DNA from: a virus
Virus record (IMG/VR): IMGVR_UViG_3300007735_000926
Span: 1-64,000 of that record
DNA length: 64,000 nucleotides
Strand: one strand, 5' to 3'
Positions 1-64,000 of the stretch are shown here, one piece after another (within the stretch, counting starts at the first letter, position 1; every line of letters starts with the position of its first letter). The translations under genes were made by a program, and so were the position numbers. The notes below the pieces were generated by a model. That model saw nothing but the letters and a program-made list of their open reading frames with translations. It had not been told where the DNA came from and did no database searches.

Positions 1-153
1 AATAGTTCCGCTTAAAAAAGGATTATAAATACTGTCAACCAAAGTGAAACCTCTTACGGCTGAACTAGCATATTTTTGTTCATCGCCATCAGAATTTTTG
101 AATATGTAATCATATTCAAATTCAACATCATTTATCTTACATTTTTCAGGCAT
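1..153 (-). CDS. Partial structural protein, possibly baseplate hub (N-terminus only)
   Basis: An open frame starts with ATG at 153 and runs off the left edge of the window without a stop, giving 51 residues that contain GFTLVDSIYNPFLSGTI. Its start codon overlaps the TAA stop of the gp53-like gene (TAATG), so it is the next gene of the same operon. The phrase 'special direction plus starting point' typical of T4-type hub proteins is vaguely recalled by the 'GFTLxDSIYNPF' segment, but too little is visible for a family call. Position after gp48/54-like and gp53-like genes favours a baseplate part. Confidence 0.6.
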   Translation of the reverse strand, partial: MPEKCKINDVEFEYDYIFKNSDGDEQKYASSAVRGFTLVDSIYNPFLSGTI

Positions 154-554
154 TAGAAGTGTCTCCCATTAAATACAGTATTTTTGGTAATATCATTATA
201 TAGTAAAATTCTATATTCCTGTTTGATGTATTTCAATCTAACGCCACCTTCGACCCAAAATGGTGGGTTTTGAATCTGATCTTTATTCATCAAATATAAA
301 ATCCACCAAGATTTAATGTCACCATAGATTTTATGGGATAATATTGTCATTGGTGTTCTCGTCTTTACATCATAGAAATCAATGAATTCAGAATCTAAAT
401 CTTGTAAATCTATTTTATTCAAGATGTTATAAAAATAAAAATCCTTGTCATCCACTGTTTCCGTGTAAACTTTGAAAATACGTTCATAATCCCCAACGTT
501 CAATGTCGAAAGGGATTCTATGTTATTTTGGTAATCTCCGCGTTTTTCTTCCAT
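153..554 (-). CDS. 53: Baseplate wedge protein, gp53-like
   Basis: This 133-residue protein has the gp53 pattern in its second half: TPMTILSHKIYGDIKSWWIL followed by a 'LMN.D.I.NPPFW' stretch, matching the family's 'ya...YG...yWwvi..mN.i.dP' core. In T4 gp53 joins baseplate wedges into the ring. T4 gp53 is about 196 residues, so this is a short version that lacks the C-terminal extension. It lies in an operon between the gp48/54-like gene and a hub-like gene, 1 nt from each neighbour, which fits baseplate assembly. The family call rests on motif recognition; the baseplate role is supported by context. Confidence 0.55.
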   Translation of the reverse strand: MEEKRGDYQNNIESLSTLNVGDYERIFKVYTETVDDKDFYFYNILNKIDLQDLDSEFIDFYDVKTRTPMTILSHKIYGDIKSWWILYLMNKDQIQNPPFWVEGGVRLKYIKQEYRILLYNDITKNTVFNGRHF

Positions 555-555
555 A

Positions 556-1407
556 TCATTTAACTTTATCCATGAAGTTGCTAACTTCTGTTGTCAATGA
601 AGTGAGTGACATTGAAATTTGATAACCATCGGGTGTGATGACACCATTCAATAATCTTCTCGACCCGATCATATTTACCGAAAAGCTACTACAATAAGCC
701 CATCTCATATATCGCAAACCTTTCAATTTAACTTCATAAATATGGGGTGGTTCCATAGTAACAGCTGATAATCTTTTTGGTCTATTGATTCTTATCAATT
801 TATCGACTAAATCATAATTTTTTTGAACAGCATCAGCATTTATCGTATTGAATAATGGAAATGTAATATCTAATGCTCCGTCATTCTGTGCATATTGATA
901 GAGTTTAGGTGTTTCAATATAAGAACCGGGTGCAGTGCTGTATCCGCTACCAATGTTGCCCATTGCTGTTTTAAATTCCTCCATATTACCAATACTGTTG
1001 ATGACATCTCCTGCTTTATTTTTGAAATTTTTGAAATTATCAGATAATTTTAATTCGCCAGCTGGTGCAAATATTTCATTAGCACCACTCTGTAAAAGAC
1101 TATCGATTGATCCCATAGCCCCACTTTGGAACGTATCACCGAATTCATTGGAGAACGACCGAATACCATCACCGAAATAAGGTATGAAAATTTCATCAGT
1201 CTTTTCAACATTTTCGTATAATTTTTCGTAGAATTCATCAGCACTCGCGGATTTAGCTACACTCAAATAACTGCTTATACGATTTAAAGCAGCACTAGAT
1301 GTTATCTTATATGCTGTGAGGAGGACATATGGCGCGACATCTCGATATGGACTATTTCTAGGAATAGAAGTCCAATCATATTCTTTATGCACATTTATTC
1401 TGGCCAT
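556..1407 (-). CDS. Baseplate tail-tube initiator, gp48/gp54-like
   Basis: This 283-residue protein ends in a domain (about 200-283) with PPHIYEVKLKGLRYMRWAY and a 'VNMIGSRRLL...TPDGYQISMSLTSL' stretch. That resembles the tube-fold C-terminus shared by T4 gp48 and gp54, which cap the baseplate and start tube polymerisation. The middle is glycine/serine-rich. T4 gp54 and gp48 are 320 and 364 residues. Neighbours are the putative tape measure upstream and the gp53-like gene downstream, an order consistent with tail initiation. Which of the two T4 proteins it corresponds to cannot be decided. A late-promoter-like box lies 4 bases before the ATG. Confidence 0.45.
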   Translation of the reverse strand: MARINVHKEYDWTSIPRNSPYRDVAPYVLLTAYKITSSAALNRISSYLSVAKSASADEFYEKLYENVEKTDEIFIPYFGDGIRSFSNEFGDTFQSGAMGSIDSLLQSGANEIFAPAGELKLSDNFKNFKNKAGDVINSIGNMEEFKTAMGNIGSGYSTAPGSYIETPKLYQYAQNDGALDITFPLFNTINADAVQKNYDLVDKLIRINRPKRLSAVTMEPPHIYEVKLKGLRYMRWAYCSSFSVNMIGSRRLLNGVITPDGYQISMSLTSLTTEVSNFMDKVK

Positions 1408-1411
1408 TTCT

Positions 1412-1419
1412 ATTATTTA
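1412..1419 (-). promoter_or_regulatory. T4-late-like promoter box of the gp48/54-like gene
   Basis: Reads TAAATAAT on the minus strand, 4 bases before the ATG at 1407, with no Shine-Dalgarno between. Spacing is one base longer than the common arrangement. Confidence 0.5.
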
Positions 1420-1420
1420 A

Positions 1421-3361
1421 TTACGCGAACGCATATGGTGAATTACCATAATCTCCCCTACCACCATTCAATGAAATCTGAGAAGATGATTTACTATTGG
1501 AACCTCCACCGGAATTTGACATAAATATTGGATTTGATGATCCACCTCCACTATTATTGGAAATTGCTTTCAATGTCTCGATTCCTATTTTTCTAATATC
1601 TGATAAAATCGCCACTTGTTCTTTACCGATTGATACCAAATCATCGACATGTTTTTTAGGCTGTTCGTTGACGACTTCCACACTATTATTAGGATTTGTT
1701 ACCCAGCCAGAATTTTTGTATTCTTCGATACTGTTCCATCCCATCTTTTTGGCTCTTCCCAACAATTCATCATCTCCACCACCGCCACCAAATATACTAA
1801 AACCTTTGATCGTGTCTATAACAGTATTGATTACATTTTTCAATGTATCGAAAATATTCGTGATCACACTCATGACAGATGTTGCTATACTTTTAACGTT
1901 TTCGATTATACCAGTTACAAAATCGCTGCCTAAAAATTCTTTTATCTTTTCCCAAAGACCAGAGAACCATTTACCAATGTTGTCTAACATGGGTGTCATT
2001 TTCTCCCACAATCCAGATGCCCAAGTAGATATGTCTCGCCACAATCCAGAGAACCATTTACCAATGTTATCTAACATGGGTGTTATTTTCCCCCAAAGAC
2101 CAGAAAACCATTCAACTATTTTTTGACCAATATCGATTTTTTGTGATGGTTCCATGTTTGGTTCTGCTTCCGATGAGTCATCTATGATTCCAAACCATTC
2201 CAGAGGTTTTCTCAAGAAAGAGGGTAATTTTTTCAATTTATTTTGAACCCATTCTTTAATTTTACCAAACCAAGAAGTGCTCGGTTTTAAATCTTTTTTT
2301 TCTTCTTTATCACCGAATAAACCCATCAAAGTTTCAATACCCATAATGATTGGCCCCATGCCTCCGAATGATAATATACCAAGTCCGAATTGCTTCAGAC
2401 CTTCTGTGATATCTCCAGCTTTAAAAGCATCGTAAGCCATACCCCAACGCTTGAATCCGCCAATCACTGGCAACCACAAAGCATTGTCCCAAATCCAATT
2501 TCCGATTGTTTTACCAATCTCCCCCAAAATATCCATTTCACTTTTGCCAACATTTTTAGGGTCTTCCATTTTAGAATCCATCCAAACGTTTAACATATCT
2601 AATCCAAATGATAATGCAAAACCGACTCCGGGTGCCACCAAATCGACAAGTCCAACCAATGCACTCAAAACATCTATAACTCCTCTAACATTTTGACCTT
2701 TGTTGAAACGAGAAATAGCAAAACCTATAGAAATAATCGTTCCTATGATTGGAATTCTTTTAAATATTTTACCTAATGGTTTTAAAAATTTGAAGATTTT
2801 ACCCATGAATCCTTTACCCAACAATTTACCAGCAAATTTAAAAGGAGCCGCAACGAATTTTGAAAATATTCCGATTAAACCTTTGGCACCATCAATCAAC
2901 ATTTTAATGCCGCCTGATATGCCGATCTTAGATAGCATTTTCAAAGCACCTTTAAACGGTCCATCGGTTAAAAGTCCCATTATCAAAGCACCCACACCAC
3001 CTAACAACATTAAAAGACCACCTAACAATGATCCTTTTTTAGGTGCCTCGGTTTTACCACTTGCTATTTTATTAGCATTTGGGGTGATTTTTTGAACAGA
3101 TGTTTTTAATGCTGTATCATCACTTTTGAAATTTTTCTGGATTTCAAAAAATGTTTTCGCAAAAATTGTAGCGATAGACTTGGTTCTTTTCTGTTCATCA
3201 GAAGACAATGAACTCTTACCCTTTTTATTCGGATCAGCGTTACCCGTTTGAAGAATATTTTTCTCGGACAAAGATTCCCCCTCGGGGACACCCTTTGTCT
3301 CATTGAAAGTCTGCAACAGACCAAGTAATTCTTCTAATAAAGGAACGATGTTTACACTCAC
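1421..3361 (-). CDS. Putative tape measure / tail-core protein with hydrophobic Gly-rich segments
   Basis: This 646-residue protein has long Gly/Leu/Ile/Phe-rich hydrophobic stretches (about 110-270 and 330-360), a Trp-rich tandem repeat (about 415-490, with 'MLDNIGKWFSGLW' twice) and a Ser/Gly-rich end. These features are typical of tape measure proteins that line the tail tube and set its length. T4 gp29 is 590 residues, so the size fits a T4-scale tail. The start is GTG at 3361, chosen because the late box TAAATAAT lies exactly 3 bases upstream. It sits between a coiled-coil gene and the tube-initiator gene. A pore or membrane protein is the main alternative. Confidence 0.5.
   Translation of the reverse strand: MSVNIVPLLEELLGLLQTFNETKGVPEGESLSEKNILQTGNADPNKKGKSSLSSDEQKRTKSIATIFAKTFFEIQKNFKSDDTALKTSVQKITPNANKIASGKTEAPKKGSLLGGLLMLLGGVGALIMGLLTDGPFKGALKMLSKIGISGGIKMLIDGAKGLIGIFSKFVAAPFKFAGKLLGKGFMGKIFKFLKPLGKIFKRIPIIGTIISIGFAISRFNKGQNVRGVIDVLSALVGLVDLVAPGVGFALSFGLDMLNVWMDSKMEDPKNVGKSEMDILGEIGKTIGNWIWDNALWLPVIGGFKRWGMAYDAFKAGDITEGLKQFGLGILSFGGMGPIIMGIETLMGLFGDKEEKKDLKPSTSWFGKIKEWVQNKLKKLPSFLRKPLEWFGIIDDSSEAEPNMEPSQKIDIGQKIVEWFSGLWGKITPMLDNIGKWFSGLWRDISTWASGLWEKMTPMLDNIGKWFSGLWEKIKEFLGSDFVTGIIENVKSIATSVMSVITNIFDTLKNVINTVIDTIKGFSIFGGGGGDDELLGRAKKMGWNSIEEYKNSGWVTNPNNSVEVVNEQPKKHVDDLVSIGKEQVAILSDIRKIGIETLKAISNNSGGGSSNPIFMSNSGGGSNSKSSSQISLNGGRGDYGNSPYAFA
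1951..2105 (-). repeat. Two copies of an 87-bp-period internal repeat in the tape-measure-like gene
   Basis: About 50 bases starting at 1959 recur at 2046 with a few substitutions. Each copy encodes 'TPMLDNIGKWFSGLW', so the repeat is in frame (29 residues). Confidence 0.8.
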
Positions 3362-3364
3362 TCA

Positions 3365-3372
3365 ATTATTTA
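3365..3372 (-). promoter_or_regulatory. T4-late-like promoter box of the tape-measure-like gene
   Basis: TAAATAAT followed by TGA and the GTG start at 3361 (3-base spacing). The box includes the TAA stop of the upstream coiled-coil gene. Confidence 0.6.
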
Positions 3373-5204
3373 ACTGATTTATCACCTTTGCATTTCCATT
3401 TTTTACGTGACAATCTATTGGGGCTATTTGGATCGTTTCTCCAATCACCTTTTATTTTATTGCTTCTAGCGCAATACGCATCACCTTTGGATGTGCCCGG
3501 TCGAATTCTATCACCGCCATCTTTAGCTTTACCAGCTTGTCCATAACGAACTGTCTTGGTTCTACCAGTTTTTTTATTTTTGATAACTTTTTTGAATCTT
3601 TTACCGCTACTTTCCAACAAAGCGTTAACTTCTTGTAAATCAATCAAGAAATCGTTGATATCCAAATTGAAAGAAGATGCGTATCTTGATGTTAATTGAT
3701 CAAAGGATTCACCGATTACTTCTTTTTTCATACTTTGGATTGTTGACAACAATTGTTTTACATTGGTGAATCCATCTCTATTCATGGAATAGAATCCTTT
3801 CAATCTATCATTTATGATGTCTTTATTTAATTTACTAAATGGTAATTTTTTAACTAATGGTTTTAATACGCTTTTAGCATCTTCCCAATCTTGTTTATTT
3901 CTAATACTTTCCAATTTATCAATAAATTCTTTCAGAGCTTCATAAACAGGACTGCTATCCAGATTTTCCAAAGGTATTGTTTTCCTATCTATTGCATTTG
4001 ATGCAATGCTTGAAAAGTATTTACCAAGAATTTTAGCTGGTAATTTATCAAACATTCTCATCGTTCCTATGTTTATATTAGAATTCATCAATCGGGAATC
4101 AAACTCTCGCATTCTTTCTTGAAATTGTTTTTCATGTTCATTGATAAATGAGAAAATCGGATTGTCATCAGTTGATAATTGTTTCAACAATTTTAATTTC
4201 GATGCTATATCTTTAGAAACTTTTACGAAATCAACATTTTTTGAATCTATTTCTTCATCGGAAATATCATTTTCTATTTTATATCTAAGATAAAGACCTT
4301 TGGCTTTATCTTTAATCAGTTCTTTAACCAACAAAATAACATTATCATTATTTTTGATATTTTTTTCTGTCACAGTACTTATTTTATCCTGCAACTCTTC
4401 TAATTTTTGTTTAGCTTCTAAGTATTGCCCTTCTTCCGATATCAATTTTTTCTCCAAAGTATTAATTTCTTTTTGATACGTATCGATACTACTTTGTTTA
4501 GCCGAACTTTGTCTAAGACTGATATCCATTTGCGCTTGTTTTATTTGCTCGTCAATATTGTTTCTGAGATCAGTATCTTTGGATTTAGATTTCTTGTTTT
4601 TCAACCTTTTTATGTAATCATTGATTTCTGAAATTTTATTCGCAACATTTTCCGCTTCCGCTTTTAATTTAGCCAGTTCTTCTATTTGATTTCTAATTCC
4701 AGTGACATTCGATGCCCTACGATCAACTTCAACAATAAGTCGATTGAATTCTCTTTCCTCTTCAAATGAAATAGAATTTCTAATATTGTTTTTTTCATCA
4801 TCACCTTCTTTTTTTCCGCCCATGTATTTACTGTATATATTTTTAAATTCAGAATAAAAATTCTTAGAATTGAAAAGCAACGCAAAAGAATTTCTCACTC
4901 TCATATTGTTTTCAGCTTCGATTCGATATACATCTTTTTGACTAGCCATTTTAGTAGGATCAATTCCATACTTTCTCATTGGATCGATTTTTTGTCTTTT
5001 TTCAAAGTTATCTACTACGCCAACTGGACCTGATGCATAACCCCTAGATGTTTCAGGTGAAAACACTTGCCCATCGTCTGTAATACCAGCTTCCGTACCA
5101 GTTACCCCTCTAGGACCGATTTGTCTTTGAATGTTGAAATATCTTTCGCCCGGTTTAGTTCCCTTTGCTTCCAACGCCAATGTGTATAAATCATCAAAAT
5201 TCAT
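3366..5204 (-). CDS. Coiled-coil virion protein with a C-terminal Cys-containing 'YCARS' motif
   Basis: A 612-residue protein from the ATG at 5204; this start has the late box TAAATAAT exactly 3 bases upstream, whereas the longer frame would need a TTG. The N-terminus carries 'DDLYTLALEAKG', resembling other N-terminal peptides in this genome. Residues about 150-330 are Lys/Glu/Gln-rich with heptad character, predicting coiled coil. The C-terminus contains 'DAYCARS...DPNSPNRLSRKKWKC', a short motif seen in proteins of many phages and of giant viruses, function unknown to me. Its place upstream of the tape-measure-like gene suggests a tail or packaged protein. No enzymatic motif is visible. 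Confidence 0.6.
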   Translation of the reverse strand: MNFDDLYTLALEAKGTKPGERYFNIQRQIGPRGVTGTEAGITDDGQVFSPETSRGYASGPVGVVDNFEKRQKIDPMRKYGIDPTKMASQKDVYRIEAENNMRVRNSFALLFNSKNFYSEFKNIYSKYMGGKKEGDDEKNNIRNSISFEEEREFNRLIVEVDRRASNVTGIRNQIEELAKLKAEAENVANKISEINDYIKRLKNKKSKSKDTDLRNNIDEQIKQAQMDISLRQSSAKQSSIDTYQKEINTLEKKLISEEGQYLEAKQKLEELQDKISTVTEKNIKNNDNVILLVKELIKDKAKGLYLRYKIENDISDEEIDSKNVDFVKVSKDIASKLKLLKQLSTDDNPIFSFINEHEKQFQERMREFDSRLMNSNINIGTMRMFDKLPAKILGKYFSSIASNAIDRKTIPLENLDSSPVYEALKEFIDKLESIRNKQDWEDAKSVLKPLVKKLPFSKLNKDIINDRLKGFYSMNRDGFTNVKQLLSTIQSMKKEVIGESFDQLTSRYASSFNLDINDFLIDLQEVNALLESSGKRFKKVIKNKKTGRTKTVRYGQAGKAKDGGDRIRPGTSKGDAYCARSNKIKGDWRNDPNSPNRLSRKKWKCKGDKSVK

Positions 5205-5207
5205 ATT

Positions 5208-5215
5208 ATTATTTA
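5208..5215 (-). promoter_or_regulatory. T4-late-like promoter box of the coiled-coil gene
   Basis: TAAATAAT plus AAT, then ATG at 5204. It is part of a divergent pair with the plus-strand box at 5227, so it cannot be a by-product of an upstream stop codon. Confidence 0.7.
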
Positions 5216-5226
5216 CCAAATTATGT

Positions 5227-5234
5227 TAAATAAT
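5227..5234 (+). promoter_or_regulatory. T4-late-like promoter box of the 327-aa gene
   Basis: TAAATAAT followed by ATGAGAAGTT and the ATG at 5245. Spacing is 10 bases, longer than usual. An AGAAG lies just before the ATG. An ATG at 5235 opens only a frame of fewer than 20 codons. Confidence 0.5.
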
Positions 5235-5244
5235 ATGAGAAGTT

Positions 5245-6228
5245 ATGTTAGACAGAGAAAACATTGGATCAATTTTACAGGAAATGTCTAATGAAAGACA
5301 AATTCCAAATGAATCGCAGAAAAAAGTTGCAGATTTTTTTGTAGATCTCGTTTTGAAATTACAAAAAGGTGATAAAGAAGCGATTCAAATCTTGAACATG
5401 ACTCCCCAAGAATTACAACAATTGGCATCTCAGGAAACATTGCAAACAGAAGCCTTTGAAAATTTACGAAGTAAAGCATCCGGGTTATTTGGTGGAGATG
5501 CAGCGATGAAAAGATATAAATTACTAATACAATCTTTGAGTAAACACATTTGGGAATTGGAACAGGATTTGAAAAATACCAAAACTGAAGATGTCTCAGA
5601 ATATAGTGGCATGCTTGACAAATTGCAAAAAGTCGAACCAACTCTTAAACCTGAAGGTGGTTTCTTCCAAAAAGTTGGATATGGAGTTGGTAGAGGAGTG
5701 GGAACGGTGGCTAAAATAGGTTCTGTGGGTGTGCTAGGTTCAACACTGGGTGGTTTGGGATTACCAGCTTATGCCGTTGGTGGAATTATAGGTGGTGGTC
5801 TAAGTGTATTGAAAAATTCACAGAATACCAAAATGGACGCCAAGACAAAATTAAAACAAGCACTTATTGGTGCTGGATTGGGTGCTTTATCTGGCTATGC
5901 TTTTTCAAAATTGAAAAGCATGATGAGTGGTAACGAATCAAGTGTATCTGGTCATAACCATGTTTCTGGTAATGTTTCAAATACCATACAACAAATAAAC
6001 AATCCTGATGTAATTACGAAAGGTGTAGAGTCTTATTTGAAGCAAAATAACATACCTTTCGATAGCGTCAAATATGATGGTGGCGATTATATCGTTTACA
6101 CTGATGGTGGTGCTACAAATTACATAAATTATCCACAACTAAAAATGAACATACTCACCACTGATACTCTTGGATCAAGAGGTAAATTATCGGACTATAT
6201 AAACAACATGATAAAAACAAATGAATAA
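5245..6228 (+). CDS. Predicted virion protein with a Gly-rich hydrophobic segment
   Basis: This 327-residue protein has a helical, charged N-terminal half, then a Gly/Ala/Leu-rich hydrophobic stretch (about 145-225) that could cross or disrupt membranes, then a Ser/Asn-rich linker and a small polar C-terminal domain. I do not recognise the family. It heads the plus-strand operon 5245-8572 and overlaps the next gene by 8 bases. The late-type promoter and neighbours suggest a structural or internal head protein, possibly ejected with DNA. Membrane function is an inference from composition only. Confidence 0.55.
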   Translation: MLDRENIGSILQEMSNERQIPNESQKKVADFFVDLVLKLQKGDKEAIQILNMTPQELQQLASQETLQTEAFENLRSKASGLFGGDAAMKRYKLLIQSLSKHIWELEQDLKNTKTEDVSEYSGMLDKLQKVEPTLKPEGGFFQKVGYGVGRGVGTVAKIGSVGVLGSTLGGLGLPAYAVGGIIGGGLSVLKNSQNTKMDAKTKLKQALIGAGLGALSGYAFSKLKSMMSGNESSVSGHNHVSGNVSNTIQQINNPDVITKGVESYLKQNNIPFDSVKYDGGDYIVYTDGGATNYINYPQLKMNILTTDTLGSRGKLSDYINNMIKTNE

Positions 6229-6532
6229 TCAAGACATACACAATATAGCAGATTTATACGAAGAAGGTCTTTGGGATCGTATGAAAGCAGGAGCATCATC
6301 CATCAAAGGTGGTTTGAAAAACATGAAAATTTTGGGAGGAACTGGCTATGCAAAAGGAGCGCAACAAGCAAAGAATAATAGTTTAATGAATTCCTTCGTA
6401 TCTAAAATGATGAAAGATATTGAAAAATTTGATTCTGATGTATTAAATTATAAACAATCTGCGAACTATCAAAACATTTTAACAAAAGTGGATAATATTA
6501 GAAAAATCATTGAAAATTATCAAAAATACTAA
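6221..6532 (+). CDS. Small putative internal/capsid-targeted protein
   Basis: This 103-residue lysine-rich protein begins with an amphipathic peptide containing DLYEEGLWDRMKAG. The same phrase recurs in the protein at 7757 (LLEEGLFDRMKA). The LYE tripeptide matches the (L/I)xE consensus cut by T4-type prohead protease, and N-terminal peptides of this kind target T4 internal proteins to the prohead core. The rest is helical and Lys-rich, ending in 'YQKY'. The protein family is unrecognised; the targeting idea is inference from motif and context. Confidence 0.6.
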   Translation: MNNQDIHNIADLYEEGLWDRMKAGASSIKGGLKNMKILGGTGYAKGAQQAKNNSLMNSFVSKMMKDIEKFDSDVLNYKQSANYQNILTKVDNIRKIIENYQKY

Positions 6533-6537
6533 ATAAT
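6530..6537 (+). promoter_or_regulatory. T4-late-like promoter box of the 188-aa gene
   Basis: TAAATAAT, then CTT, then ATG at 6541. It overlaps the stop codon of the preceding gene. Confidence 0.6.
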
Positions 6538-6540
6538 CTT

Positions 6541-7107
6541 ATGGGAAAAAAATTTGATGCAATTTATGAATCCGTCATCTCCAGAAGTGAAGCTGGTGGA
6601 TATATTCCGGGTGACTACGTGAAATTCCGTTCTGGTTATAAAAATACGGAAACCTACAAATATATGCCATCCACTCTTCAAAAAGAAGTTGATGAATTGG
6701 CTACTTGTGGATTGAATATTAAGGTTTGCCAAGTTGGTGATAAACAATCAGGGTTTTCTGCTGGTAATCAATTTAAACCAGCATCAATGAACGTCTTAAC
6801 TATTGCCGCCGATCAAGGTGGTGGAAGAACCTATGGCAGAGTCACTGTCACTCCTGATATGGTCGATATGGTCGATGTGAGTGCGGGTGTTTCAGTCCCA
6901 GATAAATTCAAGAAAAAGGATGTGGTTATTATCAAACCCAAGAAATTGAAGGTTGATCCAAATCTTATCACCAACGTGACTGACAAGGGAAATGGTAAGA
7001 ATACTCCAACAAGCCTTAAATTAGCAGGTGAATCTAAATCTTGGGAATCTACACAAGAACTTGGAATGCTTTACGAAAGCATGATGAGAGGTGAAGATAC
7101 GATTTGA
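6541..7107 (+). CDS. Conserved-looking virion-associated protein of unknown function
   Basis: This 188-residue protein opens with 'FDAIYESVI', an N-terminal (L/I)xE peptide like those of its neighbours. A central domain (about 20-125) contains 'GDYVKFRSGY' and a Gly-rich 'QGGGRTYGRVTV', suggesting a beta-rich fold. The C-terminus repeats the peptide idea as 'SWESTQELGMLYESMM', very close to the start of the next protein ('DWESVNELVMIYEETL'). I do not recognise the fold. Late box 3 bases before the ATG. Probably packaged or part of the particle; no enzymatic residues are evident. Confidence 0.6.
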   Translation: MGKKFDAIYESVISRSEAGGYIPGDYVKFRSGYKNTETYKYMPSTLQKEVDELATCGLNIKVCQVGDKQSGFSAGNQFKPASMNVLTIAADQGGGRTYGRVTVTPDMVDMVDVSAGVSVPDKFKKKDVVIIKPKKLKVDPNLITNVTDKGNGKNTPTSLKLAGESKSWESTQELGMLYESMMRGEDTI

Positions 7108-7130
7108 AGTCGTAGCTTACGCATCCTAAT

Positions 7131-7138
7131 AAAATAAT
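7131..7138 (+). promoter_or_regulatory. Weak late-like box before the 116-aa gene
   Basis: AAAATAAT, 6 bases before the ATG at 7145. It departs from the consensus at the first base and in spacing. Confidence 0.3.
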
Positions 7139-7144
7139 ATTACA

Positions 7145-7495
7145 ATGAATAAAAATCAAGAAACTTCAAGAGATTGGGAATCGGTCAATGAATTGGTCAT
7201 GATCTACGAGGAAACATTGAAAGAAAAATTCGATTTCAAAAAAGCCGATAGAAATAAAAATGGTAAATTGGAAGATTGGGAAGAAAATATAGGTAAAAAA
7301 GTTTTTGGTGATGACGAAGATGATGATGAAGAAGATAATGAGGACTGCGGCGAACAAGATGAACAAGATGCTTGTTACAAAAAAGTAAAATCTCGATATG
7401 ACGTTTGGCCTAGTGCATATGCTTCTGGCGCATTGGTGAAATGCAGAAAAGTGGGAGCAAAAAATTGGGGGAATAGTAAGAAAAAGAAAAAATAA
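7145..7495 (+). CDS. Acidic/basic protein with C-terminal 'WPSAYASGALVKCRK' motif
   Basis: This 116-residue protein has an N-terminal 'DWESVNELVMIYEETL' peptide, a 'DRNKNGKLEDWEE' segment resembling an EF-hand-like calcium loop, a run of Asp/Glu (about 55-72), and a C-terminal Cys-containing motif, 'YDVWPSAYASGALVKCRKVG', ending in poly-Lys. The 'PSAYASG' motif occurs in short proteins of phages, giant viruses and some bacteria (the DUF5872 type, as I recall). Its function is unknown; the basic tail suggests nucleic-acid contact. The stop overlaps the next ATG (TAATG), indicating translational coupling. Confidence 0.65.
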   Translation: MNKNQETSRDWESVNELVMIYEETLKEKFDFKKADRNKNGKLEDWEENIGKKVFGDDEDDDEEDNEDCGEQDEQDACYKKVKSRYDVWPSAYASGALVKCRKVGAKNWGNSKKKKK

Positions 7496-7752
7496 TGGAA
7501 CAGATGTCCCAAAGAGAATTGCTGGAAAGTTTGCATGATTGGTTCGCCCCACATGTTGATAAGAAAGGTGAGAAATTCAAAGGTTGGATTAACTGTAAAA
7601 CAGGTGGACCTTGTGGTAGAGAAGATACATCAAAAGGATCATACCCGGCCTGTAGACCTACAAAAGCACAGTGCAAAAAAATAAAAGGTAAGATGTATAA
7701 AAAGAAAAGTTCAAAGCGAGTCAATTGGGAAAATAATAAAAAAGATAAATAA
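7495..7752 (+). CDS. Small Lys-rich protein with 'GGPCGREDTSKGSYPACRPT' motif
   Basis: This 85-residue protein is dominated by a Cys-containing motif: 'GWINCKTGGPCGRE' followed by 'YPACRPTKAQCKK', then a strongly basic tail. The 'PCGR..YPACRPT' signature is known in small proteins of phages and large DNA viruses with no established function. It overlaps the preceding 'PSAYAS' gene by one base and precedes the 271-aa gene, so three distinct Cys-motif proteins of this style lie within 4.4 kb (with the 612-aa protein). Four Cys in a small basic protein could bind zinc or form disulfides; that is a guess. Confidence 0.65.
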   Translation: MEQMSQRELLESLHDWFAPHVDKKGEKFKGWINCKTGGPCGREDTSKGSYPACRPTKAQCKKIKGKMYKKKSSKRVNWENNKKDK

Positions 7753-7753
7753 T
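7746..7753 (+). promoter_or_regulatory. T4-late-like promoter box of the 271-aa gene
   Basis: TAAATAAT, then AAT, then ATG at 7757. It overlaps the stop codon of the preceding gene. Confidence 0.6.
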
Positions 7754-7756
7754 AAT

Positions 7757-8572
7757 ATGGCAAGATATACAAACGAAGATCAACGTAATTTGGAAGAACT
7801 CTTGGAAGAAGGCTTGTTCGACCGCATGAAGGCTTATGGTGCCAATGCAATCGGATCAGTCAAAGGTGCGGGGCAACAACTTAAAGGCAAAGCGCAACAA
7901 GTTTATGGGAACGCTTTGAACAAAGCTGCTGAATTAGGAGGTCAGGCACTGGGTGTCGATGCGTCTCAAGGTAATTTAGCACAAAAAGGACAAGCAATGC
8001 AACAAGCAGGTCAATCAAATGTTCAAGCTGGATCAACACAAGGCGAGAATTCCAAAATTGACTATCTGAAAAAAAATATCTCAAAAAGAATTGATAATTT
8101 TGTGGCTAATCTGAACAATGATATCCAAAAATTAGGATTAAATATTGGAAAAATTGAATTTGTTTCAGAAATTGAAGATGCTTTAGAAGGTTTGAAACAA
8201 AATTTAGCATCAACCCCATCCCCTTCTCCGCAGCAACAAACTCAAGCAACTCCACCTCCATTACCGCAGCAGCAACAAACTCAAGCAACTCCACCTCCAT
8301 TACCGCAGCAGCAACAAACTCAAGATAATGTAGTGAGTGAACCAGTGAAACCTAAACAAACTAATCCGCGTTTTATGAGTGCTAACGCGAGAAAAAAATA
8401 CGAAAAGGAACAAGCATTAAAACGTAGCGCATCTGGTAAAAAGGGAGCAATGGTAAGAAATTCAAAACAATCCCAAACAGTAACAAATCCGAAGAAATCT
8501 AAAACAAGAGAATATTTTCAAAGACCTCTTGGTCAAGATGAAGAAGATTTAGAAGAATTGTTCTGGAGATAA
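7757..8572 (+). CDS. Putative internal virion protein with Pro/Gln-rich linker
   Basis: This 271-residue protein starts with a peptide containing ELLEEGLFDRMKAYG, shared with the 103-aa protein at 6221. An Ala/Gln/Gly-rich helical region follows (about 35-95), then a helical segment, a Pro/Gln linker built from a 13-residue repeat (about 155-190), a basic stretch, and an acidic end (DEEDLEELFWR). The composition resembles a packaged or scaffold-associated protein. Its stop codon directly abuts the stop of the convergent clamp-loader gene, so there is no intergenic DNA. Function unknown. Confidence 0.6.
   Translation: MARYTNEDQRNLEELLEEGLFDRMKAYGANAIGSVKGAGQQLKGKAQQVYGNALNKAAELGGQALGVDASQGNLAQKGQAMQQAGQSNVQAGSTQGENSKIDYLKKNISKRIDNFVANLNNDIQKLGLNIGKIEFVSEIEDALEGLKQNLASTPSPSPQQQTQATPPPLPQQQQTQATPPPLPQQQQTQDNVVSEPVKPKQTNPRFMSANARKKYEKEQALKRSASGKKGAMVRNSKQSQTVTNPKKSKTREYFQRPLGQDEEDLEELFWR
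8231..8325 (+). repeat. 39-bp in-frame direct repeat (Pro/Gln linker)
   Basis: Two perfect copies of a 39-base unit (8231-8269 and 8270-8308) and a partial third copy from 8309. Each unit encodes 13 residues of the QQTQATPPPLPQQ type. Confidence 0.9.
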
Positions 8573-9487
8573 TTAATACAATTCTTCCAGCTGTAGAAGA
8601 CAAGCGATACAACATATCTCCCTGTCAGTAACAGACATCATTTTAAACAGGCTATCCGCGATAATCAGGATAGCCTGTTTTTTTATAGTATCATCGATCT
8701 CCAAATTGTAGAAGTGATTCAGAAGATCCTTCAATAAGGATTCGTGATCAGAATCAAACAATTCCTCATTCTCAATAAGAAACTTTCTTGTTTCCAAAGT
8801 CTTACCAGATTTGAGATTATTACAAATCATATCCATGATTTCATTCGTGTCTCTTTTCGATTCAATGACGAGGACACCAGACTTGGAGAATTTTTCCAAT
8901 TCGTTGATACATTTTCTAATATCAGGATAATATGATTTGATTAAAGTCACCAAACTTTTCTTCTGATTATCCGGGATCTCAACACTTTCCCGTTTGAGGA
9001 TATCCACACACCGACGAGTGACATCTTTTAAGGATGTATGGAGTGTGAGACTTTGGCACCGAGATTGCAAAGCAGGGATGATACGGTGTTTATAATTGCC
9101 TGTGAGGATGAATCGTGTAGTGGATGAGTAAGACTCCATTACGTTCCTCAGAATGGCCATAGAACTCTTTGAGAGATAATCTGCTTCGTCCAGTATAACG
9201 ATCTTCAAACCACCGTCAAAGCTCATGGTCTGAGCGAATCCAATCACCTTTTCTCTAATGGTGTCAACACCATTTTCATCGGACGCATTAATATACAAAT
9301 AATCACACTTGAGAATATCCTTGGCTATGATTTTTGCCAAAGTGGTTTTGCCAGTTCCACACACTCCAGTGAGGAGTAAATTTGGAACATCTTTACCAAA
9401 ATTCTGGATGATTGCTCTCGTCTTTTCATCAACCATCAAGTCATCCAAATTCTGAGGTCGATACTTTTCACACCATAAATCGTTCAT
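8573..9487 (-). CDS. 44: Clamp-loader ATPase large subunit, gp44-like (RFC small-subunit family)
   Basis: This 304-residue AAA+ ATPase would load the sliding clamp on primed DNA. Seen in the sequence are Walker A GVCGTGKTT (41-49), Walker B ending in DEAD (100-103), a sensor-1 'LTGN' (128-131), and the 'SRC' arginine-finger box (142-144), all characteristic of RFC/gp44. T4 gp44 is 319 residues. It is the last gene of an operon with a sugar nucleotidyltransferase (4-nt overlap) and an RmlD-like gene. The T4 partner gp62 is not adjacent and was not recognised in the window. Part of the 3' coding sequence forms a strong hairpin that is an intrinsic terminator for the opposite strand. Confidence 0.92.
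   Translation of the reverse strand: MNDLWCEKYRPQNLDDLMVDEKTRAIIQNFGKDVPNLLLTGVCGTGKTTLAKIIAKDILKCDYLYINASDENGVDTIREKVIGFAQTMSFDGGLKIVILDEADYLSKSSMAILRNVMESYSSTTRFILTGNYKHRIIPALQSRCQSLTLHTSLKDVTRRCVDILKRESVEIPDNQKKSLVTLIKSYYPDIRKCINELEKFSKSGVLVIESKRDTNEIMDMICNNLKSGKTLETRKFLIENEELFDSDHESLLKDLLNHFYNLEIDDTIKKQAILIIADSLFKMMSVTDREICCIACLLQLEELY
8645..8684 (+). terminator. Intrinsic terminator of the 5245-8572 operon, inside gp44
   Basis: A 13-bp perfect stem (8645-8657 with 8668-8680), a 10-base loop, and a T-run reaching 8684 on the plus strand. It lies 73 bases past the plus-strand stop, wholly within the antisense gp44 coding region. Confidence 0.85.
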
Positions 9488-10224
9488 AGGTCTAAACCTG
9501 TAACATGGTTTGAACGTTTGTCAATAGTTCTGACAAGATTCGCACAGTCCAGCAAGGAATCAAAATTACCCACATCGAACCAAAATCCATCCAACTTCTC
9601 GACATTGACACCTTCTTTATCATTCATCATACGAATGAGATCGACAATCTCAAGCTCTCCTCTGGCAGATGGGACGACCTTTTTAGCCATTTCCACGACC
9701 TCATTGGAAAACACATAAAGACCAATAACAGCATCCTCAGAAATAAATTCCTTTGGTTTCTCAACGATTTTTTCAATGAGTCCGTTTTCATTGGTGACAA
9801 CAACACCATATGCCGATGGATCTTTGACTTTATAAGTATAAATGCTATTCGGTAAAGGATGGATCGGAGAATTACCAATAATGATGTTATCCCCTAGAAT
9901 CAGACAAATTTCATCAGCATCTTTAATAAATTCTTCTCCCACGATAAAAGCATCCACCAAACCACGAGGCTTATCTTGAATTGCATATGATAGGTTCAAA
10001 TCAAATTTATTACCATCACCCAACAAAATCTTAAATTGTTTCTGTTGTTCCTCATCAGCATTGATAATGAGGATATCTTGATAACCCATTTCCTTCAAAG
10101 TCTGAAGGGGATACGCGATCACAGGCTTTTTATAAATTGGTAAAAGCTGTTTTGAGATGGTCTTTGTGACCGGGTAAAGACGGGTTGCTCGCCCACCCGA
10201 AAGCACTATTGCTCTTTTACACAT
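9484..10224 (-). CDS. Sugar nucleotidyltransferase (RmlA/GlmU-type NTP transferase)
   Basis: A 246-residue enzyme from ATG 10224; a slightly longer frame needs a TTG. The N-terminal nucleotide-binding signature 'LSGGRATRLYPVTK' with 'KQLLPIYKKP' (about 8-34) is diagnostic of glucose-1-phosphate thymidylyltransferase-type enzymes. 'ILGDN' (about 109-113) supplies the metal-binding Asp, and 'GFWFDVGNFDSLL' lies near the end. It would make an NDP-sugar from sugar-1-phosphate and NTP. It is shorter than bacterial RmlA (about 290). It overlaps the RmlD-like gene upstream and gp44 downstream. The exact sugar and nucleotide cannot be told. Confidence 0.88.
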   Translation of the reverse strand: MCKRAIVLSGGRATRLYPVTKTISKQLLPIYKKPVIAYPLQTLKEMGYQDILIINADEEQQKQFKILLGDGNKFDLNLSYAIQDKPRGLVDAFIVGEEFIKDADEICLILGDNIIIGNSPIHPLPNSIYTYKVKDPSAYGVVVTNENGLIEKIVEKPKEFISEDAVIGLYVFSNEVVEMAKKVVPSARGELEIVDLIRMMNDKEGVNVEKLDGFWFDVGNFDSLLDCANLVRTIDKRSNHVTGLDL

Positions 10225-11116
10225 AATCAAACAATGATTTTACTTTATCTAATAATATAGATTCACAACATTCAATGAATGCTTGTTTCTCAGTTCTGAT
10301 TGGGTAGATGCCCTGAATTTTTGCAGTGTCCAGCACACAATTAGAACGATTTGCGTATGCTTTCAATTTCGACCTATCCACGAATTTCCAATTCAAATTA
10401 TTCATCTCATATGATTTGAGTAATTCGCAAATCTCCTCAGTCTTCATAGGCTCGGGATTGGTGACATTGTAAATTTCTCTTTTGTTCCAATAATTCTCAT
10501 CCAAATTATTGACAGTGAACTCCACGAAATCACAAAGATCGGGAATATATGTTTTAGAATTCACCAGATTCAGCAAATCATCATATTTTCTGATTTTCTC
10601 GATGTAATTTCGGTATGAACTATCCTGTCCAAATGGCATTCTGATTCTCATCACAATACCTTTCAGATCTTTGGAAAGATTCTCATAAGCATGTTTAGAT
10701 TTGGAGTAGAATGAGCTATAATTCTGGAACAAACCGAAATTGGGGATGTCTTCTTCAGACCATTCCTTATCGTAACCATCATAAAGGCAACCAGTTGAGA
10801 TATGGATATAATACAATCCCATTTCATCACAAAGTCGGTTGATTTCCAGAGGAACAATGGTGTTCAATTTCCAACATTCTTCCTTTTCCAATTCTGCTTG
10901 GTCCACATTGGGTTTGCCAGTGAAACCTGAACAATTGATAATTGTTGTGATCCCATTATTGAAAATAAATTTTCTCAATACGGATGTGTCGTGATAATCC
11001 ATCTCATTTTTTGATCGGATTTCGACTTCAAATAAATGAGATTTTAAATGGGAAAATAGGTAATTCCCAATATATCCTTTTCCTAAAATAAGAATCTTGT
11101 TATGCTTCTGGTTCAT
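10217..11116 (-). CDS. NAD(P)-dependent sugar-nucleotide reductase/epimerase (RmlD-like SDR)
   Basis: A 299-residue extended SDR protein. The Rossmann motif 'LILGKGYIGNYL' (GxGxxG, residues 12-17) is at the N-terminus, with 'HISTGCLYDG' (Ser/Thr 107-108) and catalytic YSKSK (Tyr137, Lys141). Layout and length match dTDP-4-dehydrorhamnose reductase. The start at 11116 puts the dinucleotide fold at the N-terminus and has GAG 7 bases upstream; a start at 11194 would overlap the 74-aa gene by 95 bases. It overlaps the nucleotidyltransferase by 8 nt, so the two probably act in one NDP-sugar pathway. Confidence 0.82.
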   Translation of the reverse strand: MNQKHNKILILGKGYIGNYLFSHLKSHLFEVEIRSKNEMDYHDTSVLRKFIFNNGITTIINCSGFTGKPNVDQAELEKEECWKLNTIVPLEINRLCDEMGLYYIHISTGCLYDGYDKEWSEEDIPNFGLFQNYSSFYSKSKHAYENLSKDLKGIVMRIRMPFGQDSSYRNYIEKIRKYDDLLNLVNSKTYIPDLCDFVEFTVNNLDENYWNKREIYNVTNPEPMKTEEICELLKSYEMNNLNWKFVDRSKLKAYANRSNCVLDTAKIQGIYPIRTEKQAFIECCESILLDKVKSLFDYV

Positions 11117-11324
11117 ATTCATTCTCGATAAATTCTCTAATGTTGACGATGCTACAGATATCATTCTCTTGAATAAAGTCAAGAGCACCCTCACAGAAAT
11201 CTTCTGCCATCATCGAAATTTCAGAATCATCAATAGAATCAAGAAAATCTTGAAAATCGTTAATCGATTTAATAATTTTCTCTTCATGAACTTCCAATTT
11301 TTTAAGTATAGTATTTTTCTTCAT
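11100..11324 (-). CDS. Small acidic protein of unknown function
   Basis: This 74-residue acidic, probably helical protein (for example 'FQDFLDSIDDSEISMMAEDF') matches no family I recognise. It overlaps the start of the RmlD-like gene by 17 bases and follows the gp26-like gene by 3 bases. Start ATG at 11324 preceded by an A/T-rich stretch without Shine-Dalgarno. Confidence 0.5.
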   Translation of the reverse strand: MKKNTILKKLEVHEEKIIKSINDFQDFLDSIDDSEISMMAEDFCEGALDFIQENDICSIVNIREFIENEYEPEA

Positions 11325-11327
11325 ATT

Positions 11328-12059
11328 TTAATTATCAAAAAATGTAACATCAATGTCGAACGATCTATCTTCACCATCGATCACAACCTTTGTTTGCAAC
11401 CTATCAATTTCTTTGATAGTATCGATATATTTGGCAATATCTTGATTGATAGTTAAAGGTAGATTCTCGATAACCGAAATTCTATCTTTGACAGGTAATT
11501 CTGAGAAATTTAAGGATTTTTCACCAAATTTAACACTCTTCACAAATTTGACGATTTCAAATGTGAAGAGGTTGCTCAAATTCTTCCCAACATCTTTATC
11601 TCCATCTTTTTTCAGGATATCGATAGCATAGTTAATAACTTTGTTCTCTTCAATTAAGTTGGGCGTTTCCAACTCCACTTCTACTGCTCCTTTGACGACA
11701 TGTTGGAGGGAGTTATCAATTTTATCCAGAATCTTGACATTTGTGATATCAATTTCACCACCAGAAGTTTTCACAATTGTTCCCAAGCTTTCTGTTCGCA
11801 ATTTTAAAATGACAGGAACCTTATCCACAACCAACCAATCATTTGACCCGGTATTTTCCATGATGACATCATTCAACATCTTCTGAAATTTCAAAACACC
11901 GACAGTTCCTTCAGCGAAGGTTGAAATGATGTTTTTCTGTTGCTTGAACGAGAGGGGAGTACAAGTGATTTTTTCCCCTGTGGAGATACGTTTCACTTCG
12001 AACGTATCTTTCTTAAGATCTTGGAGACTATCCAAGAAATTTTTCACATTATTATCCAT
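11328..12059 (-). CDS. Baseplate hub assembly protein, gp26-like
   Basis: A 243-residue protein from ATG 12059, supported by a TAAATACA box exactly 3 bases upstream; the longer frame would start with TTG at 12092 inside the previous gene's end. The N-terminal half, 'ITCTPLSFKQQKNIISTF...VLKFQKMLNDVI', resembles the T4 gp26-type baseplate family seen in T4-like phages, which helps hub assembly. T4 gp26 is 208 residues. Located downstream of tube genes and a 235-aa gene. The family call is moderate and rests on pattern plus synteny. Confidence 0.5.
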   Translation of the reverse strand: MDNNVKNFLDSLQDLKKDTFEVKRISTGEKITCTPLSFKQQKNIISTFAEGTVGVLKFQKMLNDVIMENTGSNDWLVVDKVPVILKLRTESLGTIVKTSGGEIDITNVKILDKIDNSLQHVVKGAVEVELETPNLIEENKVINYAIDILKKDGDKDVGKNLSNLFTFEIVKFVKSVKFGEKSLNFSELPVKDRISVIENLPLTINQDIAKYIDTIKEIDRLQTKVVIDGEDRSFDIDVTFFDN

Positions 12060-12062
12060 GAG

Positions 12063-12070
12063 TGTATTTA
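12063..12070 (-). promoter_or_regulatory. T4-late-like box before the gp26-like gene
   Basis: TAAATACA, then CTC, then ATG at 12059. It lies inside the alternative longer frame and argues for the shorter protein. Confidence 0.5.
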
Positions 12071-12088
12071 CACTGGTGGAGTCATCTG

Positions 12089-12796
12089 TCAATACAAATT
12101 CGTAGAATTGTCAATATTACTATTATCAGTCTTCATTTTATCGATGTAATATTCAACATCCATAATAGTGGAATCCATTAAGATTGTCCCATCGATTTTC
12201 TTCGACAGATAATAAATGATATCTCTGATATAATCCATTTCATACGAAAAAAACAATCCTTTAATCATTTCATATGGCAAGGATGTTAGAAAATTTATTT
12301 CCATGTTATCCAATGAAGAATTATGTAAAATAATTTTTTTATTGTTCGTTTTTATTAAAAATTGGATCAATCTATTGTAAAATTCTGCTGGTAATTTCTC
12401 CAACATTTCTTCTTTGTCCTTTTCACTCAATTCTGAAAAATCGATGACAAATTTTCCATATTCCATCTTATTTATAAAGTTAGAAACTGACAATATGTTT
12501 TGATCTTTGATAAATTTACTTGGAATGTCGAGTAACACTTTAATGTTTGAGTATTCAAACCATGTGGGTTGATTCACGAAATCGTTCAATTCTTTTATTA
12601 TGTATTCCAACGATATTTTTAAATTCTTATCATTTATTCTAAAATTAATACTGTATGAGACATTTTTCTCCCAATTCTTTAAAATATTAACAAATTTTTC
12701 GTGAATATTATCGCCTTTGAAATTATTAAGATAGCTGATGAAAAAATCTTCATCTCCCTCCAAACATTTTTTGATGTCACCTATTGTGATTTTCAT
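12089..12796 (-). CDS. Tail-module protein of unknown function
   Basis: This 235-residue Lys/Asn/Ile-rich protein has no motif I recognise. It lies between a tube-fold gene (1-nt overlap, TAATG) and the gp26-like gene, a slot where tail assembly factors are common, so a role in baseplate or tail assembly is plausible. The region 'ELSEKDKEEMLEKLPAEF...LIQFL' is helical and reminiscent of the C-terminus of the gp26-like protein ('LNFSELPVKDRISVIENLP...'), suggesting the two proteins may share a small helical module. Confidence 0.6.
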   Translation of the reverse strand: MKITIGDIKKCLEGDEDFFISYLNNFKGDNIHEKFVNILKNWEKNVSYSINFRINDKNLKISLEYIIKELNDFVNQPTWFEYSNIKVLLDIPSKFIKDQNILSVSNFINKMEYGKFVIDFSELSEKDKEEMLEKLPAEFYNRLIQFLIKTNNKKIILHNSSLDNMEINFLTSLPYEMIKGLFFSYEMDYIRDIIYYLSKKIDGTILMDSTIMDVEYYIDKMKTDNSNIDNSTNLY

Positions 12797-13404
12797 TAGA
12801 CAGCAATTTGCTCATAATTTTGGCAACCGAATGTCACAGATTTTATTGGAAATTCGGTATTTTGATAATCCATTGTAAAACCTTCAATATTTGTTGGAAA
12901 AGCTTTTCTGAAAATGTATCCTTTTCGCAATTTTCCGTCATTTGTATATTGTTTAACCGTAATATCAGCTTTAAGGTTGGCACCTGCTTCGATTAAACCC
13001 TTTATTGCTAAAGCTATGATCCAAGGTCTAAAATACTCATGTTCCAAGTCTTTGCGTGTTTCCAAGAAATTTACTGAGAAGCTACGAGATAAGAAATCTT
13101 GTCTACTGTTTAAAACATATCCGGGTAGAAACCCGCCACTATTTTCTCCAATAGAAGATGATCCAAAATTAGCACCTTCAGTTGGGATAGTCACAGACTG
13201 AGCAGGTAAAATATTACCATTTCTTGTCATCGAATTTGGCGTGATATTAGCTCTCCATTTTTCACCAGCCAAATCCAAATATTGATTTATTGACCCATTT
13301 GATACGCCATCGATAGATACCGACCATAATACTGGTATGGAAAGACAGTATTTAGCGTCCCCTGAGAACGCTTGGAGGAAATCTTCAATCTGTGGGTTAG
13401 ACAT
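12796..13404 (-). CDS. Tail-tube-fold protein (gp19 superfamily paralogue)
   Basis: A 202-residue protein whose C-terminus ('RKAFPTNIEGFTMDYQNTEF' then 'SVTFGCQNYEQ') carries the 'afPt.i..i.l.y...e...i.vtf.y..y' ending typical of T4 gp19-type tube proteins. It is one of three such proteins in 4.4 kb. The dedicated tube protein is probably the next gene upstream, so this one may form a tail terminator or connector ring, or a minor tube component. Late-like box TAAGTAAT 3 bases before ATG. Confidence 0.6.
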   Translation of the reverse strand: MSNPQIEDFLQAFSGDAKYCLSIPVLWSVSIDGVSNGSINQYLDLAGEKWRANITPNSMTRNGNILPAQSVTIPTEGANFGSSSIGENSGGFLPGYVLNSRQDFLSRSFSVNFLETRKDLEHEYFRPWIIALAIKGLIEAGANLKADITVKQYTNDGKLRKGYIFRKAFPTNIEGFTMDYQNTEFPIKSVTFGCQNYEQIAV

Positions 13405-13407
13405 GTA

Positions 13408-13415
13408 ATTACTTA
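13408..13415 (-). promoter_or_regulatory. Variant late box (TAAGTAAT)
   Basis: TAAGTAAT, then TAC, then ATG at 13404. It has an A-to-G change in the fourth position, as also seen at 58425. Confidence 0.5.
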
Positions 13416-13425
13416 ACCGCCTAGA

Positions 13426-13998
13426 TTAAGAATTTGCAAAATTTCTATAGAAATGGTAAGCGAATGTCGCTGTAAATGTTTTGATTTCACCAGTACCATC
13501 AGCGATTTCATAAGAAACTTCACCGATATTACGAAGTGATGCACCAATCAATTGAATGGTTCTGCCAACTTGCATTTCACTACCAGTTGTGACGTTTGTT
13601 CCTCTTTGGCAAGGAATTTGAAGAACATCTAAAGTAATAACAGACTCATAACCCGGCATACAGATGTTACCAGTTGTAGTCTCGTTATCAAACAAGATTC
13701 GGCTTGCCTTTTCAAGCTTTTCTCTGATATCTAAATTTTGATCAAGATAGAATTCGATAGACCATCCTTCAGAACCCGGATAACTTGATTTTCCGGGAAC
13801 GTTGAATGTTTGCCCTGAATAATTGACCTGTTTGTTTTCAATATCTCTACCGGGGAAAGTTGCAGTCTTCGCATAAATCAAATCGGTTTCTCCATTTAAA
13901 GAAAGCCCTGCAATATCGATTTGTTTAACACGGAAGAGGAAGTCGCGAGCAAATTGCTTTTGCATCGCCTGATTCATGAAGTTCTCGATGGTCGTCAT
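13426..13998 (-). CDS. 19: Tail tube protein, gp19
   Basis: A 190-residue protein with the gp19 family layout: an N-terminal 'FLFRVKQIDIAGL', 'YAKTATFPGRDIENKQVNYS' with 'NVPG', 'WSIEFYLDQNLDIREKLE' and a C-terminal 'TFTATFAYHFYRN'. T4 gp19 is 163 residues. It polymerises into the inner tube through which DNA passes. It lies directly downstream of the sheath gene, as in T4 (18-19), separated by a terminator and its own late promoter, allowing high independent expression. Confidence 0.85.
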   Translation of the reverse strand: MTTIENFMNQAMQKQFARDFLFRVKQIDIAGLSLNGETDLIYAKTATFPGRDIENKQVNYSGQTFNVPGKSSYPGSEGWSIEFYLDQNLDIREKLEKASRILFDNETTTGNICMPGYESVITLDVLQIPCQRGTNVTTGSEMQVGRTIQLIGASLRNIGEVSYEIADGTGEIKTFTATFAYHFYRNFANS

Positions 13999-14001
13999 AT
14001 T

Positions 14002-14009
14002 ATTATTTA
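14002..14009 (-). promoter_or_regulatory. T4-late-like promoter of the tail tube gene
   Basis: TAAATAAT, then AAT, then ATG at 13998, directly downstream of the sheath terminator. No upstream stop codon overlaps the box. Confidence 0.75.
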
Positions 14010-14037
14010 GTCCTTCGATATAACTTTTTTCAAATAT

Positions 14038-14073
14038 AAAAAAAATCCTGACCAGTTAAAACCGATCAGGATT
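14038..14073 (-). terminator. Intrinsic terminator of the sheath gene
   Basis: On the minus strand an 8-bp stem AATCCTGA/TCAGGATT (14066-14073 with 14044-14051), loop of 14, then an uninterrupted T-run to 14038. It sits 23 bases after the sheath stop. Confidence 0.85.
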
Positions 14074-14095
14074 TAGATATTAATGTGTAATTATA

Positions 14096-16549
14096 TTACA
14101 CTAATTCATTGAAATTTGCATCACTTCGGGTGGCCGTAAATGTGCAAAGAATGAATTCAGCGATTCTTGTTGGCTTGATCAAAATATCAACCTTCAATTC
14201 GTTATTATCAATAACTTCTGGAGTATTGTTTCGCTCGTCGCAAACGATCAAGTAGTCATAACAACCACCATTTTCCTTCGCAATCTTGAAGATTGGATTC
14301 AAAGTATTGATCAATCTCGTGCGAGTGAAGTCATTGTTTGGTTCAAACACGAAGAATTGTGCAGTCTTCTTCGTTGGTCGTTCCAGTGCAAGGAACAATC
14401 TACGAACATTGATACGGCTGAATGCGCTTGGCTTACGAGACATTGTTTTTTGACCAAAGACCACAATACCTTGAGATGCTGAGAACATGACAGGATTGAT
14501 ATTAATCTTGTAAAGCTCATCACGCTGTTTCTGATTAGGATTGATAGCGATATCCAAGGCATTAGTCACTAGACCACGAGTGAATCCAGCAGGAGCAGAC
14601 CATGGGAATTCAGCGGCATCACTACGAGACATGATAGCAGCTTGATAACCAGAGAATGGAATCCAGACCTTTTCACCAGTGAAATCATCATATGCTTGCA
14701 CCCAGTTTCCATAAGTAGCGGCATATGAAGTATTCTCCAATTCAAATTGGTGTCTCATTGCCCAGTAAACATGTGTTTGGAAGTTCTTTGTCTTGTCAGA
14801 AAGAATCTTGCTATTTCTTCCAGTCACCAGAATATGGCGGATTGGATCAGCGATGAAAATACAGTCTCCACGACCACCAGTATTGGATGGGAGATTACAG
14901 AAATTTTCAAATTGATTGAAAATTTCGCTGTAACTTCCACGAAGGTCGCTAGCAATCGGATCATCGAAGATATCATTCGATGTTCTCAGAGAATCAACCT
15001 TTGTCTTCAATGTGGAATTGTAGAGAGTGTCATCATAATACGATGTTCCTGCGGCTGATGCCATGGTGAACACTGTTCCGAGACCACCTTCAACAACGAT
15101 GTCGATATCGTAGATTTCATCATTTTTAACGCTTTCCAAAGCACGATTGATTTTGTTTGGAACACTTCCAATCGTTTTTTGGGTGATCACAGTTGGCGTA
15201 TATGCACCAAGAGGATAAAGAGCATCAGCTTTGACTCCCAATTTATTGGTAATTTCACCCAATTGTGGGTAGAATGAACCGAATTTATTGATAGCCGACA
15301 ATTCATTCACCGAAGTAGAATTGACTTCATCATAATAATTTTGTGTGAACACTCTGATTTTCTTCTGCGGAATACCTGAAGCATCCAACGAAGATTTCGT
15401 AAATTTGTTGGAGATATACGGGTTGACCATGATTTCCACATTACGAGAATTGGTGTCTTGGCTTTCCAAGAAGAATGGAACAGATGCTCCACCTTTAGGA
15501 TTAAGTTGGGTTCTAAACGAATCGATGGAACCGACGATTCTATCATCGAGCACAAAGTCCAATTTGAAGGATTCTGTGGCATAGATGCTCTTACGGATTT
15601 TGAAGACCGCAAGATTCAAAAGGTCATCATCTTCTCTCCCATCGATGTTGTAATCGGTGAGATTTTCCATGATTTGAGAGATGCTATTGGTTGCTCCATT
15701 CGCTGTAGACGACAAATTGAATTGCAGAGTTCCATTCGGAATTTGTGTATAAGTGCTTTGATAAGCAGCAGTCAAGCTAGTTGTATATGCACGAGTGATA
15801 GCATTGTAAGGTGAAGATGGATCAATATTGGTGTTATCACAAACACCGACATAGTAACCTTCAAATTGGCTATTGATAGTGGTCTGCGCTTTATCAAGCA
15901 CGATCACACCAGCATTACCCATTCTTTGCAAGAGGGACAATGAACTGAGAGTCGGGCTACCAGTGAATCCATTGGTAAGTTGTGTTCTCGTCGCAGCAGT
16001 TGAACTCCAATCAAAAAGAGTGCCTTCCATTGCCTGAGCAAATTCAGTTTCAGTCAATGTGATTTGAACAGGGCTACCCAAGATGTAAGTAGCAGCCGAA
16101 AGATCCAAATTAGTTGTAACCGATCCTGACAAATTGGCGATAGTGGACAAAGATGCAGCAGAAAGAGTTGTGCTGCTCAAGTTATTGATAATAGTGGACG
16201 AAACTGTATCAGGTTTAACCGCAACCACTGGATAAACAAGTGCAGTGTGTTGGGAACCGAATCCATCACCAGTTCCATCGCCATAAGGAAGACGGAAAGT
16301 GTAAATATTTGCAGGAGAATTCAGAAGTTCTCTGACTGTGTAATAGAAATATCTCTCTGCGCTGTTTGTCGGTGTGCCGTAAACAGATTCCAATTCGTCT
16401 CTAGTGGTGATTTTAATGACTTCATCTGATGGTCCCTGTGGAGTGAAACCAGTCACGAAAACATTTGTGCCCACATTTTGTGGTGCCACGAGGCTCAAAT
16501 CTCTTTCGAAAATTTCCACCCCTGCTGAATTTATAGTACGTTGTGCCAT
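14096..16549 (-). CDS. 18: Contractile tail sheath protein, gp18
   Basis: This 817-residue sheath protein starts with 'AQRTINSAGVEIFERDLS', the gp18 N-terminus, followed by 'FVTGFTPQGPSDEV' and the 'YGTPTN..ERYFYYTVRELL' block. The conserved C-terminal domain has 'GYQAAIMSRSDAAEFPWSAP', 'FGQKTM' and 'NVRRLFLALE'. T4 gp18 is 659 residues; the surplus is in the variable middle. Start chosen at 16549 because the late box is 3 bases upstream and homologues start close to 'MAxxxINSPGVE'. It heads the 18-19 module and is followed by a terminator. Confidence 0.95.
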   Translation of the reverse strand: MAQRTINSAGVEIFERDLSLVAPQNVGTNVFVTGFTPQGPSDEVIKITTRDELESVYGTPTNSAERYFYYTVRELLNSPANIYTFRLPYGDGTGDGFGSQHTALVYPVVAVKPDTVSSTIINNLSSTTLSAASLSTIANLSGSVTTNLDLSAATYILGSPVQITLTETEFAQAMEGTLFDWSSTAATRTQLTNGFTGSPTLSSLSLLQRMGNAGVIVLDKAQTTINSQFEGYYVGVCDNTNIDPSSPYNAITRAYTTSLTAAYQSTYTQIPNGTLQFNLSSTANGATNSISQIMENLTDYNIDGREDDDLLNLAVFKIRKSIYATESFKLDFVLDDRIVGSIDSFRTQLNPKGGASVPFFLESQDTNSRNVEIMVNPYISNKFTKSSLDASGIPQKKIRVFTQNYYDEVNSTSVNELSAINKFGSFYPQLGEITNKLGVKADALYPLGAYTPTVITQKTIGSVPNKINRALESVKNDEIYDIDIVVEGGLGTVFTMASAAGTSYYDDTLYNSTLKTKVDSLRTSNDIFDDPIASDLRGSYSEIFNQFENFCNLPSNTGGRGDCIFIADPIRHILVTGRNSKILSDKTKNFQTHVYWAMRHQFELENTSYAATYGNWVQAYDDFTGEKVWIPFSGYQAAIMSRSDAAEFPWSAPAGFTRGLVTNALDIAINPNQKQRDELYKININPVMFSASQGIVVFGQKTMSRKPSAFSRINVRRLFLALERPTKKTAQFFVFEPNNDFTRTRLINTLNPIFKIAKENGGCYDYLIVCDERNNTPEVIDNNELKVDILIKPTRIAEFILCTFTATRSDANFNELV

Positions 16550-16552
16550 GTT

Positions 16553-16560
16553 ATTATTTA
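16553..16560 (-). promoter_or_regulatory. T4-late-like promoter of the sheath gene
   Basis: TAAATAAT, then AAC, then ATG at 16549. Confidence 0.75.
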
Positions 16561-16586
16561 GCAAATACCCGGCAAAAATTTCCTAT

Positions 16587-17192
16587 TTAAGAAAGAGTCT
16601 GATTATATCTATCACATCCCAGTAAACTAATATGCATTTGAGAGAATACGAATGTGAATCCCGACTCGATTTCCATTTCACCCGTTTCGTTCTGGGAGAA
16701 AGCCAATTCGTCAATTGATGTTACGAAAGCTTTCGTATATTTAAATTGAATTACTTTATTATCATATTCATCCAAACCATACATCGTGATATCTGTCTGA
16801 TAATCTGAAAAATTACCATCCACTATAATATTCTTTGAATTGAATTGGCCTGTTTTCTGGTCATGTTGTAAATTCAACCATTGATAAATTGCCCAATAGT
16901 TGTTATAACCAGAATCCACCTTAAATTTGACATTGACAGGTGGATACGGGTCTTTAGAATGACTTGAAACGTAAAGTGTGTCACCAGCGTATCGGGTGGG
17001 GATCGCTTTGATGGTCAAACCCGGAACCATTGTGCCATAGATACTAAATTGAACACTATCGGGAATGATAGTATTGTCATTTCTAGTATAATTTGACTGA
17101 ATTTTTTTAAGAATCGGTGGTAAATCAAAAACCAGAAGGAATTTATCCTTTCTGCTTCGATTTAACCACGATTGTTGGACTGGAGTGGACAT
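16587..17192 (-). CDS. Tail-tube-fold protein (third gp19-like)
   Basis: A 201-residue protein with tube-fold hallmarks: N-terminal 'DKFLLVFDLPPILKK', 'GYNNYWAIYQWLNLQHDQ', 'TKAFVTSIDELAFS' and a C-terminal 'SGFTFVFSQMHI'. It differs clearly from the other two. It sits immediately upstream of the sheath gene, where T4 has tail completion or stabilisation genes, so a tail-terminator-like ring or a tube variant are both possible. Own late box 4 bases before ATG. Confidence 0.55.
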   Translation of the reverse strand: MSTPVQQSWLNRSRKDKFLLVFDLPPILKKIQSNYTRNDNTIIPDSVQFSIYGTMVPGLTIKAIPTRYAGDTLYVSSHSKDPYPPVNVKFKVDSGYNNYWAIYQWLNLQHDQKTGQFNSKNIIVDGNFSDYQTDITMYGLDEYDNKVIQFKYTKAFVTSIDELAFSQNETGEMEIESGFTFVFSQMHISLLGCDRYNQTLS

Positions 17193-17196
17193 TGAT

Positions 17197-17204
17197 ATTA
17201 TTTA
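17197..17204 (-). promoter_or_regulatory. T4-late-like box before the third tube-fold gene
   Basis: TAAATAAT, then ATCA, then ATG at 17192 (4-base spacing). Confidence 0.55.
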
Positions 17205-17217
17205 ACCGGAAAACCGA

Positions 17218-17622
17218 TCAAATAACATCGAATTCTCTCGGGATGATCACATTATCTGTTCTCTTTTTGAACATTGGGCCGATATTCTTCGGATCGTGCC
17301 CTGCCAATCCACAACCAACCTGAGTAACCAGAAATATCTTGTCTGGATTCTTTTCTGCAAATTTCAGAAAAATTTCTACATGCGTTTGGATCTCATGTAA
17401 TGCCATGTCGGACAGATTATATCCCTTCGTGGGGAGAGCATAACTTTTACCAGCAAGTCCTTCCCCCAAACCGTATTTAGCCCCGAATTTATTGTAGGCT
17501 GTGCGGGCTGCTCCTGCTCCGTGGATTCCTGATTTATTCGAACCGAACACAAAGATTTCGTTTTCAGCCAATTTCGTGATGTTGTCGGGTGTATATTTCA
17601 TAAAATGAGCTTGCACCACCAT
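17218..17622 (-). CDS. Macro-domain-like phage protein (A1S_2505 type)
   Basis: A 134-residue protein matching a family common in phages and prophages: 'EIFVFGSNKSGIHGAGAART', 'YGLGEGLAGKSYALPTKG' and 'FLVTQVGCGLAGHDPKNIGPMF'. The Gly-rich loops are macro-domain-like, suggesting binding or processing of ADP-ribose-type ligands, possibly against host defence; the true activity is not established. ATG 17622 has AGGA directly abutting it; an internal ATG at 17601 matches the usual family N-terminus and is an alternative. Its location between tail and terminase genes is unusual for an accessory gene. Confidence 0.8.
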   Translation of the reverse strand: MVVQAHFMKYTPDNITKLAENEIFVFGSNKSGIHGAGAARTAYNKFGAKYGLGEGLAGKSYALPTKGYNLSDMALHEIQTHVEIFLKFAEKNPDKIFLVTQVGCGLAGHDPKNIGPMFKKRTDNVIIPREFDVI

Positions 17623-17631
17623 TCCTGAAAG

Positions 17632-19404
17632 TCAACCGAAATATTTGTTCATGGCATCCCATTGTTCATAAGAAATGTTCCTATCGGGATTGGAGTAAAT
17701 CGTATTATCAGGAATAAACCATCCCTGAGCTTCTAATTCTGCCATATCACTCGCAGCCATTGAACCTTCTCCACCAAAAAGCATAGGTGCTAGATTGGAA
17801 TGCTCAATTTTAGCAACTTCTTCATTGGAATAAATAGAAGTTGCTGATTTGTATTTGAATAACCCCATATCAATCGGTTTGATTTTTAGAGGTCTGTCGC
17901 AATCATCCAATTCATCGATCTCAAAATACAATTCAGCGATGTCATTATACAATGCCATGAGCATCCAGACTGTTGCCATGACTCTATCATCATGTTCCCC
18001 AGCTTTCGCTTTCCAAGAACCGTTAGAATAACGAACAAATGTTTTAAATTCCTTCAAAGAATCTATGGAACGGAAAGATACTGCTCGTGTTTCATTGACG
18101 AAATATCGCATATTGAGCACTGCTTTGTATTTGGTGTTGATATGAGAAATCATACCATTCTGTTTGTTCTTGTGTGCTTCTTTGGCACCCCACGAAACCA
18201 GATTCTGATACATGAACTCATTGGCCAATCGGTCACAAACACCCGTTCCTTGGTTGTTTCTCTCTATGAGCAACAAAGGATTACCCCAATGACCGCAAAT
18301 TTCAGCAACTACGTTGGTAAATTCCGATGGACCGATTTTATTATTAACATATTCTGCAACTTGCACGATTTCTTTTGGATTGGTTATATCAAAGATTTCC
18401 AACACAGAAGAATCTAATCCAACACCTTCAGAAACATCTCCACCAATAGCATATATCTTTTCTTCGTCATAATCTTCCCAAATTTTGTAATGTCCGTCTT
18501 TGAGAACATGCTTTGGTTCTTGACATTCCGACTTTAATTTATCGAATAATTCTTCATCAATAGATTGTTGACTATTATCCAAGAACTCGTTACCATATTC
18601 TTGGTTGAAAGCTTCATATGAACCTAAATCTTTGATTTGTTCTTGTTTCCATTCCTCATCACGACCCGGAACTTCCCACCAATCGATTCTTTCGTAATGG
18701 AATCTATTTTCTTTTTTGGTTGCACCGATATATAGACGATGGAACAGGTTCCCAACACCATTAGGTGTCGATGTGATCAGAATTCTCGATGTTTTAGCAC
18801 GAGAAATCGTGGGATATACCGATCTCCAAAAGTCTTCAACAATACTTTCAGGCTCGATGAAAGCAAGCTCATCAAGAAGAAGGAGGTTGATGGTCTTACC
18901 ACGAGCAGCATTACCTGTTGTAGTCGAAATTTCAATACTGCTACCATTCGCCAGTTCCAATCCAGTATCCCCCCATTTTTTAATACCCGGTTTCAGCCAA
19001 TTAGGTAATTCGAGATAAGCCAATCGGACTCTTTTGAAGATGTTTTTCGCCGTTTCCTCTTTGTTGGCAACAATAACAATGTTTTTATGGTCTTTGAAAC
19101 AAGCTTCATGCAAAGCTAATGCAGTGGCGATTGTAGTTTTGCCCGATTGACGGCTTGATAAAACAATATTGAATCGATGTTCATCAAAAGCTTCCAATAA
19201 TCTTTCTTGATAATCAAATAATGGGATAACTTTTTTACCTTCGTCGGGATCGATGATGTAAAAGTAATTTGATGCGAAATATAAAAGAGATTCTTTACAC
19301 TTTTCAATCTCCATCACCATTTCTGGTGTGTATTCGAAAACTGCATCAGCAGTTGGGAGATTGGGATTACCCATATACTCCTGTTTTCTCTTTTTAGCTG
19401 CCAT
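17632..19404 (-). CDS. 17: Terminase large subunit, gp17
   Basis: A 590-residue DNA-packaging motor. The ATPase domain has Walker A 'SSRQSGKTT' (83-91), Walker B 'LLLLDELAF' (Asp178, Glu179) and the coupling motif 'LITSTPNG' (209-216). The RNase H-like nuclease domain starts with 'AIGGDVSEG' (Asp323), with 'LLIERNNQG' and a C-terminal 'HDDRVMATVWML' supplying further acidic residues. T4 gp17 is 610 residues. The gene follows neck-type genes, as is common in the T4 group. No small terminase was recognised; the adjacent 82-aa gene is too short for typical gp16. Confidence 0.95.
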   Translation of the reverse strand: MAAKKRKQEYMGNPNLPTADAVFEYTPEMVMEIEKCKESLLYFASNYFYIIDPDEGKKVIPLFDYQERLLEAFDEHRFNIVLSSRQSGKTTIATALALHEACFKDHKNIVIVANKEETAKNIFKRVRLAYLELPNWLKPGIKKWGDTGLELANGSSIEISTTTGNAARGKTINLLLLDELAFIEPESIVEDFWRSVYPTISRAKTSRILITSTPNGVGNLFHRLYIGATKKENRFHYERIDWWEVPGRDEEWKQEQIKDLGSYEAFNQEYGNEFLDNSQQSIDEELFDKLKSECQEPKHVLKDGHYKIWEDYDEEKIYAIGGDVSEGVGLDSSVLEIFDITNPKEIVQVAEYVNNKIGPSEFTNVVAEICGHWGNPLLLIERNNQGTGVCDRLANEFMYQNLVSWGAKEAHKNKQNGMISHINTKYKAVLNMRYFVNETRAVSFRSIDSLKEFKTFVRYSNGSWKAKAGEHDDRVMATVWMLMALYNDIAELYFEIDELDDCDRPLKIKPIDMGLFKYKSATSIYSNEEVAKIEHSNLAPMLFGGEGSMAASDMAELEAQGWFIPDNTIYSNPDRNISYEQWDAMNKYFG

Positions 19405-19413
19405 AATTAAAAA

Positions 19414-19662
19414 TTATCCCCACTTATAACCTTCGGTATCTTTATTTATAAGTTCTCGGATACCAATATTCACTTCTTTATATGCAGCATTTAGTCCGCT
19501 CATACCATTTGGCATGCCAGCTGGAACATTTGGAGTTCCTTCATTCATCAATGCCATGATTTTTTCACGCATATTTATCAAATCTTCCAATGCGGCTGAA
19601 TTTTCAGGAACTCTTGTGTAAGACTCTCGCATCAAATCGCCAATATCTTTTATATAATCCAT
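19414..19662 (-). CDS. Small protein upstream of terminase, unknown function
   Basis: This 82-residue protein has a helical N-terminus ('DIGDLMRESYTRVPENSAAL'), a Gly/Pro/Met-rich middle and a 'YKEVNIGIRELI' helix. It lies 10 bases before the terminase gene under its own late-like box. A small-terminase role would fit the position but not the length, and I see no helix-turn-helix. Confidence 0.55.
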   Translation of the reverse strand: MDYIKDIGDLMRESYTRVPENSAALEDLINMREKIMALMNEGTPNVPAGMPNGMSGLNAAYKEVNIGIRELINKDTEGYKWG

Positions 19663-19665
19663 ATT

Positions 19666-19673
19666 TTTATTTA
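19666..19673 (-). promoter_or_regulatory. T4-late-like box of the 82-aa gene (terminase operon)
   Basis: TAAATAAA, then AAT, then ATG at 19662. Confidence 0.6.
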
Positions 19674-19679
19674 ATGTTA

Positions 19680-20471
19680 TTAAAAGTAATTACCATAAAC
19701 ACTGCCATTACTACCTCCTGTAGAGGGTGGGAATATCTCATTTTTCACGATATCATCAGAATTTTCCGTATAAATTTTGTTGTTACTCAATACGCTAGTC
19801 AATTGAGGGAACAATACCGATGATAGTTTGCCAAAGTAAGAATTATCAGCGTTTTGTTGATTATATGCTTCTCTCGGTTCATTGGTAGTGAAGTTGTGTT
19901 CCGAACGAACAGCTTTTAATCTCCAAACATAGTGACCCATTACAGGATTAAGTTCTGATTGATCTTCATCCAGTGCCTCTGTTACTTCAAATATCTTAGC
20001 ACTTCTACCATTGGGTCTATCACAACCAAATGGGTAGACGATGATCTTATCTTGTGATTTGGGTTCCACTGGATGATTTTGAAAATAGCTCAAAGAGCCA
20101 AATTTTGTTTCAAACTCATCGATATGTAGATACAATGTCAAAGTGTCAGGAGAATCCATACCAGCCAATGCATAAATCGGTGACCCATTTTCCATTTGGA
20201 TATATGCCTTGATTTCCATTGCATCCAACCAATACATTGTGGTATGTTCACCATAAACAGAGTTCATTTGGTCTGGTTCAAAAGTATTGACCATATAACC
20301 AATTGTCACACCGTAATTATTGATAAGTTCTCCAAATTGAGAATTAAAAATTGCTCTTTCTGCTTGGAAATTGGATGGATCGGCAAATCCTCCACAACTA
20401 GGACGATACACACCAGCAAAAATGTTTTCAGGTGTTAAGCATGATAAAGGTATTGTAGGACAACCAGCCAT
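19680..20471 (-). CDS. Neck protein, gp14-like
   Basis: A 263-residue protein (T4 gp14 is 256). The pattern 'VYGEHTTMYWLDAMEIKAYI' recalls gp14 of T4-like phages ('fGEdt...F..A.piemYI'), followed by a 'FETKFGSLSYF' and by 'DKIIVYPF...AKIFEVTEALD...YVWRLKAV', which matches the 'GDLi..P....fEi..V....yvw.l' section. It would join the head-tail connector. It shares a TAATG overlap with the 118-aa gene upstream and lies two genes upstream of terminase. The call is moderate. Confidence 0.55.
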   Translation of the reverse strand: MAGCPTIPLSCLTPENIFAGVYRPSCGGFADPSNFQAERAIFNSQFGELINNYGVTIGYMVNTFEPDQMNSVYGEHTTMYWLDAMEIKAYIQMENGSPIYALAGMDSPDTLTLYLHIDEFETKFGSLSYFQNHPVEPKSQDKIIVYPFGCDRPNGRSAKIFEVTEALDEDQSELNPVMGHYVWRLKAVRSEHNFTTNEPREAYNQQNADNSYFGKLSSVLFPQLTSVLSNNKIYTENSDDIVKNEIFPPSTGGSNGSVYGNYF

Positions 20472-20827
20472 TATTCTTTAATTTCTACGATTTTTCCACA
20501 TTGTTGACCATGGAGATTGGTGAACATTTTTATGACATGGTTGGAATTCTTTCTTTTGATTTCCTTCCCATCTTCAAATTCAACACCACCTAAAGATCCC
20601 AATTCTCTCATCAATTCATTACCAATTAAAATCTGACCATGCTTTCTGATCTTTTGATATGGTCCTTTGGTTGTGATATTTTTTCTAGTATAAGGGTCAC
20701 GACCGATATTATCACCTTTTCCGTTACCAGCATGAATAGATTGTTTAATTTCCCCAAAACTATTTTTGTGGCGATATTCCAAAATAACACCATTATACTT
20801 TTCAAAAAATTCCAGAAAAGATTCCAT
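20471..20827 (-). CDS. Unknown basic protein next to neck gene
   Basis: A 118-residue basic protein starting 'MESFLEFFEKYNGVIL', with 'KNITTKGPYQKIRKHGQILI' and a C-terminal 'NLHGQQCGKIVEI'. The last part looks beta-rich and small. No recognised family. Its N-terminal peptide resembles the packaged-protein type peptide of T4 internal proteins. It is the first gene after a terminator, with its own late box. Confidence 0.55.
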   Translation of the reverse strand: MESFLEFFEKYNGVILEYRHKNSFGEIKQSIHAGNGKGDNIGRDPYTRKNITTKGPYQKIRKHGQILIGNELMRELGSLGGVEFEDGKEIKRKNSNHVIKMFTNLHGQQCGKIVEIKE

Positions 20828-20830
20828 ATC

Positions 20831-20838
20831 ACTATTTA
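20831..20838 (-). promoter_or_regulatory. T4-late-like box of the neck operon
   Basis: TAAATAGT, then GAT, then ATG at 20827. It lies 3 bases past the T-run of the preceding terminator, marking a transcription-unit boundary. Confidence 0.65.
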
Positions 20839-20840
20839 AT

Positions 20841-20871
20841 AAAAAAAGCAGGAATCACCATGATTCCTGCT
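20841..20871 (-). terminator. Intrinsic terminator after the acidic 345-aa gene
   Basis: An 11-bp perfect stem (20861-20871 with 20847-20857), a 3-base loop and a 7-T run on the minus strand, 30 bases after the stop at 20901. Confidence 0.9.
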
Positions 20872-20900
20872 TCTTAATTTATTATTTCTGTCAGAAATTA

Positions 20901-21938
20901 TTAACGGAAGTAATCTTCCGATGCTCTCAGATCAGACACTTGATTTTTGGTGCCCATATTTGGTTGCTTCGCACCGTGAAGAGCGTGTCCATAATCGCCA
21001 TCGTTACCGTATTTGTCAGTAGTTCCGACAACTTTAGTGCCTTGGTTCTTAGGTTGTGGACGACCACTGACTTTGTTGTTTTTACCTTGAAACTTGTTAG
21101 GACCATCTTTGGAATTTTTAGGACCAACGGTTCCGTCGTTACCAACTTTATCGGTAGGAGCAAAGCTTTGTTCGTCTTCGTCGTATCCACCTTCTTCTTC
21201 TTCGTCGCCGTAACCATCATCTTCTTCATCCATCTCATCTACATCGAGACCAAGATCATCGCCACCGTATTCGTCTTCACCTTCACTCTCGTCATGTTCA
21301 ACACCTAATGCTGCACCAATAACATCGAGGAGCTTTTCAGCAGTAGCACGGTCAAGTGTGAATGTGACTTCATCACCTTCACCACCTTCAAATTCATCAC
21401 CTTCCATCTCATCATCGGTAGGTGCATCACCAAGACCCAAAGCATCGACTTGTTCAGCGTCTTCGAATTCGCTACCCATCACAGATTCAAACAATTTATC
21501 AAATGTAGATTTTTTCATCATGAAAGTATTTAGTCTATTTCTTGCAATTTTTTTAGATTCGTGATAGATATTTTCTTCAGCTTCTTCTCTTTGTATATTC
21601 TTCTCCATTTCTTTAAGAGTTCTTTGGAGAGATTTTTTTTCTTTATCAGAAATATTAGGATTTTTCAATTTTTCCTTGATTTGTGAAATCTTATCATAAC
21701 GATCTTCGTTATCTTCTTCACAACCACAATAATCATCGTTCAATGCTTTATGGAACCCATCAGCAGATGTTGGTCCACCTTTTTGAATATCCATTTTATC
21801 GTTAAACGCATTTTTCGACATTTTTGGAATCTTCTTAGATTTATTGATGTTTTCTTGTGCATTTTCATTGACGACGGTTTTGATGTTATTGAACATCTCA
21901 CCGTAAACATCGCCTAATGTTAGTTCCTTCTTTTTCAT
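20901..21938 (-). CDS. Highly acidic scaffold-like structural protein
   Basis: This 345-residue protein has a Lys-rich, coiled-coil-like first half (about 80-130), then 'FDKLFESVMGSEFED' (around 150), a long Asp/Glu/Gly-rich region (about 165-255) and a Gly/Lys/Asn-rich tail. Acidic, helical composition suggests a prohead core or scaffold component, or a virion decoration; I do not recognise a family. The internal 'LFESV' matches the prohead-protease-like (L/I)xE pattern found near the N-termini of several neighbours. Ends with a strong terminator, so it is the last gene of a transcription unit. Confidence 0.6.
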   Translation of the reverse strand: MKKKELTLGDVYGEMFNNIKTVVNENAQENINKSKKIPKMSKNAFNDKMDIQKGGPTSADGFHKALNDDYCGCEEDNEDRYDKISQIKEKLKNPNISDKEKKSLQRTLKEMEKNIQREEAEENIYHESKKIARNRLNTFMMKKSTFDKLFESVMGSEFEDAEQVDALGLGDAPTDDEMEGDEFEGGEGDEVTFTLDRATAEKLLDVIGAALGVEHDESEGEDEYGGDDLGLDVDEMDEEDDGYGDEEEEGGYDEDEQSFAPTDKVGNDGTVGPKNSKDGPNKFQGKNNKVSGRPQPKNQGTKVVGTTDKYGNDGDYGHALHGAKQPNMGTKNQVSDLRASEDYFR

Positions 21939-21940
21939 AA

Positions 21941-22306
21941 TTATGGTTGATATGGTTGATCGCTCACAGTAACAGTCCCAGCATTAAGATTCATAGTGAA
22001 CGAGTTAGTTGGATATTTCAATTCAACTGTTGAGTTATCAAATTGTGCCACGTCATTAATGAATTGTGTCAACTTGGAGTGAAATTGAAAAACTTTGAAT
22101 ACATCTGGACCCAACTCATCGATGATCTCTTGAGGAGTCAAGTGGTCGTGGTTCCAAAGAATATCGATACCATCTCTTTGAGTTCTGACCAAATTATTGA
22201 ATGTATTTCTGGACAATTCTTTAATTCGATTGACTGTATTCTTCAATCTAATTTGCTTTGGTATTTCAACCACTTCTGGCAATGTGTTATTTCCTAGTAA
22301 TGACAT
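21941..22306 (-). CDS. Conserved phage protein of unknown function
   Basis: A 121-residue protein with 'RTQRDGIDILWNHDHLTPQE' and 'IIDELGPDVFKVFQFHSKLT', a pattern I associate with small proteins of many myo- and siphophages next to structural genes, without known function. C-terminus 'YPTNSFTMNLNAGTVTV' is beta-like. It is the first gene of the unit ending in the acidic protein, with a late box 3 bases upstream. Confidence 0.6.
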   Translation of the reverse strand: MSLLGNNTLPEVVEIPKQIRLKNTVNRIKELSRNTFNNLVRTQRDGIDILWNHDHLTPQEIIDELGPDVFKVFQFHSKLTQFINDVAQFDNSTVELKYPTNSFTMNLNAGTVTVSDQPYQP

Positions 22307-22309
22307 AAT

Positions 22310-22317
22310 ATTATTTA
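22310..22317 (-). promoter_or_regulatory. T4-late-like promoter of the 121-aa/acidic-protein unit
   Basis: TAAATAAT, then ATT, then ATG at 22306; it overlaps the stop codon of the sulfotransferase gene. Confidence 0.65.
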
Positions 22318-23111
22318 GTCGGATCTTTCCAAAATTCGTAATTTTCCAATGTGTCGCAAATATCTTTTCCTAAAATTTGAATTGCTTTAGATTTAGAAGG
22401 AACAATAGAGCTTTTTATTTTATGTAAATCGACATAATTATAGACGGTATCGTCTTCTGGTGTTTTGTTAACTATGTTGTTGAAATCATGTTCAATTTTG
22501 GGGATGCCTAAAAATTCCCAGATTTTATCCATGGTGAATTTCGGATTTTCAGTGAGAAAATCGTAATCAACCAATAAAAATCTGTCGCTGTATCCTCTCA
22601 AAAATGCGTCTTTTAAAATAGCATATGCTGCTCCAACTTCTCCTTGCAAACTACCCCAATGTTGCACTCTTCCTTCGGTTGTTAAGCATTGAGGCATTGG
22701 TCCTTGGGGTGGAAATTTATAAGAACCTTTTCTATATAGAGATTCAAAAGATGCAAACACATCTTTCATGTTTCTAACTGGTGCGATTATTTTAACTTTT
22801 TTACCAGTTATTGTTTCAATCATCTCTATATTATATGCCCATGCTCTCGATTTATCAAAAATAAATTGTTTATCAGTATTATGGTAATTGTAAAATACTG
22901 TATTCAAGATTCTTTTCAAATTCTCATCATCAGAAGCATTTTTATCTGCTTGGTGTTCTATAATAGAAGACCAAGAAATTTTAATATTATTTAAAAGATT
23001 CGCTAAACCTGAAGTTGGTGTGCAGAACACATTTTCATTTTGCGCTATGAGATTCATAAGCAAAGTGCTTCCAGATCTTGGTAAGCCACCAACAAAAAAT
23101 ATTTCTTTCAT
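22311..23111 (-). CDS. Sulfotransferase (PAPS-dependent type)
   Basis: A 266-residue protein starting with 'EIFFVGGLPRSGSTLLMNLI', whose 'GLPRSGSTLL' (9-18) is the 5'-phosphosulfate-binding loop of PAPS sulfotransferases. 'IAPVRNMKDVFASFES' carries the Arg/Ser 3'-phosphate-binding region, and 'LLVDYDFLTENP...IWEFLGIP' is the usual C-terminal section. It would transfer sulfate from PAPS to a hydroxyl or amine, most likely on a glycan given the adjacent glycosyltransferases. The acceptor is unknown. Start ATG 23111 with no Shine-Dalgarno. Confidence 0.85.
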   Translation of the reverse strand: MKEIFFVGGLPRSGSTLLMNLIAQNENVFCTPTSGLANLLNNIKISWSSIIEHQADKNASDDENLKRILNTVFYNYHNTDKQFIFDKSRAWAYNIEMIETITGKKVKIIAPVRNMKDVFASFESLYRKGSYKFPPQGPMPQCLTTEGRVQHWGSLQGEVGAAYAILKDAFLRGYSDRFLLVDYDFLTENPKFTMDKIWEFLGIPKIEHDFNNIVNKTPEDDTVYNYVDLHKIKSSIVPSKSKAIQILGKDICDTLENYEFWKDPTK

Positions 23112-23152
23112 TTTAAAGATTTAATATAAATTGTAAAAGATGCAAGATTATA

Positions 23153-24040
23153 TTAAAAATTACTCTTTATTATCTTTTGAACGGATTCTATGCTATGAAT
23201 ATCTTCATAATTTGTATATGGACATTCAGATATAACACCACTAATTTCATAATCAAACAAGTAAGAGTTCATAGTTCCGTGAGGAAATTCCTTTTCCGGC
23301 AGTATATTATTATGAAAATTATAACCAAATTGAATCGGGGATGTGATGCCCCAGAATACCATAGATTTCAAACCCATGACATAAGCTGCATGTTGTAATG
23401 AAGAATCAATCAAAATTCTTCTTTCAGCCAAAGACAGCAGAGCAAACATTATGTGAGAATCCAGCCGCTCTTCAACACGAACAACATCTCTCAACTTTAC
23501 ATGATGAGAGTTACATATGTGAATTATAGTATACTTGGTTTTCAACTCATTAACTATCATTTGAGCTATCGTCGGATGAATATCTCTAGCCCAACAATAA
23601 CTCAATTCTTGATTCACAGGTCCACCAAACGGTTGAAAAATTAGAAACGGTTTACCGTTATTATGTGGTTCCAACAATTTTGCAGCCATCTCGATTTCTC
23701 TATAACCAAAATGTAAAGATGGTTCAGAATTCTTTTCTATACCAATCATATTACACCAAGTGTCAATTAAATGGCATTTTTTGAGTATGTGAGATGTTTG
23801 TTTATACGGCTCGTGAGCAAAAACCTCAACATCTTTACCATGAATATAATTTTTGTAGAAATATTGTTGTCTACTAATATCCAAACTCTCCGTCACATTT
23901 GGATTCCTGAAGAAAATATCAGGATATGCTGAAGATACTATAATATTATTTTCAGGATACGTTTTTTTGTAGGAATTAATGACAGATGTTGATAAGATAT
24001 GCTTACCCAATCCCCCAGTTATGTGAAATATTGTATTCAT
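23153..24040 (-). CDS. Glycosyltransferase, GT9-like (heptosyltransferase fold)
   Basis: A 295-residue GT-B type protein. N-terminal 'TGGLGKHILSTSVINSYKK' matches the 'GglGD.ll.tp.l..lk' start of GT9 enzymes; the C-terminal half has 'LAERRILIDSSLQHAAYVMG' and 'VFWGITSP', the donor-binding 'iD.s..HlAa..g....lfG' motif. GT9 enzymes add heptose or related sugars to lipopolysaccharide. It lies 2 bases after the GT25-like gene and 41 bases before the sulfotransferase, so the three probably act together. Donor and acceptor cannot be stated. Confidence 0.7.
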   Translation of the reverse strand: MNTIFHITGGLGKHILSTSVINSYKKTYPENNIIVSSAYPDIFFRNPNVTESLDISRQQYFYKNYIHGKDVEVFAHEPYKQTSHILKKCHLIDTWCNMIGIEKNSEPSLHFGYREIEMAAKLLEPHNNGKPFLIFQPFGGPVNQELSYCWARDIHPTIAQMIVNELKTKYTIIHICNSHHVKLRDVVRVEERLDSHIMFALLSLAERRILIDSSLQHAAYVMGLKSMVFWGITSPIQFGYNFHNNILPEKEFPHGTMNSYLFDYEISGVISECPYTNYEDIHSIESVQKIIKSNF

Positions 24041-24042
24041 AA

Positions 24043-24672
24043 TTAATTCATGTGTGATCCAAAAACCTCTTGATTCTGAACAATCGAATTGAATGGTTCG
24101 ATTTTTTTAATCAAATACTGCCCGCCTTGTCTGTTATTCACAGACATATGCTGTAATACCTTGGCATAGAAATTATCAATTTCCATCCCAGATGGGATAC
24201 ACATATTCAATAAATCATCGTAAATTGTTTCATTGATTGCATAAGCATGGCAAACGACAATCTGATTTCTAAACACTTGTTCTTGCAGTCCACCAAAATA
24301 GACCATATCGAAATCTTTCAGATTGTTATAATTCCCTATAAGGAGATCATCGAAATCTTTCAAACAAATGATATCGTCCTCTAAGATCAATATTCTTTTG
24401 TAATTATTCTCCTTCGCATCTCTGACTGCTGCCATATGGCTAAGGCGACTACCTAAATGTCCTCTGACATATTTTTCATCTTTTTTGTTAAAATTCCTAT
24501 AAACATTCATAGGAATTTCATCAAAATTGATGTCCACCACATTACCAGAAATTCTTTTGTATTTTGTAATGTTCTGTCGTTCTAAGAGTTTCGCCATGTG
24601 CTCATTTCTATCAACATCTTTGTCCATGTTGATGTAATACACCATATCAAAAAAGTTATCAACTAATCCCAT
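24043..24672 (-). CDS. Glycosyltransferase family 25-like (LPS biosynthesis type)
   Basis: A 209-residue protein from ATG 24672. Features of GT25: 'YYINMDKDVDRNEHM' at the start, 'GSRLSHMAAVRDA' and 'RILILEDDIIC' (the Glu-Asp-Asp metal site). GT25 enzymes add galactose or glucose to lipopolysaccharide or collagen-like proteins. The start is fixed by a perfect T4 late sequence TATAAATA 5 bases upstream; the longer frame would need a TTG. Under a late promoter beside a fibre gene, it might modify virion proteins; that is inference. Confidence 0.78.
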   Translation of the reverse strand: MGLVDNFFDMVYYINMDKDVDRNEHMAKLLERQNITKYKRISGNVVDINFDEIPMNVYRNFNKKDEKYVRGHLGSRLSHMAAVRDAKENNYKRILILEDDIICLKDFDDLLIGNYNNLKDFDMVYFGGLQEQVFRNQIVVCHAYAINETIYDDLLNMCIPSGMEIDNFYAKVLQHMSVNNRQGGQYLIKKIEPFNSIVQNQEVFGSHMN

Positions 24673-24677
24673 GCGCC

Positions 24678-24685
24678 TATTTATA
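24678..24685 (-). promoter_or_regulatory. Perfect T4 late promoter element TATAAATA
   Basis: TATAAATA followed by GGCGC and ATG at 24672. TAAATA is again exactly five bases from the start codon. Confidence 0.75.
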
Positions 24686-24733
24686 ATTGAATCTATTAAA
24701 GTCAATCAGAATAAACACATGGAATGAGATGTA

Positions 24734-26449
24734 TTATACATTATGCAATTGTATTTTGCGTAAAGTTCCATTTAAGTTTAGAACCAAGAAACAACTTGCA
24801 GCACCTCCACTGGTTGCGGTTGTTGATAATGCGCTTGTAGATGAGCCTAAAGCAAGTTGATTGGGTCCAGTTGGAACAGCACCAACACCAATAGCAATAG
24901 AATTACGAGCACTTGTAGCACCACAACCAGCATTGTTACCTATGAAAATAGAACAGCAAGCATTTGTAGCATTATTGCCAGCTTGATTACCTAAGAAAAC
25001 AGAACAAAGAGCATTTGTAGCAGATCTACCAGCATTATATCCTAAGAAATTGGAGTTGGTGGCACTTGTAGAGCGCCAACCAGCTTGTCTACCTAAGAAA
25101 TTAGAGTTAAAGGCATTTGTAGCATAATAACCAGCTTGATTTCCTAAGAAATTAGAATTAGAAGCAGCATTAGCACAATAACCAGCTTGTCTACCTAAGA
25201 AATTAGAATTACAAGAATTAGAAGCCCAAAATCCAGCTTGGAACCCCAAGAAATTAGAGTTAGAAGCATATACTGTATGACAACCAGCTTGATAACCCAA
25301 GAAATTAGAATTACAAGCATTTACAGCATAGCGACCAGCTTGATCACCTAAGAAATTAGAACAACGAGCGTTTGTAGCACCACAACCAGCATTATATCCT
25401 ATAAAATTTGAAGAATATGTAAATCCAGCACCACAACCAGCTTGATAACCTAAGAAATTAGAATTACGAGCATATCCAGCACAATAACCAGCTTTATTAC
25501 CCAAGAAATTAGAATTACAAGCATATGAAGCGCCACCACCAGCATTACAACCTGAGAAATTGGAATGACAAGCTCTACTAGCACCATAACCAGCTTGTTT
25601 ACCTAAGAAATTAGAATTACAAGCATATGCAGCAAAAAAACCAGATCGGTAACCTAAAAAATTAGAAAAACAAGCATTTACACCACATGCACCAGCTTGT
25701 TTACCTAAGAAATTAGAATTATTAGCGTATTGAGCAAGATTTCCAGACTGTAATCCCAAAAAATTAGAGTTAAAGGCATTTGTAGCAAAATAACCAACAT
25801 ATTTACCTAAAAAATTAGAGTTACAGGCATTTGTAGCACAACGGCCAGCTTGTTTACCTAAGAAATTAGAATTATAAGCATTTGCAGCACAATAACCAGC
25901 TGAATCACCTAAAAAATTGGAATTATAGGTATTTGATGTCCCGAAGCCAGCTAAGGGACCTAAAAAATTGGAACTATAGGCATTATTAATGCAATAACCA
26001 GCCTTATAACCTAAGAAATTAGAATTATAAGCAATTCCTGCGAATTTACCAGCTTGACTACCTAAGAAATTAGAACCATCGGCACTTGTAGCACCACAAC
26101 CAGCTTGATTTCCTAAGAAATTGGAAAATCTAGCCTGTGCGGCATAACAACCAGCTTGATTACCTAAGAAATTAGAATTATAAGCATTTGTAGCACCGCA
26201 ACCAGCTTGATTACCTAAGAAATTAGAATTATAAGCATTTGTGGCACCACGACCAGCTTGATATCCTATATAATTCTCAGTTAAATCATTTCTAACATAA
26301 GACGACAGATCAGCAACTATAGTATTATTAGTGTAATCTTTAATCGAACTCAGAGTGACATTGAATGTCACCCCATTTTGATTCACAGGGAAAATCTCCC
26401 CACCCGAAAGAGGTGTTGTCGCTGGATCGTATTGCGAAATTTTAGGCAT
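24734..26449 (-). CDS. Repetitive fibre/adhesin built from 17-residue repeats
   Basis: A 571-residue protein. The first 55 residues ('PKISQYDPATTPLSGGEIFP') are of a type that begins many phage fibre proteins. Then about 27 tandem copies of a 17-residue unit with consensus NSNFLGxQAGxxAxNAx run from about residue 58 to 516, followed by 'SIAIGVGAVPTGPNQLALG' and a short Ala/Ser/Thr-rich end. Repeats of the 'aIG..A.a.g..s' kind form left-handed beta-rolls in trimeric adhesins, so a trimeric beta-roll shaft is likely. Unusually many Cys occur at the variable repeat positions. Late box 3 bases before ATG. Confidence 0.75.
   Translation of the reverse strand: MPKISQYDPATTPLSGGEIFPVNQNGVTFNVTLSSIKDYTNNTIVADLSSYVRNDLTENYIGYQAGRGATNAYNSNFLGNQAGCGATNAYNSNFLGNQAGCYAAQARFSNFLGNQAGCGATSADGSNFLGSQAGKFAGIAYNSNFLGYKAGYCINNAYSSNFLGPLAGFGTSNTYNSNFLGDSAGYCAANAYNSNFLGKQAGRCATNACNSNFLGKYVGYFATNAFNSNFLGLQSGNLAQYANNSNFLGKQAGACGVNACFSNFLGYRSGFFAAYACNSNFLGKQAGYGASRACHSNFSGCNAGGGASYACNSNFLGNKAGYCAGYARNSNFLGYQAGCGAGFTYSSNFIGYNAGCGATNARCSNFLGDQAGRYAVNACNSNFLGYQAGCHTVYASNSNFLGFQAGFWASNSCNSNFLGRQAGYCANAASNSNFLGNQAGYYATNAFNSNFLGRQAGWRSTSATNSNFLGYNAGRSATNALCSVFLGNQAGNNATNACCSIFIGNNAGCGATSARNSIAIGVGAVPTGPNQLALGSSTSALSTTATSGGAASCFLVLNLNGTLRKIQLHNV
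24902..26278 (-). repeat. 51-bp tandem repeat array (about 27 units) in the fibre gene
   Basis: In-frame 51-base units, diverged but with strongly conserved codons for SNFLG and AG. The last recognisable half-unit reads SIAIG. Confidence 0.9.
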
Positions 26450-26452
26450 ATG

Positions 26453-26460
26453 ATTATTTA
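26453..26460 (-). promoter_or_regulatory. T4-late-like promoter of the repeat fibre gene
   Basis: TAAATAAT, then CAT, then ATG at 26449; half of a divergent promoter pair with 26470. Confidence 0.75.
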
Positions 26461-26469
26461 GTCACAGCT

Positions 26470-26477
26470 TAAATAAT
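26470..26477 (+). promoter_or_regulatory. T4-late-like promoter of the gp25 gene
   Basis: TAAATAAT, then AAA, then GTG at 26481. Divergent from the 26453 box with only 9 bases between. Confidence 0.75.
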
Positions 26478-26480
26478 AAA

Positions 26481-26966
26481 GTGAGTATTAAAATATCATC
26501 TCTTCAAAAATCAAAAACAGGGAAAAGTGCAAATTCTTCTGGAAATTTGTATAAGGATATCGATTTTGACCTCAAACCTTCTTATTCGTTCAATAATCAA
26601 TTGAATAGAAAGGAAAATTTGAAAGATATTCAGGCTATATTCGATGTTGAGGCGATTAAAAATAGTATTGTCAATTGCTTCTTAACGGCACCCGGACAAA
26701 AAATATTAAATCCTACTTTTGGTATCGATTTGAGACGTTTTTTATTTGAACCTATCGACAATTACACCTCTGATATCATCACAAATGATATTTCAAGACG
26801 ATTGCCTATTTTAGAACCGAGAATCACTGTAACAGACGTTTCGGTAATCGCAAATCCCGATGAGCAAGAGTATGATATTTATCTCAAAATCAATATTCCA
26901 TCTTTAGATGTGGAAGGTTTGAGTATTAAATCAAAATTGAACACTATCGGCTACACAATCCTCTAA
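26481..26966 (+). CDS. 25: Baseplate wedge protein gp25
   Basis: A 161-residue protein (T4: 132) with the gp25/lysozyme-like-fold hallmark 'VNCFLTAPGQKILNPTFGID' followed by 'LRRFLFEPID'. This contains the 'R/tapGer.l.P.fG..l..lLFe..d' consensus and an EPR-like 'LEPRITVTDVSV' motif. It initiates sheath attachment to the baseplate. It heads the large plus-strand baseplate/fibre operon. GTG start selected by promoter spacing. About 40 extra N-terminal residues relative to T4 are polar. Confidence 0.92.
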   Translation: MSIKISSLQKSKTGKSANSSGNLYKDIDFDLKPSYSFNNQLNRKENLKDIQAIFDVEAIKNSIVNCFLTAPGQKILNPTFGIDLRRFLFEPIDNYTSDIITNDISRRLPILEPRITVTDVSVIANPDEQEYDIYLKINIPSLDVEGLSIKSKLNTIGYTIL

Positions 26967-26971
26967 ATAAT
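26964..26971 (+). promoter_or_regulatory. T4-late-like box before gp6
   Basis: TAAATAAT, then AAAAA, then ATG at 26977; overlaps the gp25 stop. Confidence 0.5.
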
Positions 26972-26976
26972 AAAAA

Positions 26977-28782
26977 ATGAAAGAATCTATTGAATACAAT
27001 TTACCGAAAAATGCTTACATTAATTTCGATGCGCTTTCTCTCAAAGATTTCATCATTCAAAAATTGAATGAAAATTCCAATTTTACTGATCAGAATTATG
27101 AAGGAAGTAATCTAGCTTCTTTCATTGATATCATCGCTTTCAGTTATCATGTTTTGCTGTTTTATTTGAACCAAACAGCTTCAGAAAGTATGTTTTCACA
27201 AGCTACTATTTATGAAAACATCAATAAAATCGTAAATTTGATAGGTTATAAGCCAACAGGTAAACAAACATCATTGGTTCCCGTGTCTTGTGTCGCTAGT
27301 TCTTCTTTACAAGTTGGAAATTACAAGCTTAGGAAATATAGTTACTTTCTAATTGATAAAATTCAATACACTTTATTGGAAGATTTTAATTTTGAAAAGT
27401 CGATCGCAGATTCTCAAGATATTGAAAGTATTAAAAACAATTTGATTCTTTATCAAGGAACGGTCGGTGAATACCCCACTTATACTGCAAATGGAGAGGA
27501 ATTTGAAACTCTTCCCATTGTTGTCGTCAACAGAGTTGACACCAATGACACTAGATTTATTGCTGATGGCACTATTAGTGTGTATGTGAAAGAACAAAGT
27601 GATGGATTGTGGCATGAATACAAAGAATTGGATAATATATTCCTCGCCAAGAATGATGATCGTTATTATAGCATACGTTTGAATGATTCGGGATTCTATG
27701 AAGTTAAATTTGGTAATGATATTTTCGGTAAAAAGCTCACCGCTGGAGATGAAGTTGCAATCTATTACATCTTGAGTGATAATCTGAATGGTATTATCAG
27801 TAAAGGTGCTATCAATGGTAATAAATTATTCAATCAAAATTCCACTCGATTCAATCAAATCTATGATGATATCTCTACAGTGGCAAATGAGAATATTATC
27901 GATTCGACCAAGAATTCATTCTTATATTTCACCAATACTGATAATTCGACAGCAATATCGGAGGCGGAAAGCGTCGAACAAATTAAAAATAATGTCCCAA
28001 AATATCTGAATTCTCAAATAAAGTTGGTATCAGAAGATGATTATGACACTTTCTTAAACAAAGAAATATCAAACGTTATTTCATCGGTCAAGACGGTTAA
28101 TAATAAGACTTTCATCGATAGTTACATCGATTATTTTTACAAAATTTGCGTTGATCCTAATAAATCAAATAGGGTTATTATAAATCAAGTGAATTTTGCA
28201 GACTCTTGTGACTTTAACAATGTTAATATATTCTGTGTTCCAAGATTTAATCTTAAAGATGATGGCGTATACCCACCATTTCTGTCGAATAGTTTGAAAA
28301 ATTTGATTATTGAAAAGACTAAAGATAAGAAAATTTTAAGCCATGAAGTTGTTCCTCGTGATCCTGTTTATGTCGCTTTTGATATCGGATTTACCAATAA
28401 TCTGGCAAACAAAAATGTCTTGGAAACGAGCAAATTGGAAATTGTTCGTAAAAATGATTCCAAGACAAATCCTGAAAATCTGAAGAAAAAAGTTGGTGAT
28501 CTCATCTTATCTTTCTTCAATAGTTCAAACAATGCTTTAGGTCAAAAATTGAACATTTCATCATTAACATCTGATATCTTAAAATTAGAAGGCGTTGCCA
28601 ATATAAGAACAAGAAATGTCAATGAAATCTTCAATGGTATTTCATTTGTAGCATGGAATCCAGTTTATGAAGGTGTTGATGATCAGATTATCAATCAAAC
28701 AACAACGTTGCCATTTTTCAAATTCCCATATTTTTTCAATCCTCAATCAATATATCAAAAAATCGTAATATTAAATGAGTAA
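26977..28782 (+). CDS. 6: Baseplate wedge protein gp6 (baseplate J family)
   Basis: A 601-residue protein (T4: 660). Its N-terminus has the gp6 signature 'LASFIDIIAFSYHVLLFYLN', then 'ESMFSQATIYENINKIVNLI' and 'GYKPTG', which corresponds to the 'l....y...l..y.....nE.fl.tA.lr.sv...a..lGY.P' opening of gp6/J proteins. The middle holds 'VKFGNDIFGKKLTAGDEVAIYY', also typical ('f.fGdG..G..p..G..i.v.Y'). It dimerises to build the inner baseplate ring. It follows gp25 as in many T4-like phages and overlaps the next gene by 8 bases. Confidence 0.9.
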   Translation: MKESIEYNLPKNAYINFDALSLKDFIIQKLNENSNFTDQNYEGSNLASFIDIIAFSYHVLLFYLNQTASESMFSQATIYENINKIVNLIGYKPTGKQTSLVPVSCVASSSLQVGNYKLRKYSYFLIDKIQYTLLEDFNFEKSIADSQDIESIKNNLILYQGTVGEYPTYTANGEEFETLPIVVVNRVDTNDTRFIADGTISVYVKEQSDGLWHEYKELDNIFLAKNDDRYYSIRLNDSGFYEVKFGNDIFGKKLTAGDEVAIYYILSDNLNGIISKGAINGNKLFNQNSTRFNQIYDDISTVANENIIDSTKNSFLYFTNTDNSTAISEAESVEQIKNNVPKYLNSQIKLVSEDDYDTFLNKEISNVISSVKTVNNKTFIDSYIDYFYKICVDPNKSNRVIINQVNFADSCDFNNVNIFCVPRFNLKDDGVYPPFLSNSLKNLIIEKTKDKKILSHEVVPRDPVYVAFDIGFTNNLANKNVLETSKLEIVRKNDSKTNPENLKKKVGDLILSFFNSSNNALGQKLNISSLTSDILKLEGVANIRTRNVNEIFNGISFVAWNPVYEGVDDQIINQTTTLPFFKFPYFFNPQSIYQKIVILNE

Positions 28783-30856
28783 TTATCAAACATTTGATTA
28801 TAAAATCGTTGATTATAAGAACGAACAAGTTCTTAGTGCATATGCGCTAAAGGAAACCCCATTAACATTCATACCAAATGTTGATAATTTACATTACATT
28901 AGATTATTATGGGATTTCGGAGATGGCACATATTCAACATCATTAACAGCGAACAAATTTTACAGTAAACCCGGAAAATATGATACGAATCTGACAATTT
29001 TTGATTGTTATTCGAATGCCATTATATCAAATATCATAAAAGTTGTAGACATCAAAGATTATCTCGTCAATACTTTCAAAATAGACTTCGATAATGTATC
29101 GTATTATGATGATATTATATGGAAAAATGGTAAAATATGTGGGCCTCTGATCGCATCGGCCACTTACCCAAATGACACTACACCCTCTAGCATATATTAC
29201 AGGATAAGTGGAAGCAATAGTGAATACTATTTCCAAGACACTCCAGATAAATTCAGACATTTGAGAAATACATATTCATTTTTCGAAAAAATATACAATC
29301 AAACGAAAAAACAATATGAATATGTTGAAATTGATAAGATCGACATCGATACTGTGCCAATTTATGCGAAAATATCAAATAATGATATCGTATTAACCAA
29401 TTCTACCGATGTTTCAGCATTTTATGTCGGTCTTTCAGGGAATAAACAATTTTATTTCAAAGATGATAGTGTCAATAAAATAAAAATTGACCTGTTTTTC
29501 GATAAAAGAGATAATAATATATGGGATAATAACTTAAAAATCTCACTTTCCGCTAATATTATCGAAAATGACGAGGTTGATAAGTTCACCATCACTTCAA
29601 ATGGTATGGACGGTGAGTTCTATACCACCAATTCTTTCAATATAGATGATAAAAAATTCTCTAATGTCGATATACCTTTCGCTGTCAAGATTAAAGATCT
29701 TGAACATTTCACGGTCAAGAACTTTGAACCTCTTTCTACGACGAATTTCACATACACTGTATTATCGTCAAATGAAATCGTGTCATCGCAATATTACACA
29801 TTATCCACCAAAGATTGTTTTGATGGCGCAATTCGGAATATTATAAATTTCAAATCTTCTGATAAAATAAATGATGTTAAAATCACAATATCTGGAACTG
29901 TTTCCTCATTACAAGGTAATGTATACACTTTAAATGGTGAGACTAATTTGTTTGATGTTTATCCGCAAAATTTCTTAAGCATTGATAAAAAAAATGAAGA
30001 TTATGATGCTACCGAAATGTTCAAAAGCTTACGATTTCAAGAATTTCTTTTGGATGATAGCATGTTATTTGATGAATTTATCGGGTCAATATTTGGCACA
30101 TTGGATTCTTCATATGATACTCTTGGTAAGAAAATATACGAAAAAATAACAAATTTTGTTCAAAACATTCAAGATGTTGATAGAAATGAGATATTTTCCT
30201 TGATATCACAGATGGATATGGTTGGAACACCTAATAATGTGTTTGAAAACAATTCCTTCACATATCCAGAAAAAATCAAAAGAATTTTAGATCTTTGTTC
30301 TATCAGCAATAACAAATTGTTGGGAGTCAAAAATAAATTCAAAGAAAATTTCGACTTGAGAGGTTACTCTTCCAAGAGTGTATATGGTATTAATCTCGGG
30401 GATCAAATAAACACAAAGACTTATTTGATTTCTGCTGGGACTCCTATTGTAGCATTGGAAAAATTCAGCAACAAATATTCATTATTGAACACGGAACAAC
30501 CGCTGGAATATACTACAAGCAACATCTTCCCATTATCATCGTATAATCAAAATTGGGGATGGCCTTTGGTTTTACCTGATACATTCCAATTTGAGGATAT
30601 AGAAAAATACTATCTGTTCTTCGAATTCATCGATAAATTTGATAATACGCTATATGATAACACTGTAATAAAAAATAATACATTGTATGACATGCTATCC
30701 ACTGAGAATATCATCAGGGATAGTAATGACAACCCGATTTTGGATGAGAATGGTGAATACATTTTGAGTGAATACGACACACCGTCTTACAAAGACTTCA
30801 CGATTGGAATCGCTTTGCGTGATACGCTCTATCAATCATTATCGTTGGTTAAATAA
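28775..30856 (+). CDS. Baseplate-region structural protein with N-terminal PKD domain
   Basis: This 693-residue protein has a PKD-type Ig-like domain at about 45-95, with 'LLWDFGDGTYST' and 'FYSKPGKYDTNLTIFD' (WDFGDG and the closing 'PG.Y...L.v.d'). The rest is beta-rich, with an Asn/Asp/Tyr-rich composition, and a C-terminal part containing 'NQNWGWPLVLPDTF'. It overlaps gp6 by 8 bases. By position it could replace T4 gp7 or gp8, but I see no direct resemblance. PKD domains mediate protein-protein or glycan contacts, so a host-binding wedge arm is plausible. Confidence 0.65.
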   Translation: MSNYQTFDYKIVDYKNEQVLSAYALKETPLTFIPNVDNLHYIRLLWDFGDGTYSTSLTANKFYSKPGKYDTNLTIFDCYSNAIISNIIKVVDIKDYLVNTFKIDFDNVSYYDDIIWKNGKICGPLIASATYPNDTTPSSIYYRISGSNSEYYFQDTPDKFRHLRNTYSFFEKIYNQTKKQYEYVEIDKIDIDTVPIYAKISNNDIVLTNSTDVSAFYVGLSGNKQFYFKDDSVNKIKIDLFFDKRDNNIWDNNLKISLSANIIENDEVDKFTITSNGMDGEFYTTNSFNIDDKKFSNVDIPFAVKIKDLEHFTVKNFEPLSTTNFTYTVLSSNEIVSSQYYTLSTKDCFDGAIRNIINFKSSDKINDVKITISGTVSSLQGNVYTLNGETNLFDVYPQNFLSIDKKNEDYDATEMFKSLRFQEFLLDDSMLFDEFIGSIFGTLDSSYDTLGKKIYEKITNFVQNIQDVDRNEIFSLISQMDMVGTPNNVFENNSFTYPEKIKRILDLCSISNNKLLGVKNKFKENFDLRGYSSKSVYGINLGDQINTKTYLISAGTPIVALEKFSNKYSLLNTEQPLEYTTSNIFPLSSYNQNWGWPLVLPDTFQFEDIEKYYLFFEFIDKFDNTLYDNTVIKNNTLYDMLSTENIIRDSNDNPILDENGEYILSEYDTPSYKDFTIGIALRDTLYQSLSLVK

Positions 30857-30857
30857 T
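30850..30857 (+). promoter_or_regulatory. T4-late-like box before the 849-aa gene
   Basis: TAAATAAT, then AGCA, then ATG at 30862 (4-base spacing); overlaps the upstream stop. Confidence 0.5.
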
Positions 30858-30861
30858 AGCA

Positions 30862-33411
30862 ATGGAGAACGTATCAGACATCAAATTTCCCAAATCCATC
30901 ACAAATCCCGACGTTGATATTGTCAATGCGTTGGATTCGGCACAACCATTTTCGTTCTTAGAATTTATAAAAATAATAGACGACAATTTTACTGTCGATA
31001 ATTTACAGGTTATTTACACCCAATATTTGAAAAAATGGAACAGGGTGAAAAGTATAAAGGAAACGGAAGATGCTTCGACCATTATAGAAAGATATCGAGA
31101 CTTTATAAGGGATATAAATTTAAAATATTCTACGAACGAAGAACAAAAATTCTTATCCAAATTAGATTTCAACGATCCTCTGGATTTAGATCTGGCTATA
31201 CCTTTCTATAGTAGAAAATTGACAGAAATTGCTGGATACTACAATAAAAAAAGGGAAGAAAGCAAATATCAAATCATAAAGAAAAAGTTGGTAGGCACTA
31301 ACACTTTATTGGAACAAGAGATAAGAAATAATATCATAAATTATTTACAAAATGTTGATAATGGAGAAATTTATTACAATATTCAAGAAATTAAAGATAA
31401 TATCTCTATCAATGTCGATGAATTATATGATTCATACCCTCTTTATTTCAATCAGACACCAAATGATAAAATTTATGATAATAAAGATTTAGATTACGGT
31501 TTGGATATATTTTTAAAAAATAATTCTGATATTATTTCGGAAGTATTTTCTAATATGACCGTTTCAGAATTAGGTATTAAAGAAATAAATGATCTTTTAG
31601 ATAATAAAAGAAAATTGACTGAGAAGTATATTGGTAATGATTTTTATTATCTATCTACAGGATCAACCGTTAATGATTTCGTATCGGGTTTGGCTATATT
31701 AGCGGATAAACCATCTCAAAACTTTTTAAATATTGATTATCCAACCACCGCATCGACAGATAGGAAAATTTTAATCACGAAAGAAGATGTGGGGTATTTC
31801 CGACCACATAAAACATCTATAATCAATATTGATGGTAAGAATTTAAGTTTTTCATTTAATCTTGAAAATTTACAACCAAATACCATTTATTATTTTCAAG
31901 ATCCAGCTATAAGAGGTGATAATGGTGATATTATCACATTCATTAACGATAACGATTATGTCCGTAGAAATTTCACTTCTGGTAAATCAAAGATATTACC
32001 AAGTAGTAAAAGAAATGATAGTAAATATTACGGATATATATCCAAAATCGAATTAAATTCTGACAAATATCTCGATAAGTTGTCAAATATAGGTTATTTA
32101 CAGGATTCTAAACAAGATATTTACAATAATTTATTCGGATTATTCAAAAATGATGGTTCTTTCACTAGGACCATTTCTTCTCATGATGCTGTTCCAGATT
32201 TGTATTATAAGATATTGAATGGTCACACTTTTTATGACTATCTTTATAATGAAGGGTTCAATTTCAATTATTCTACTGTTGATGATACAACATATAATTA
32301 CACGAATAGATCAGGATTGAGCACTTTCACTAATGGGTTTTCCGCCATCTCCTCTACCAATTTGTATTATCAAATATTCGGAGGAACATTTAGCAATAAT
32401 CAATTTTATTATGAAAATGAATATCTTCCAGATTTCCAAACATTGGAAGGCTTGTATATAATGGATGGTGACACCCCTTATGTGGATGCGGCTTCTTCTG
32501 ATTTAAGTTCATTCGAATTGAGTGGTAATTTTTATTACTCACAACTCATCGAAGCTGGTATCAATTCTTCTTCACCACTGAGAAGGGCATTATTAGATGC
32601 AAGATTCCCGACCATAACAGCAAACATGCTGAGAGATATCTACCCAAATGATACAAATACGTTCATGATAGATGGAGCATTTTTCGGTAGTGATTATCCA
32701 GATTTTTCACCGACTATATCTCAAATATACTATGATGATACAGTTCTGAAAAACAGTGAATATGTCTTATCATCAGCACCTGTTAAGAATTTGTATGACA
32801 GATTCAATACGAATGGTGAATTATATGTTAGAAATTCATACACAATGGAAATTTCACCATTGCAATCTGAATTAACATATCTTACGAATGTGTTGCCATT
32901 ATCGGTTTATAATGAATCGTTGAGTGCTGTTAGAAGGTTTGACATTGTTTCTGATATTCTTACCATAGAAACAAAAAACAACCTGATTATCACCAAACTG
33001 TTTTTCGAAAATGGTCAATTTTTGACACCCACCAAACAAACATACGTTATTGAACATGGTGGTAATGTTTCAAATAGATATTATAAAGATGGGAGCATCT
33101 ACTTCACCATTATTGACAATTTATCTAGTAATAATGTTGATGCCTTGTTGATAAAGCCTTCAATATTCGAATTCAATGTTGAGCAGCATATTTTATCAGA
33201 GTATGATAATTACTCCATTTCACCGATATCTGTCAGTTCACCTTCGATATCGGCATTTGAATCACCAACCTTAGCCTATAATAGCAAAAATAAAAAATTC
33301 ACCACATCATTCTTAATCAAGAATGCTTCAAGCGAATTCATTATTGCTGAAGTAGATTTCGAAATGAATCCTTTTAAAATAATAAATGTTTCTCAATATA
33401 ATCAAAAATGA
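30862..33411 (+). CDS. Large baseplate/tail-fibre-network protein, unknown family
   Basis: An 849-residue protein. Residues about 1-260 are helical and charged ('YLKKWNRVKSIKETEDASTI', 'ILNIDYPTTASTDRKILIT' follows later), with 'FYSRKLTEIAGYYNKKREES', a stretch reminiscent of conserved wedge proteins of environmental T4-like phages. The rest is a series of beta-rich, Tyr/Asn/Ser-rich segments. No enzymatic motif. Its place third after gp25-gp6 suggests a wedge component. Stop overlaps the next ATG (ATGA). Confidence 0.6.
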   Translation: MENVSDIKFPKSITNPDVDIVNALDSAQPFSFLEFIKIIDDNFTVDNLQVIYTQYLKKWNRVKSIKETEDASTIIERYRDFIRDINLKYSTNEEQKFLSKLDFNDPLDLDLAIPFYSRKLTEIAGYYNKKREESKYQIIKKKLVGTNTLLEQEIRNNIINYLQNVDNGEIYYNIQEIKDNISINVDELYDSYPLYFNQTPNDKIYDNKDLDYGLDIFLKNNSDIISEVFSNMTVSELGIKEINDLLDNKRKLTEKYIGNDFYYLSTGSTVNDFVSGLAILADKPSQNFLNIDYPTTASTDRKILITKEDVGYFRPHKTSIINIDGKNLSFSFNLENLQPNTIYYFQDPAIRGDNGDIITFINDNDYVRRNFTSGKSKILPSSKRNDSKYYGYISKIELNSDKYLDKLSNIGYLQDSKQDIYNNLFGLFKNDGSFTRTISSHDAVPDLYYKILNGHTFYDYLYNEGFNFNYSTVDDTTYNYTNRSGLSTFTNGFSAISSTNLYYQIFGGTFSNNQFYYENEYLPDFQTLEGLYIMDGDTPYVDAASSDLSSFELSGNFYYSQLIEAGINSSSPLRRALLDARFPTITANMLRDIYPNDTNTFMIDGAFFGSDYPDFSPTISQIYYDDTVLKNSEYVLSSAPVKNLYDRFNTNGELYVRNSYTMEISPLQSELTYLTNVLPLSVYNESLSAVRRFDIVSDILTIETKNNLIITKLFFENGQFLTPTKQTYVIEHGGNVSNRYYKDGSIYFTIIDNLSSNNVDALLIKPSIFEFNVEQHILSEYDNYSISPISVSSPSISAFESPTLAYNSKNKKFTTSFLIKNASSEFIIAEVDFEMNPFKIINVSQYNQK

Positions 33412-33896
33412 ATACCGCATATTTATCATTGTCTTCAAATAACACATCGAATACTGATATTCTTCCTTTGGTCGTATTGGATGATATCACAACACTGAAT
33501 GTTATGTTGACAGGTGTTTCAGAAAATTTCTTACCTTGTTTTTTGAAAATAAATTGGGGCGATGACACTGAAGAATTTTTCGAAAATGATGTCATGTTGA
33601 ATATTGCTTCATTTCAAGGAAAATATTCTGAAGTATTGAATACTACATTCAGTCACATATATTATCCTAGCGGGTCTTCGACAAGTAAAGATTTATCTGC
33701 AAATTTTTATGTATCTTATTGTAATGGTGATGTTTCAACCTTTACCGTGCCTATTAGTGTCGTGAATTACAATTACGAGCAAAGTATTGAGGATCTGACA
33801 TTAATAAATACGATTAGCAAATTTGATAAAAAAATACACCAATTTGTGACTAAAAATGGTGGGTATTTGATTGAGCTTGAAACGCCGTCCAATTAA
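33408..33896 (+). CDS. Small PKD-like baseplate-associated protein
   Basis: A 162-residue protein with 'LKINWGDDTEEFF' and 'FSHIYYPSGSS', the opening and closing features of a PKD-like domain ('inWGDgt' and 'f.HiY'). It probably forms a single Ig-like domain with a helical C-terminal tail ('TISKFDKKIHQFVTKNGG'). It overlaps the preceding gene by 4 bases and is translationally coupled. Role unknown; a baseplate decoration or adaptor is likely. Confidence 0.6.
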   Translation: MNTAYLSLSSNNTSNTDILPLVVLDDITTLNVMLTGVSENFLPCFLKINWGDDTEEFFENDVMLNIASFQGKYSEVLNTTFSHIYYPSGSSTSKDLSANFYVSYCNGDVSTFTVPISVVNYNYEQSIEDLTLINTISKFDKKIHQFVTKNGGYLIELETPSN

Positions 33897-33901
33897 ATAC
33901 T
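33894..33901 (+). promoter_or_regulatory. T4-late-like box before the 727-aa gene
   Basis: TAAATACT, then AAT, then GTG at 33905. An ATG at 33903 is out of frame; the 3-base rule picks the in-frame GTG. Confidence 0.55.
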
Positions 33902-33904
33902 AAT

Positions 33905-36088
33905 GTGGATACATTCGTAAGTAAAATATCATCCTGCAATGCTCGTGAATTCTCATATAATGATGAGAATTTCACTCTCAGTAAATTTGAAAGATATTAT
34001 GATGGTGGATACAAATTCAATTTTTACAACGCATTCTCGAATATTAGAGATACCAAACATAAAAATTATAGTATTTTCTATCTAACGGATGAAATCAAAC
34101 AGTCTGACGTAACTCCTAAAAACGATATCAACATAAAATCGGAAAAATCTCTGACATTCTTAAATTTTGGAGATGCTTATCTGAATTTTAATCTCAAAAG
34201 TAATTCTGTTTTGGGTTCATTGGGTATTTACACGAATTATGATTGCTATGGTGATTATACGTTCAGTAGTAACGTATCGGACAATACGAATTTTATAATC
34301 GATCTTAAAGATTCAAATATCTGTAATATTTACAAAGTATTTGATTACAAAAAATACTATTTGACCCAAGATTCTGAAAACACTGCCAATTTTTACACTC
34401 AAAAATTAGGATTATCGGGTATAGATTTTAATTATATTTATTCGAAATCCAATAACTCGATTTGTTTGTTTAGAAATGATGGATCTTGTAAATTACTGAG
34501 TAAAATAGGTGATACATTGACGCTGGTGCCTTTCACGAGTGCCAATAAGATGCTGGCACCATTGAATAATATCAAAATTGATAAAAATATCTATACCAAT
34601 GTTGGAAATAATGATAATTTCACATTAGTTGGTTACGATGAAAGTAATTTGATTCCAGACAATCTCATAGAGAAAGATTTGTCTAATAATTTTCTCTTAC
34701 ATTCTGAAAATGATGATGTTGAGATTATTGTTTTGAAAAATCAATTGACTCAAGATGATATCTTTACATCGGGAAACACGTTGATATCCGCCAATAGTTC
34801 TCCTTTCTATATGAAAGAAATGAGGGCATATTCTTCGATTTTTAATGATATTGATAGTGAAAAAGACGAAAGTTTATCGTTGAATTATATTTTTTACAAC
34901 AAACCATACATAATAAATAAGGGTAAGAATACAATCAAGGCACCAAATGATTTAAATCCTTTTACAAAAATCAATATAAACGATACAAAATTTATCGAAT
35001 CTGGTGCATTATCATACACAAATCCTGTTTATGCTGATAAAGTTTATAAATTAGACAATTCTCAAGGTTATAGTGATGGGCAGACTTATTTATGCACTTG
35101 GTTGTCCGGTTCACCTTTAGGTGATAATAAAGTCTGGGTGGATCGATATTATTACCCAGATCGTATTGAAAAGCAATCTGCTTTGGCTAGTAATTCAACT
35201 TTCAATGTTACTTACGCTGATTTAATTGAACAATTAGTTGAAGGGAACGATCTAATCAAACAAAGTTTATCGGCTTATTATGTTTTCGACAAGAAAAGTG
35301 ATTTTATCATTGAACCAAATGATGTTTTCATATATGAGCGTTTGAATACGTTACCACCAATAAATTCAGCAGATGAAATCCAAATATGTGGAATAGAAAA
35401 TTCTAATTATTTCGAAAAAATGAACAATGATGGTGTTTTTTCCATATTTTTCACATTTAGCGGCGATGAAAAAAATTGGTCATTCGCCAGCAGACGCAAC
35501 AATATAGATGGCGGTATAAATGTTGATAAGAATAGTGATAATATCACTTTTTCTTTGAAATTATACGATCCTAGCAATAAAACAACCATCGTTTTTGAGG
35601 CTACGACACAATTGAAAAAATTAAAAATCAATACAGTGACAATATCCTTAGATTCTATCAATGGATCTGGTTATTTCAGCTTAAATGGGACAAATATTAA
35701 AGATTTCTCTTTTGATAAGTCACAATTTTTTGGCAAGAAGCTGCTTTTTGGTGATTTCGATCTAAATGACAACGTTGAAAATTTCAAAATATATTCCAAA
35801 TACTTAAATTTTGATGAATCATTGATATTACCTTATATCAATGGTTTACAGAATATCGACACTCTCGTCATTACCATTCCATGTGGACAGAGAAACAGTG
35901 AAGATGAAATTGAATTGTTGCAATGTGTTTGTAACAATCAAACTTTCAAATCAAATCATATCGATGTTTTGATTAAAAATGTTGATGTCCCGAATGACAT
36001 CAAAAATAATTTGATAAAAATTGTGCAGGATACATGTAAATCCTTCTCCCCTTTAACCACTGAAATAAATAAGATAGAATTTTATTGA
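33905..36088 (+). CDS. Baseplate/fibre protein with a C-terminal lectin-like (LamG/ConA-type) domain
   Basis: A 727-residue protein. Residues about 495-650 resemble a concanavalin-type jelly roll: 'GVFSIFFTFSGDEKNWSFAS', 'VTISLDSINGSGYFSLNGT', 'KKLLFGDFDLNDNVENFKIY' and 'SKYLNFDESLILPYING'. This is the typical order 'siff.f......w..l....g.g...l.vNG' ending with 'i..f.iy...l...ei'. The N-terminal part is beta-rich without recognised motifs. A glycan-binding role in host recognition is plausible. GTG start chosen by promoter spacing. Confidence 0.65.
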   Translation: MDTFVSKISSCNAREFSYNDENFTLSKFERYYDGGYKFNFYNAFSNIRDTKHKNYSIFYLTDEIKQSDVTPKNDINIKSEKSLTFLNFGDAYLNFNLKSNSVLGSLGIYTNYDCYGDYTFSSNVSDNTNFIIDLKDSNICNIYKVFDYKKYYLTQDSENTANFYTQKLGLSGIDFNYIYSKSNNSICLFRNDGSCKLLSKIGDTLTLVPFTSANKMLAPLNNIKIDKNIYTNVGNNDNFTLVGYDESNLIPDNLIEKDLSNNFLLHSENDDVEIIVLKNQLTQDDIFTSGNTLISANSSPFYMKEMRAYSSIFNDIDSEKDESLSLNYIFYNKPYIINKGKNTIKAPNDLNPFTKININDTKFIESGALSYTNPVYADKVYKLDNSQGYSDGQTYLCTWLSGSPLGDNKVWVDRYYYPDRIEKQSALASNSTFNVTYADLIEQLVEGNDLIKQSLSAYYVFDKKSDFIIEPNDVFIYERLNTLPPINSADEIQICGIENSNYFEKMNNDGVFSIFFTFSGDEKNWSFASRRNNIDGGINVDKNSDNITFSLKLYDPSNKTTIVFEATTQLKKLKINTVTISLDSINGSGYFSLNGTNIKDFSFDKSQFFGKKLLFGDFDLNDNVENFKIYSKYLNFDESLILPYINGLQNIDTLVITIPCGQRNSEDEIELLQCVCNNQTFKSNHIDVLIKNVDVPNDIKNNLIKIVQDTCKSFSPLTTEINKIEFY

Positions 36089-36091
36089 ATA

Positions 36092-37867
36092 ATGACAACA
36101 TATTTTAAATACACAAATGGCGAATCTTTCACCTTAAACGGTATTGACTATTCGGGGTTTTTCAACATCCAGAATGCCGTCGCCTATACTGGTAAAATAA
36201 AGGATAATTTCTCCGAAGAATTAACACCCAAAAACAATTTTTTATCCGAATTTTATCTCAAGCAATTAGAATTCGATAATCAATTCAATTCTATTGAAAA
36301 AATTATACCATATTTCACAAATTCTTTCGATATTTTAAATAAAAATGAATTAGATAAAATATTTGATAAAGTCAATATGAACAATTTAATGGTTTTCAAA
36401 TCATTGATTATCAGTGATCCTAGAATTATTGATTTTGATGAAAATGATTGCCATTTTTATGGATTATCCTCCACAAATAGAGATACGAGAAACGATGACA
36501 TCATGATGGGTAAAAATGTTGTCACCCATATCGATAATTTCAACTATTCTGATGAATGGGCATTCCTAGAAAATGTTAAATATGGAGATTTCATCGTAAA
36601 ATCAGACCAGAATTTCAAATATCTCTGCTCTACTGGTAAAGATTTAATAACTATAAATGGATCATTTGATGATATGTCGTTGCTGACATATAATATCAAC
36701 GATTTGGAATTTGGTGAAGAAATCTATGGTATATATTACGATGAATCTGAAAATAAAATCAATGTAATCACCAATGGAGTCATCAACATTTATGAAGGTT
36801 TGAATTATATCGAATGTGAAACCTTAATTTTAGTTGATAGCATCAAAATAGGTGATGTCGATACTGTATCTTTGAAATGGAGCACTAAGAAAAAATTTGA
36901 AGAGACATTTGGCGTATTTCAAGATAGATTTTATAATATAAATTCAAATAATGTGAGATTCATGAAATATGGCGATAATATGAGAACAATTATCAACAAT
37001 AATGTGTTATATTTCTGGAATAAGAAATTTTCGACATTACTCACAACAATGAATCTAGCCGAATATGGTATAGAGAATGTCACAGCAATAGATATCAGAA
37101 ATGTTGATGATTTCGTGATCATTTTACACTTAAAAAATGGTGTTTATTCAATAGCAACTTTCGATCCATATGCGATATCAACAACATTTATCAATTGTGA
37201 GATAAACGACTTAAGTGAAAATCAATATGATGTCATCTTTTCAACTTATGATTCGAATATCTTCTACATAAGAAGTGTTGACAACATTGAAACAAGATTT
37301 ATCTCAAATCCACGTAACACTGCTGGTAATTTTAAAAAATTCAGTTTAAAATATCCACCAGATTATCTTTTCAACAACACATATCATAAATTTGGAGATA
37401 CTCCAATTAAATGGAATACTAATAGAATGAATTCTAATAATTTCCATAACATCATCTTTAATGAGATTACAAAAAGTAACAAAAATTATACTCTATTACA
37501 CAATTCGGGTAGATTGTATGCGCTCAAACAACCAATTATGAACAACAGATACGCATCAATTAATGATAGTATCACCAAATATTTTACGAATGTTTCATGT
37601 GGTGAGCACTCTTTTGGCATATTTTTCAATAAAAATGTATTGGATATATTGAAAGATACATTGACTCTTTATACAAAAGCATCTAATTCTTACAATTTCA
37701 AAAAAGATGATGTTTTGTTGAATAGTATCAAAAAAATCGATTATGATTTGAAAAATCTGAGAATAAATGGGAATGAAAGTATCAACACTACAACGATGCA
37801 GCGTATTTTTACATTGATAACGGAGATTCAGCAAAAATTAATTTCCAATTTGATCACTTCTGAATAA
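36092..37867 (+). CDS. Baseplate/fibre-region structural protein of unknown family
   Basis: A 591-residue protein beginning 'TTYFKYTNGESFTLNGIDYS' then 'GFFNIQNAVAYTGK', an opening I associate with environmental T4-like phage structural proteins. The middle has several similar beta-type segments ('LHLKNGVYSIATFDPYA', 'LLHNSGRLYALKQPI', 'GEHSFGIFFNK') that could be blades of a beta-propeller. It lies 3 bases after the lectin-like gene and 8 before the collar fibre. No enzymatic residues evident. Confidence 0.6.
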   Translation: MTTYFKYTNGESFTLNGIDYSGFFNIQNAVAYTGKIKDNFSEELTPKNNFLSEFYLKQLEFDNQFNSIEKIIPYFTNSFDILNKNELDKIFDKVNMNNLMVFKSLIISDPRIIDFDENDCHFYGLSSTNRDTRNDDIMMGKNVVTHIDNFNYSDEWAFLENVKYGDFIVKSDQNFKYLCSTGKDLITINGSFDDMSLLTYNINDLEFGEEIYGIYYDESENKINVITNGVINIYEGLNYIECETLILVDSIKIGDVDTVSLKWSTKKKFEETFGVFQDRFYNINSNNVRFMKYGDNMRTIINNNVLYFWNKKFSTLLTTMNLAEYGIENVTAIDIRNVDDFVIILHLKNGVYSIATFDPYAISTTFINCEINDLSENQYDVIFSTYDSNIFYIRSVDNIETRFISNPRNTAGNFKKFSLKYPPDYLFNNTYHKFGDTPIKWNTNRMNSNNFHNIIFNEITKSNKNYTLLHNSGRLYALKQPIMNNRYASINDSITKYFTNVSCGEHSFGIFFNKNVLDILKDTLTLYTKASNSYNFKKDDVLLNSIKKIDYDLKNLRINGNESINTTTMQRIFTLITEIQQKLISNLITSE

Positions 37868-37872
37868 ATAAT
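37865..37872 (+). promoter_or_regulatory. T4-late-like promoter of the collar-fibre gene
   Basis: TAAATAAT, then AGT, then ATG at 37876. Confidence 0.65.
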
Positions 37873-37875
37873 AGT

Positions 37876-38538
37876 ATGTTACCTGATCTCACTGACCAAT
37901 TTATAGCAGATTCATACGCTGGGATAATTCACACTTCGAATGTTCCGGTTTCTCAAAGTAATTCAACCCAAGTTTATGATGGTAAGGGGAATAAAACAAG
38001 CATGAAAATAGGTGCCGAAGGTAATGGCGCATCATTTTCTGGAACAGTATCTGTCGATGAGTTGAGTATCGACGGTTATTCTACCTTGATCAATTATCTT
38101 TATCCTATCGGCTCTGTGTATTTCAGTGCAACGAACACTAATCCATCATCTAGGTTTAAAAATACAATCTGGGAACAAATTACACAAGGACAATTCATCG
38201 TATCTGTTGGTACTGGAGTAGATGAAAATAGCAATACTAAAACATTCAATCCTTTAGAGAACAAAGGATCATATTCCAAAACTCTTGATACTTCAAATCT
38301 CCCATCCCATTCTCACTATGTTTCAAGTGATAGCGTTGTCGTAGCAAACTCTGCAAATGCTTTAACATCTGGTAATGTTCTCGCAGTCGGTGGAGCGGTA
38401 TCTCTCGATCAAGCTTACATGCTCAAAGGAAGCACTGGAAATGCCACTATCGGTAAAACCTCATCAATCGGAGGAGGGGCACCGATAGCAATAACACCAC
38501 CATCTTTCGGTCTTTATGTTTGGAAAAGAACATCTTAA
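37876..38538 (+). CDS. Tail fibre protein with phage tail-collar domain
   Basis: A 220-residue protein containing the collar signature 'LYPIGSVYFSATNTNPSSRF' with 'NTIWEQITQGQFIVSVG' (about 75-115), 'TSNLPSHSHYVS' (the 'LP.H.H' metal/fold motif, about 140-150) and the C-terminal 'APIAITPPSFGLYVWKRTS'. This domain occurs in T4 gp12-like short fibres and in many baseplate-attached fibres. T4 gp12 is 527 residues, so this is a compact version lacking a long shaft. Confidence 0.85.
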   Translation: MLPDLTDQFIADSYAGIIHTSNVPVSQSNSTQVYDGKGNKTSMKIGAEGNGASFSGTVSVDELSIDGYSTLINYLYPIGSVYFSATNTNPSSRFKNTIWEQITQGQFIVSVGTGVDENSNTKTFNPLENKGSYSKTLDTSNLPSHSHYVSSDSVVVANSANALTSGNVLAVGGAVSLDQAYMLKGSTGNATIGKTSSIGGGAPIAITPPSFGLYVWKRTS

Positions 38539-38541
38539 AAT

Positions 38542-39633
38542 ATGGCAAATATTCAAATTTCAAAATTAAAATTTCGCAGGGGCACCAATGCTCAAAGATT
38601 GGCTATACGTTTAGACCAAGGCGAACCGGGATATACTACTGATACAAATCGTTTATATATTGGTAATGGGGTATTGAGTGGTGGTGTGTCGGTGACGACT
38701 AAAAACCACACACCTTTGACTAATTATTATAGCTTATCAGATACTTACTCAGAGATAGGTGATATTGTATCTATTGATAATATTTGGTATCAATTGACAG
38801 CAAATCCTTACACTGATCTTACAAAATGGGGAAAAATTGCGACCAAAATATCACAAGAATTTGAATATGATTCGTCGTCTACTATCAATTTAAAATTGAG
38901 TGGGGTATCAGTATCGAAAATAAACCCCAATACTGTCAATAATGGTTTATATATCAATGATAATAAATTGCAAATTAATTACAATCCATCATTTTTTAGC
39001 CTTTCGGCAAATAAATTTTCATTGAATTTGGGTTCTATTACCACTAGAGAATTACTTTCATCTTCTTTTGGAAATGGATTGAGTGGGGGTAATGGTAATA
39101 CCGTATCTCTCAACGTTGATCCTGCTAGTTTTACTTTTTCTAATGGAGCTTTATCAGCAAATTATTCGTCAATATACAATTCAATAAGTTCATATGGTGG
39201 CAAAACCACTTTTTACACACCTGCCGCCAATACGAATATTTTATTGACACTCCAAGCAAAAGTTGGAGATGTATCAACTGTGGATGGTGTTTTATACCAA
39301 GCTACAAATGCTTCCACTAATTTGTCATCGGCATGGACCGATATTAGCGATAAGAAAGCAGTTCAGAGATCAGTATTTACAACACTCACAGGTAACTCAA
39401 CATTAAACGGAACGAATACTTTATCATCCATCTTTAATGGCACTCCCGCACACAATATTACAGGTGCTATTCCGGGCCTTAAATTGACAAATTTTGAAGC
39501 AATATCATCAAATGGTGTTAGCACAGTAACTATAACATTAACATCTGCTGGATTTTTGGCTTATGAAGGCGATTTCACTTCGAAAACAGGACAACCATTC
39601 GGTAGATTTGCGATACCAATCTTTGCATATTAA
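38542..39633 (+). CDS. Fibre protein with Mtd-type N-terminal domain
   Basis: A 363-residue protein whose N-terminus 'ISKLKFRRGTNAQRLAIRLD' and 'QGEPGYTTDTNRLYIGNG' matches the major-tropism-determinant N-terminal domain ('l.fRRGT.aq......l..GEpgyttDt.rlyvGdG'), a trimeric virion-attachment module. The remainder is Ser/Asn/Thr-rich beta structure with 'IPGLKLTNFEAISSNG' near the end. No C-type lectin variable domain is visible. The next gene begins with the same domain, so the two form a paralogous pair. Confidence 0.8.
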   Translation: MANIQISKLKFRRGTNAQRLAIRLDQGEPGYTTDTNRLYIGNGVLSGGVSVTTKNHTPLTNYYSLSDTYSEIGDIVSIDNIWYQLTANPYTDLTKWGKIATKISQEFEYDSSSTINLKLSGVSVSKINPNTVNNGLYINDNKLQINYNPSFFSLSANKFSLNLGSITTRELLSSSFGNGLSGGNGNTVSLNVDPASFTFSNGALSANYSSIYNSISSYGGKTTFYTPAANTNILLTLQAKVGDVSTVDGVLYQATNASTNLSSAWTDISDKKAVQRSVFTTLTGNSTLNGTNTLSSIFNGTPAHNITGAIPGLKLTNFEAISSNGVSTVTITLTSAGFLAYEGDFTSKTGQPFGRFAIPIFAY

Positions 39634-39635
39634 TT

Positions 39636-40103
39636 ATGAGCGTAGAAATATTCAACAACACCCTATTAAAAATTTTATTCCGTCAAGGAAATAATAATGA
39701 ACGTCTGAATGTAGTCTTCAATTCAGGAGAACCTGCTTTCACTACAGATACTCGTCGTTTATTCATCGGTGATGGTGTAACGATTGGTGGTGTTCTCGCT
39801 GGCAATCTGTTTAAAGGCAGTGTGACAAATATCACCAGTGTTGCTCCAGCAGAAATTGGTGATACTGTTTACAACAGCGATACTAAGATATTATATCGAT
39901 TGAAGACTGGCAGCGGATCAGCTATTAGTGATTGGGAAGCTATTGGTGGTAAAGGAATTGATAGTAACGTGCAAATAGCTAATGGTGGTAGCACCATAAC
40001 AAATTTAGTTAGCACTAATAAGACCACTTGGTCAACTCTATCCGCTAATAAAGATCCAAACACATTTTATATAGTGACTGATAATAATTACATCATATAT
40101 TAA
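39636..40103 (+). CDS. Short fibre protein with Mtd-type N-terminal domain
   Basis: A 155-residue paralogue of the preceding gene: 'LKILFRQGNNNERLNVVFNS', 'GEPAFTTDTRRLFIGDG'. After the attachment domain comes a second small domain ('EIGDTVYNSDTKILYRLKTG', cf. 'EIGDIVSIDNIWYQL' in the neighbour) and a short end 'FYIVTDNNYIIY'. It contains no obvious receptor-binding tip. It may be an adaptor or capping piece for the longer fibre. It lies 2 bases after its paralogue. Confidence 0.75.
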   Translation: MSVEIFNNTLLKILFRQGNNNERLNVVFNSGEPAFTTDTRRLFIGDGVTIGGVLAGNLFKGSVTNITSVAPAEIGDTVYNSDTKILYRLKTGSGSAISDWEAIGGKGIDSNVQIANGGSTITNLVSTNKTTWSTLSANKDPNTFYIVTDNNYIIY

Positions 40104-40128
40104 AATATATTGAATAATAGATGAGATA

Positions 40129-40662
40129 ATGCCTACGGAAACACCATCCACTACGGAAACACCATCCACTACGGAAACACCATCCACTACGGAAACACCA
40201 TCCACTACGGAAACACCATCCACTACGGAAACTACGTCCACTACACCCACTACATCAACTACGTCTACTACGTCCACTACACCCACTACATCAACTACGT
40301 CCACTACGCCCACTACATCAACTACGTCCACTACATCAACTACGTCCACTACATCAACTACATCTACTACCACTAGCACTACAACTTCTTCACCGTCTAC
40401 CACAGAAACACAAAATTGTTGTGTCCCTGCTCCAGAAATTATAGCAGATTTTCCACCAATCTTGCAAGCATTTACCACTTTTCAAGTTTCTAAGTTAAAA
40501 TCATCCATTACTTTTCCAACTACTTCTAATCCTTTAAATTTCGGAATAACAACCAGCACTACTACCACAACTACTACCACAACTACTACTACGACCACTC
40601 TTGCTCCCACAATTCCAATTATAAAATGTGTGGATAATACTTGTAATAAGCTAGGGTTTTGA
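40129..40662 (+). CDS. Threonine-rich low-complexity protein, probable surface-exposed stalk
   Basis: A 177-residue protein. Residues 2-85 are runs of TETPST and TSTTPTTSTT; a short ordered section (about 88-140) includes 'QNCCVPAPEIIADFPP'; another Thr run is followed by 'LAPTIPIIKCVDNTCNKLGF' with two Cys. Long Thr/Ser/Pro tracts are typical of extended or O-glycosylated stalks, and a GT2-type glycosyltransferase is the next gene. The plus strand is chosen because this frame continues the fibre operon; the opposite-strand frame is a repeat-driven shadow. Confidence 0.6.
   Translation: MPTETPSTTETPSTTETPSTTETPSTTETPSTTETTSTTPTTSTTSTTSTTPTTSTTSTTPTTSTTSTTSTTSTTSTTSTTTSTTTSSPSTTETQNCCVPAPEIIADFPPILQAFTTFQVSKLKSSITFPTTSNPLNFGITTSTTTTTTTTTTTTTTLAPTIPIIKCVDNTCNKLGF
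40141..40230 (+). repeat. Five perfect 18-bp tandem repeats, start of a Thr-codon microsatellite
   Basis: Unit ACACCATCCACTACGGAA repeated five times without a mismatch, followed to about 40390 by shorter imperfect ACT-based repeats. Units are multiples of 3, so copy-number changes keep the frame. Confidence 0.95.
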
Positions 40663-40673
40663 TAATTATTTTC

Positions 40674-41513
40674 ATGCGTAAATTAACAATTGGAATGGCG
40701 ACACATGATGATTATGATGGTGTGTATTTTTCGATACAAGCTATTAGAATGTATCATCCTGAAGTGTTGGATGATATTGAATTTGTTATCGTTGACAACA
40801 ACCCCGAATCAAATCACGGTAAAGCAATCAGAGATTTGACGAATTGGATTAAAGAACCTTTTCAATATCTACCATTCACCAAATACAAATCAACTAGCAT
40901 AAAAAATAAAGTATTCGAATTGGCGGATACCCCTTATGTTTTATGTATTGATTCCCACGTTTTTTTAGAAAAGGGATCATTGAAAAAATTGATAGATTTT
41001 TATGATGAAGGATTAGATGATGGTAATCTATTACAGGGACCAATCATCTACGATGATATGAAAAATTATTCAACACATTTCGATTTTACATGGAGTGGTC
41101 ATATGTGGGGCACTTGGCAAACAGATGACAGAGGTTTGAATAAAGATAATGATCCTTTTGAAATACCGTCTCAAGGTATGGGCGTATTTTCATGTAGAAA
41201 GGATTCTTGGTTGGGTTTCAACAAAGAATTTCGAGGATTTGGAGGTGAAGAAGGATACATCCATAAAAAATATATAAAACATGGTAAAAGAACATTGTGT
41301 TTACCATTTTTACGATGGTTGCATCGTTTCAATAGACCAAACGGTGTAACGTATCCAAATAAGTTCGAAGAAAGATTTCGTAATTATATGATAGGTTTCC
41401 ATGAATTAAATCTTCCGACAAAAGAATTGAAAGAAAATTTCAAAGACGTTTTATCGGAAGATAAGCAAACGGAAATTGAGAAAAATGTTTTGGAATTATT
41501 AAATAATTCCTAA
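40674..41513 (+). CDS. Glycosyltransferase family 2-like
   Basis: A 279-residue protein from ATG 40674 (a TTG five codons upstream is the alternative). GT-A features are 'RKLTIGMATHDDYDGVYFSI', 'IEFVIVDNNPES', a DSH variant of the DxD metal motif in 'YVLCIDSHVFL', and 'RGFGGEEGYIHKKYIKHGKR' with 'LRWLHRF', an acceptor-side section typical of a marine-phage GT2 subgroup. It ends the fibre operon directly after the Thr-rich protein, so glycosylation of virion proteins is plausible but unproven. Its end overlaps the convergent 63-aa gene by 15 bases. Confidence 0.82.
   Translation: MRKLTIGMATHDDYDGVYFSIQAIRMYHPEVLDDIEFVIVDNNPESNHGKAIRDLTNWIKEPFQYLPFTKYKSTSIKNKVFELADTPYVLCIDSHVFLEKGSLKKLIDFYDEGLDDGNLLQGPIIYDDMKNYSTHFDFTWSGHMWGTWQTDDRGLNKDNDPFEIPSQGMGVFSCRKDSWLGFNKEFRGFGGEEGYIHKKYIKHGKRTLCLPFLRWLHRFNRPNGVTYPNKFEERFRNYMIGFHELNLPTKELKENFKDVLSEDKQTEIEKNVLELLNNS
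41492..41510. other. 19-bp perfect palindrome across two convergent gene ends
   Basis: GGAATTATT and AATAATTCC around a single central A. It lies in the coding ends of both convergent genes. No T-run follows, so it would be a weak terminator at best. Confidence 0.5.
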
Positions 41514-41690
41514 ATCATATTCATATTGAACATCAGATAGCATCGCATGATATCGTTCATCTATGTATTTTTCGATAGCTAGTGGCTTTATCATGTTTAT
41601 AGGGTCTATGCCAAATTCTTTAGCTTTATCATCAATGAATAAATAAGCTTCTACTAAGCAAGCCCATCTAGCGAATTCGGTTAATGTCAT
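41499..41690 (-). CDS. Small helical protein, unknown function
   Basis: A 63-residue protein from ATG 41690, 'MTLTEFARWACLVEAYLFID', ending 'VQYEYDLGII'. The start was chosen because a strong AAGGAG Shine-Dalgarno lies 8 bases upstream (41699-41704); an ATG at 41726 would overlap the zinc-ribbon gene more. No family recognised. It overlaps the convergent GT2 gene by 15 bases. Confidence 0.55.
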   Translation of the reverse strand: MTLTEFARWACLVEAYLFIDDKAKEFGIDPINMIKPLAIEKYIDERYHAMLSDVQYEYDLGII

Positions 41691-41698
41691 TTTGACAT

Positions 41699-41704
41699 CT
41701 CCTT
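41699..41704 (-). promoter_or_regulatory. Strong Shine-Dalgarno site (AAGGAG)
   Basis: AAGGAG, 8 bases before ATG 41690, inside the end of the upstream gene. Shows that the host machinery uses Shine-Dalgarno sites, in contrast to late genes. Confidence 0.7.
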
Positions 41705-41706
41705 TT

Positions 41707-42228
41707 TTAGTTTCTATCTTTATCATCTGTATTTTGTTTAATTAATTTATCAATGTTGAGATCTTCCAATGGTTCTGTGATCAATACAGATTCCAATTTA
41801 AGGGTTATGGCGTATTTATTGTTACAGTGGTCACATTCGACAATAAATTCTTCCATTGGTTTAAAAATGCCATCGAACATGTTATTACCACAATTACAGG
41901 GGAATTTGACAGATGCCTCGTCCAGCAATCCTTCATAATTTTTAATAACATCTTCCTGTTCTGTGATCACAGCGTCCGATTCTTGAATCATATTTTCAAG
42001 TATTTGAACTCGCTCGTCAATTTCTTTTTTATTTAAGAGACCTTCTAATTCTTCCACTCGTTTATCAGTCTTATTTCTATTTTCAAGCCAGTAATTGATT
42101 ACTGCGCATCCCAAACCAGCCATTACAAAGGTCTTGGAAAATCGACTCAAATCATTCGATACCCCATAAGCGATAACAATTGATACTGCTGCGCTCAATA
42201 ATATTTTTTTAATTACTTCTTTTTTCAT
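41707..42228 (-). CDS. Membrane-anchored coiled-coil protein with C-terminal zinc ribbon
   Basis: A 173-residue protein. Two hydrophobic segments (about 9-22, 'LLSAAVSIVIAYGV', and 35-46, 'VMAGLGCAVINYWL') suggest a membrane hairpin; residues 50-105 are coiled coil. A CNCG/CDHC pair ('FPCNCGNNMF' and 'VECDHCNNKY', about 111-136) forms a four-Cys zinc ribbon. I do not know this architecture. It might tether a zinc-ribbon domain to the host inner membrane. Neighbours are small unknown genes. Confidence 0.65.
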   Translation of the reverse strand: MKKEVIKKILLSAAVSIVIAYGVSNDLSRFSKTFVMAGLGCAVINYWLENRNKTDKRVEELEGLLNKKEIDERVQILENMIQESDAVITEQEDVIKNYEGLLDEASVKFPCNCGNNMFDGIFKPMEEFIVECDHCNNKYAITLKLESVLITEPLEDLNIDKLIKQNTDDKDRN

Positions 42229-42261
42229 ATTTTTTTTAATTTTACCACTTTCGAATTATTA

Positions 42262-42453
42262 TCAATTCAAATTGGATTTGTCTCTGAATAGAGTATCAAT
42301 TTTTTCCAAATTGTCGATAATTTGTTCCTCCGACATTGAAATATTTCTCGCAATATAAATTTTATTGCAAATATCTTTGAGAATCAACAGCTGTTGTAAC
42401 GATGGATAGCCGTTGATGTGATTTAATTTTGTTTTGTCGGGAATTTCAAACAT
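42262..42453 (-). CDS. Small protein, unknown function
   Basis: A 63-residue protein ('FEIPDKTKLNHINGYPSLQQ', then a helical segment). No motif recognised. It lies between two other small unknown genes on the same strand, 21 bases after the 117-aa gene. Confidence 0.45.
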   Translation of the reverse strand: MFEIPDKTKLNHINGYPSLQQLLILKDICNKIYIARNISMSEEQIIDNLEKIDTLFRDKSNLN

Positions 42454-42474
42454 GACCCGATTATGGTCTAGTTT

Positions 42475-42828
42475 TTATTCATTGCCAATGGTATATTTCG
42501 ACAATGTTTTGTCACCATTTTTCATCAAATACATTACAATTTGTTCAAGATTGCCTTTCAACTTGATTAAATCGCCATTTTTTTGATATTTTTCCATTTT
42601 GATAATATTCTCCAGCTTCGAAGACGCTTCAAATGCATTATCCACAATATTGGCCAAATTTTGAGGCAATTCTCCAAATTCAAAAGGAAGAGTATTTGGT
42701 GCGTCTGCCAATTTTTCATCTGTTTTATATTTTCTCATCTGCTGTGATGGATTCAACGAATTTTCAAAGTCGAAATCAATAGCACCGGATGCGATTGCTG
42801 TGGAATAGGGAGAATTAGAAGCTGACAT
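42475..42828 (-). CDS. Unknown protein under a late-like promoter
   Basis: A 117-residue protein with a Ser/Ala/Asn-rich N-terminus ('SASNSPYSTAIASGAIDFDF') and a helical C-terminal half ('LENIIKMEKYQKNGDLIKLK'). No family recognised. It diverges from the 136-aa acidic gene; both have late boxes in the 36-base gap, suggesting virion or assembly roles. Confidence 0.55.
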   Translation of the reverse strand: MSASNSPYSTAIASGAIDFDFENSLNPSQQMRKYKTDEKLADAPNTLPFEFGELPQNLANIVDNAFEASSKLENIIKMEKYQKNGDLIKLKGNLEQIVMYLMKNGDKTLSKYTIGNE

Positions 42829-42834
42829 ATATAG

Positions 42835-42842
42835 ATTATTTA
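42835..42842 (-). promoter_or_regulatory. T4-late-like box before the 117-aa gene
   Basis: TAAATAAT, then CTATAT, then ATG at 42828 (6-base spacing); divergent from the 42854 box. Confidence 0.5.
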
Positions 42843-42853
42843 ACCATTTACGC

Positions 42854-42861
42854 TAAATAAT
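42854..42861 (+). promoter_or_regulatory. T4-late-like promoter of the 136-aa gene
   Basis: TAAATAAT, then AAT, then ATG at 42865. Confidence 0.7.
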
Positions 42862-42864
42862 AAT

Positions 42865-43275
42865 ATGCGAAACAAATTTCAAGCCAAATTCCTTAAATTA
42901 CTCAGAGAAGCACCCGAACTAGATTTCGATCCTGCTGCCGAAGAAGATGCAGCTGCTGGACAATTGGATGATGGCATCAATCTCGATGAATATGGCGTGG
43001 ATACAGAAGCAGATCCAGATGTTATGGCTACCATGGATGATGGTGGAGATTCGCAGAATCAGCAGATGATCTCAACTGTTAATGGTTGGAAGCAAAATCT
43101 TCAAAAAATTGATTCATATCTTAGGGATAATGTGTTGGCATCCATTTCACAAGCACGTAACAATACTATCATTGGAGATTTAACAGGTGAATTGAATGCA
43201 ATTGAAAGAATTCTTAATAATATTAGCGAATTCAATAATGCTATTGATATGTCAGTCGCCCAAAAGCGTGACTAA
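42865..43275 (+). CDS. Acidic protein with packaged-protein-like N-terminus
   Basis: A 136-residue protein. Basic N-terminal peptide 'RNKFQAKFLKLLREAPELDF', a strongly acidic middle (about 20-65) and a helical C-terminal half ('NGWKQNLQKIDSYLRDNVLA'). No family recognised. A lone plus-strand gene within a minus-strand block, with its own late box, suggesting an inserted or independently expressed structural or core protein. Confidence 0.6.
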   Translation: MRNKFQAKFLKLLREAPELDFDPAAEEDAAAGQLDDGINLDEYGVDTEADPDVMATMDDGGDSQNQQMISTVNGWKQNLQKIDSYLRDNVLASISQARNNTIIGDLTGELNAIERILNNISEFNNAIDMSVAQKRD

Positions 43276-43277
43276 GT

Positions 43278-43297
43278 AATTGATCATTTGATCAATT
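43278..43297 (+). terminator. Possible weak terminator between convergent genes
   Basis: A 9-bp inverted repeat AATTGATCA/TGATCAATT with a very short loop, followed by TTTCATTTTT-type sequence on the plus strand. It overlaps the primase stop codon. Confidence 0.35.
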
Positions 43298-44306
43298 TCA
43301 TTTTTACGGTCGCGGCCAACCCTTTATGGGTGTTTTTCAGAATTAAATCTGTCGGGTATTCGTTCATCTCGTATGCATTACACACCGCATTTAAATCTTT
43401 GAAGCGTTTTCCATCATACTCAGGCCAGATAAAGACTTTCTCCCCCATCTCTATCAGCTTTAAGGTCTTTTCTCGTGCGGTTTTATCAATCCATTGACTA
43501 TCCAACACCCAAATCCTCTCAAAGAATTTCAGACCATCCATTTGTTCTTGTTGAATGAGGGTGAATAATTGATCACCTTTAGTGATGCCGCCCAGTCCCA
43601 GACCATTCTTCACAAAACAAGCATCTAATGGTCCTTCGACAATAAATACTTTGTCCAGATCTGTAGAAATTCTTTCGATACCAAACACACTCTTTTCACC
43701 ACCATCTTTAGATAGATAACTAGGTGATTCGTCATCCAAAATTTTACGAGTCTGGTAATAGATGATCTTACCCGATTCATCTTTAAAAGGTATAATAAGA
43801 CGATTATCATGCTTTTTATCCTTTAAGGAAATATAAAAAGCATCAGGACGATTTATTGCGGTGTCGAGTCCTCTTTCCTTGATATAAGCTAATGCTTTTT
43901 GAACAATTTTGTTATTCTTATAATAGTCTGTCTGATTTTTATCCGATAAATTGATGCTATCCAATGGTAAAGATGATATTATCTTTTCTTTTTTAGGATT
44001 TTCTTCCAAATCCATCACATTTATCATTCCGAAATTTCCTTTTTCTATTTCATCAACAATTTGATCGAATGACAAACCTGATACTTCTTTAATCCATTTA
44101 TAGGGTTTGGACGACCATCCGCAATTATGACAATAGATGATGTCATTTTCTGGAATATAGAAACATCTCTTCTTCGATCCCCAACTCTTACCTTCTCTAC
44201 AAATTGGACAGCAGCAATTATACGTATTCCCGTGAGTATTATGACTCACTTTATATCCAAACTCATAGAATTTAGATATCACATAATCACTCGGAATTTC
44301 AACCAT
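43284..44306 (-). CDS. 61: DNA primase, gp61-like
   Basis: A 340-residue protein (T4: 342) from ATG 44306, which overlaps the preceding gene by 8 bases; longer frames extend deep into that gene. An N-terminal zinc ribbon with 'YNCCCPICREGKSWG' and 'IIYCHNCGWS' is visible, then 'RLIIPFKDESGKIIYYQTR' and the TOPRIM core 'KVFIVEGPLDACFVKNGLGL' (catalytic Glu) with 'VLDSQWID' (metal Asp). It makes RNA primers with the gp41 helicase. The size match supports the chosen start. Confidence 0.88.
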   Translation of the reverse strand: MVEIPSDYVISKFYEFGYKVSHNTHGNTYNCCCPICREGKSWGSKKRCFYIPENDIIYCHNCGWSSKPYKWIKEVSGLSFDQIVDEIEKGNFGMINVMDLEENPKKEKIISSLPLDSINLSDKNQTDYYKNNKIVQKALAYIKERGLDTAINRPDAFYISLKDKKHDNRLIIPFKDESGKIIYYQTRKILDDESPSYLSKDGGEKSVFGIERISTDLDKVFIVEGPLDACFVKNGLGLGGITKGDQLFTLIQQEQMDGLKFFERIWVLDSQWIDKTAREKTLKLIEMGEKVFIWPEYDGKRFKDLNAVCNAYEMNEYPTDLILKNTHKGLAATVKMKLIK

Positions 44307-44574
44307 TCTTTTTTGATTGGTTGTCGTATTCCGCCTTGATAACACTGAAGATATTTTTTGGGAGATTTTCAACGTATTCCACGATACCATTCTCTTTTGC
44401 GAAGTCAAATTTTTCCTTTGTTACTCTTTGAACTTCCAACAAAGGTGTGGTAAGAAAAATATATTCCTCACCATCTTTTTTAATAAAATTGAAGAATTGT
44501 CCGACGAAATCTCCAGCTTGCACAGCATAAACATCGCCTTTTTTAATTTCACGTTTTAAAAAATTAAAAATCAC
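44299..44574 (-). CDS. Small protein upstream of primase, unknown function
   Basis: A 91-residue protein ('KKGDVYAVQAGDFVGQFFNF', then 'YIFLTTPLLEVQRVTKEKFD'), probably a small beta-barrel-like domain followed by a helix. It overlaps both neighbours (11 and 8 bases), so it is translationally coupled to the primase. No family recognised. Confidence 0.55.
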   Translation of the reverse strand: MIFNFLKREIKKGDVYAVQAGDFVGQFFNFIKKDGEEYIFLTTPLLEVQRVTKEKFDFAKENGIVEYVENLPKNIFSVIKAEYDNQSKKNG

Positions 44575-44875
44575 CTTGTATATTCATTCTACTGGCCATG
44601 AATTCTCCGAATTTCTGAACGAAAAGATTTTGCATGGCATTATCCTCCATTTTATTATTATGGAATGTAATTTCCACTATATTACCATCCAAATCGTAAC
44701 CAAAAAGGTTACCACATGTTAGGAATTCTTGCATTGTGGATTTCAACGCCCCCTTCACTCCGCTTTTGCTAACCCTTTTTTCTTTCTTAAGCTTCTGCTT
44801 CAAAGATTCTCTGAGGATTTCTAAAACCTTCTCATCCACGAATGTTTCATCGGGGGGTTCTTCTCCCATATTCAT
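44564..44875 (-). CDS. Unknown basic protein in the primase operon
   Basis: A 103-residue protein with an acidic N-terminus, a Lys-rich helix ('ESLKQKLKKEKRVSKSGVKG') and 'MQEFLTCGNLFGYDLDGNIV', then 'MQNLFVQKFGEFMASRM'. I do not recognise it. Late box 3 bases before the ATG, which would place the primase operon also under late transcription. Confidence 0.5.
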   Translation of the reverse strand: MNMGEEPPDETFVDEKVLEILRESLKQKLKKEKRVSKSGVKGALKSTMQEFLTCGNLFGYDLDGNIVEITFHNNKMEDNAMQNLFVQKFGEFMASRMNIQGDF

Positions 44876-44878
44876 AAT

Positions 44879-44886
44879 ATTATTTA
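44879..44886 (-). promoter_or_regulatory. T4-late-like box of the 103-aa gene
   Basis: TAAATAAT, then ATT, then ATG at 44875; overlaps the upstream stop. Confidence 0.6.
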
Positions 44887-45210
44887 GTCTTTCTTATAGA
44901 CCGAATCATCTTGGACTTGTCCAACATTTTTTTCCAATAAAGTTGTGATAATGATTTCCATGCTTCGAGTTTTAAGGTTGAAATTTTTAATGAAACGATT
45001 TCCACCATCATTAATCTCAAATAAAACATCACCGTTGAATTCTTTATTTTGATAACAAGTAATTATCACGGATGAATTACTAGGATCTACCATTACTGAC
45101 CACTTACGAGGATCATGTTGAGCATATTTATCGAATAATTTAACAACAATGAAACCAGAATCTCTTAATCTCTTAACAAAATAACCCTGTGTGGTGATAT
45201 TATTCTTCAT
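44884..45210 (-). CDS. Small conserved-looking protein, unknown function
   Basis: A 108-residue protein with 'TTQGYFVKRLRDSGFIVVKL', 'DPRKWSVMVDPSNSSVIITC' and 'GNRFIKNFNLKTRSMEIIIT'. This mixed alpha/beta layout is similar to small proteins of other T4-like phages in my memory, without assigned function. It shares the operon leading to primase. Late box 3 bases before ATG. Confidence 0.5.
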   Translation of the reverse strand: MKNNITTQGYFVKRLRDSGFIVVKLFDKYAQHDPRKWSVMVDPSNSSVIITCYQNKEFNGDVLFEINDGGNRFIKNFNLKTRSMEIIITTLLEKNVGQVQDDSVYKKD

Positions 45211-45213
45211 TAA

Positions 45214-45221
45214 AATATTTA
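45214..45221 (-). promoter_or_regulatory. T4-late-like box (TAAATATT)
   Basis: TAAATATT, then TTA, then ATG at 45210. Confidence 0.5.
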
Positions 45222-45253
45222 CCGTTATTTGATTTTTTACAATAGCAATTCTA

Positions 45254-45457
45254 TTATTTGAAAATAGTATCTCGAACTATGTCTAAATATTCTGAATTTT
45301 CTCCGATTGGACAATTGAAACAATAATCCCACAAATATCCTTCAGTGTATTTATCAACAAATCCAACAATATTTTTATATATGTTATTTTGTTGTTCTTG
45401 AAGAAATTGGATCTCTGCTCTCGCATCTTCTATCTGTGATTTAATATATTCATCCAT
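45254..45457 (-). CDS. Small protein downstream of the sliding clamp
   Basis: A 67-residue protein: a coiled-coil-like N-terminus ('DEYIKSQIEDARAEIQFLQE') and an aromatic/Cys section ('YTEGYLWDYCFNCPIGENSE'). It follows the clamp gene by 2 bases, so is probably co-transcribed. No family recognised. Confidence 0.5.
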   Translation of the reverse strand: MDEYIKSQIEDARAEIQFLQEQQNNIYKNIVGFVDKYTEGYLWDYCFNCPIGENSEYLDIVRDTIFK

Positions 45458-45459
45458 AA

Positions 45460-46167
45460 TTAATTTTTTAAAGAACTGAAGATATATTCCATCTCAAAAT
45501 CGCCATTTCTAGTGATAATACATCCGACACCTAATTTGGAATTTATCTTGAATATATTACCTGTCTTAGAGACTTTAGATAGCAATTTCAAATTATCAAT
45601 CTTCAAGATGAAAGCATTCAATTCGAAATCGACTTCATCACCAATAATACTTAAAGAATCACTATTCGGAACAGTTTCATCCCCGATTTTCCACACCAAA
45701 TGATCATCCTCTGTTGAGATATATAATTTTGCAGTGTTGGTAATCGATGACTTTTGAATGAGGTTTGAGAGAAAATCAAAATCTAAATCAAATTCAATGT
45801 TGTATTCGAAATTACGAATTTTTTCCAATGATAACTTTGGTCTAGTGATGACACCTTCCTCGTGGAGGTGATACTTAAATTTGATTTGCTTATCTTTATA
45901 CTCTAAATGATTACCATTCAATTTCATTCTGAGGTTTTCAGATGAAATCATATCCAAAGCTTTGGAAAGTTTCTTCAAAGAGGGCAAATTCAAATTTTTA
46001 TACTCGAAATCCCCTTGTAGATAAGCGTGAGCATACATGGAATTGTCTTCGCTCGAAGCAATCGCATGTATCCCATCATCGGTCATCTCCAAAATACATG
46101 TATCATGTATTTGGGACAAGCTTAGTAATAGGCACTGAAACGGTTTTTTGCTTAGATTGATTTGCAT
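45460..46167 (-). CDS. 45: Sliding clamp, gp45
   Basis: A 235-residue protein (T4: 228) with the PCNA-like two-domain trace of gp45: 'CILEMTDDGIHAIASSEDNS' with 'MYAHAYL', 'LPSLKKLSKALDM' and, in the second half, 'LYISTEDDHLVWKIGDE' and a C-terminal 'GDFEMEYIFSSLKN'. It tethers polymerase to DNA and in T4 also activates late promoters with gp33/gp55, relevant to the many late boxes here. Its start lies inside the upstream 151-aa gene, and AGAAAGG sits 4 bases before the ATG. Confidence 0.9.
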   Translation of the reverse strand: MQINLSKKPFQCLLLSLSQIHDTCILEMTDDGIHAIASSEDNSMYAHAYLQGDFEYKNLNLPSLKKLSKALDMISSENLRMKLNGNHLEYKDKQIKFKYHLHEEGVITRPKLSLEKIRNFEYNIEFDLDFDFLSNLIQKSSITNTAKLYISTEDDHLVWKIGDETVPNSDSLSIIGDEVDFELNAFILKIDNLKLLSKVSKTGNIFKINSKLGVGCIITRNGDFEMEYIFSSLKN

Positions 46168-46558
46168 ACAACCTTTCTAACAGATTATTTTGCTTTGTCA
46201 ACTTTTGAGAGATTTCCTTCAATATCATAATCATCTCTTCCGCTTTAGTAGGTTCCAAATTAAATTCCAATTGTCCATCATTCACTTTGTTTGGTGTTTC
46301 TTGTGGCGGAATATAAGGGAGATTGACAATAGGTGGCTGTGGAACCTGCGGATATTGCATAGGATGCGTCGGGAATGCCATTTGCGGTGCTTGCGGTGCT
46401 TGTTGACGCTGCGTTTGAATATAATCATTCAATCCATTTTTTAAAGTCTGGGTTGACGTAACAAGTGTAGATGGTCGCTCGACCATCATTTGATCAATTT
46501 GACTGGATTGACCAATCAAAAATGCCATTGCTTCAATTTCTTCTGGGATATTGCTCAT
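46103..46558 (-). CDS. Pro/Gln-rich protein overlapping the clamp gene
   Basis: A 151-residue protein: helical N-terminus ('IPEEIEAMAFLIGQSSQIDQ'), a Pro/Gln/Met-rich linker (about 55-95), then 'GQLEFNLEPTKAEEMIMILK' and a coiled-coil end ('KLTKQNNLLERLYANQS'). Its last 65 bases overlap the clamp gene in another frame, an unusually long overlap for this genome. Function unknown; a clamp or SSB partner is a guess from position only. Confidence 0.6.
   Translation of the reverse strand: MSNIPEEIEAMAFLIGQSSQIDQMMVERPSTLVTSTQTLKNGLNDYIQTQRQQAPQAPQMAFPTHPMQYPQVPQPPIVNLPYIPPQETPNKVNDGQLEFNLEPTKAEEMIMILKEISQKLTKQNNLLERLYANQSKQKTVSVPITKLVPNT
46172..46178 (-). promoter_or_regulatory. Shine-Dalgarno site of the sliding clamp
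   Basis: AGAAAGG, 4 bases before ATG 46167, embedded in the coding sequence of the overlapping upstream gene. It supports the assigned clamp start. Confidence 0.6.
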
Positions 46559-46564
46559 ATTTTT

Positions 46565-46602
46565 AAAAGGGAAACCCTCCCCACCGATTGATGGGGAGGG
46601 TT
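46565..46602 (-). terminator. Terminator after gp32
   Basis: A 10-bp G+C-rich perfect stem (46593-46602 with 46573-46582), loop of 10, followed on the minus strand by TCCCTTTT. It begins 7 bases after the gp32 stop. The T-run is interrupted, so read-through into the next gene is possible. Confidence 0.75.
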
Positions 46603-46608
46603 GATTAG

Positions 46609-47526
46609 TTAGTCGTCCAATCCAGCAAGAAGATCATCGATTTCATCATCTTCGTCTTCAACTGGTGGCTTTTTAGCTTTCGGTGTTTGCTTTGGCTTCT
46701 CGTGGACAAATGGAATTTCATCGTCCTCGTCTTCATCCTCGGTGACCACTTCCTTCTTGGCTTGCTTCAGAGGCTTTCGCTCTTCCTTTTCTTCACCAAC
46801 AAAGAAATGTTCATTGAGAACATCCTGAAGTTCGTCATAGGTCTTAACCGAATAAACAGCTTCAAGATCGTGAATAGTTTCACAAATCGCATCAACCTCT
46901 TCTTCGCTCAGAACAACCTTAGACTTGGTTGTAATGAAAGATGATTCGAAAGTGGTGAATTCACCCTTCTTTTCAGCGACAATCTTGAAATCATGTCCTT
47001 TAGTCGGGTCGAAAATGTCCCAACCAAGTTCATCCGAGCGTTCACCTTCAGTGGCATCATCAATAATCTTCTTGAGTTGTGGTCCCATACGAAGAATCTT
47101 CACAGTGCCATTGTTTTCAGGTTTAGCTGGGTCATTGACCACATAGACATTAACCAACCATTGTTCTTTCTGTGTAATTTCGGCCTTATAATCCTTATTT
47201 TCAGCCTTGGGATTGGCTTCCTTCCAGCCCTTCCAAAGCTTCCAACGAAGTTCAGCAATCGGATCACGATCACCAAAGGTCTGCAATCCAAGGAAACTCA
47301 TGTAAGAGCCTGTGGCCTTGCTGTTCCAGCCATGAACCCAATGATGGAAGAGTGACTTTTCAGGGTTCTCCACATTAGGGATCAATCGCAGAGTATAGGT
47401 ATTCCCAGCAGGAAAACTCATGATATTTGAGAATTGTCCACCGGATGATTCGCTACTCTTGTTTAAAGCTGCCTTGATCGAATCGAACATTGCAGCACCG
47501 AATTTACTTTTTGTTGTTTTACTCAT
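46609..47526 (-). CDS. 32: Single-stranded DNA-binding protein, gp32
   Basis: A 305-residue protein (T4: 301) with gp32 architecture: a basic N-terminal cooperativity region, the OB-fold core with 'NTYTLRLIPNVENPEKSLFH' and 'HWVHGWNSKATGSY', 'RDPIAELRWKLWKGWKEANP' and 'QWLVNVYVVNDPA', then a Lys/Pro linker and a very acidic C-terminus ending 'DDEIDDLLAGLDD' for partner contacts. The core lacks the Cys residues that bind zinc in T4 gp32. It has a sigma70-like promoter, a long A-rich leader and its own terminator, suggesting autonomous, autoregulated expression. Confidence 0.92.
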   Translation of the reverse strand: MSKTTKSKFGAAMFDSIKAALNKSSESSGGQFSNIMSFPAGNTYTLRLIPNVENPEKSLFHHWVHGWNSKATGSYMSFLGLQTFGDRDPIAELRWKLWKGWKEANPKAENKDYKAEITQKEQWLVNVYVVNDPAKPENNGTVKILRMGPQLKKIIDDATEGERSDELGWDIFDPTKGHDFKIVAEKKGEFTTFESSFITTKSKVVLSEEEVDAICETIHDLEAVYSVKTYDELQDVLNEHFFVGEEKEERKPLKQAKKEVVTEDEDEDDEIPFVHEKPKQTPKAKKPPVEDEDDEIDDLLAGLDD

Positions 47527-47584
47527 ATGTTTTTAGTTATTTTAGTTGTTTTTTTTTCAGTTGATTTGATTATTGTTAATCATT
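47527..47584 (-). promoter_or_regulatory. A-rich, structure-poor leader of gp32 mRNA
   Basis: The minus-strand leader is rich in A, nearly free of G, has no Shine-Dalgarno site, and carries two AACTAAAA copies (47540-47547 and 47531-47538, 9-base period) just before the ATG. T4 gp32 represses its own translation by binding an unstructured A/U-rich leader; the same could apply here. Confidence 0.5.
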
Positions 47585-47614
47585 AATATATATCAGTATA
47601 TCAACATTTGTCAA
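47585..47614 (-). promoter_or_regulatory. Sigma70-like promoter of gp32
   Basis: TTGACA at 47609-47614 and TATATT at 47585-47590, spacer 18. The -35 box and part of the spacer lie in the end of the homing endonuclease gene. Confidence 0.6.
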
Positions 47615-48497
47615 GATGTTTCAATCTTGAAACTCTTATTTTATTTTTATGTTCTTCGGATTTAGGTATGCCAGATTTAGCTCTACTTATTTTTTCTTTG
47701 GTTTCTTCTGAAAGAATTTTACCCAACTTAGCTTTTCTCATTTTTTCCTTAGTTTCTTCTGACAATGGTTTACCTAATTTCGCCTTCCTCATCTTCTCTC
47801 TCGACTCCATAGGCATACACCTACCCAATGCCGATTTTCTCATTTTTTCCTTGGCTTCCTCCGTATGTGTATGGCCTAATCTAGCCATTTTAGCATTTTC
47901 TTTATGTTCATCTGATAATGATTTTCCTTTTTTAGATTTACTTATTTTTTGTTTTGTTTCTTCTGAAACAGATTTCCCTAATCTAAAATTTCTCATTTTT
48001 TCTTTTGATTCTTCAGTATGGGTTCTTCCGAGACATCTTATTTTAAAATCTTCTGATCTGGGTTTTCTCAATTTTTGTTTAGTTTCTTCAGGTTTCGGTT
48101 TTCCGATTCTCGACAAACTCATTTTTTTCCTAGTTTCATCAGAACATTTGTGACCAGTTCTATCTGTTGAAAACTTGCACCTATTATAACCTTTGTTTAT
48201 ATCGAAAGAATTAAATTTTTGAATAAAAAATGCTTCTCGTTCCAATAATTCATCATTATCTTTATGTTTGTCGAAATTTTCAAAAATTTCCAATATTTCA
48301 ACTTCAAAAGAATCCCACCCGTGCTTTATCATAGCTTTTTCAAAATAAGTATCGCCTATTATTTTCTTCGCACTACTTTTGTGTGAATTAATTCTGGAAT
48401 ATAAATTTACAGATTTTCCTATGTAAATTTTACCATTATCAATACAAGTTATTTTATATATTCCAGCTTTATTCGAAAGATTTATATCAATACCCAT
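47601..48497 (-). CDS. GIY-YIG homing endonuclease with NUMOD3 repeats
   Basis: A 298-residue free-standing homing endonuclease. The catalytic domain is at the N-terminus ('AGIYKITCIDNGKIYIGKSV' with 'SRINSHKSS'). Residues about 115-290 hold about eight NUMOD3-type DNA-binding repeats of the form 'S.ETK.KMRKAKLGKPLSEE'. Such SegA-type enzymes spread by cutting unoccupied alleles. It stands between the candidate gp59-slot gene (1-base junction) and gp32; in T4 the GIY-YIG enzyme SegG is also next to gene 32. The reading frame looks intact. Confidence 0.93.
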   Translation of the reverse strand: MGIDINLSNKAGIYKITCIDNGKIYIGKSVNLYSRINSHKSSAKKIIGDTYFEKAMIKHGWDSFEVEILEIFENFDKHKDNDELLEREAFFIQKFNSFDINKGYNRCKFSTDRTGHKCSDETRKKMSLSRIGKPKPEETKQKLRKPRSEDFKIRCLGRTHTEESKEKMRNFRLGKSVSEETKQKISKSKKGKSLSDEHKENAKMARLGHTHTEEAKEKMRKSALGRCMPMESREKMRKAKLGKPLSEETKEKMRKAKLGKILSEETKEKISRAKSGIPKSEEHKNKIRVSRLKHLDKC

Positions 48498-49130
48498 TCA
48501 TATACTTAACTGCTTAGAAACCTTTTCAATTGCTTGTCTTGATAATTCCTTCATTTTCTTGCTCAGATAAAATTTGTTTTTTGTTTTTTGAAACGTAATC
48601 CAAAAGTCTGAAAAAATAAAATCCAGAATCCGATTCTCCACCTCTATTTTCGAAACACCTAAAGCATGCAATGCATACATATTGATATGATGATTCTTTA
48701 AATGTTCAATCATATTTGGTAAAGAGTCACTAATATATAATGGATATGACTCCAAAGTCAAGTCTTTTTCTTTACAAAAATTTTTAATAAATTTAAGGCC
48801 ATCGACCAATCGTTTAAGAGAATTCTCCGAATCGGGATCATCCATCTCAATTTTTTTCATGTATTGAGAATATGCTTTCTTCGCCTTGGAAGACAAATAA
48901 AATTCGAGATCAAAATAATCATCGTCCTCGAAAATTGCATAAGGAGCAGAGAAATAATCATCAATTTTAATATTCTGATAATTATTAAAAAATCTCTCTA
49001 ATGATGCGAGATAATCCAACTTGGATTGATCCATATCAGAAAAATCTTTCCTGATGCGAAATGGTTTGTCTCTCATCTTACGAGAAATTGCTAAATGAGA
49101 ATTGTAAATTCTTTTTTGAAAATCTGTCAT
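48498..49130 (-). CDS. Unknown protein in the gp59 (helicase-loader) slot
   Basis: A 210-residue charged, helical protein: 'NSHLAISRKMRDKPFRIRKD', 'YLASLERFFNNYQNIKIDDY' and 'LEFYLSSKAKKAYSQYMKKI'. I do not recognise T4 gp59 in it, but its length (gp59 is 217), helical composition and position upstream of gp32 (T4 order 59-32) make a helicase-loader analogue a testable idea. It abuts the homing endonuclease gene with no gap. Confidence 0.6.
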   Translation of the reverse strand: MTDFQKRIYNSHLAISRKMRDKPFRIRKDFSDMDQSKLDYLASLERFFNNYQNIKIDDYFSAPYAIFEDDDYFDLEFYLSSKAKKAYSQYMKKIEMDDPDSENSLKRLVDGLKFIKNFCKEKDLTLESYPLYISDSLPNMIEHLKNHHINMYALHALGVSKIEVENRILDFIFSDFWITFQKTKNKFYLSKKMKELSRQAIEKVSKQLSI

Positions 49131-49143
49131 TGAAAATTTATTT

Positions 49144-49554
49144 TCAGGACTTATGAATGAAATATACAGTATCCTTTAATTCTGAATTTTCAAAAATGTT
49201 CCCAATTATCTCAGATTGATAAACGCCGCTTACTACGGCATTGGGACACCACCATCCCAAAGATGATGAAAAAGTGACATCATCATAATAATATTCAAGA
49301 TTCGGTTCGACTGTTTTAATGGGGAAATCAATCTTGAGAATGTCACCCTCATAAATTTCTTTACCATTTTTATCTTTAAATCCTGTGTATCTTTGAGGAA
49401 CAATGCAAGTCTTCGAAAGATCGACAGGTCTATCAAAAGCACCCATTTCATAATCGTATGAAACCAATTTACCATTACCATCTATAGCATATTTGGATGG
49501 TGGTTGAAATCTACGTGCTATTTTATTCCAAAATCTAAATTTAATTTCCGACAT
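49144..49554 (-). CDS. YopX-family protein
   Basis: A 136-residue protein matching the YopX family of phages and prophages: 'EIKFRFWNKIARRF', 'RYTGFKDKNGKEIYEGDILK' (the diagnostic '.tGl.DknGk.IYEGDIv') and 'SEIIGNIFENSEL' at the end. The family has a beta-rich fold and no established function. It overlaps the next upstream gene by 14 bases within the replication operon. Confidence 0.88.
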   Translation of the reverse strand: MSEIKFRFWNKIARRFQPPSKYAIDGNGKLVSYDYEMGAFDRPVDLSKTCIVPQRYTGFKDKNGKEIYEGDILKIDFPIKTVEPNLEYYYDDVTFSSSLGWWCPNAVVSGVYQSEIIGNIFENSELKDTVYFIHKS

Positions 49555-49855
49555 TTTTACGCTCTTGTTTTCTATTTTTCGTCTTATCAGTTCTATTATT
49601 CAAAAATTTTGTCACATATTTTGACTTCGCAATGCTTGGGTCATATTCTAAAAATACTTTAACAAGTTCTTGGTCAGAATCAAGTGATAAAATCGTCTTC
49701 AAAATTGTTTTCAATTTCTCTTCTTGAAGAGTAGTCACAAAAACATTTTGAATTGATAATTTCTTTCCTTTGAGATGATTTACGAAGGAACAGTAACAGA
49801 GGAAAAGATGATTAATCTCTTCCTCGACAATTTCGGATGATGGGTCAAATGTCAT
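49541..49855 (-). CDS. Small helical protein, unknown function
   Basis: A 104-residue protein: 'EEEINHLFLCYCSFVNHLKG', a helical middle, and a basic C-terminus ('NRTDKTKNRKQERKNVGN'). It is close in size and position to T4 gp33 (33-59-32 order), but lacks the hydrophobic clamp-binding end expected of gp33, so that identity is not supported. It overlaps the DHH-like gene by 4 bases (ATGA). Confidence 0.55.
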   Translation of the reverse strand: MTFDPSSEIVEEEINHLFLCYCSFVNHLKGKKLSIQNVFVTTLQEEKLKTILKTILSLDSDQELVKVFLEYDPSIAKSKYVTKFLNNRTDKTKNRKQERKNVGN

Positions 49856-50706
49856 AATTCTTTAAGTGTTTCGCTGAATTTCAAAAATTCTTTAGTGATT
49901 TTACCTCCTGATGCCCATTCACCGCCACCACCGTCGCACAGATTAGCAGCCATTTTAGCAATGTCAATCTCTGATCCCTTGTATTTTCTGAAAGAAACGA
50001 ATTGTGTATCAGGATTCATCACGATCACAACGTCTCCTTGATAATTTTCCATGATGGAATGGGATAATTCGTTCACGGAGAACTTGGAAATTGTGGAAAT
50101 GACTTTAGCACCCTCATATTCCCCTGTAAATAGGGTAATTTCTCCCAGTTCCTTCTCCAATTCCTTGAAAAATCCTTCAGCAAGCGTTACTTCTGTTGCA
50201 GTGAACCCGTCGAATCCTTTCCAGAAGCGATTTACGAAATTAACAAAGCGATTTCCACCAGATTTTCGATAAAGAGCATTCAAATACTTAGTTTCTTCAT
50301 GTTTCAGGTCGTAAGAATTGTAATCGTCAACATAAAGAAAGAATTTTTTCAAATTTTTTGTAAATTCTATCTTTTCTTTGAATTTTTTATACAAAAGCTT
50401 GGTGCAAGATGAACATTCTGCTTGAATCATAGTCGAATCCCACACTTTAAAGTCTTCAGGACGGTCAGAAACGAATACCACACGATGATCATCAATCTTT
50501 TTGATAAGATTTTGATCCAAAACCATGCCAACTATGAAGATTTTATCGTAATCCTCAGCATTTTCTTTGGCCCAGAGTAGATATTGCTCCTCAAACTTAC
50601 CAAAAAAACAGTGACGGTATTCAAAATTCTTAAACAAATTGCCCAAAAGGACGGTAGAACCTATACCATCCAAATCAGAGTTAACCCAAGCAAAAATTTT
50701 CGACAT
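49852..50706 (-). CDS. DHH-family phosphoesterase-like protein
   Basis: A 284-residue protein from ATG 50706; a longer frame overlaps the helicase end. Motif I 'AWVNSDLDGIGSTVLLGNL' resembles the D.DG.gS motif of DHH/RecJ-type phosphoesterases. A C-terminal 'LCDGGGGEWASGGKI' resembles the DHHA1 'GGGH..AaG' motif but with Glu-Trp in place of the His. The DHH triad itself appears replaced ('VFVSDRPEDF'). It may be a 5'-3' exonuclease or nucleotide phosphatase, or a degenerate member acting in binding only. Located 28 bases after gp41. Confidence 0.65.
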   Translation of the reverse strand: MSKIFAWVNSDLDGIGSTVLLGNLFKNFEYRHCFFGKFEEQYLLWAKENAEDYDKIFIVGMVLDQNLIKKIDDHRVVFVSDRPEDFKVWDSTMIQAECSSCTKLLYKKFKEKIEFTKNLKKFFLYVDDYNSYDLKHEETKYLNALYRKSGGNRFVNFVNRFWKGFDGFTATEVTLAEGFFKELEKELGEITLFTGEYEGAKVISTISKFSVNELSHSIMENYQGDVVIVMNPDTQFVSFRKYKGSEIDIAKMAANLCDGGGGEWASGGKITKEFLKFSETLKEL

Positions 50707-50734
50707 ACTATAATTAGTATTATCGAAAAATTTG

Positions 50735-52051
50735 TCAATCTGATAATTTTTCAAGCAAACTGAGTTCATCATCGCTCATAATTTCTTCTTCATCATCCTC
50801 CGATTGGTATACTGTGAGCGTTGAGTATTCAATTCTCATAGTCTGCACCATTCCTCTCGGTCCAAACCTATTTTTCATCATTCCTAGACGGATTACGCCC
50901 ATTTCCTGATCTTCTTCGTTCTGGAAGATGGATGTGATTACGTCGGCAGTCATGACAATCGCCAAAGACTCAGCAACACCCGACATATCAGGGTTATTCT
51001 GCCCAACAGCAGATCGATTTAGCTGACAAGCTGAAATAATAGGACATTTGTAGACATAGGATAACGCTCTGACTTGTTCACAGATGTTTTTACCCTTCTC
51101 ATAAGAATTTACACCAGCAGCAGTCATCAAAGTGATGTAATCAAGCACGATAGCATCGATTCTGATACCAGAATCTTTCATTTTCTTAATGAAGGCACCC
51201 AATTGCTTTGGTGTAATCGTAGATGGTGGAAATTCTTTAATATAAATCCTACCATCAGTGTTCTTATGCTCTTCTTCCAGAGCATGTCGAAGCGTTGGAA
51301 CACAATTACGGAACTCCTTCATGGGAATCTTCGTCACATTGGACGCGATTCTCTTCGCATATAGCGTTTCTGACATCTCCAGAGTCACCACAAGCACATG
51401 CTTACCCTGTGAAGCTATGTTCGCTGCGACATTGCCAAGGAAGATACTCTTACCGATGTTGGATTGTCCTGCAAATACATACAAACTCTTACCAGCTTCT
51501 TGAAATCCACCCCCCAATGCTTCATCCAACCATGGCCACTTGGAAGAAATGGTGTTTTCGTCACTCAAAATGTCGTCAATAACCTTCTCAACATCACCAT
51601 AAAGCTCAATTCCCTTATCAATATTAAGGTTGATACCAGCAATTTTCTCAAATTTCTCTACAATCTTAGTAGTATCGGCATCTCCTTCTGAGATTTCTTC
51701 TGCTGATTCCAAAATGGAGTAATACATTCCCCTTTCCTTGAGAAATCTTTCAGTATTTTCATACAACTCATCTTCATTGTGGTTGGAATCTATCTCCTTG
51801 AACGACTCGATCAACTTCTTGAAGTTGGATTTGAGATCGTCCGTGGTGAGATATGTCTTTACTTCCGTGAAAGTGGGGAGAGATTGACGTTTCTCATAGA
51901 AATCAGCAACAATCTCGAAATATTTCGCGATGTTTTTGTCCGTAAAATACTTTGGTTGAACGTAATCAGCGATAGATGCCAAATAAGCACCATTCGTGAT
52001 CGCGTTCTTCACCAGAACTTTTTCAAAATAATCAAAATCTATTTCTGACAT
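50735..52051 (-). CDS. 41: Replicative DNA helicase, gp41 (DnaB family)
   Basis: A 438-residue helicase (T4: 475). The N-terminal domain (about 1-140) is helical. The RecA-like domain has Walker A 'AGQSNIGKS' (194-202), 'HVLVVTLEMSE', Walker B 'IDAIVLDYITLM' and 'CPIISACQLNRSA' (DnaB motif H4). The end is acidic ('QSEDDEEEIMSDDELSLLEK'). It unwinds the lagging strand and partners with primase. A clear Shine-Dalgarno site (AGAAGGA, 6 bases upstream) lies in the end of a 49-codon gene whose stop overlaps the ATG. Confidence 0.92.
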   Translation of the reverse strand: MSEIDFDYFEKVLVKNAITNGAYLASIADYVQPKYFTDKNIAKYFEIVADFYEKRQSLPTFTEVKTYLTTDDLKSNFKKLIESFKEIDSNHNEDELYENTERFLKERGMYYSILESAEEISEGDADTTKIVEKFEKIAGINLNIDKGIELYGDVEKVIDDILSDENTISSKWPWLDEALGGGFQEAGKSLYVFAGQSNIGKSIFLGNVAANIASQGKHVLVVTLEMSETLYAKRIASNVTKIPMKEFRNCVPTLRHALEEEHKNTDGRIYIKEFPPSTITPKQLGAFIKKMKDSGIRIDAIVLDYITLMTAAGVNSYEKGKNICEQVRALSYVYKCPIISACQLNRSAVGQNNPDMSGVAESLAIVMTADVITSIFQNEEDQEMGVIRLGMMKNRFGPRGMVQTMRIEYSTLTVYQSEDDEEEIMSDDELSLLEKLSD

Positions 52052-52200
52052 TAATGATCCTTCTTATCTTTTTTTAATATTTCTTCCAAAATAAAACAAA
52101 CAAATTCCACTTGGAACAAAAATTCTTCATTGTCGGTATCGCCATTTTTGATACTCTCTTCAATTTGTTTGATGACCCCTATTACATTTCTATCTGTCAT
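52051..52200 (-). CDS. 49-residue protein coupled to gp41
   Basis: A small frame of 49 codons linking two genes with one-base TAATG overlaps on both sides. The product is acidic at the start ('TDRNVIGVIKQIEESIKNGD'), hydrophobic in the middle ('EFLFQVEFVCFILEEIL') and Lys-rich at the end. It carries the gp41 Shine-Dalgarno site. Function unknown; possibly a small helical adaptor. Confidence 0.65.
   Translation of the reverse strand: MTDRNVIGVIKQIEESIKNGDTDNEEFLFQVEFVCFILEEILKKDKKDH
52058..52064 (-). promoter_or_regulatory. Shine-Dalgarno site of gp41
   Basis: AGAAGGA, 6 bases before ATG 52051. Confidence 0.7.
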
Positions 52201-52868
52201 TAGCTACCGTATTGTTCTAAATAATATTTCTCCCCAGCTTTCCAATCCTCCGTGAATTCTCTCAATCCCGGCGATTCGTGAGTAATTATAATATCACCCA
52301 CTCCAATTTTCAAGCCTTTTTGTAAAGCTCTGGTACAAAGATTCAGATCGTAAAAATGGAATTTTGATGGGCAATTCTCATCAAATCTCACAGTCTCGAT
52401 AGCTTTCCGATTGAATGCCATGAAAACACCATCAATCATCACCACTCTCTGTGGGTAAGCACCAAAGCTTGTCATGTATTTCTTGTCAGCGTGTTTATGA
52501 GCCACCGCGCCGTGTAAATTACCTTGCCCCATCAGATGCCAGAGAGCGGGAGACTTGATTTCTGCTTTGGAACATCCAGCAACACCGATAATATCAAATT
52601 CTTGGAATAATTTTTCCAATTTTGGACGAGGATCATGTTCCAGATGCACATCATCGTGAACAAATATAACATAATCAAATTTTTCTTTGATAGCAGTATC
52701 AAGAAATTCGTTGTAAACCTTGGCAAGTCCGCGTGTATTGTTCAATTTAACATGACTAAATTCATCCAATTTTAATTCAATCAATGAATCCGCTAATGGA
52801 AAATGCCAATCACATTTTTTACTAGCCGAGAAAATGCAAATATTTGAAGAGACGTTCGAATTCGACAT
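52200..52868 (-). CDS. Glycosyltransferase-like protein (GT-A fold)
   Basis: A 222-residue protein: 'GLAKVYNEFLDTAIKEKFDY', then the metal-binding 'VIFVHDDVHLE' (His-Asp-Asp) and 'RVVMIDGVFMAFNRKAIETV' with 'FHFYDLNLCTRALQKGLKIG', the acceptor section typical of GT2-related enzymes. The DDV is the likely nucleotide-sugar/Mn site. Acceptor unknown. It lies in the same operon as gp41, so is probably expressed with replication genes rather than late. Confidence 0.75.
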   Translation of the reverse strand: MSNSNVSSNICIFSASKKCDWHFPLADSLIELKLDEFSHVKLNNTRGLAKVYNEFLDTAIKEKFDYVIFVHDDVHLEHDPRPKLEKLFQEFDIIGVAGCSKAEIKSPALWHLMGQGNLHGAVAHKHADKKYMTSFGAYPQRVVMIDGVFMAFNRKAIETVRFDENCPSKFHFYDLNLCTRALQKGLKIGVGDIIITHESPGLREFTEDWKAGEKYYLEQYGS

Positions 52869-52906
52869 GTAATTACCTTAACATTGTCCAGATAGAAGTC
52901 AAATTT

Positions 52907-53341
52907 TCATTTTTTATCAAAATCTGGATCAAATTCATCGAATATGTGATCTTTTACCGCTCTGGTTCTATAATAATTCCATATTTTTCTAGCTTCTCCC
53001 ACATCTATAATTCTAACTTCATCGGGAGATATTGGTCGCCCAAAATTATCTGCCTGATTTTCCACCCTATAAATAACATCTCCTTTATAATTTTTCTGTA
53101 AATGCATTATTTTATATGGAAATAAGTTGGCAGTCCCCTTTTCGGGGGTCCAATTTTTCATAACACACCATTCTCCTATATTATTCATCAAATCATCATT
53201 TTCCAAAGGATCAACTGAAAATAATCCTTGGAATTTTTTCAATTCTGGTGGTTTTTGTGATCTATCAGCGTTTGGAATCCGTTTCTTATCAATTGATTCT
53301 AAGTATAATTCTGATATAGCATCCCAATCTTTTTTATTCAT
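52907..53341 (-). CDS. Unknown protein under a late-like promoter
   Basis: A 144-residue protein from ATG 53341, chosen because TAAATATA lies 3 bases upstream; a frame starting at 53365 would put the box inside the gene. The N-terminal peptide 'NKKDWDAISELYLESIDKKR' resembles those of the packaged-type proteins near 6-8 kb. The rest ('GEWCVMKNWTPEKGTANLFP', 'YRVENQADNFGRPISPDEVR') is mixed alpha/beta. No family recognised. Divergent from the 533-aa gene. Confidence 0.6.
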   Translation of the reverse strand: MNKKDWDAISELYLESIDKKRIPNADRSQKPPELKKFQGLFSVDPLENDDLMNNIGEWCVMKNWTPEKGTANLFPYKIMHLQKNYKGDVIYRVENQADNFGRPISPDEVRIIDVGEARKIWNYYRTRAVKDHIFDEFDPDFDKK

Positions 53342-53344
53342 AAG

Positions 53345-53352
53345 TATATTTA
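53345..53352 (-). promoter_or_regulatory. T4-late-like box (TAAATATA)
   Basis: TAAATATA, then CTT, then ATG at 53341; divergent partner of the 53375 box. Confidence 0.6.
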
Positions 53353-53374
53353 AATGAAATACCATAAAAACTAC

Positions 53375-53382
53375 TAAATAAT
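53375..53382 (+). promoter_or_regulatory. T4-late-like promoter of the 533-aa gene
   Basis: TAAATAAT, then ATT, then ATG at 53386. Confidence 0.7.
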
Positions 53383-53385
53383 ATT

Positions 53386-54987
53386 ATGAGAAATTATGGC
53401 TTTGATTATTTGGTGAAAAAAGTTCAAGTGTTGAACGAAATGGCTCCGAAAAGTAAATTCTGGAATAGTAATTTTCCAGAATTTATGGATTTATATTTAG
53501 ATGTGCAAAATAAAATGAAACAACATCCAAAAGCACCATCTGGGCCAACTCTTGGTCACAGAAGAATAGAATATATCACTCGCATGTTATTCAATTTTCT
53601 TTCAAAAGATGAACTTGCAGCGATTGGTATTGATAAGAATGCAGGTTTTGGGGCCAATGTTCGAAATTTAACAATCCGAGATATTCCACATGAAGAACGA
53701 ATGGAAAGGGGAATTAAAAATTCCACAGAAATTACCCCAGAATATGCTAAATTTGCCCCAGTAAATTCGCGTGCTTCTTTCTTACAACAAGATTTCATGT
53801 TAGCAAAAATGGCGCTGGCATATCCAGAAAAAGCAATGTCCAAAAAGTTTGTTAATAAAGTAATGGATGATGCAAATATTGACGCATTTTTAAACGATAA
53901 TCCTTTAAAAACAGGAAGTTCCAATTTTGCATATGGAACGATAAAGAAAAAAGAAGAAATTCTCAAAATGGACATGGGGGACGTTAATGAAATTTTAAAC
54001 AAAGCCAAAGCAATAATTAAAAAACTTAGAAAATCTAAAAAATTGCCAAGAGGATTGCGTACTTCTATATACCATGCTGATATTGAAAAAATTGGAGAAA
54101 AACCAACAGAATTCAATACTAAAAATAAATTATATCCATTGTTTGTAATGCAAACTACTTTGGAACAATTTTTGGAAATAAAATTAAAAATCATTCAAGA
54201 TATTAGAAATAAAGAAGAAATAACTCCAGAAGGAGAAAGATTGTTTAAATTTGATAGAACCATATTATCTAATCTATTAGATACTGTTAATAAAAGAATA
54301 GATGAGAAAAAACCACTTGAGGTGGACAAAATATATAAAAATATCATTGAAAAAATGACTGGTATTTCCGATCTGGTTCGTAGAGAATATGATGCTTTGT
54401 ATAAAGAATTACAAAGCAATCCGATGGATGCATTAAAAGATCGTTATGATACCGTATTTGATATGTTGGACGACGAGCTTTTGGATAATTTGGAACGAGA
54501 AGGTACTATAAATTCAGAAGATCGTGAAATTCTTAAAAAATGGGCGAGTATTTCTGGAAATTTGCAAAAAAATATCCAAACTAGAGGTGAAAGAATCCTC
54601 CGTAAAAATATACAGAAAGGGGAACAGGCTAAACATGCTGAAGATGCCAAGAAAAAATATGAAGACCGAGGTAAAAAATGGGCTGCTAAAGAGAAACCGA
54701 ATATTGATATTAAAGATGAAGTGGAAGGTTTAACAGCTTCAGAAATTGAGGAAAAATTGAGGGAAATGATGCTTGACCCCGATGCAGATATTGAAAAAAT
54801 TGATGCTATGTCCGAATATTTATCCAAACTTCAAGCAGATGGTCCCGAAGATGAAGAAGGTGTTATGGGCTACATGACTGAACAAGTCAATAAAGACAGA
54901 CATCTTAACAACATCGGAGAGTATAAAGACCGTGGATTCAAAAAGCCTAAAAATTATGCTCATTGGTTATGGATGAATGAGCAATAA
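53386..54987 (+). CDS. Large Lys/Glu-rich helical protein, probably virion-associated
   Basis: A 533-residue, highly charged, mostly helical protein. N-terminal peptide 'YGFDYLVKKVQVLNEMAPKS'; central helices; coiled-coil-like region about 330-470; C-terminus 'EYKDRGFKKPKNYAHWLWMN'. No family recognised. A late box 3 bases before ATG and a packaged-protein-like start suggest an internal or structural protein. It is followed after 8 bases by the Mom-like gene, so both may be expressed together late in infection. Confidence 0.6.
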   Translation: MRNYGFDYLVKKVQVLNEMAPKSKFWNSNFPEFMDLYLDVQNKMKQHPKAPSGPTLGHRRIEYITRMLFNFLSKDELAAIGIDKNAGFGANVRNLTIRDIPHEERMERGIKNSTEITPEYAKFAPVNSRASFLQQDFMLAKMALAYPEKAMSKKFVNKVMDDANIDAFLNDNPLKTGSSNFAYGTIKKKEEILKMDMGDVNEILNKAKAIIKKLRKSKKLPRGLRTSIYHADIEKIGEKPTEFNTKNKLYPLFVMQTTLEQFLEIKLKIIQDIRNKEEITPEGERLFKFDRTILSNLLDTVNKRIDEKKPLEVDKIYKNIIEKMTGISDLVRREYDALYKELQSNPMDALKDRYDTVFDMLDDELLDNLEREGTINSEDREILKKWASISGNLQKNIQTRGERILRKNIQKGEQAKHAEDAKKKYEDRGKKWAAKEKPNIDIKDEVEGLTASEIEEKLREMMLDPDADIEKIDAMSEYLSKLQADGPEDEEGVMGYMTEQVNKDRHLNNIGEYKDRGFKKPKNYAHWLWMNEQ

Positions 54988-54995
54988 ATTCAATT

Positions 54996-55637
54996 ATGGA
55001 TTACACGATAGATTTAATAGATAAAAACTTAGCAAAAAAGTTAATAAAAGAAAACCATTATTCACACGCATGGACTCCTTCTAGGTATACATTGGGGTTA
55101 TTTGATGGGGAGAATTTAATCGGGGTTGCAGTGTATGGTTTTCCTGTTGGGAGACAAACTGTTAAATCTATTACACCCAATTTAGAGAATAAAGATGTTT
55201 TAGAATTAAAAAGACTGTGGCTTATAGACGAAGCACCGAAAAATAGTGAAAGTTATTTCATAGGTAAAACTTTCGATTGGTTGAGAAAAAATACTAATAT
55301 TAAAGTTTTAGTTAGTTATTCGGACGCGACATACAATCATTTAGGCATTATTTACCAAGCAACAAATTGGTTGTATCAGGGTAATAAAATTGCGGGTGGA
55401 AATGGGTATTTGCATAAAATACATGGAAAACTTACAAACCAAAGAAGTGTTTGTGTTGTATATAAAACAATTAAACGTGAAGAATTAATTAAAATTGATC
55501 CCAATTACGAAAAAGTCAAGATAAAGAAAAAACATAGATACATTTATATTTTACATAAAAAAGATCGTAAAAAGATATTAAGCGAATTGAAGCATAAACC
55601 AATGCCTTATCCGAAAGATAATCTTAATAGTGATTGA
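54996..55637 (+). CDS. Mom-like DNA adenine hypermodification protein (GNAT-like fold)
   Basis: A 213-residue protein with the layout of phage Mom-family proteins: 'IKENHYSHAWTPSRYTLGLF' (HYS), 'LIGVAVYGFPVG', 'LELKRLWLIDEAPKNSESYF' (ELxRL and PxNSES), 'VLVSYSDATYNHLGIIYQAT' (SYxD and GxIYQA) and 'WLYQGN'. Mom of phage Mu converts adenine in DNA to a methylcarbamoyl form and protects against restriction. The C-terminus ('KPMPYPK') also fits relatives. Activity on DNA here is an inference. It ends at a bidirectional terminator opposite uvsX. Confidence 0.65.
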   Translation: MDYTIDLIDKNLAKKLIKENHYSHAWTPSRYTLGLFDGENLIGVAVYGFPVGRQTVKSITPNLENKDVLELKRLWLIDEAPKNSESYFIGKTFDWLRKNTNIKVLVSYSDATYNHLGIIYQATNWLYQGNKIAGGNGYLHKIHGKLTNQRSVCVVYKTIKREELIKIDPNYEKVKIKKKHRYIYILHKKDRKKILSELKHKPMPYPKDNLNSD

Positions 55638-55662
55638 CGTTCATGAAATGATTGATAAGTGA

Positions 55663-55691
55663 AATGCCACTGAGTTTTTCTCAGTGGCATT
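55663..55691. terminator. Bidirectional intrinsic terminator between Mom-like gene and uvsX
   Basis: A 12-bp perfect stem (55663-55674 with 55680-55691) with a TTTTT loop between convergent genes. Only short, interrupted A/T-rich tracts flank it (GAA on the left, AATTTATT on the right). Confidence 0.8.
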
Positions 55692-55694
55692 AAT

Positions 55695-56816
55695 TTATTC
55701 ATCAATCTCGTTATCTTCTTCCAATTCGATAAGATTATCTTCTTCAGGAGCAGAACCATAAGCCCAATGTTCCTTGATTCTTTTCTCAAGTTCAGGAAGC
55801 AATTTATTTTCCCAAAGATCAATATCCTTACTCCAAACCTTGTAGTATCCGAGCTTGTTATTTTCCCAATCGGTGTAAGAAGAACCAGAATTATCGACAA
55901 CTCCCATACCTTTCATGATATCGAGCAATCCATAATACTTGTCCAGACCTTTACTGAAAGACAAATAGAATTCACCTTCAAGGTATTGCTTGATAAAGCG
56001 ATTCTTGACTGTTAAGGCGCGGATGACAACACCAGAGTAATTCTTCTGTGACGCTGCCAATTTATCATTCACCTGCTTGTTGTCAGCATCTTTGACAAGC
56101 TTTCTAGCAAGTTGAACAGTCACAGATGGGAGATACACCGCTGCCTTGCCACCCGGCATGTTCTTCTCCAGAGAAGGATACATGGCACTGGGATCATCGT
56201 AAACATGGTTGGTGATGATGATAGGAGTCTTGGTGAGAGTTGACATGTTGGTGCATGTCTTCAAAAGACTCTTGACAGATTTAGCGAATGTTCCCATATC
56301 AGCAGACATGGAATCCTTATCCATCCGTGATAATTCCATTTCAGAGTTCAAGTTTGCCAGAGAATCAATGGCGATAATAAATTTACCAAATTGTTTCTTC
56401 TCTCTAACATTTTTCAAGAACTTGTAAATAGCATTTCTTGTTTGCTCCACCGATTCACAACCAACATATTTAACTTTGGTGATATCCAAACCAAATTTGG
56501 CAGCAGACTCAGGATCAATCGCACCTTCCGTGTCAAAAATGACAGGAATCATGCCTTTCTTCTGAGCATTCGCGAGAATTTGCATAACCAAACCACTCTT
56601 AAAGCTCTGAGATGGCCCTGCCAACTGTGTGATGCGCCCCTTGGGGACGCCACCATACAGTGAACCAGAAATCAAAGCATTGAGAACCATACTTCCTGTG
56701 TCGATCCAGTCATTCACACTAGAAAGAGTGGAATCACTCAGATAAGCTGAGTATGGAACAACATCATCCAAAGCGTTCAAAGACGCTAAAATATCTTTAT
56801 CTAATTTATCACTCAT
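55695..56816 (-). CDS. uvsX: Recombinase UvsX (RecA family)
   Basis: A 373-residue strand-exchange ATPase (T4: 391). Walker A is 'GPSQSFKS' (67-74), with Phe in place of the usual Gly before Lys exactly as in T4 UvsX ('GPSKSFKS'). 'PVIFDTEGAID' (91-101) holds the catalytic Glu, 'FIIAIDSLANL' (Asp151) is Walker B, and 'MPGGKAAVYLPSVTVQLARK' is a later conserved block. It drives recombination-dependent replication with gp32, gp41 and gp46/47. Acidic C-terminus. It is preceded by a cluster of small unknown genes. Confidence 0.93.
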   Translation of the reverse strand: MSDKLDKDILASLNALDDVVPYSAYLSDSTLSSVNDWIDTGSMVLNALISGSLYGGVPKGRITQLAGPSQSFKSGLVMQILANAQKKGMIPVIFDTEGAIDPESAAKFGLDITKVKYVGCESVEQTRNAIYKFLKNVREKKQFGKFIIAIDSLANLNSEMELSRMDKDSMSADMGTFAKSVKSLLKTCTNMSTLTKTPIIITNHVYDDPSAMYPSLEKNMPGGKAAVYLPSVTVQLARKLVKDADNKQVNDKLAASQKNYSGVVIRALTVKNRFIKQYLEGEFYLSFSKGLDKYYGLLDIMKGMGVVDNSGSSYTDWENNKLGYYKVWSKDIDLWENKLLPELEKRIKEHWAYGSAPEEDNLIELEEDNEIDE

Positions 56817-56822
56817 ATTTTA

Positions 56823-57038
56823 TCAACAATATTTTGTTTCGGTATTTATTTTTCTAAAAGGATTATTGATCAATAAATGTGAAAAATCCGGTTCTGAATC
56901 ATTTCTCTCGGGTGTCACCTTGGCAAACACCAAGTCCAAATGATCACGGATAATTTGGACTTGGTTATCGGACAGACAATTGCTATCCGAAATCTCAAAA
57001 TAACCCTTCAACCAGTATGTGAATGTTTCAGGGGTCAT
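56823..57038 (-). CDS. Small conserved phage protein, unknown function
   Basis: A 71-residue protein: 'TPETFTYWLKGYFEISDSNC', then 'LSDNQVQIIRDHLDLVFAKV'. This 'fxyWLqGffEi.....l...Q...I.dHL.lVf.kvTp' pattern is widespread in tailed phages with no known function. It lies 6 bases before uvsX. Confidence 0.65.
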   Translation of the reverse strand: MTPETFTYWLKGYFEISDSNCLSDNQVQIIRDHLDLVFAKVTPERNDSEPDFSHLLINNPFRKINTETKYC

Positions 57039-57040
57039 GA

Positions 57041-57394
57041 TTATAGGTCATTAATCGAAATGACTTTTGGCGATGATGTTGGGGCAGATGGCACTTCAAC
57101 TGGAGGAGTGTTGATCTTCTCATACTGAGAAATGATTCTTTCATCCAAGACGACATCGCTAATTACGATGCTGCTCTTATTAAATGACCAATTATTTTGC
57201 CCGCGAAATTCCTTATTGATAAATTCAAAGAAGAAAATAGGGAAACTTTGGACTTGAATTTGGCCGGATTGTTCGGGTTGCGCGAACAAAATAACAGGAT
57301 TATTAAGTGTGATTCGGTCATCCGTTTCAGCAACAAGCTTGCCGATGATGTTGCGTCCGATTTGATCAATGATTACTACGTATTTTTCTTTCAT
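57041..57394 (-). CDS. Conserved phage protein with possible Sm-like/beta fold
   Basis: A 117-residue protein: 'KYVVIIDQIGRNIIGKLVAE', 'NPVILFAQPEQSGQIQVQSF' and 'FNKSSIVISDVVLDERIISQ'. The pattern 'vviiD..GR.iiGkl...d...i.l.NPvil...' appears in proteins of many T4-like phages and looks like a small beta-barrel of the Sm type. No function known to me. Ends in a Pro/Ser-rich tail. Confidence 0.6.
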   Translation of the reverse strand: MKEKYVVIIDQIGRNIIGKLVAETDDRITLNNPVILFAQPEQSGQIQVQSFPIFFFEFINKEFRGQNNWSFNKSSIVISDVVLDERIISQYEKINTPPVEVPSAPTSSPKVISINDL

Positions 57395-57414
57395 ATTGTT
57401 TGTATTTTAATGTA

Positions 57415-57666
57415 TTACTTGGCTTTTTCAAGCTCTAATTTGTTGTTTTGTATTTTTTTCTGAAATCCTAATGCTACTCCATGCTTCCCCTCTGCCATCT
57501 TGAAATAATAATCAGAACGTTCTTTGATTACTTTACGAACAATTTCCAACCTTGGATTGACGAAAGGCGTGTCATATTCCTTATCATTCAATAGATTGAT
57601 GAAATTATCAATAATTTGATTTTCTGCATCATCTAAACCCTTATTATATGCTGTTTGTAAGTCCAT
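57415..57666 (-). CDS. Small protein, unknown function
   Basis: An 83-residue protein ('DLQTAYNKGLDDAENQIIDN', later 'FQKKIQNNKLELEKAK'), helical. A TATAAT hexamer directly abuts the ATG, which could be a promoter, but no matching -35 box is seen. No family recognised. Confidence 0.5.
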   Translation of the reverse strand: MDLQTAYNKGLDDAENQIIDNFINLLNDKEYDTPFVNPRLEIVRKVIKERSDYYFKMAEGKHGVALGFQKKIQNNKLELEKAK

Positions 57667-57756
57667 ATTATAAAATTTGTGCAGGGTTTATCATCATTCT
57701 TACTGGACATACTCCTGCTTATTCCAGATCAGATCAGAGCGACTGATCAACCATTG

Positions 57757-57990
57757 TTACGCATTCTCCACAAATGCGTATAATTCTTTCGCTCTCTTAA
57801 TAATAGATTCGGTAGTCGGTAATAGATCAGTGATGATTTTCTCATCAATCTTAGATTCTACATAACCATCATCACCAATCATTTTCTTTTTGGAGTTTTC
57901 CAACTTCTGATGGTAAATTTCCATCAAGTCTCCATGTGCGATGTCCAATATATCGAGCCTTATCTCGTATGCGTTTTTGTTTGTGTTCAT
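57757..57990 (-). CDS. Small protein common in T4-like phages, unknown function
   Basis: A 77-residue protein: 'NKNAYEIRLDILDIAHGDLM' and 'LLPTTESIIKRAKELYAFVE'. The layout 'YEIRl.iL..A......y' plus 'pt.e.Ii..A..Ly.FV' is familiar from small T4-like phage proteins without function. The 90 bases to the next gene (57667-57756) hold no gene I can support. Confidence 0.55.
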   Translation of the reverse strand: MNTNKNAYEIRLDILDIAHGDLMEIYHQKLENSKKKMIGDDGYVESKIDEKIITDLLPTTESIIKRAKELYAFVENA

Positions 57991-58024
57991 TTGTGTGTAA
58001 TGTTAGGGTGTTTTGCCTAACGAG

Positions 58025-58032
58025 ATTATTTA
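58025..58032 (-). promoter_or_regulatory. Possible late-like box with a longer leader
   Basis: TAAATAAT located 34 bases before the ATG at 57990. A GTTAGG/CCTAAC inverted repeat (58002-58007 and 58016-58021) lies between box and start. Confidence 0.3.
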
Positions 58033-58055
58033 CAACATTTCAAAGAAATGCAATA

Positions 58056-58421
58056 TTATTTTGAATAATCTTTTGGATTCTTTGCTTGAAGATAAACTTC
58101 ACCATATGCTTCAAGAGTTCCCGTGATCATTTGAAAATCTTTTTGTGAAAGAGAATCCAGATCTTTGAGTTTGGCATAAGCTTCTTTATATTTTTCTTTG
58201 AAGTGAGATTCTTTATCGTCCTTTTTAGCCTTTCTCAAAGCATCGGCATATGGTTTTACCTTACCAGCGAAGTGGTAAGCTGTTAAAATAGTAAAGGAGC
58301 CTTTCTTTCTAGCTGATTCTTCTATTTTCTTTGCACCAGCTGCTCTTTTGCTGACAAATGTAGGGAAGAGAGTATCAACGAGTTCATTTATAAGTTTTTC
58401 AAATAAAGCTGTAAATTGCAT
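58056..58421 (-). CDS. Basic helical protein under a late-like promoter
   Basis: A 121-residue protein: N-terminal 'QFTALFEKLINELVDTLFPT', then a very Lys/Ala-rich helical part ('KVKPYADALRKAKKDDKESH') and 'LETLEAYGE'-like end ('ITGTLEAYGEVYLQAKNPKD'). Resembles packaged DNA-binding or core proteins in composition. No family recognised. Late variant box 3 bases before ATG. Confidence 0.55.
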   Translation of the reverse strand: MQFTALFEKLINELVDTLFPTFVSKRAAGAKKIEESARKKGSFTILTAYHFAGKVKPYADALRKAKKDDKESHFKEKYKEAYAKLKDLDSLSQKDFQMITGTLEAYGEVYLQAKNPKDYSK

Positions 58422-58424
58422 AAT

Positions 58425-58432
58425 ATTACTTA
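58425..58432 (-). promoter_or_regulatory. Variant late box (TAAGTAAT)
   Basis: TAAGTAAT, then ATT, then ATG at 58421. Confidence 0.5.
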
Positions 58433-58439
58433 ATAGATG

Positions 58440-60965
58440 TCATTCTCCAAATAAATCTGTCAATTCTACTGTGAGATTTTCCGATGGCTTTCTCAATTTC
58501 CAACCAACTGCTTCGTAAAATCTCTCGATTGCAGCGTAAAAAACCTTACCAAACATTTTCTCATAATCAACATGGAAAATATCGTCAAATTCTTCAGGCC
58601 ATTCGCCTTTAAATCCAATCATCTCTAAATTATACTTGTTTGGTTTCTTAATATACACCATTCTAACCTTATCGCCAGTCTTAAATTTATCATATTTGGA
58701 TGACCAACCATTTTGTTCAACGATCAAATCATGAAAATAAGCAGCTTTCAAATGACTTGGCATTCCCTTCACAGTATTCATCCCTTTGCATCTCGATGAA
58801 TATTCGTCATAATTGTTCATGCCGGAAATCTTAGAAATGTCGGTGATGGATAACTTCTTGAATTCCTCATATGCTTCGTTGAAAAGATCATTAGTTTCTT
58901 TAAAAGATTGTGTCATGATCATATGTTCGATCACCTTTTTCACATATGGTTTCACCTTCTTGGGCATGGTCGTTTTCACAACATCGACACCAATGTATTT
59001 GAATTTGTTCATGACAACTCCCTCTTCATCCAATTTATGGAGAGCATAATATTTTTTACCGATGAAAATGCCACTGTCGCAGATACTCTCTCTCTTAAAC
59101 ACGAATCTAGGATCAATGCTTCTCAAATGTTGTCTGGCCCATTTTGCGATGCCATCGTTCACAAAATCTTCAATGTCTTGACATAATCCATAAAATTTAT
59201 CAGACACTTTATCACCATCTTTCAAGTAGTATCCAATTTTTTCGAATATCTTCAAAGAAGTGTAAAAGCTATCAGTATCGTTGTATATCAAAGATTTTTC
59301 AATTTCTTCTTTATTATCAAAATACTGTAATAGGTAATCTGTAAAAAGCTCATTACTTTTCTTGATAACCGCTTGACCTGTCAAAGTGACCGATGTTCCG
59401 ATATCCTCATCTCCGAGAGGAGCATATTTATTGAGCATGTATCCATAGAGAGAATTGAGGTGAATTTTATAAGCATATTGGATGCTATCAAATTTCTGCT
59501 CATTTTCCTTTTCTCCTCTCTTTCGAGCATCTAACATCTTATTCTTCATTTCTTTTCTCTTGGAATACAGATTGTCCAAGAATTCCGGGACTAGACCACG
59601 CTTCTTTTGAGAGAAGAGAAATCCTGCTTTGGTTAAAGCTGCTTTTTCTTCATCGATGAACTTTTTAAAATTTTCTTTGTTCATTTCAAAAACCCTTCCC
59701 GACACATGATGGATTTTCACTTTATCACCATCCTTCTCGACCCTACCAATTTTCGTTTCAGGAGAGAGATTCAAAGAAATCATCACGGATGGATACAGTG
59801 AGTTTGCATCAAATGATACGATGTTCTCTGCAAATCCAGTTCTTGGTTCGGCAACGTAGCCACCGGGTGCCCTATAATCCGTTACAGGGCGAATAAATGT
59901 GGGGATGTATTCTCCGCGCATACGGGCGCGAATGGCGATAGCTCCGTTCATAGGTGGAAGTGTTTTAATAGCACTCTCCAAATCACATAATCCCGTATAA
60001 GCTAGGAATCTAAGGAGGTTGATGTAACCTTTCTTTTCATCCAATTTAACACAAATCTCAACATCTCGGATGTTGTAATCCGTGTATGTATACCAATCTT
60101 TTTTGGCCAATTCCCACAGGTTACCTTCGTGTTGGATTTTATTGATACCCAATTCGACTTCTCCGATATTATCCAACTTGTATGACTCTTGCTTCTCCAA
60201 GCTGAATTTCATATACATCACATAATAATCCAGAATGGAAATACCTTCGATTACATACTCCTTAGTAGGCATACCAAATTTGCCATTCGGATTGGTCTTT
60301 TCATAAATCCTTTCAATTGGTGACAATTTCTTGGCCCAATCTTCTCCCAATTCGAATGTGATTCGATTGATCAAATACGGAATATCAAATCCTGCTATGT
60401 TCCATCCACTGATAATGTCGAACTCTTCTTTTCTAAAGAACTTGATGAAAGTTTTGAGTAAATCTTCCTCCGATTTACACCAATAGTATTTGACATCATC
60501 TCTAGTCGTGTGGTAATTCCTCAAACCGAAGACATGATACATTCTGGAAAATGAATCAAACACTGTAATCAGATTGATCACAGCTTCAGCTGATTCTGGT
60601 TCTGGGAATTTATCGGGATGAGGGCACTCAATATCGAGATAAGCAACTTTCAAAGGATATTGAGAAAAATTGTCATCCTCACAAACTGACCAATAATTGT
60701 CAACTAAGAATTGTTGATAGGCTGGGAGATTTTCATAAATTCTCTTGATATTACTATCCTTAACAAAGTTGTTCCTATCGTAGGATGATTGAAACTCTCT
60801 CTTTTTCAGAGTAGTTCCATAGATTGATTTTTCTTTACCCTTTTTATCCTCTAACAGGATGTATGGTTTGAAATCATGTTCTTCCTTAATACGTTCACCA
60901 TACTCATTCCATGTCCATAGAAAAATTTTACGATCTTTATTTGAGTAAATACAGTTTCTATACAT
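58440..60965 (-). CDS. 43: DNA polymerase, family B, gp43
   Basis: An 841-residue replicative polymerase (T4: 898). The proofreading exonuclease has 'YLDIECPHP' (Asp111, Glu113), 'SGWNIAGFDIPYL' (186-198) and 'YTDYNIRD' (Asp301). The polymerase domain has motif A 'DANSLYPS' (386-393), motif B 'KIHLNSLYG' (500-508) and motif C 'YNDTDS' (Asp563, Asp565). The C-terminal 'LTDLFGE' resembles the clamp-binding tail of T4 gp43. All catalytic residues are present. It lies 1 base after the 108-aa zinc-ribbon gene. Confidence 0.96.
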   Translation of the reverse strand: MYRNCIYSNKDRKIFLWTWNEYGERIKEEHDFKPYILLEDKKGKEKSIYGTTLKKREFQSSYDRNNFVKDSNIKRIYENLPAYQQFLVDNYWSVCEDDNFSQYPLKVAYLDIECPHPDKFPEPESAEAVINLITVFDSFSRMYHVFGLRNYHTTRDDVKYYWCKSEEDLLKTFIKFFRKEEFDIISGWNIAGFDIPYLINRITFELGEDWAKKLSPIERIYEKTNPNGKFGMPTKEYVIEGISILDYYVMYMKFSLEKQESYKLDNIGEVELGINKIQHEGNLWELAKKDWYTYTDYNIRDVEICVKLDEKKGYINLLRFLAYTGLCDLESAIKTLPPMNGAIAIRARMRGEYIPTFIRPVTDYRAPGGYVAEPRTGFAENIVSFDANSLYPSVMISLNLSPETKIGRVEKDGDKVKIHHVSGRVFEMNKENFKKFIDEEKAALTKAGFLFSQKKRGLVPEFLDNLYSKRKEMKNKMLDARKRGEKENEQKFDSIQYAYKIHLNSLYGYMLNKYAPLGDEDIGTSVTLTGQAVIKKSNELFTDYLLQYFDNKEEIEKSLIYNDTDSFYTSLKIFEKIGYYLKDGDKVSDKFYGLCQDIEDFVNDGIAKWARQHLRSIDPRFVFKRESICDSGIFIGKKYYALHKLDEEGVVMNKFKYIGVDVVKTTMPKKVKPYVKKVIEHMIMTQSFKETNDLFNEAYEEFKKLSITDISKISGMNNYDEYSSRCKGMNTVKGMPSHLKAAYFHDLIVEQNGWSSKYDKFKTGDKVRMVYIKKPNKYNLEMIGFKGEWPEEFDDIFHVDYEKMFGKVFYAAIERFYEAVGWKLRKPSENLTVELTDLFGE

Positions 60966-60966
60966 T

Positions 60967-61293
60967 TTAGTCTATATCAAAGTTTCTTTCACCGCATTGA
61001 GGGCAGACGGCAGTATCTTTATCTTTCTCCCACTGTTCCAAAGTGACCCATTTCATATTACGAATTCTTTTGGCATATTTTTCATATTGTCTTGCCAAGA
61101 CTTCTCTAGTAGAAACATATCCCTCATCTTTCAACCATTGGTAATCATCTGAAAACAATTCATCGAGTTTGTGCAAATCCTTTCCACACAAATAATTATT
61201 CCAACTAGAAAGATATTTTGCAGGATTATAACCATTTTCCGAATAAAAATCATCCTGACTCCAATCGCAACTGTGACAATGTAAATATGACAT
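60967..61293 (-). CDS. Small zinc-ribbon protein upstream of DNA polymerase
   Basis: A 108-residue protein with Cys pairs near both ends ('LHCHSCDWSQDDFYSENGYN' and 'AVCPQCGERNFDID'), which can join into one zinc site. I recall proteins with this 'CHSCdWsQDDFY' start in environmental T4-like phages; function unknown. It is transcribed with gp43 and could be a polymerase-linked factor. A sigma70-like promoter ends 6 bases before its ATG. Confidence 0.65.
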   Translation of the reverse strand: MSYLHCHSCDWSQDDFYSENGYNPAKYLSSWNNYLCGKDLHKLDELFSDDYQWLKDEGYVSTREVLARQYEKYAKRIRNMKWVTLEQWEKDKDTAVCPQCGERNFDID

Positions 61294-61294
61294 G

Positions 61295-61317
61295 AATTGA
61301 TCATATCATGATAAATT
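61295..61317. promoter_or_regulatory. Operator-like dyad over the promoter of the polymerase operon
   Basis: AATTGATCAT-ATC-ATGATAAATT: 10-base arms with one mismatch and a 3-base centre. It covers the -10 box and half of the spacer. Confidence 0.45.
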
Positions 61318-61327
61318 TGATTGTCAA
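61300..61327 (-). promoter_or_regulatory. Sigma70-like promoter of the polymerase operon
   Basis: TTGACA at 61322-61327, 16-base spacer, TATGAT at 61300-61305. Transcription would start close to the ATG at 61293. Confidence 0.55.
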
Positions 61328-61328
61328 A

Positions 61329-62534
61329 TCATTCGTTCCAATATTTCATGAATCTGCGAGATGGATCACCGAATGGTGTATTGATCGATTCGAGAAATGC
61401 TCCGATATTTTCGGGTCTTTCTAAGAATCTACTTTCACCAACTTTTCTCAATTTTTTTGATAAATTATGATACCTATCACGATTTTTGTAATTCAACATA
61501 TATTCCACTTTGTATGCCAAATCTTCAGAATTGTTAAATTTCATAAAATCTGGAGCATCTTCATAAGTTACCAAATCTTGACACATACACGGAATACCCA
61601 ATACAGCAGCTTCGATATATTTAATATCAGACTTGGATTTGTTGAAATTATTATCCATCAAAGGTGCGAGCGTAAGTTGCACGTTCAATTCGGAGATGAA
61701 TTTCGGATAATTTGTCAATGTCTGCCAAGGATGAAATTCGATTTCTCTATTTTGAACGTATTGATGCAATTGAGGAGGGTATGCTCCGATAAAAATGAAT
61801 TGATACTTGTATCTATTATCAATAATAAATTTTAAAACATGGGAAAAGTCATCTTGGCGACCATTTTTAACATCAAAGTGTGCGCCCGAACCAGAATATA
61901 AAATTCTTGGCTTTTTACGATTTTTATCATAATTTTTATTGATTTTGAAAGCATCGTAATAATGACCGATCCACCATTCAGGTGGGAAATTGGGCACCAC
62001 TGAAACATTCGGTTTGCCAATTTTTTCGATGAACAAATCACGCATAAATTTGCATGTCACTGTCACTTCATCAGCCATTCGCATCATGTCCACACAATTT
62101 TGACGAATCTCATCATTATTGAATGCTTGCTTCCCGTTGTTATAATCGGGAATTTCCTCATAAAATACTACATCATCAACTTCATAAATGATCTTGAATC
62201 CCATCTCAGGTTGAATACTCTTGAGGTATTCAAAATATTGTTTTTGTTGTGTGGATGCTTGTCGCTGCAATTTGACAGTTTTAACATCCTTGAACCAATG
62301 TTTGTCAAATATCATCTTGGTCATTGATGTTGAATCTCCAAGATTATTCATATTGATATGAAACTCAGGCCATCCAACGCGCCATTGTCCACATCCTTGA
62401 CGATCAGCAACAAAATTTAAATAAACATTACTTGGACGTTCTTCTTGCTTTGGGACATTTTGAACCTGAAAAGGATTCGTGGGAAAAGGAGAAGCGAATG
62501 GCCGATTACTATACATAATACAGTAATTAGCCAT
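61329..62534 (-). CDS. Glycosyltransferase, GT4-like (GT-B fold)
   Basis: A 401-residue protein. 'KIIYEVDDVVFYEEIPDYN' and 'MADEVTVTCKFMRDLFIEKI' are N-domain features of glycosyltransferase family 1/4 proteins. 'KKPRILYSGSGAHFDVKNGR' starts the C-domain, and 'NKSKSDIKYIEAAVLGIPCM' is the 'K..EA...G.Pvv' nucleotide-sugar site. It stands alone between gp46 and the polymerase operon. Acceptor could be host envelope or phage DNA or protein; the sequence does not tell. Confidence 0.8.
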   Translation of the reverse strand: MANYCIMYSNRPFASPFPTNPFQVQNVPKQEERPSNVYLNFVADRQGCGQWRVGWPEFHINMNNLGDSTSMTKMIFDKHWFKDVKTVKLQRQASTQQKQYFEYLKSIQPEMGFKIIYEVDDVVFYEEIPDYNNGKQAFNNDEIRQNCVDMMRMADEVTVTCKFMRDLFIEKIGKPNVSVVPNFPPEWWIGHYYDAFKINKNYDKNRKKPRILYSGSGAHFDVKNGRQDDFSHVLKFIIDNRYKYQFIFIGAYPPQLHQYVQNREIEFHPWQTLTNYPKFISELNVQLTLAPLMDNNFNKSKSDIKYIEAAVLGIPCMCQDLVTYEDAPDFMKFNNSEDLAYKVEYMLNYKNRDRYHNLSKKLRKVGESRFLERPENIGAFLESINTPFGDPSRRFMKYWNE

Positions 62535-62547
62535 TCGCCATTATTTG

Positions 62548-64000
62548 TCAATGAGCTATTCTCCTAGTTACACCCATCTCTTTTTCAAGGAAGATTATCT
62601 CACCTGTAACATGTTTCTCCATTTCTTTACGATGTGAGATAGCATAAACAGATAAAGAATTTTTATCGATTCGCTGTTTCATGAGTTCAACCAAGAGGTC
62701 AAAACCACGCTCATCAAAAGCCGAATCAAACACCTCATCAATCCATTCGACATTGGATGAAATACCTGAAATCTTTCTCTTCAGATCCTTGAATGCCCAT
62801 GAACATGCGAGGTCAACTGTTCTACGTTCTCCACCGCTCAAGTTCCAATAAGAAATCTCTTTCCCTTTATCATTGGAAAGTTGTTCATCGAAGTATTCAT
62901 CAAATTTACAACGAATTGTCATACCAAGATCATTGATGTATTGTTGGATACTCGCGTTCATCATGGAGAGAAGTCTCTTCACCACGAAGCTACGAACACC
63001 TTCTTCTCCAAGAACAAATTTACAGATTTCATAGTCATCTGATTTCTGTTTAAGCATTCGAAAATTATCATTCTCAGCATTTTGTCTCACCTGAGTATTC
63101 TGAATACTTTCTTCAAAATTTGGTTTAGGTAATTCATCCAACTTCAAATTGTCCAGAGACTCCTTGTATTGCTTGAGACTGTTTTCCAATCCTTCCAATT
63201 TCTGCTTAGTGACTTTCGCTTCATTGATTTGATCCTGAAATTCCGTCACTTTAGCTTGAATTTTAGATTTCTTAGAAAGAAATTGTTCTTTTTCTTCAAA
63301 AAGACTACTTATTTCTTTTAAAATATCATCCAATTCGGATTGATATTGTTCCTTCATTTTTTCAAGATGCTCCACATGGGTATGAGGAATTTCCTGTAAG
63401 CATTTGTCACACTGAATACCATCTTCAACAGAGGAGAATTTATCGATTTCCTTTACCTTTATTTTTCGTAAAGTTTCTTTGGAAGAGATTCGGCTATTCA
63501 CATCTCCGATCTTCCCATCCAACTTTTCCCAAGCAGCTTCGTATTTTTCTTTTTCCAATTGTATTGTAGAAACATCCGTAATGGATATATTAGCAATCTT
63601 TTCAGACGTTTCATCAATTTTCTGCTGGATTTCCTTACGTTTTTCTTCAAGGATTGCTTCCCGCTCTCGAACTTTCTTTTGATAATCTTCTTGCTGCTTA
63701 TTCAGCGTTTCCAAAGTGTTGTTGATTTCTTCCAACTTGGCAGAAGAGATATTCATATCAGATTTGTTCTCACGAATCAGATTCTTCAGTTCGTTGCTCA
63801 TCTTACCAAAGACTTCCAGAGAGAAAATATCATTGATGAATTTACGTTTCTCTTCGGGTTTCTTGGCCATGAATGGGACATTATCAGACAATGATAAAAT
63901 ATCACAGCTACGACAAATCACAGGATTTGAACCAATCAGATCACAGATGAATTTATCAGTGTTCGCAATAGAATCCTTGGTGATGTCTTCTTCGCCTCTC
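62548..64000 (-). CDS. 46: Recombination endonuclease subunit gp46 (SbcC/Rad50 type), N-terminus beyond the window
   Basis: The frame is open to the window edge, so about 484 C-terminal residues are present (T4 full length 560). Visible features are long coiled coils, a Cys-x-x-Cys zinc hook ('IQCDKCLQEIPHTH', codons near 63400-63411), the ABC signature 'WNLSGGERRTVDLACSW' and Walker B region 'VEWIDEVFDSAFDERGFDLL'. The Walker A segment lies outside. With gp47 it resects DNA ends for UvsX-driven recombination. An internal GTG at 63921 is not the true start. Confidence 0.92.
   Translation of the reverse strand, partial: RGEEDITKDSIANTDKFICDLIGSNPVICRSCDILSLSDNVPFMAKKPEEKRKFINDIFSLEVFGKMSNELKNLIRENKSDMNISSAKLEEINNTLETLNKQQEDYQKKVREREAILEEKRKEIQQKIDETSEKIANISITDVSTIQLEKEKYEAAWEKLDGKIGDVNSRISSKETLRKIKVKEIDKFSSVEDGIQCDKCLQEIPHTHVEHLEKMKEQYQSELDDILKEISSLFEEKEQFLSKKSKIQAKVTEFQDQINEAKVTKQKLEGLENSLKQYKESLDNLKLDELPKPNFEESIQNTQVRQNAENDNFRMLKQKSDDYEICKFVLGEEGVRSFVVKRLLSMMNASIQQYINDLGMTIRCKFDEYFDEQLSNDKGKEISYWNLSGGERRTVDLACSWAFKDLKRKISGISSNVEWIDEVFDSAFDERGFDLLVELMKQRIDKNSLSVYAISHRKEMEKHVTGEIIFLEKEMGVTRRIAH

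Follow-up and report, generated by a model that had tools for sequence, protein, structure and literature searches.

We analysed a window of 64,000 bases, positions 1-64,000 of the virus record IMGVR_UViG_3300007735_000926, which is 197,682 bases long and 63% AT. Genes were called with a custom script. In the window, 30 boxes of the TAAATA type precede genes, and 24 of them are separated from the start codon by exactly 5 nt (Table 1). The other gaps are 6 nt (1419-, 17204-, 30850+), 7 nt (26964+), 8 nt (42842-) and 12 nt (5227+). The fixed distance had been noticed in a first-pass annotation, whose tally of 29 boxes with 22 at exactly five bases did not survive the recount, whereas its outlier gaps of 6, 7, 8 and 12 came out with the same values. 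Some boxes stand back to back in divergent pairs, with start codons merely 28-47 bp apart, and these lengths are mostly kept in relatives. The earlier view that the boxes mostly precede structural-type genes fits the tail sheath, three tail-tube-like genes, the baseplate wedge and the portal. The MCP and terminase genes are also unboxed, as are 11 of 11 replication and recombination genes (gp43, uvsX, gp32, gp45, gp41, primase, gp44, gp46, gp47, gp55 and the helicase at the UvsW position).

Table 1. Promoter boxes and associated features in the window. Gap, nucleotides between box and start codon.
Feature	Gap	Start codon	Position	Strand	Gene and remarks
Late box TAAATA	6	ATG	1405..1419	-	556-1407
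Late box	5	GTG	3359..3372	-	1421-3361; spacing conserved in G001/G006/G007
Late box	5	ATG	5202..5215	-	3366-5204
Late box	12	ATG	5227..5247	+	5245-6228; spacing outlier
Late box	5	ATG	6530..6543	+	6541-7107
Late box	5	ATG	7746..7759	+	7757-8572
Late box	5	ATG	12057..12070	-	11328-12059
Late box TAAGTA	5	ATG	13402..13415	-	12796-13404, tail-tube-like
Late box	5	ATG	13996..14009	-	13426-13998, tail-tube-like; N-terminus offset in relatives, box shifted together with ATG
Late box	5	ATG	16547..16560	-	14096-16549, tail sheath
Late box	6	ATG	17190..17204	-	16587-17192, tail-tube-like
Late box	5	ATG	19660..19673	-	19414-19662; directly upstream of terminase 17632-19404
Late box	5	ATG	20825..20838	-	20471-20827
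Late box	5	ATG	21519..21532	-	in frame within ORF 20901-21938; nested 206-aa product predicted
Late box	5	ATG	22304..22317	-	21941-22306
Late box, full TATAAATA	5	ATG	24670..24683	-	24043-24672
Late box	5	ATG	26447..26460	-	24734-26449; divergent pair, start codons 31 bp apart
Late box	5	GTG	26470..26483	+	26481-26966; divergent partner of 24734-26449
Late box	7	ATG	26964..26979	+	26977-28782, baseplate wedge
Late box	6	ATG	30850..30864	+	30862-33411
Late box	5	GTG	33894..33907	+	33905-36088
Late box	5	ATG	37865..37878	+	37876-38538; box TAA is the preceding gene's stop
Early-type promoter AAAACTA	15	ATG	42451..42475	-	ORF 42262-42453; sole early-type promoter in window
Late box	8	ATG	42826..42842	-	42475-42828; divergent pair, 36 bp
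Late box	5	ATG	42854..42867	+	42865-43275; divergent partner of 42475-42828
Late box	5	ATG	44873..44886	-	44564-44875
Late box	5	ATG	45208..45221	-	44884-45210
gp45-like sliding clamp, no box			45460..46086 (start provisional)	-	phrog_223, E=8.5e-10
Late box TAAGTA	5	ATG	48495..48508	-	47601-48497, GIY-YIG/NUMOD3
Late box	5	ATG	53339..53352	-	52907-53341; divergent pair, 44 bp
Late box	5	ATG	53375..53388	+	53386-54987; divergent partner of 52907-53341
Late box TAAGTA	5	ATG	58419..58432	-	58056-58421

The motif search with distance histogram that had been proposed together with the claim, run against shuffled AT-rich sequence, gave a distinct distance peak. TAAATA-N5-ATG occurs 19 times in the window versus 2.24 expected from dinucleotide shuffles (shuffle maximum 7, none at 19), and TAARTA-N5-RTG 26 times versus 3.98. 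All but two of these 26 sites (36106-36119 and 50277-50290) start an ORF 60 aa or longer. The box-to-ATG histogram, which is independent of gene calls, has its sole spike at 5 nt in the window (19 versus 0-4 at other distances) and again a single spike at 5 nt in the whole record (49 versus a background of ~5). Of the 49 sites, 47 start ORFs of at least 60 aa, compared with 17% of all ATGs. Among the record's 399 ORFs of 80 aa or more, 48 follow a box at gap 5, versus 1.1 per other gap, and 48 of the 58 boxes have gap 5 (gaps 6, 7 and 8: 5, 3 and 2).

The same spacing is found before orthologues in the relatives G001 (31/38), G006 (18/20) and G007 (34/41), and by eye some of the misses have a shifted N-terminus, the box having moved along with the ATG. 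Relatives with a gp55 identity as low as 58% still show the 5-nt spike, which T4 lacks. Nine more records selected by gp55 hold 6-41 matches each versus 0-6 in a backward control; in the outgroup G037, the late pattern did not rise above this control (4 versus 6). The T4 control (35% GC) has one TAARTA box at gap 5 and no spike there. Its TATAAATA-to-ATG distance peaks at 28 nt and its Shine-Dalgarno signal at 5-7 nt, in agreement with the earlier statement that T4 mRNAs are leadered and carry Shine-Dalgarno sites.

Late transcription in T4 involves gp55, gp33 and gp45, with the promoter TATAAATA at -13 to -6. The new phage resembles T4 in its TAAATA core, its boxed structural genes, its gp45-like clamp and a gp55-type late sigma factor gene (65347-65787 (-) of the record; phrog_234, E=4.7e-24; phmmer against T4 gp55, E=9e-13), which directly adjoins gp47/gp46. 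It differs from T4 not only in the 5-nt spacing and the lack of a Shine-Dalgarno signal, but also in the box itself. This often reads [A/G][C/T]TAAATAAT, with A or G at -13 and C or T at -12 relative to a predicted +1; the first two bases of TATAAATA are not conserved, and the record has no more than 13 copies of the full T4-style motif. The T4-type late promoter named in the first-pass annotation is matched in its core and not in its full consensus. A pyrimidine occupies -1 at 82-90% of late sites versus 58% of unboxed starts. The search for late transcription factors that the annotation had suggested found gp55, but not gp33, a short and poorly conserved protein without a match among the small candidate proteins of the record. 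Furthermore, the gp55 homologue ends in EGDEYDDND and lacks the T4 tail DSPSLDFLYEAND, which is also absent in S-PM2 and Mosig. With gp33 not identified and gp55 lacking this C-terminal tail, the coupling of late transcription to replication may therefore differ.

Beyond the window finding, the early region carries a second fixed-distance promoter, TAAAAACTA-N3-[TC]ANAAT-N5-C|ATG, with TAAAAACTA at -24 to -16, a TANAAT-like -10 at -12 to -7, and C at -1. At the fixed gap of 15, with the sigma70-like -10 ending 6 nt before the ATG, the motif was found 28 times versus 0.10 expected (20 kb). Where the start codon is displaced downstream by 3 nt, the C|purine signature of the start site remains with the promoter (17/17 sites). 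Leaders of 3 nt are common among early genes, and some have longer predicted leaders, of 5-40 nt. The motif also precedes tRNA genes, and the 5' end of the tRNA-Ile gene coincides with the predicted +1. A search for a second phage sigma factor serving these promoters returned gp55 as the sole Sigma70 region-2 match in the record. A BLAST comparison of this motif with named phages gave nothing useful. In genome contigs its pattern turned up as 46 isolated, scattered matches, about chance by a rough estimate, and revealed no phage-bearing MAG.

The boxed genes had been described as lacking Shine-Dalgarno sites, and this absence extends genome-wide. No Shine-Dalgarno peak appeared at any distance in G000, G001 and G007, while in the controls, T4 and Mosig, it lies at 5-8 nt. 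A point against a leaderless reading is that approximately 60% of the called genes lack both a late and an early promoter and must be translated internally on polycistronic mRNA by another non-Shine-Dalgarno route. The unconserved first two bases of the box, the failure to identify gp33, the tailless gp55, the early genes with longer leaders and the use of custom gene calls likewise weigh against it.

These patterns make it very likely that, in this phage clade, T4-type late promoters are placed such that the RNA begins with the start codon itself, or 1-3 nt ahead of it, yielding leaderless late mRNAs, and that the early promoters act likewise. Both spacings, late and early, put the predicted +1 on the A of the ATG. 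The original proposal of leaderless late mRNAs is thereby supported by the distance peak, yet it was too narrow, as the early genes share the layout through a different promoter. In the mechanism we propose, the host RNA polymerase, equipped with gp55 from the phage, would read the late boxes as core promoters, probably assisted by the gp45 clamp, and would begin on the first base of the start codon, A or G, or 1-3 nt earlier. Late mRNAs begun there would be leaderless and so without a Shine-Dalgarno site, and would be translated through recognition of the start codon at the RNA 5' end. The early genes are presumably transcribed by a host sigma70-type polymerase from the TAAAAACTA/-10 promoter, likewise without leaders. 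On balance, we also favour a wider reading, namely a T4-like clade in which nearly all promoter-proximal genes, early as well as late, are leaderless, the new nine-base element TAAAAACTA replaces the -35 box of the early promoters, and a gp55 without the T4 clamp-binding tail reads the late promoters.

What drives this layout could be the host rather than the phage. We lean slightly towards the possibility that leaderless mRNAs are the normal mode of the host, from a lineage whose -10 boxes abut start codons, and that the phage adapted to it without reprogramming translation. This concerns the cause of the layout and is compatible with leaderless late and early mRNAs. In Deinococcus-Thermus, -10 boxes often directly abut ORFs (PMC12340547), TATAAT-N6-ATG is strongly enriched over control in Saccharibacteria (133 versus 7, 61 versus 7) as well as in several further genomes, and searches of the record for IF3-, S1- and S21-like genes found none. 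Against it, a terminase search of genome contigs for a host link gave no match, and no relative turned up on a MAG contig.

A rather doubtful alternative is that the boxes are promoters whose starts scatter by a few bases, giving leaders of 1-10 nt. The gaps of 6, 7 and 8 in the record and the 3-nt early leaders point in this direction, but gap 5 dominates, and spacers of 5 and 6 nt fit boxes at -13 to -6 and -12 to -7 with the +1 on the ATG. It is improbable that the boxes are translation or gene-junction signals instead of promoters, either a non-Shine-Dalgarno ribosome-binding element or a TAA...ATG stop-restart. The box does adjoin the start codon, its TAA doubles as the stop codon of the preceding gene in 10 of 55 cases, and Shine-Dalgarno sites are apparently not used by the host. 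However, the boxes of divergent pairs have no upstream gene at all, the core is that of T4 late promoters in a record that encodes gp55, boxes track structural and not replication genes, and the early motif also stands before genes for tRNAs, which are untranslated; a stop-restart signal was rejected, as 45 of the 55 boxes are not upstream stops. An artefact of the AT-rich composition, in which TAAATA is a common word, or of start codons picked to suit the boxes has next to no chance of being correct, given the shuffles, a histogram that needs no gene calls, the missing spike in T4 and the conserved spacing in orthologues.

If leaderless late and early mRNAs are confirmed, a T4-type virus would express a large set of genes without any ribosome-binding leader, and start codons and transcription starts would, for lack of leaders, be directly readable from the sequence at single-base precision. 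For many uncultivated phages, this would fix where genes start, which genes are early or late, and the promoter consensus. It would also point toward hosts or infected cells that are efficient in 5'-terminal AUG initiation, and offer a test case for leaderless translation sustaining massive protein synthesis.

The -7 promoter motif of Bacteroidetes is TAnnTTTG. A Bacteroidota host was rejected on this basis, as the motif is no commoner in the early region of the phage than in the late region. In the literature searched, we found no report of leaderless T4-like phages. The sole other phage we found reported with leaderless mRNAs as a rule is the Thermus phage phiYS40, in which most middle and late mRNAs are without leaders, a mode that the review PMC3594737 links to changed levels of IF2/IF3 in Thermus and that is not reported to involve a T4 late sigma factor. 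It is a functional precedent for the leaderless mRNAs predicted here. Compared by description only, our phage differs from it in having a T4-type late promoter with gp55, early genes of the same layout and no IF3-, S1- or S21-like gene. In Deinococcus-Thermus, too, a -10 motif placed a fixed few nucleotides before the start codon leads to leaderless mRNA, with TANNNT boxes for about one third of D. radiodurans genes (PMC12340547). Unlike in these cells, the early promoter of the phage adds the conserved TAAAAACTA, and its late promoters depend on a viral sigma factor. In the Bacteroidetes member F. johnsoniae, most transcripts have leaders (87% over 10 nt; PMC6847099), and the early -10 of the phage, in contrast to Bacteroidetes promoters, is TANAAT-like. 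The phage is nevertheless similar to F. johnsoniae in its lack of a Shine-Dalgarno signal and in the enrichment of A at -3, -6 and ~-13 of promoterless starts in the early region.

The late box (a TAAATA or TAAGTA hexamer) lies at a fixed distance of five bases before the start codon, as the first-pass annotation had proposed. In the window, TAAATA-N5-ATG was found 19 times against 2.2 expected, and TAARTA-N5-RTG 26 times against 4.0 expected. Across the whole record, and without gene calls, the TAAATA-to-ATG histogram has a single spike at 5 nt (49 sites), with ~5 at other distances. ORFs of at least 60 aa are opened by 47 of these 49 sites, but by only 17% of all ATGs. A box at gap 5 precedes 48 of the 399 ORFs that reach 80 aa, compared with ~1 at any other gap. 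When the sequence upstream of candidate starts was scanned for k-mers without prior bias, TAAATA at gap 5 ranked first among six-letter words in the late region.

The phage is a T4-like myovirus. It encodes DNA polymerase, tail sheath, large terminase, UvsX, single-strand binding protein, clamp, primase, gp44, gp46, gp47, gp55, major capsid and portal. The polymerase and terminase share only about 30-35% identity with named phages; terminase relatives were found at 22 IMG/VR loci, many with 73-98% identity. The record (197,682 bases in IMG/VR) looks complete, because its ends carry the same sequence.

Features of the record (window, its bases 1-64000)
Feature	Coordinates	Strand	Remarks
Sequence shared by both ends	window 26; record 197581		
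Tail-tube-like genes (phrog_45)	window 12796-13404, 13426-13998, 16587-17192	-	three different genes in one genome
ORF with internal late box	window 20901-21938	-	box at 21519-21532, in frame
gp32-like gene	window 46609-47526	-	TTGACA/TATAAT-like upstream sequence, clearest in the counterpart in relative G001; leader of several nt
GIY-YIG/NUMOD3 homing endonuclease-like gene	window 47601-48497	-	TAAGTA late box at gap 5
Non-coding stretch upstream of gene 57415-57666	window 57667-57756		conserved between relatives G001 and G007; no Rfam match; weak fold (z -1.3)
gp55 homologue	record 65347-65787	-	late sigma family match, E=4.7e-24
Early units	record 122-172 kb (slices L004-L007), e.g. L005:15558-15582		short, many with their own TAAAAACTA promoter; terminator-like hairpin and T-run often just before it; block GGAAGCGCATCCTACACGCTT upstream of several, repeated word for word
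Nicotinate phosphoribosyltransferase-like gene	record 169725-170585	-	with the next gene, possibly an NAD-rebuilding counter-defence
PRPP-synthetase-like gene	record 175538-176479	-	

The late box behaves like a promoter. Boxes precede the genes for tail sheath, the three tail-tube-like proteins, a baseplate wedge protein and portal, and are missing from gp43, uvsX, gp32, gp45, gp41, primase, gp44, gp46, gp47, gp55 and the helicase gene in the UvsW position. Neither the major capsid gene nor the terminase gene has a box; each follows a boxed gene on the same strand. In five divergent pairs of genes the boxes stand back to back, with start codons only 28-47 bp apart, which leaves no room for two leaders; pair lengths of 28, 31 and 36 bp are conserved in relatives. 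A gp55 homologue, which the first-pass annotation had suggested looking for elsewhere in the record, is indeed present. Like its counterparts in S-PM2 and Mosig, it has no equivalent of T4 gp55's C-terminal tail, which is the clamp-binding part. Late transcription may have a different coupling to replication, or none.

A second promoter type, with the consensus TAAAAACTA-N3-[TC]ANAAT-N5-C|ATG, is found in the early region. About 60 copies of its AAAACTA element with a -10-like hexamer occur, mostly at 122-160 kb, followed by a start codon after 15, 18 or 21 nt; AAAACTA-N15-ATG alone was seen 28 times in a 20-kb slice against 0.10 expected. The hexamer ends 6 nt before the ATG. By textbook geometry, with the sigma70 -10 element at -12 to -7 and the T4 late box at -13 to -6, the A of the ATG would be +1 for the early spacer of 6 as well as for the late spacer of 5. 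The transcription start can be told apart from the start codon in two ways. Where the ATG lies 3 nt further on (17 early promoters), a C before the predicted start and a purine as first base were both retained (17/17 each). Furthermore, a tRNA-Ile gene starts exactly at the predicted +1, while three more tRNA genes begin 0-4 nt from it. Since the record has no sigma-like gene other than gp55, the early promoters are presumably read by the host polymerase. Four records selected by terminase were read at length: G001, G006 and G007 carry the early motif at gap 15, and G008, the most distant, lacks it. The motif also occurs in many viral contigs, a partly circular result as these were retrieved with it. 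The classical promoter-like sequence and leader of the gp32-like gene indicate that the clade also has promoters that are not leaderless.

The late spacing is conserved. The gap between box and start codon is exactly 5 in 31 of 38 orthologous genes in G001, 18 of 20 in G006 and 34 of 41 in G007. Some misses, judged by eye (tail sheath, second tail-tube-like gene), reflect an offset N-terminus, the box having moved along with the start codon. In 47 relatives selected on gp55 without regard to the box, each identity bin between 58 and 95% shows the gap-5 spike. Nine whole records among them gave 6-41 matches, versus 0-6 for the backward control, while the outgroup (G037, 37% gp55 identity) gave 4 versus 6. 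The internal box and the full ORF around it are both conserved in G001, G006 and G007; a nested 206-aa product of the 345-aa protein, which has no family match, is predicted.

T4 differs from this phage in that TATAAATA peaks 28 nt before the ATG, with no gap-5 pattern. Its Shine-Dalgarno words peak at 5-7 nt, without a counterpart here: GGAG/AGGA/GAGG words have a distance peak in T4 and in the Pelagibacter phage Mosig, but none in this genome. The lack of room for a Shine-Dalgarno site at boxed genes, noted at first pass, is thus real, yet part of a genome-wide absence. Upstream of genes with neither promoter, most of them operon-internal, the sequence is A-rich; in the early region A is favoured at -3 and -6.

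The best-supported reading of these sequence patterns is that early and late genes alike are transcribed into leaderless or near-leaderless mRNAs. Late genes would be transcribed by a gp55-polymerase and early genes by a host sigma70-type polymerase, and translation would start at the RNA 5' end. Spacing, conservation, the sigma gene and the lack of Shine-Dalgarno sites are observed; from these we infer the transcription starts and the mode of translation. The host may normally work with leaderless mRNAs, or the phage may alter the ribosome, as has been proposed for phiYS40 (PMC3594737); searches of genome contigs turned up no host. The arrangement is not a new category, having precedents in phiYS40 among phages and in cells, where leaderless genes with an adjacent -10 box are known (PMC12340547). 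None of the literature searched describes it for a T4-like phage. In Saccharibacteria, Paceibacterota, Gracilibacteria and an Erysipelotrichaceae MAG (genomes behind loci L153, L161, L157, L173 and L169), TATAAT-N6-ATG is strongly enriched over the backward control, which suggests that these bacteria have many leaderless genes.
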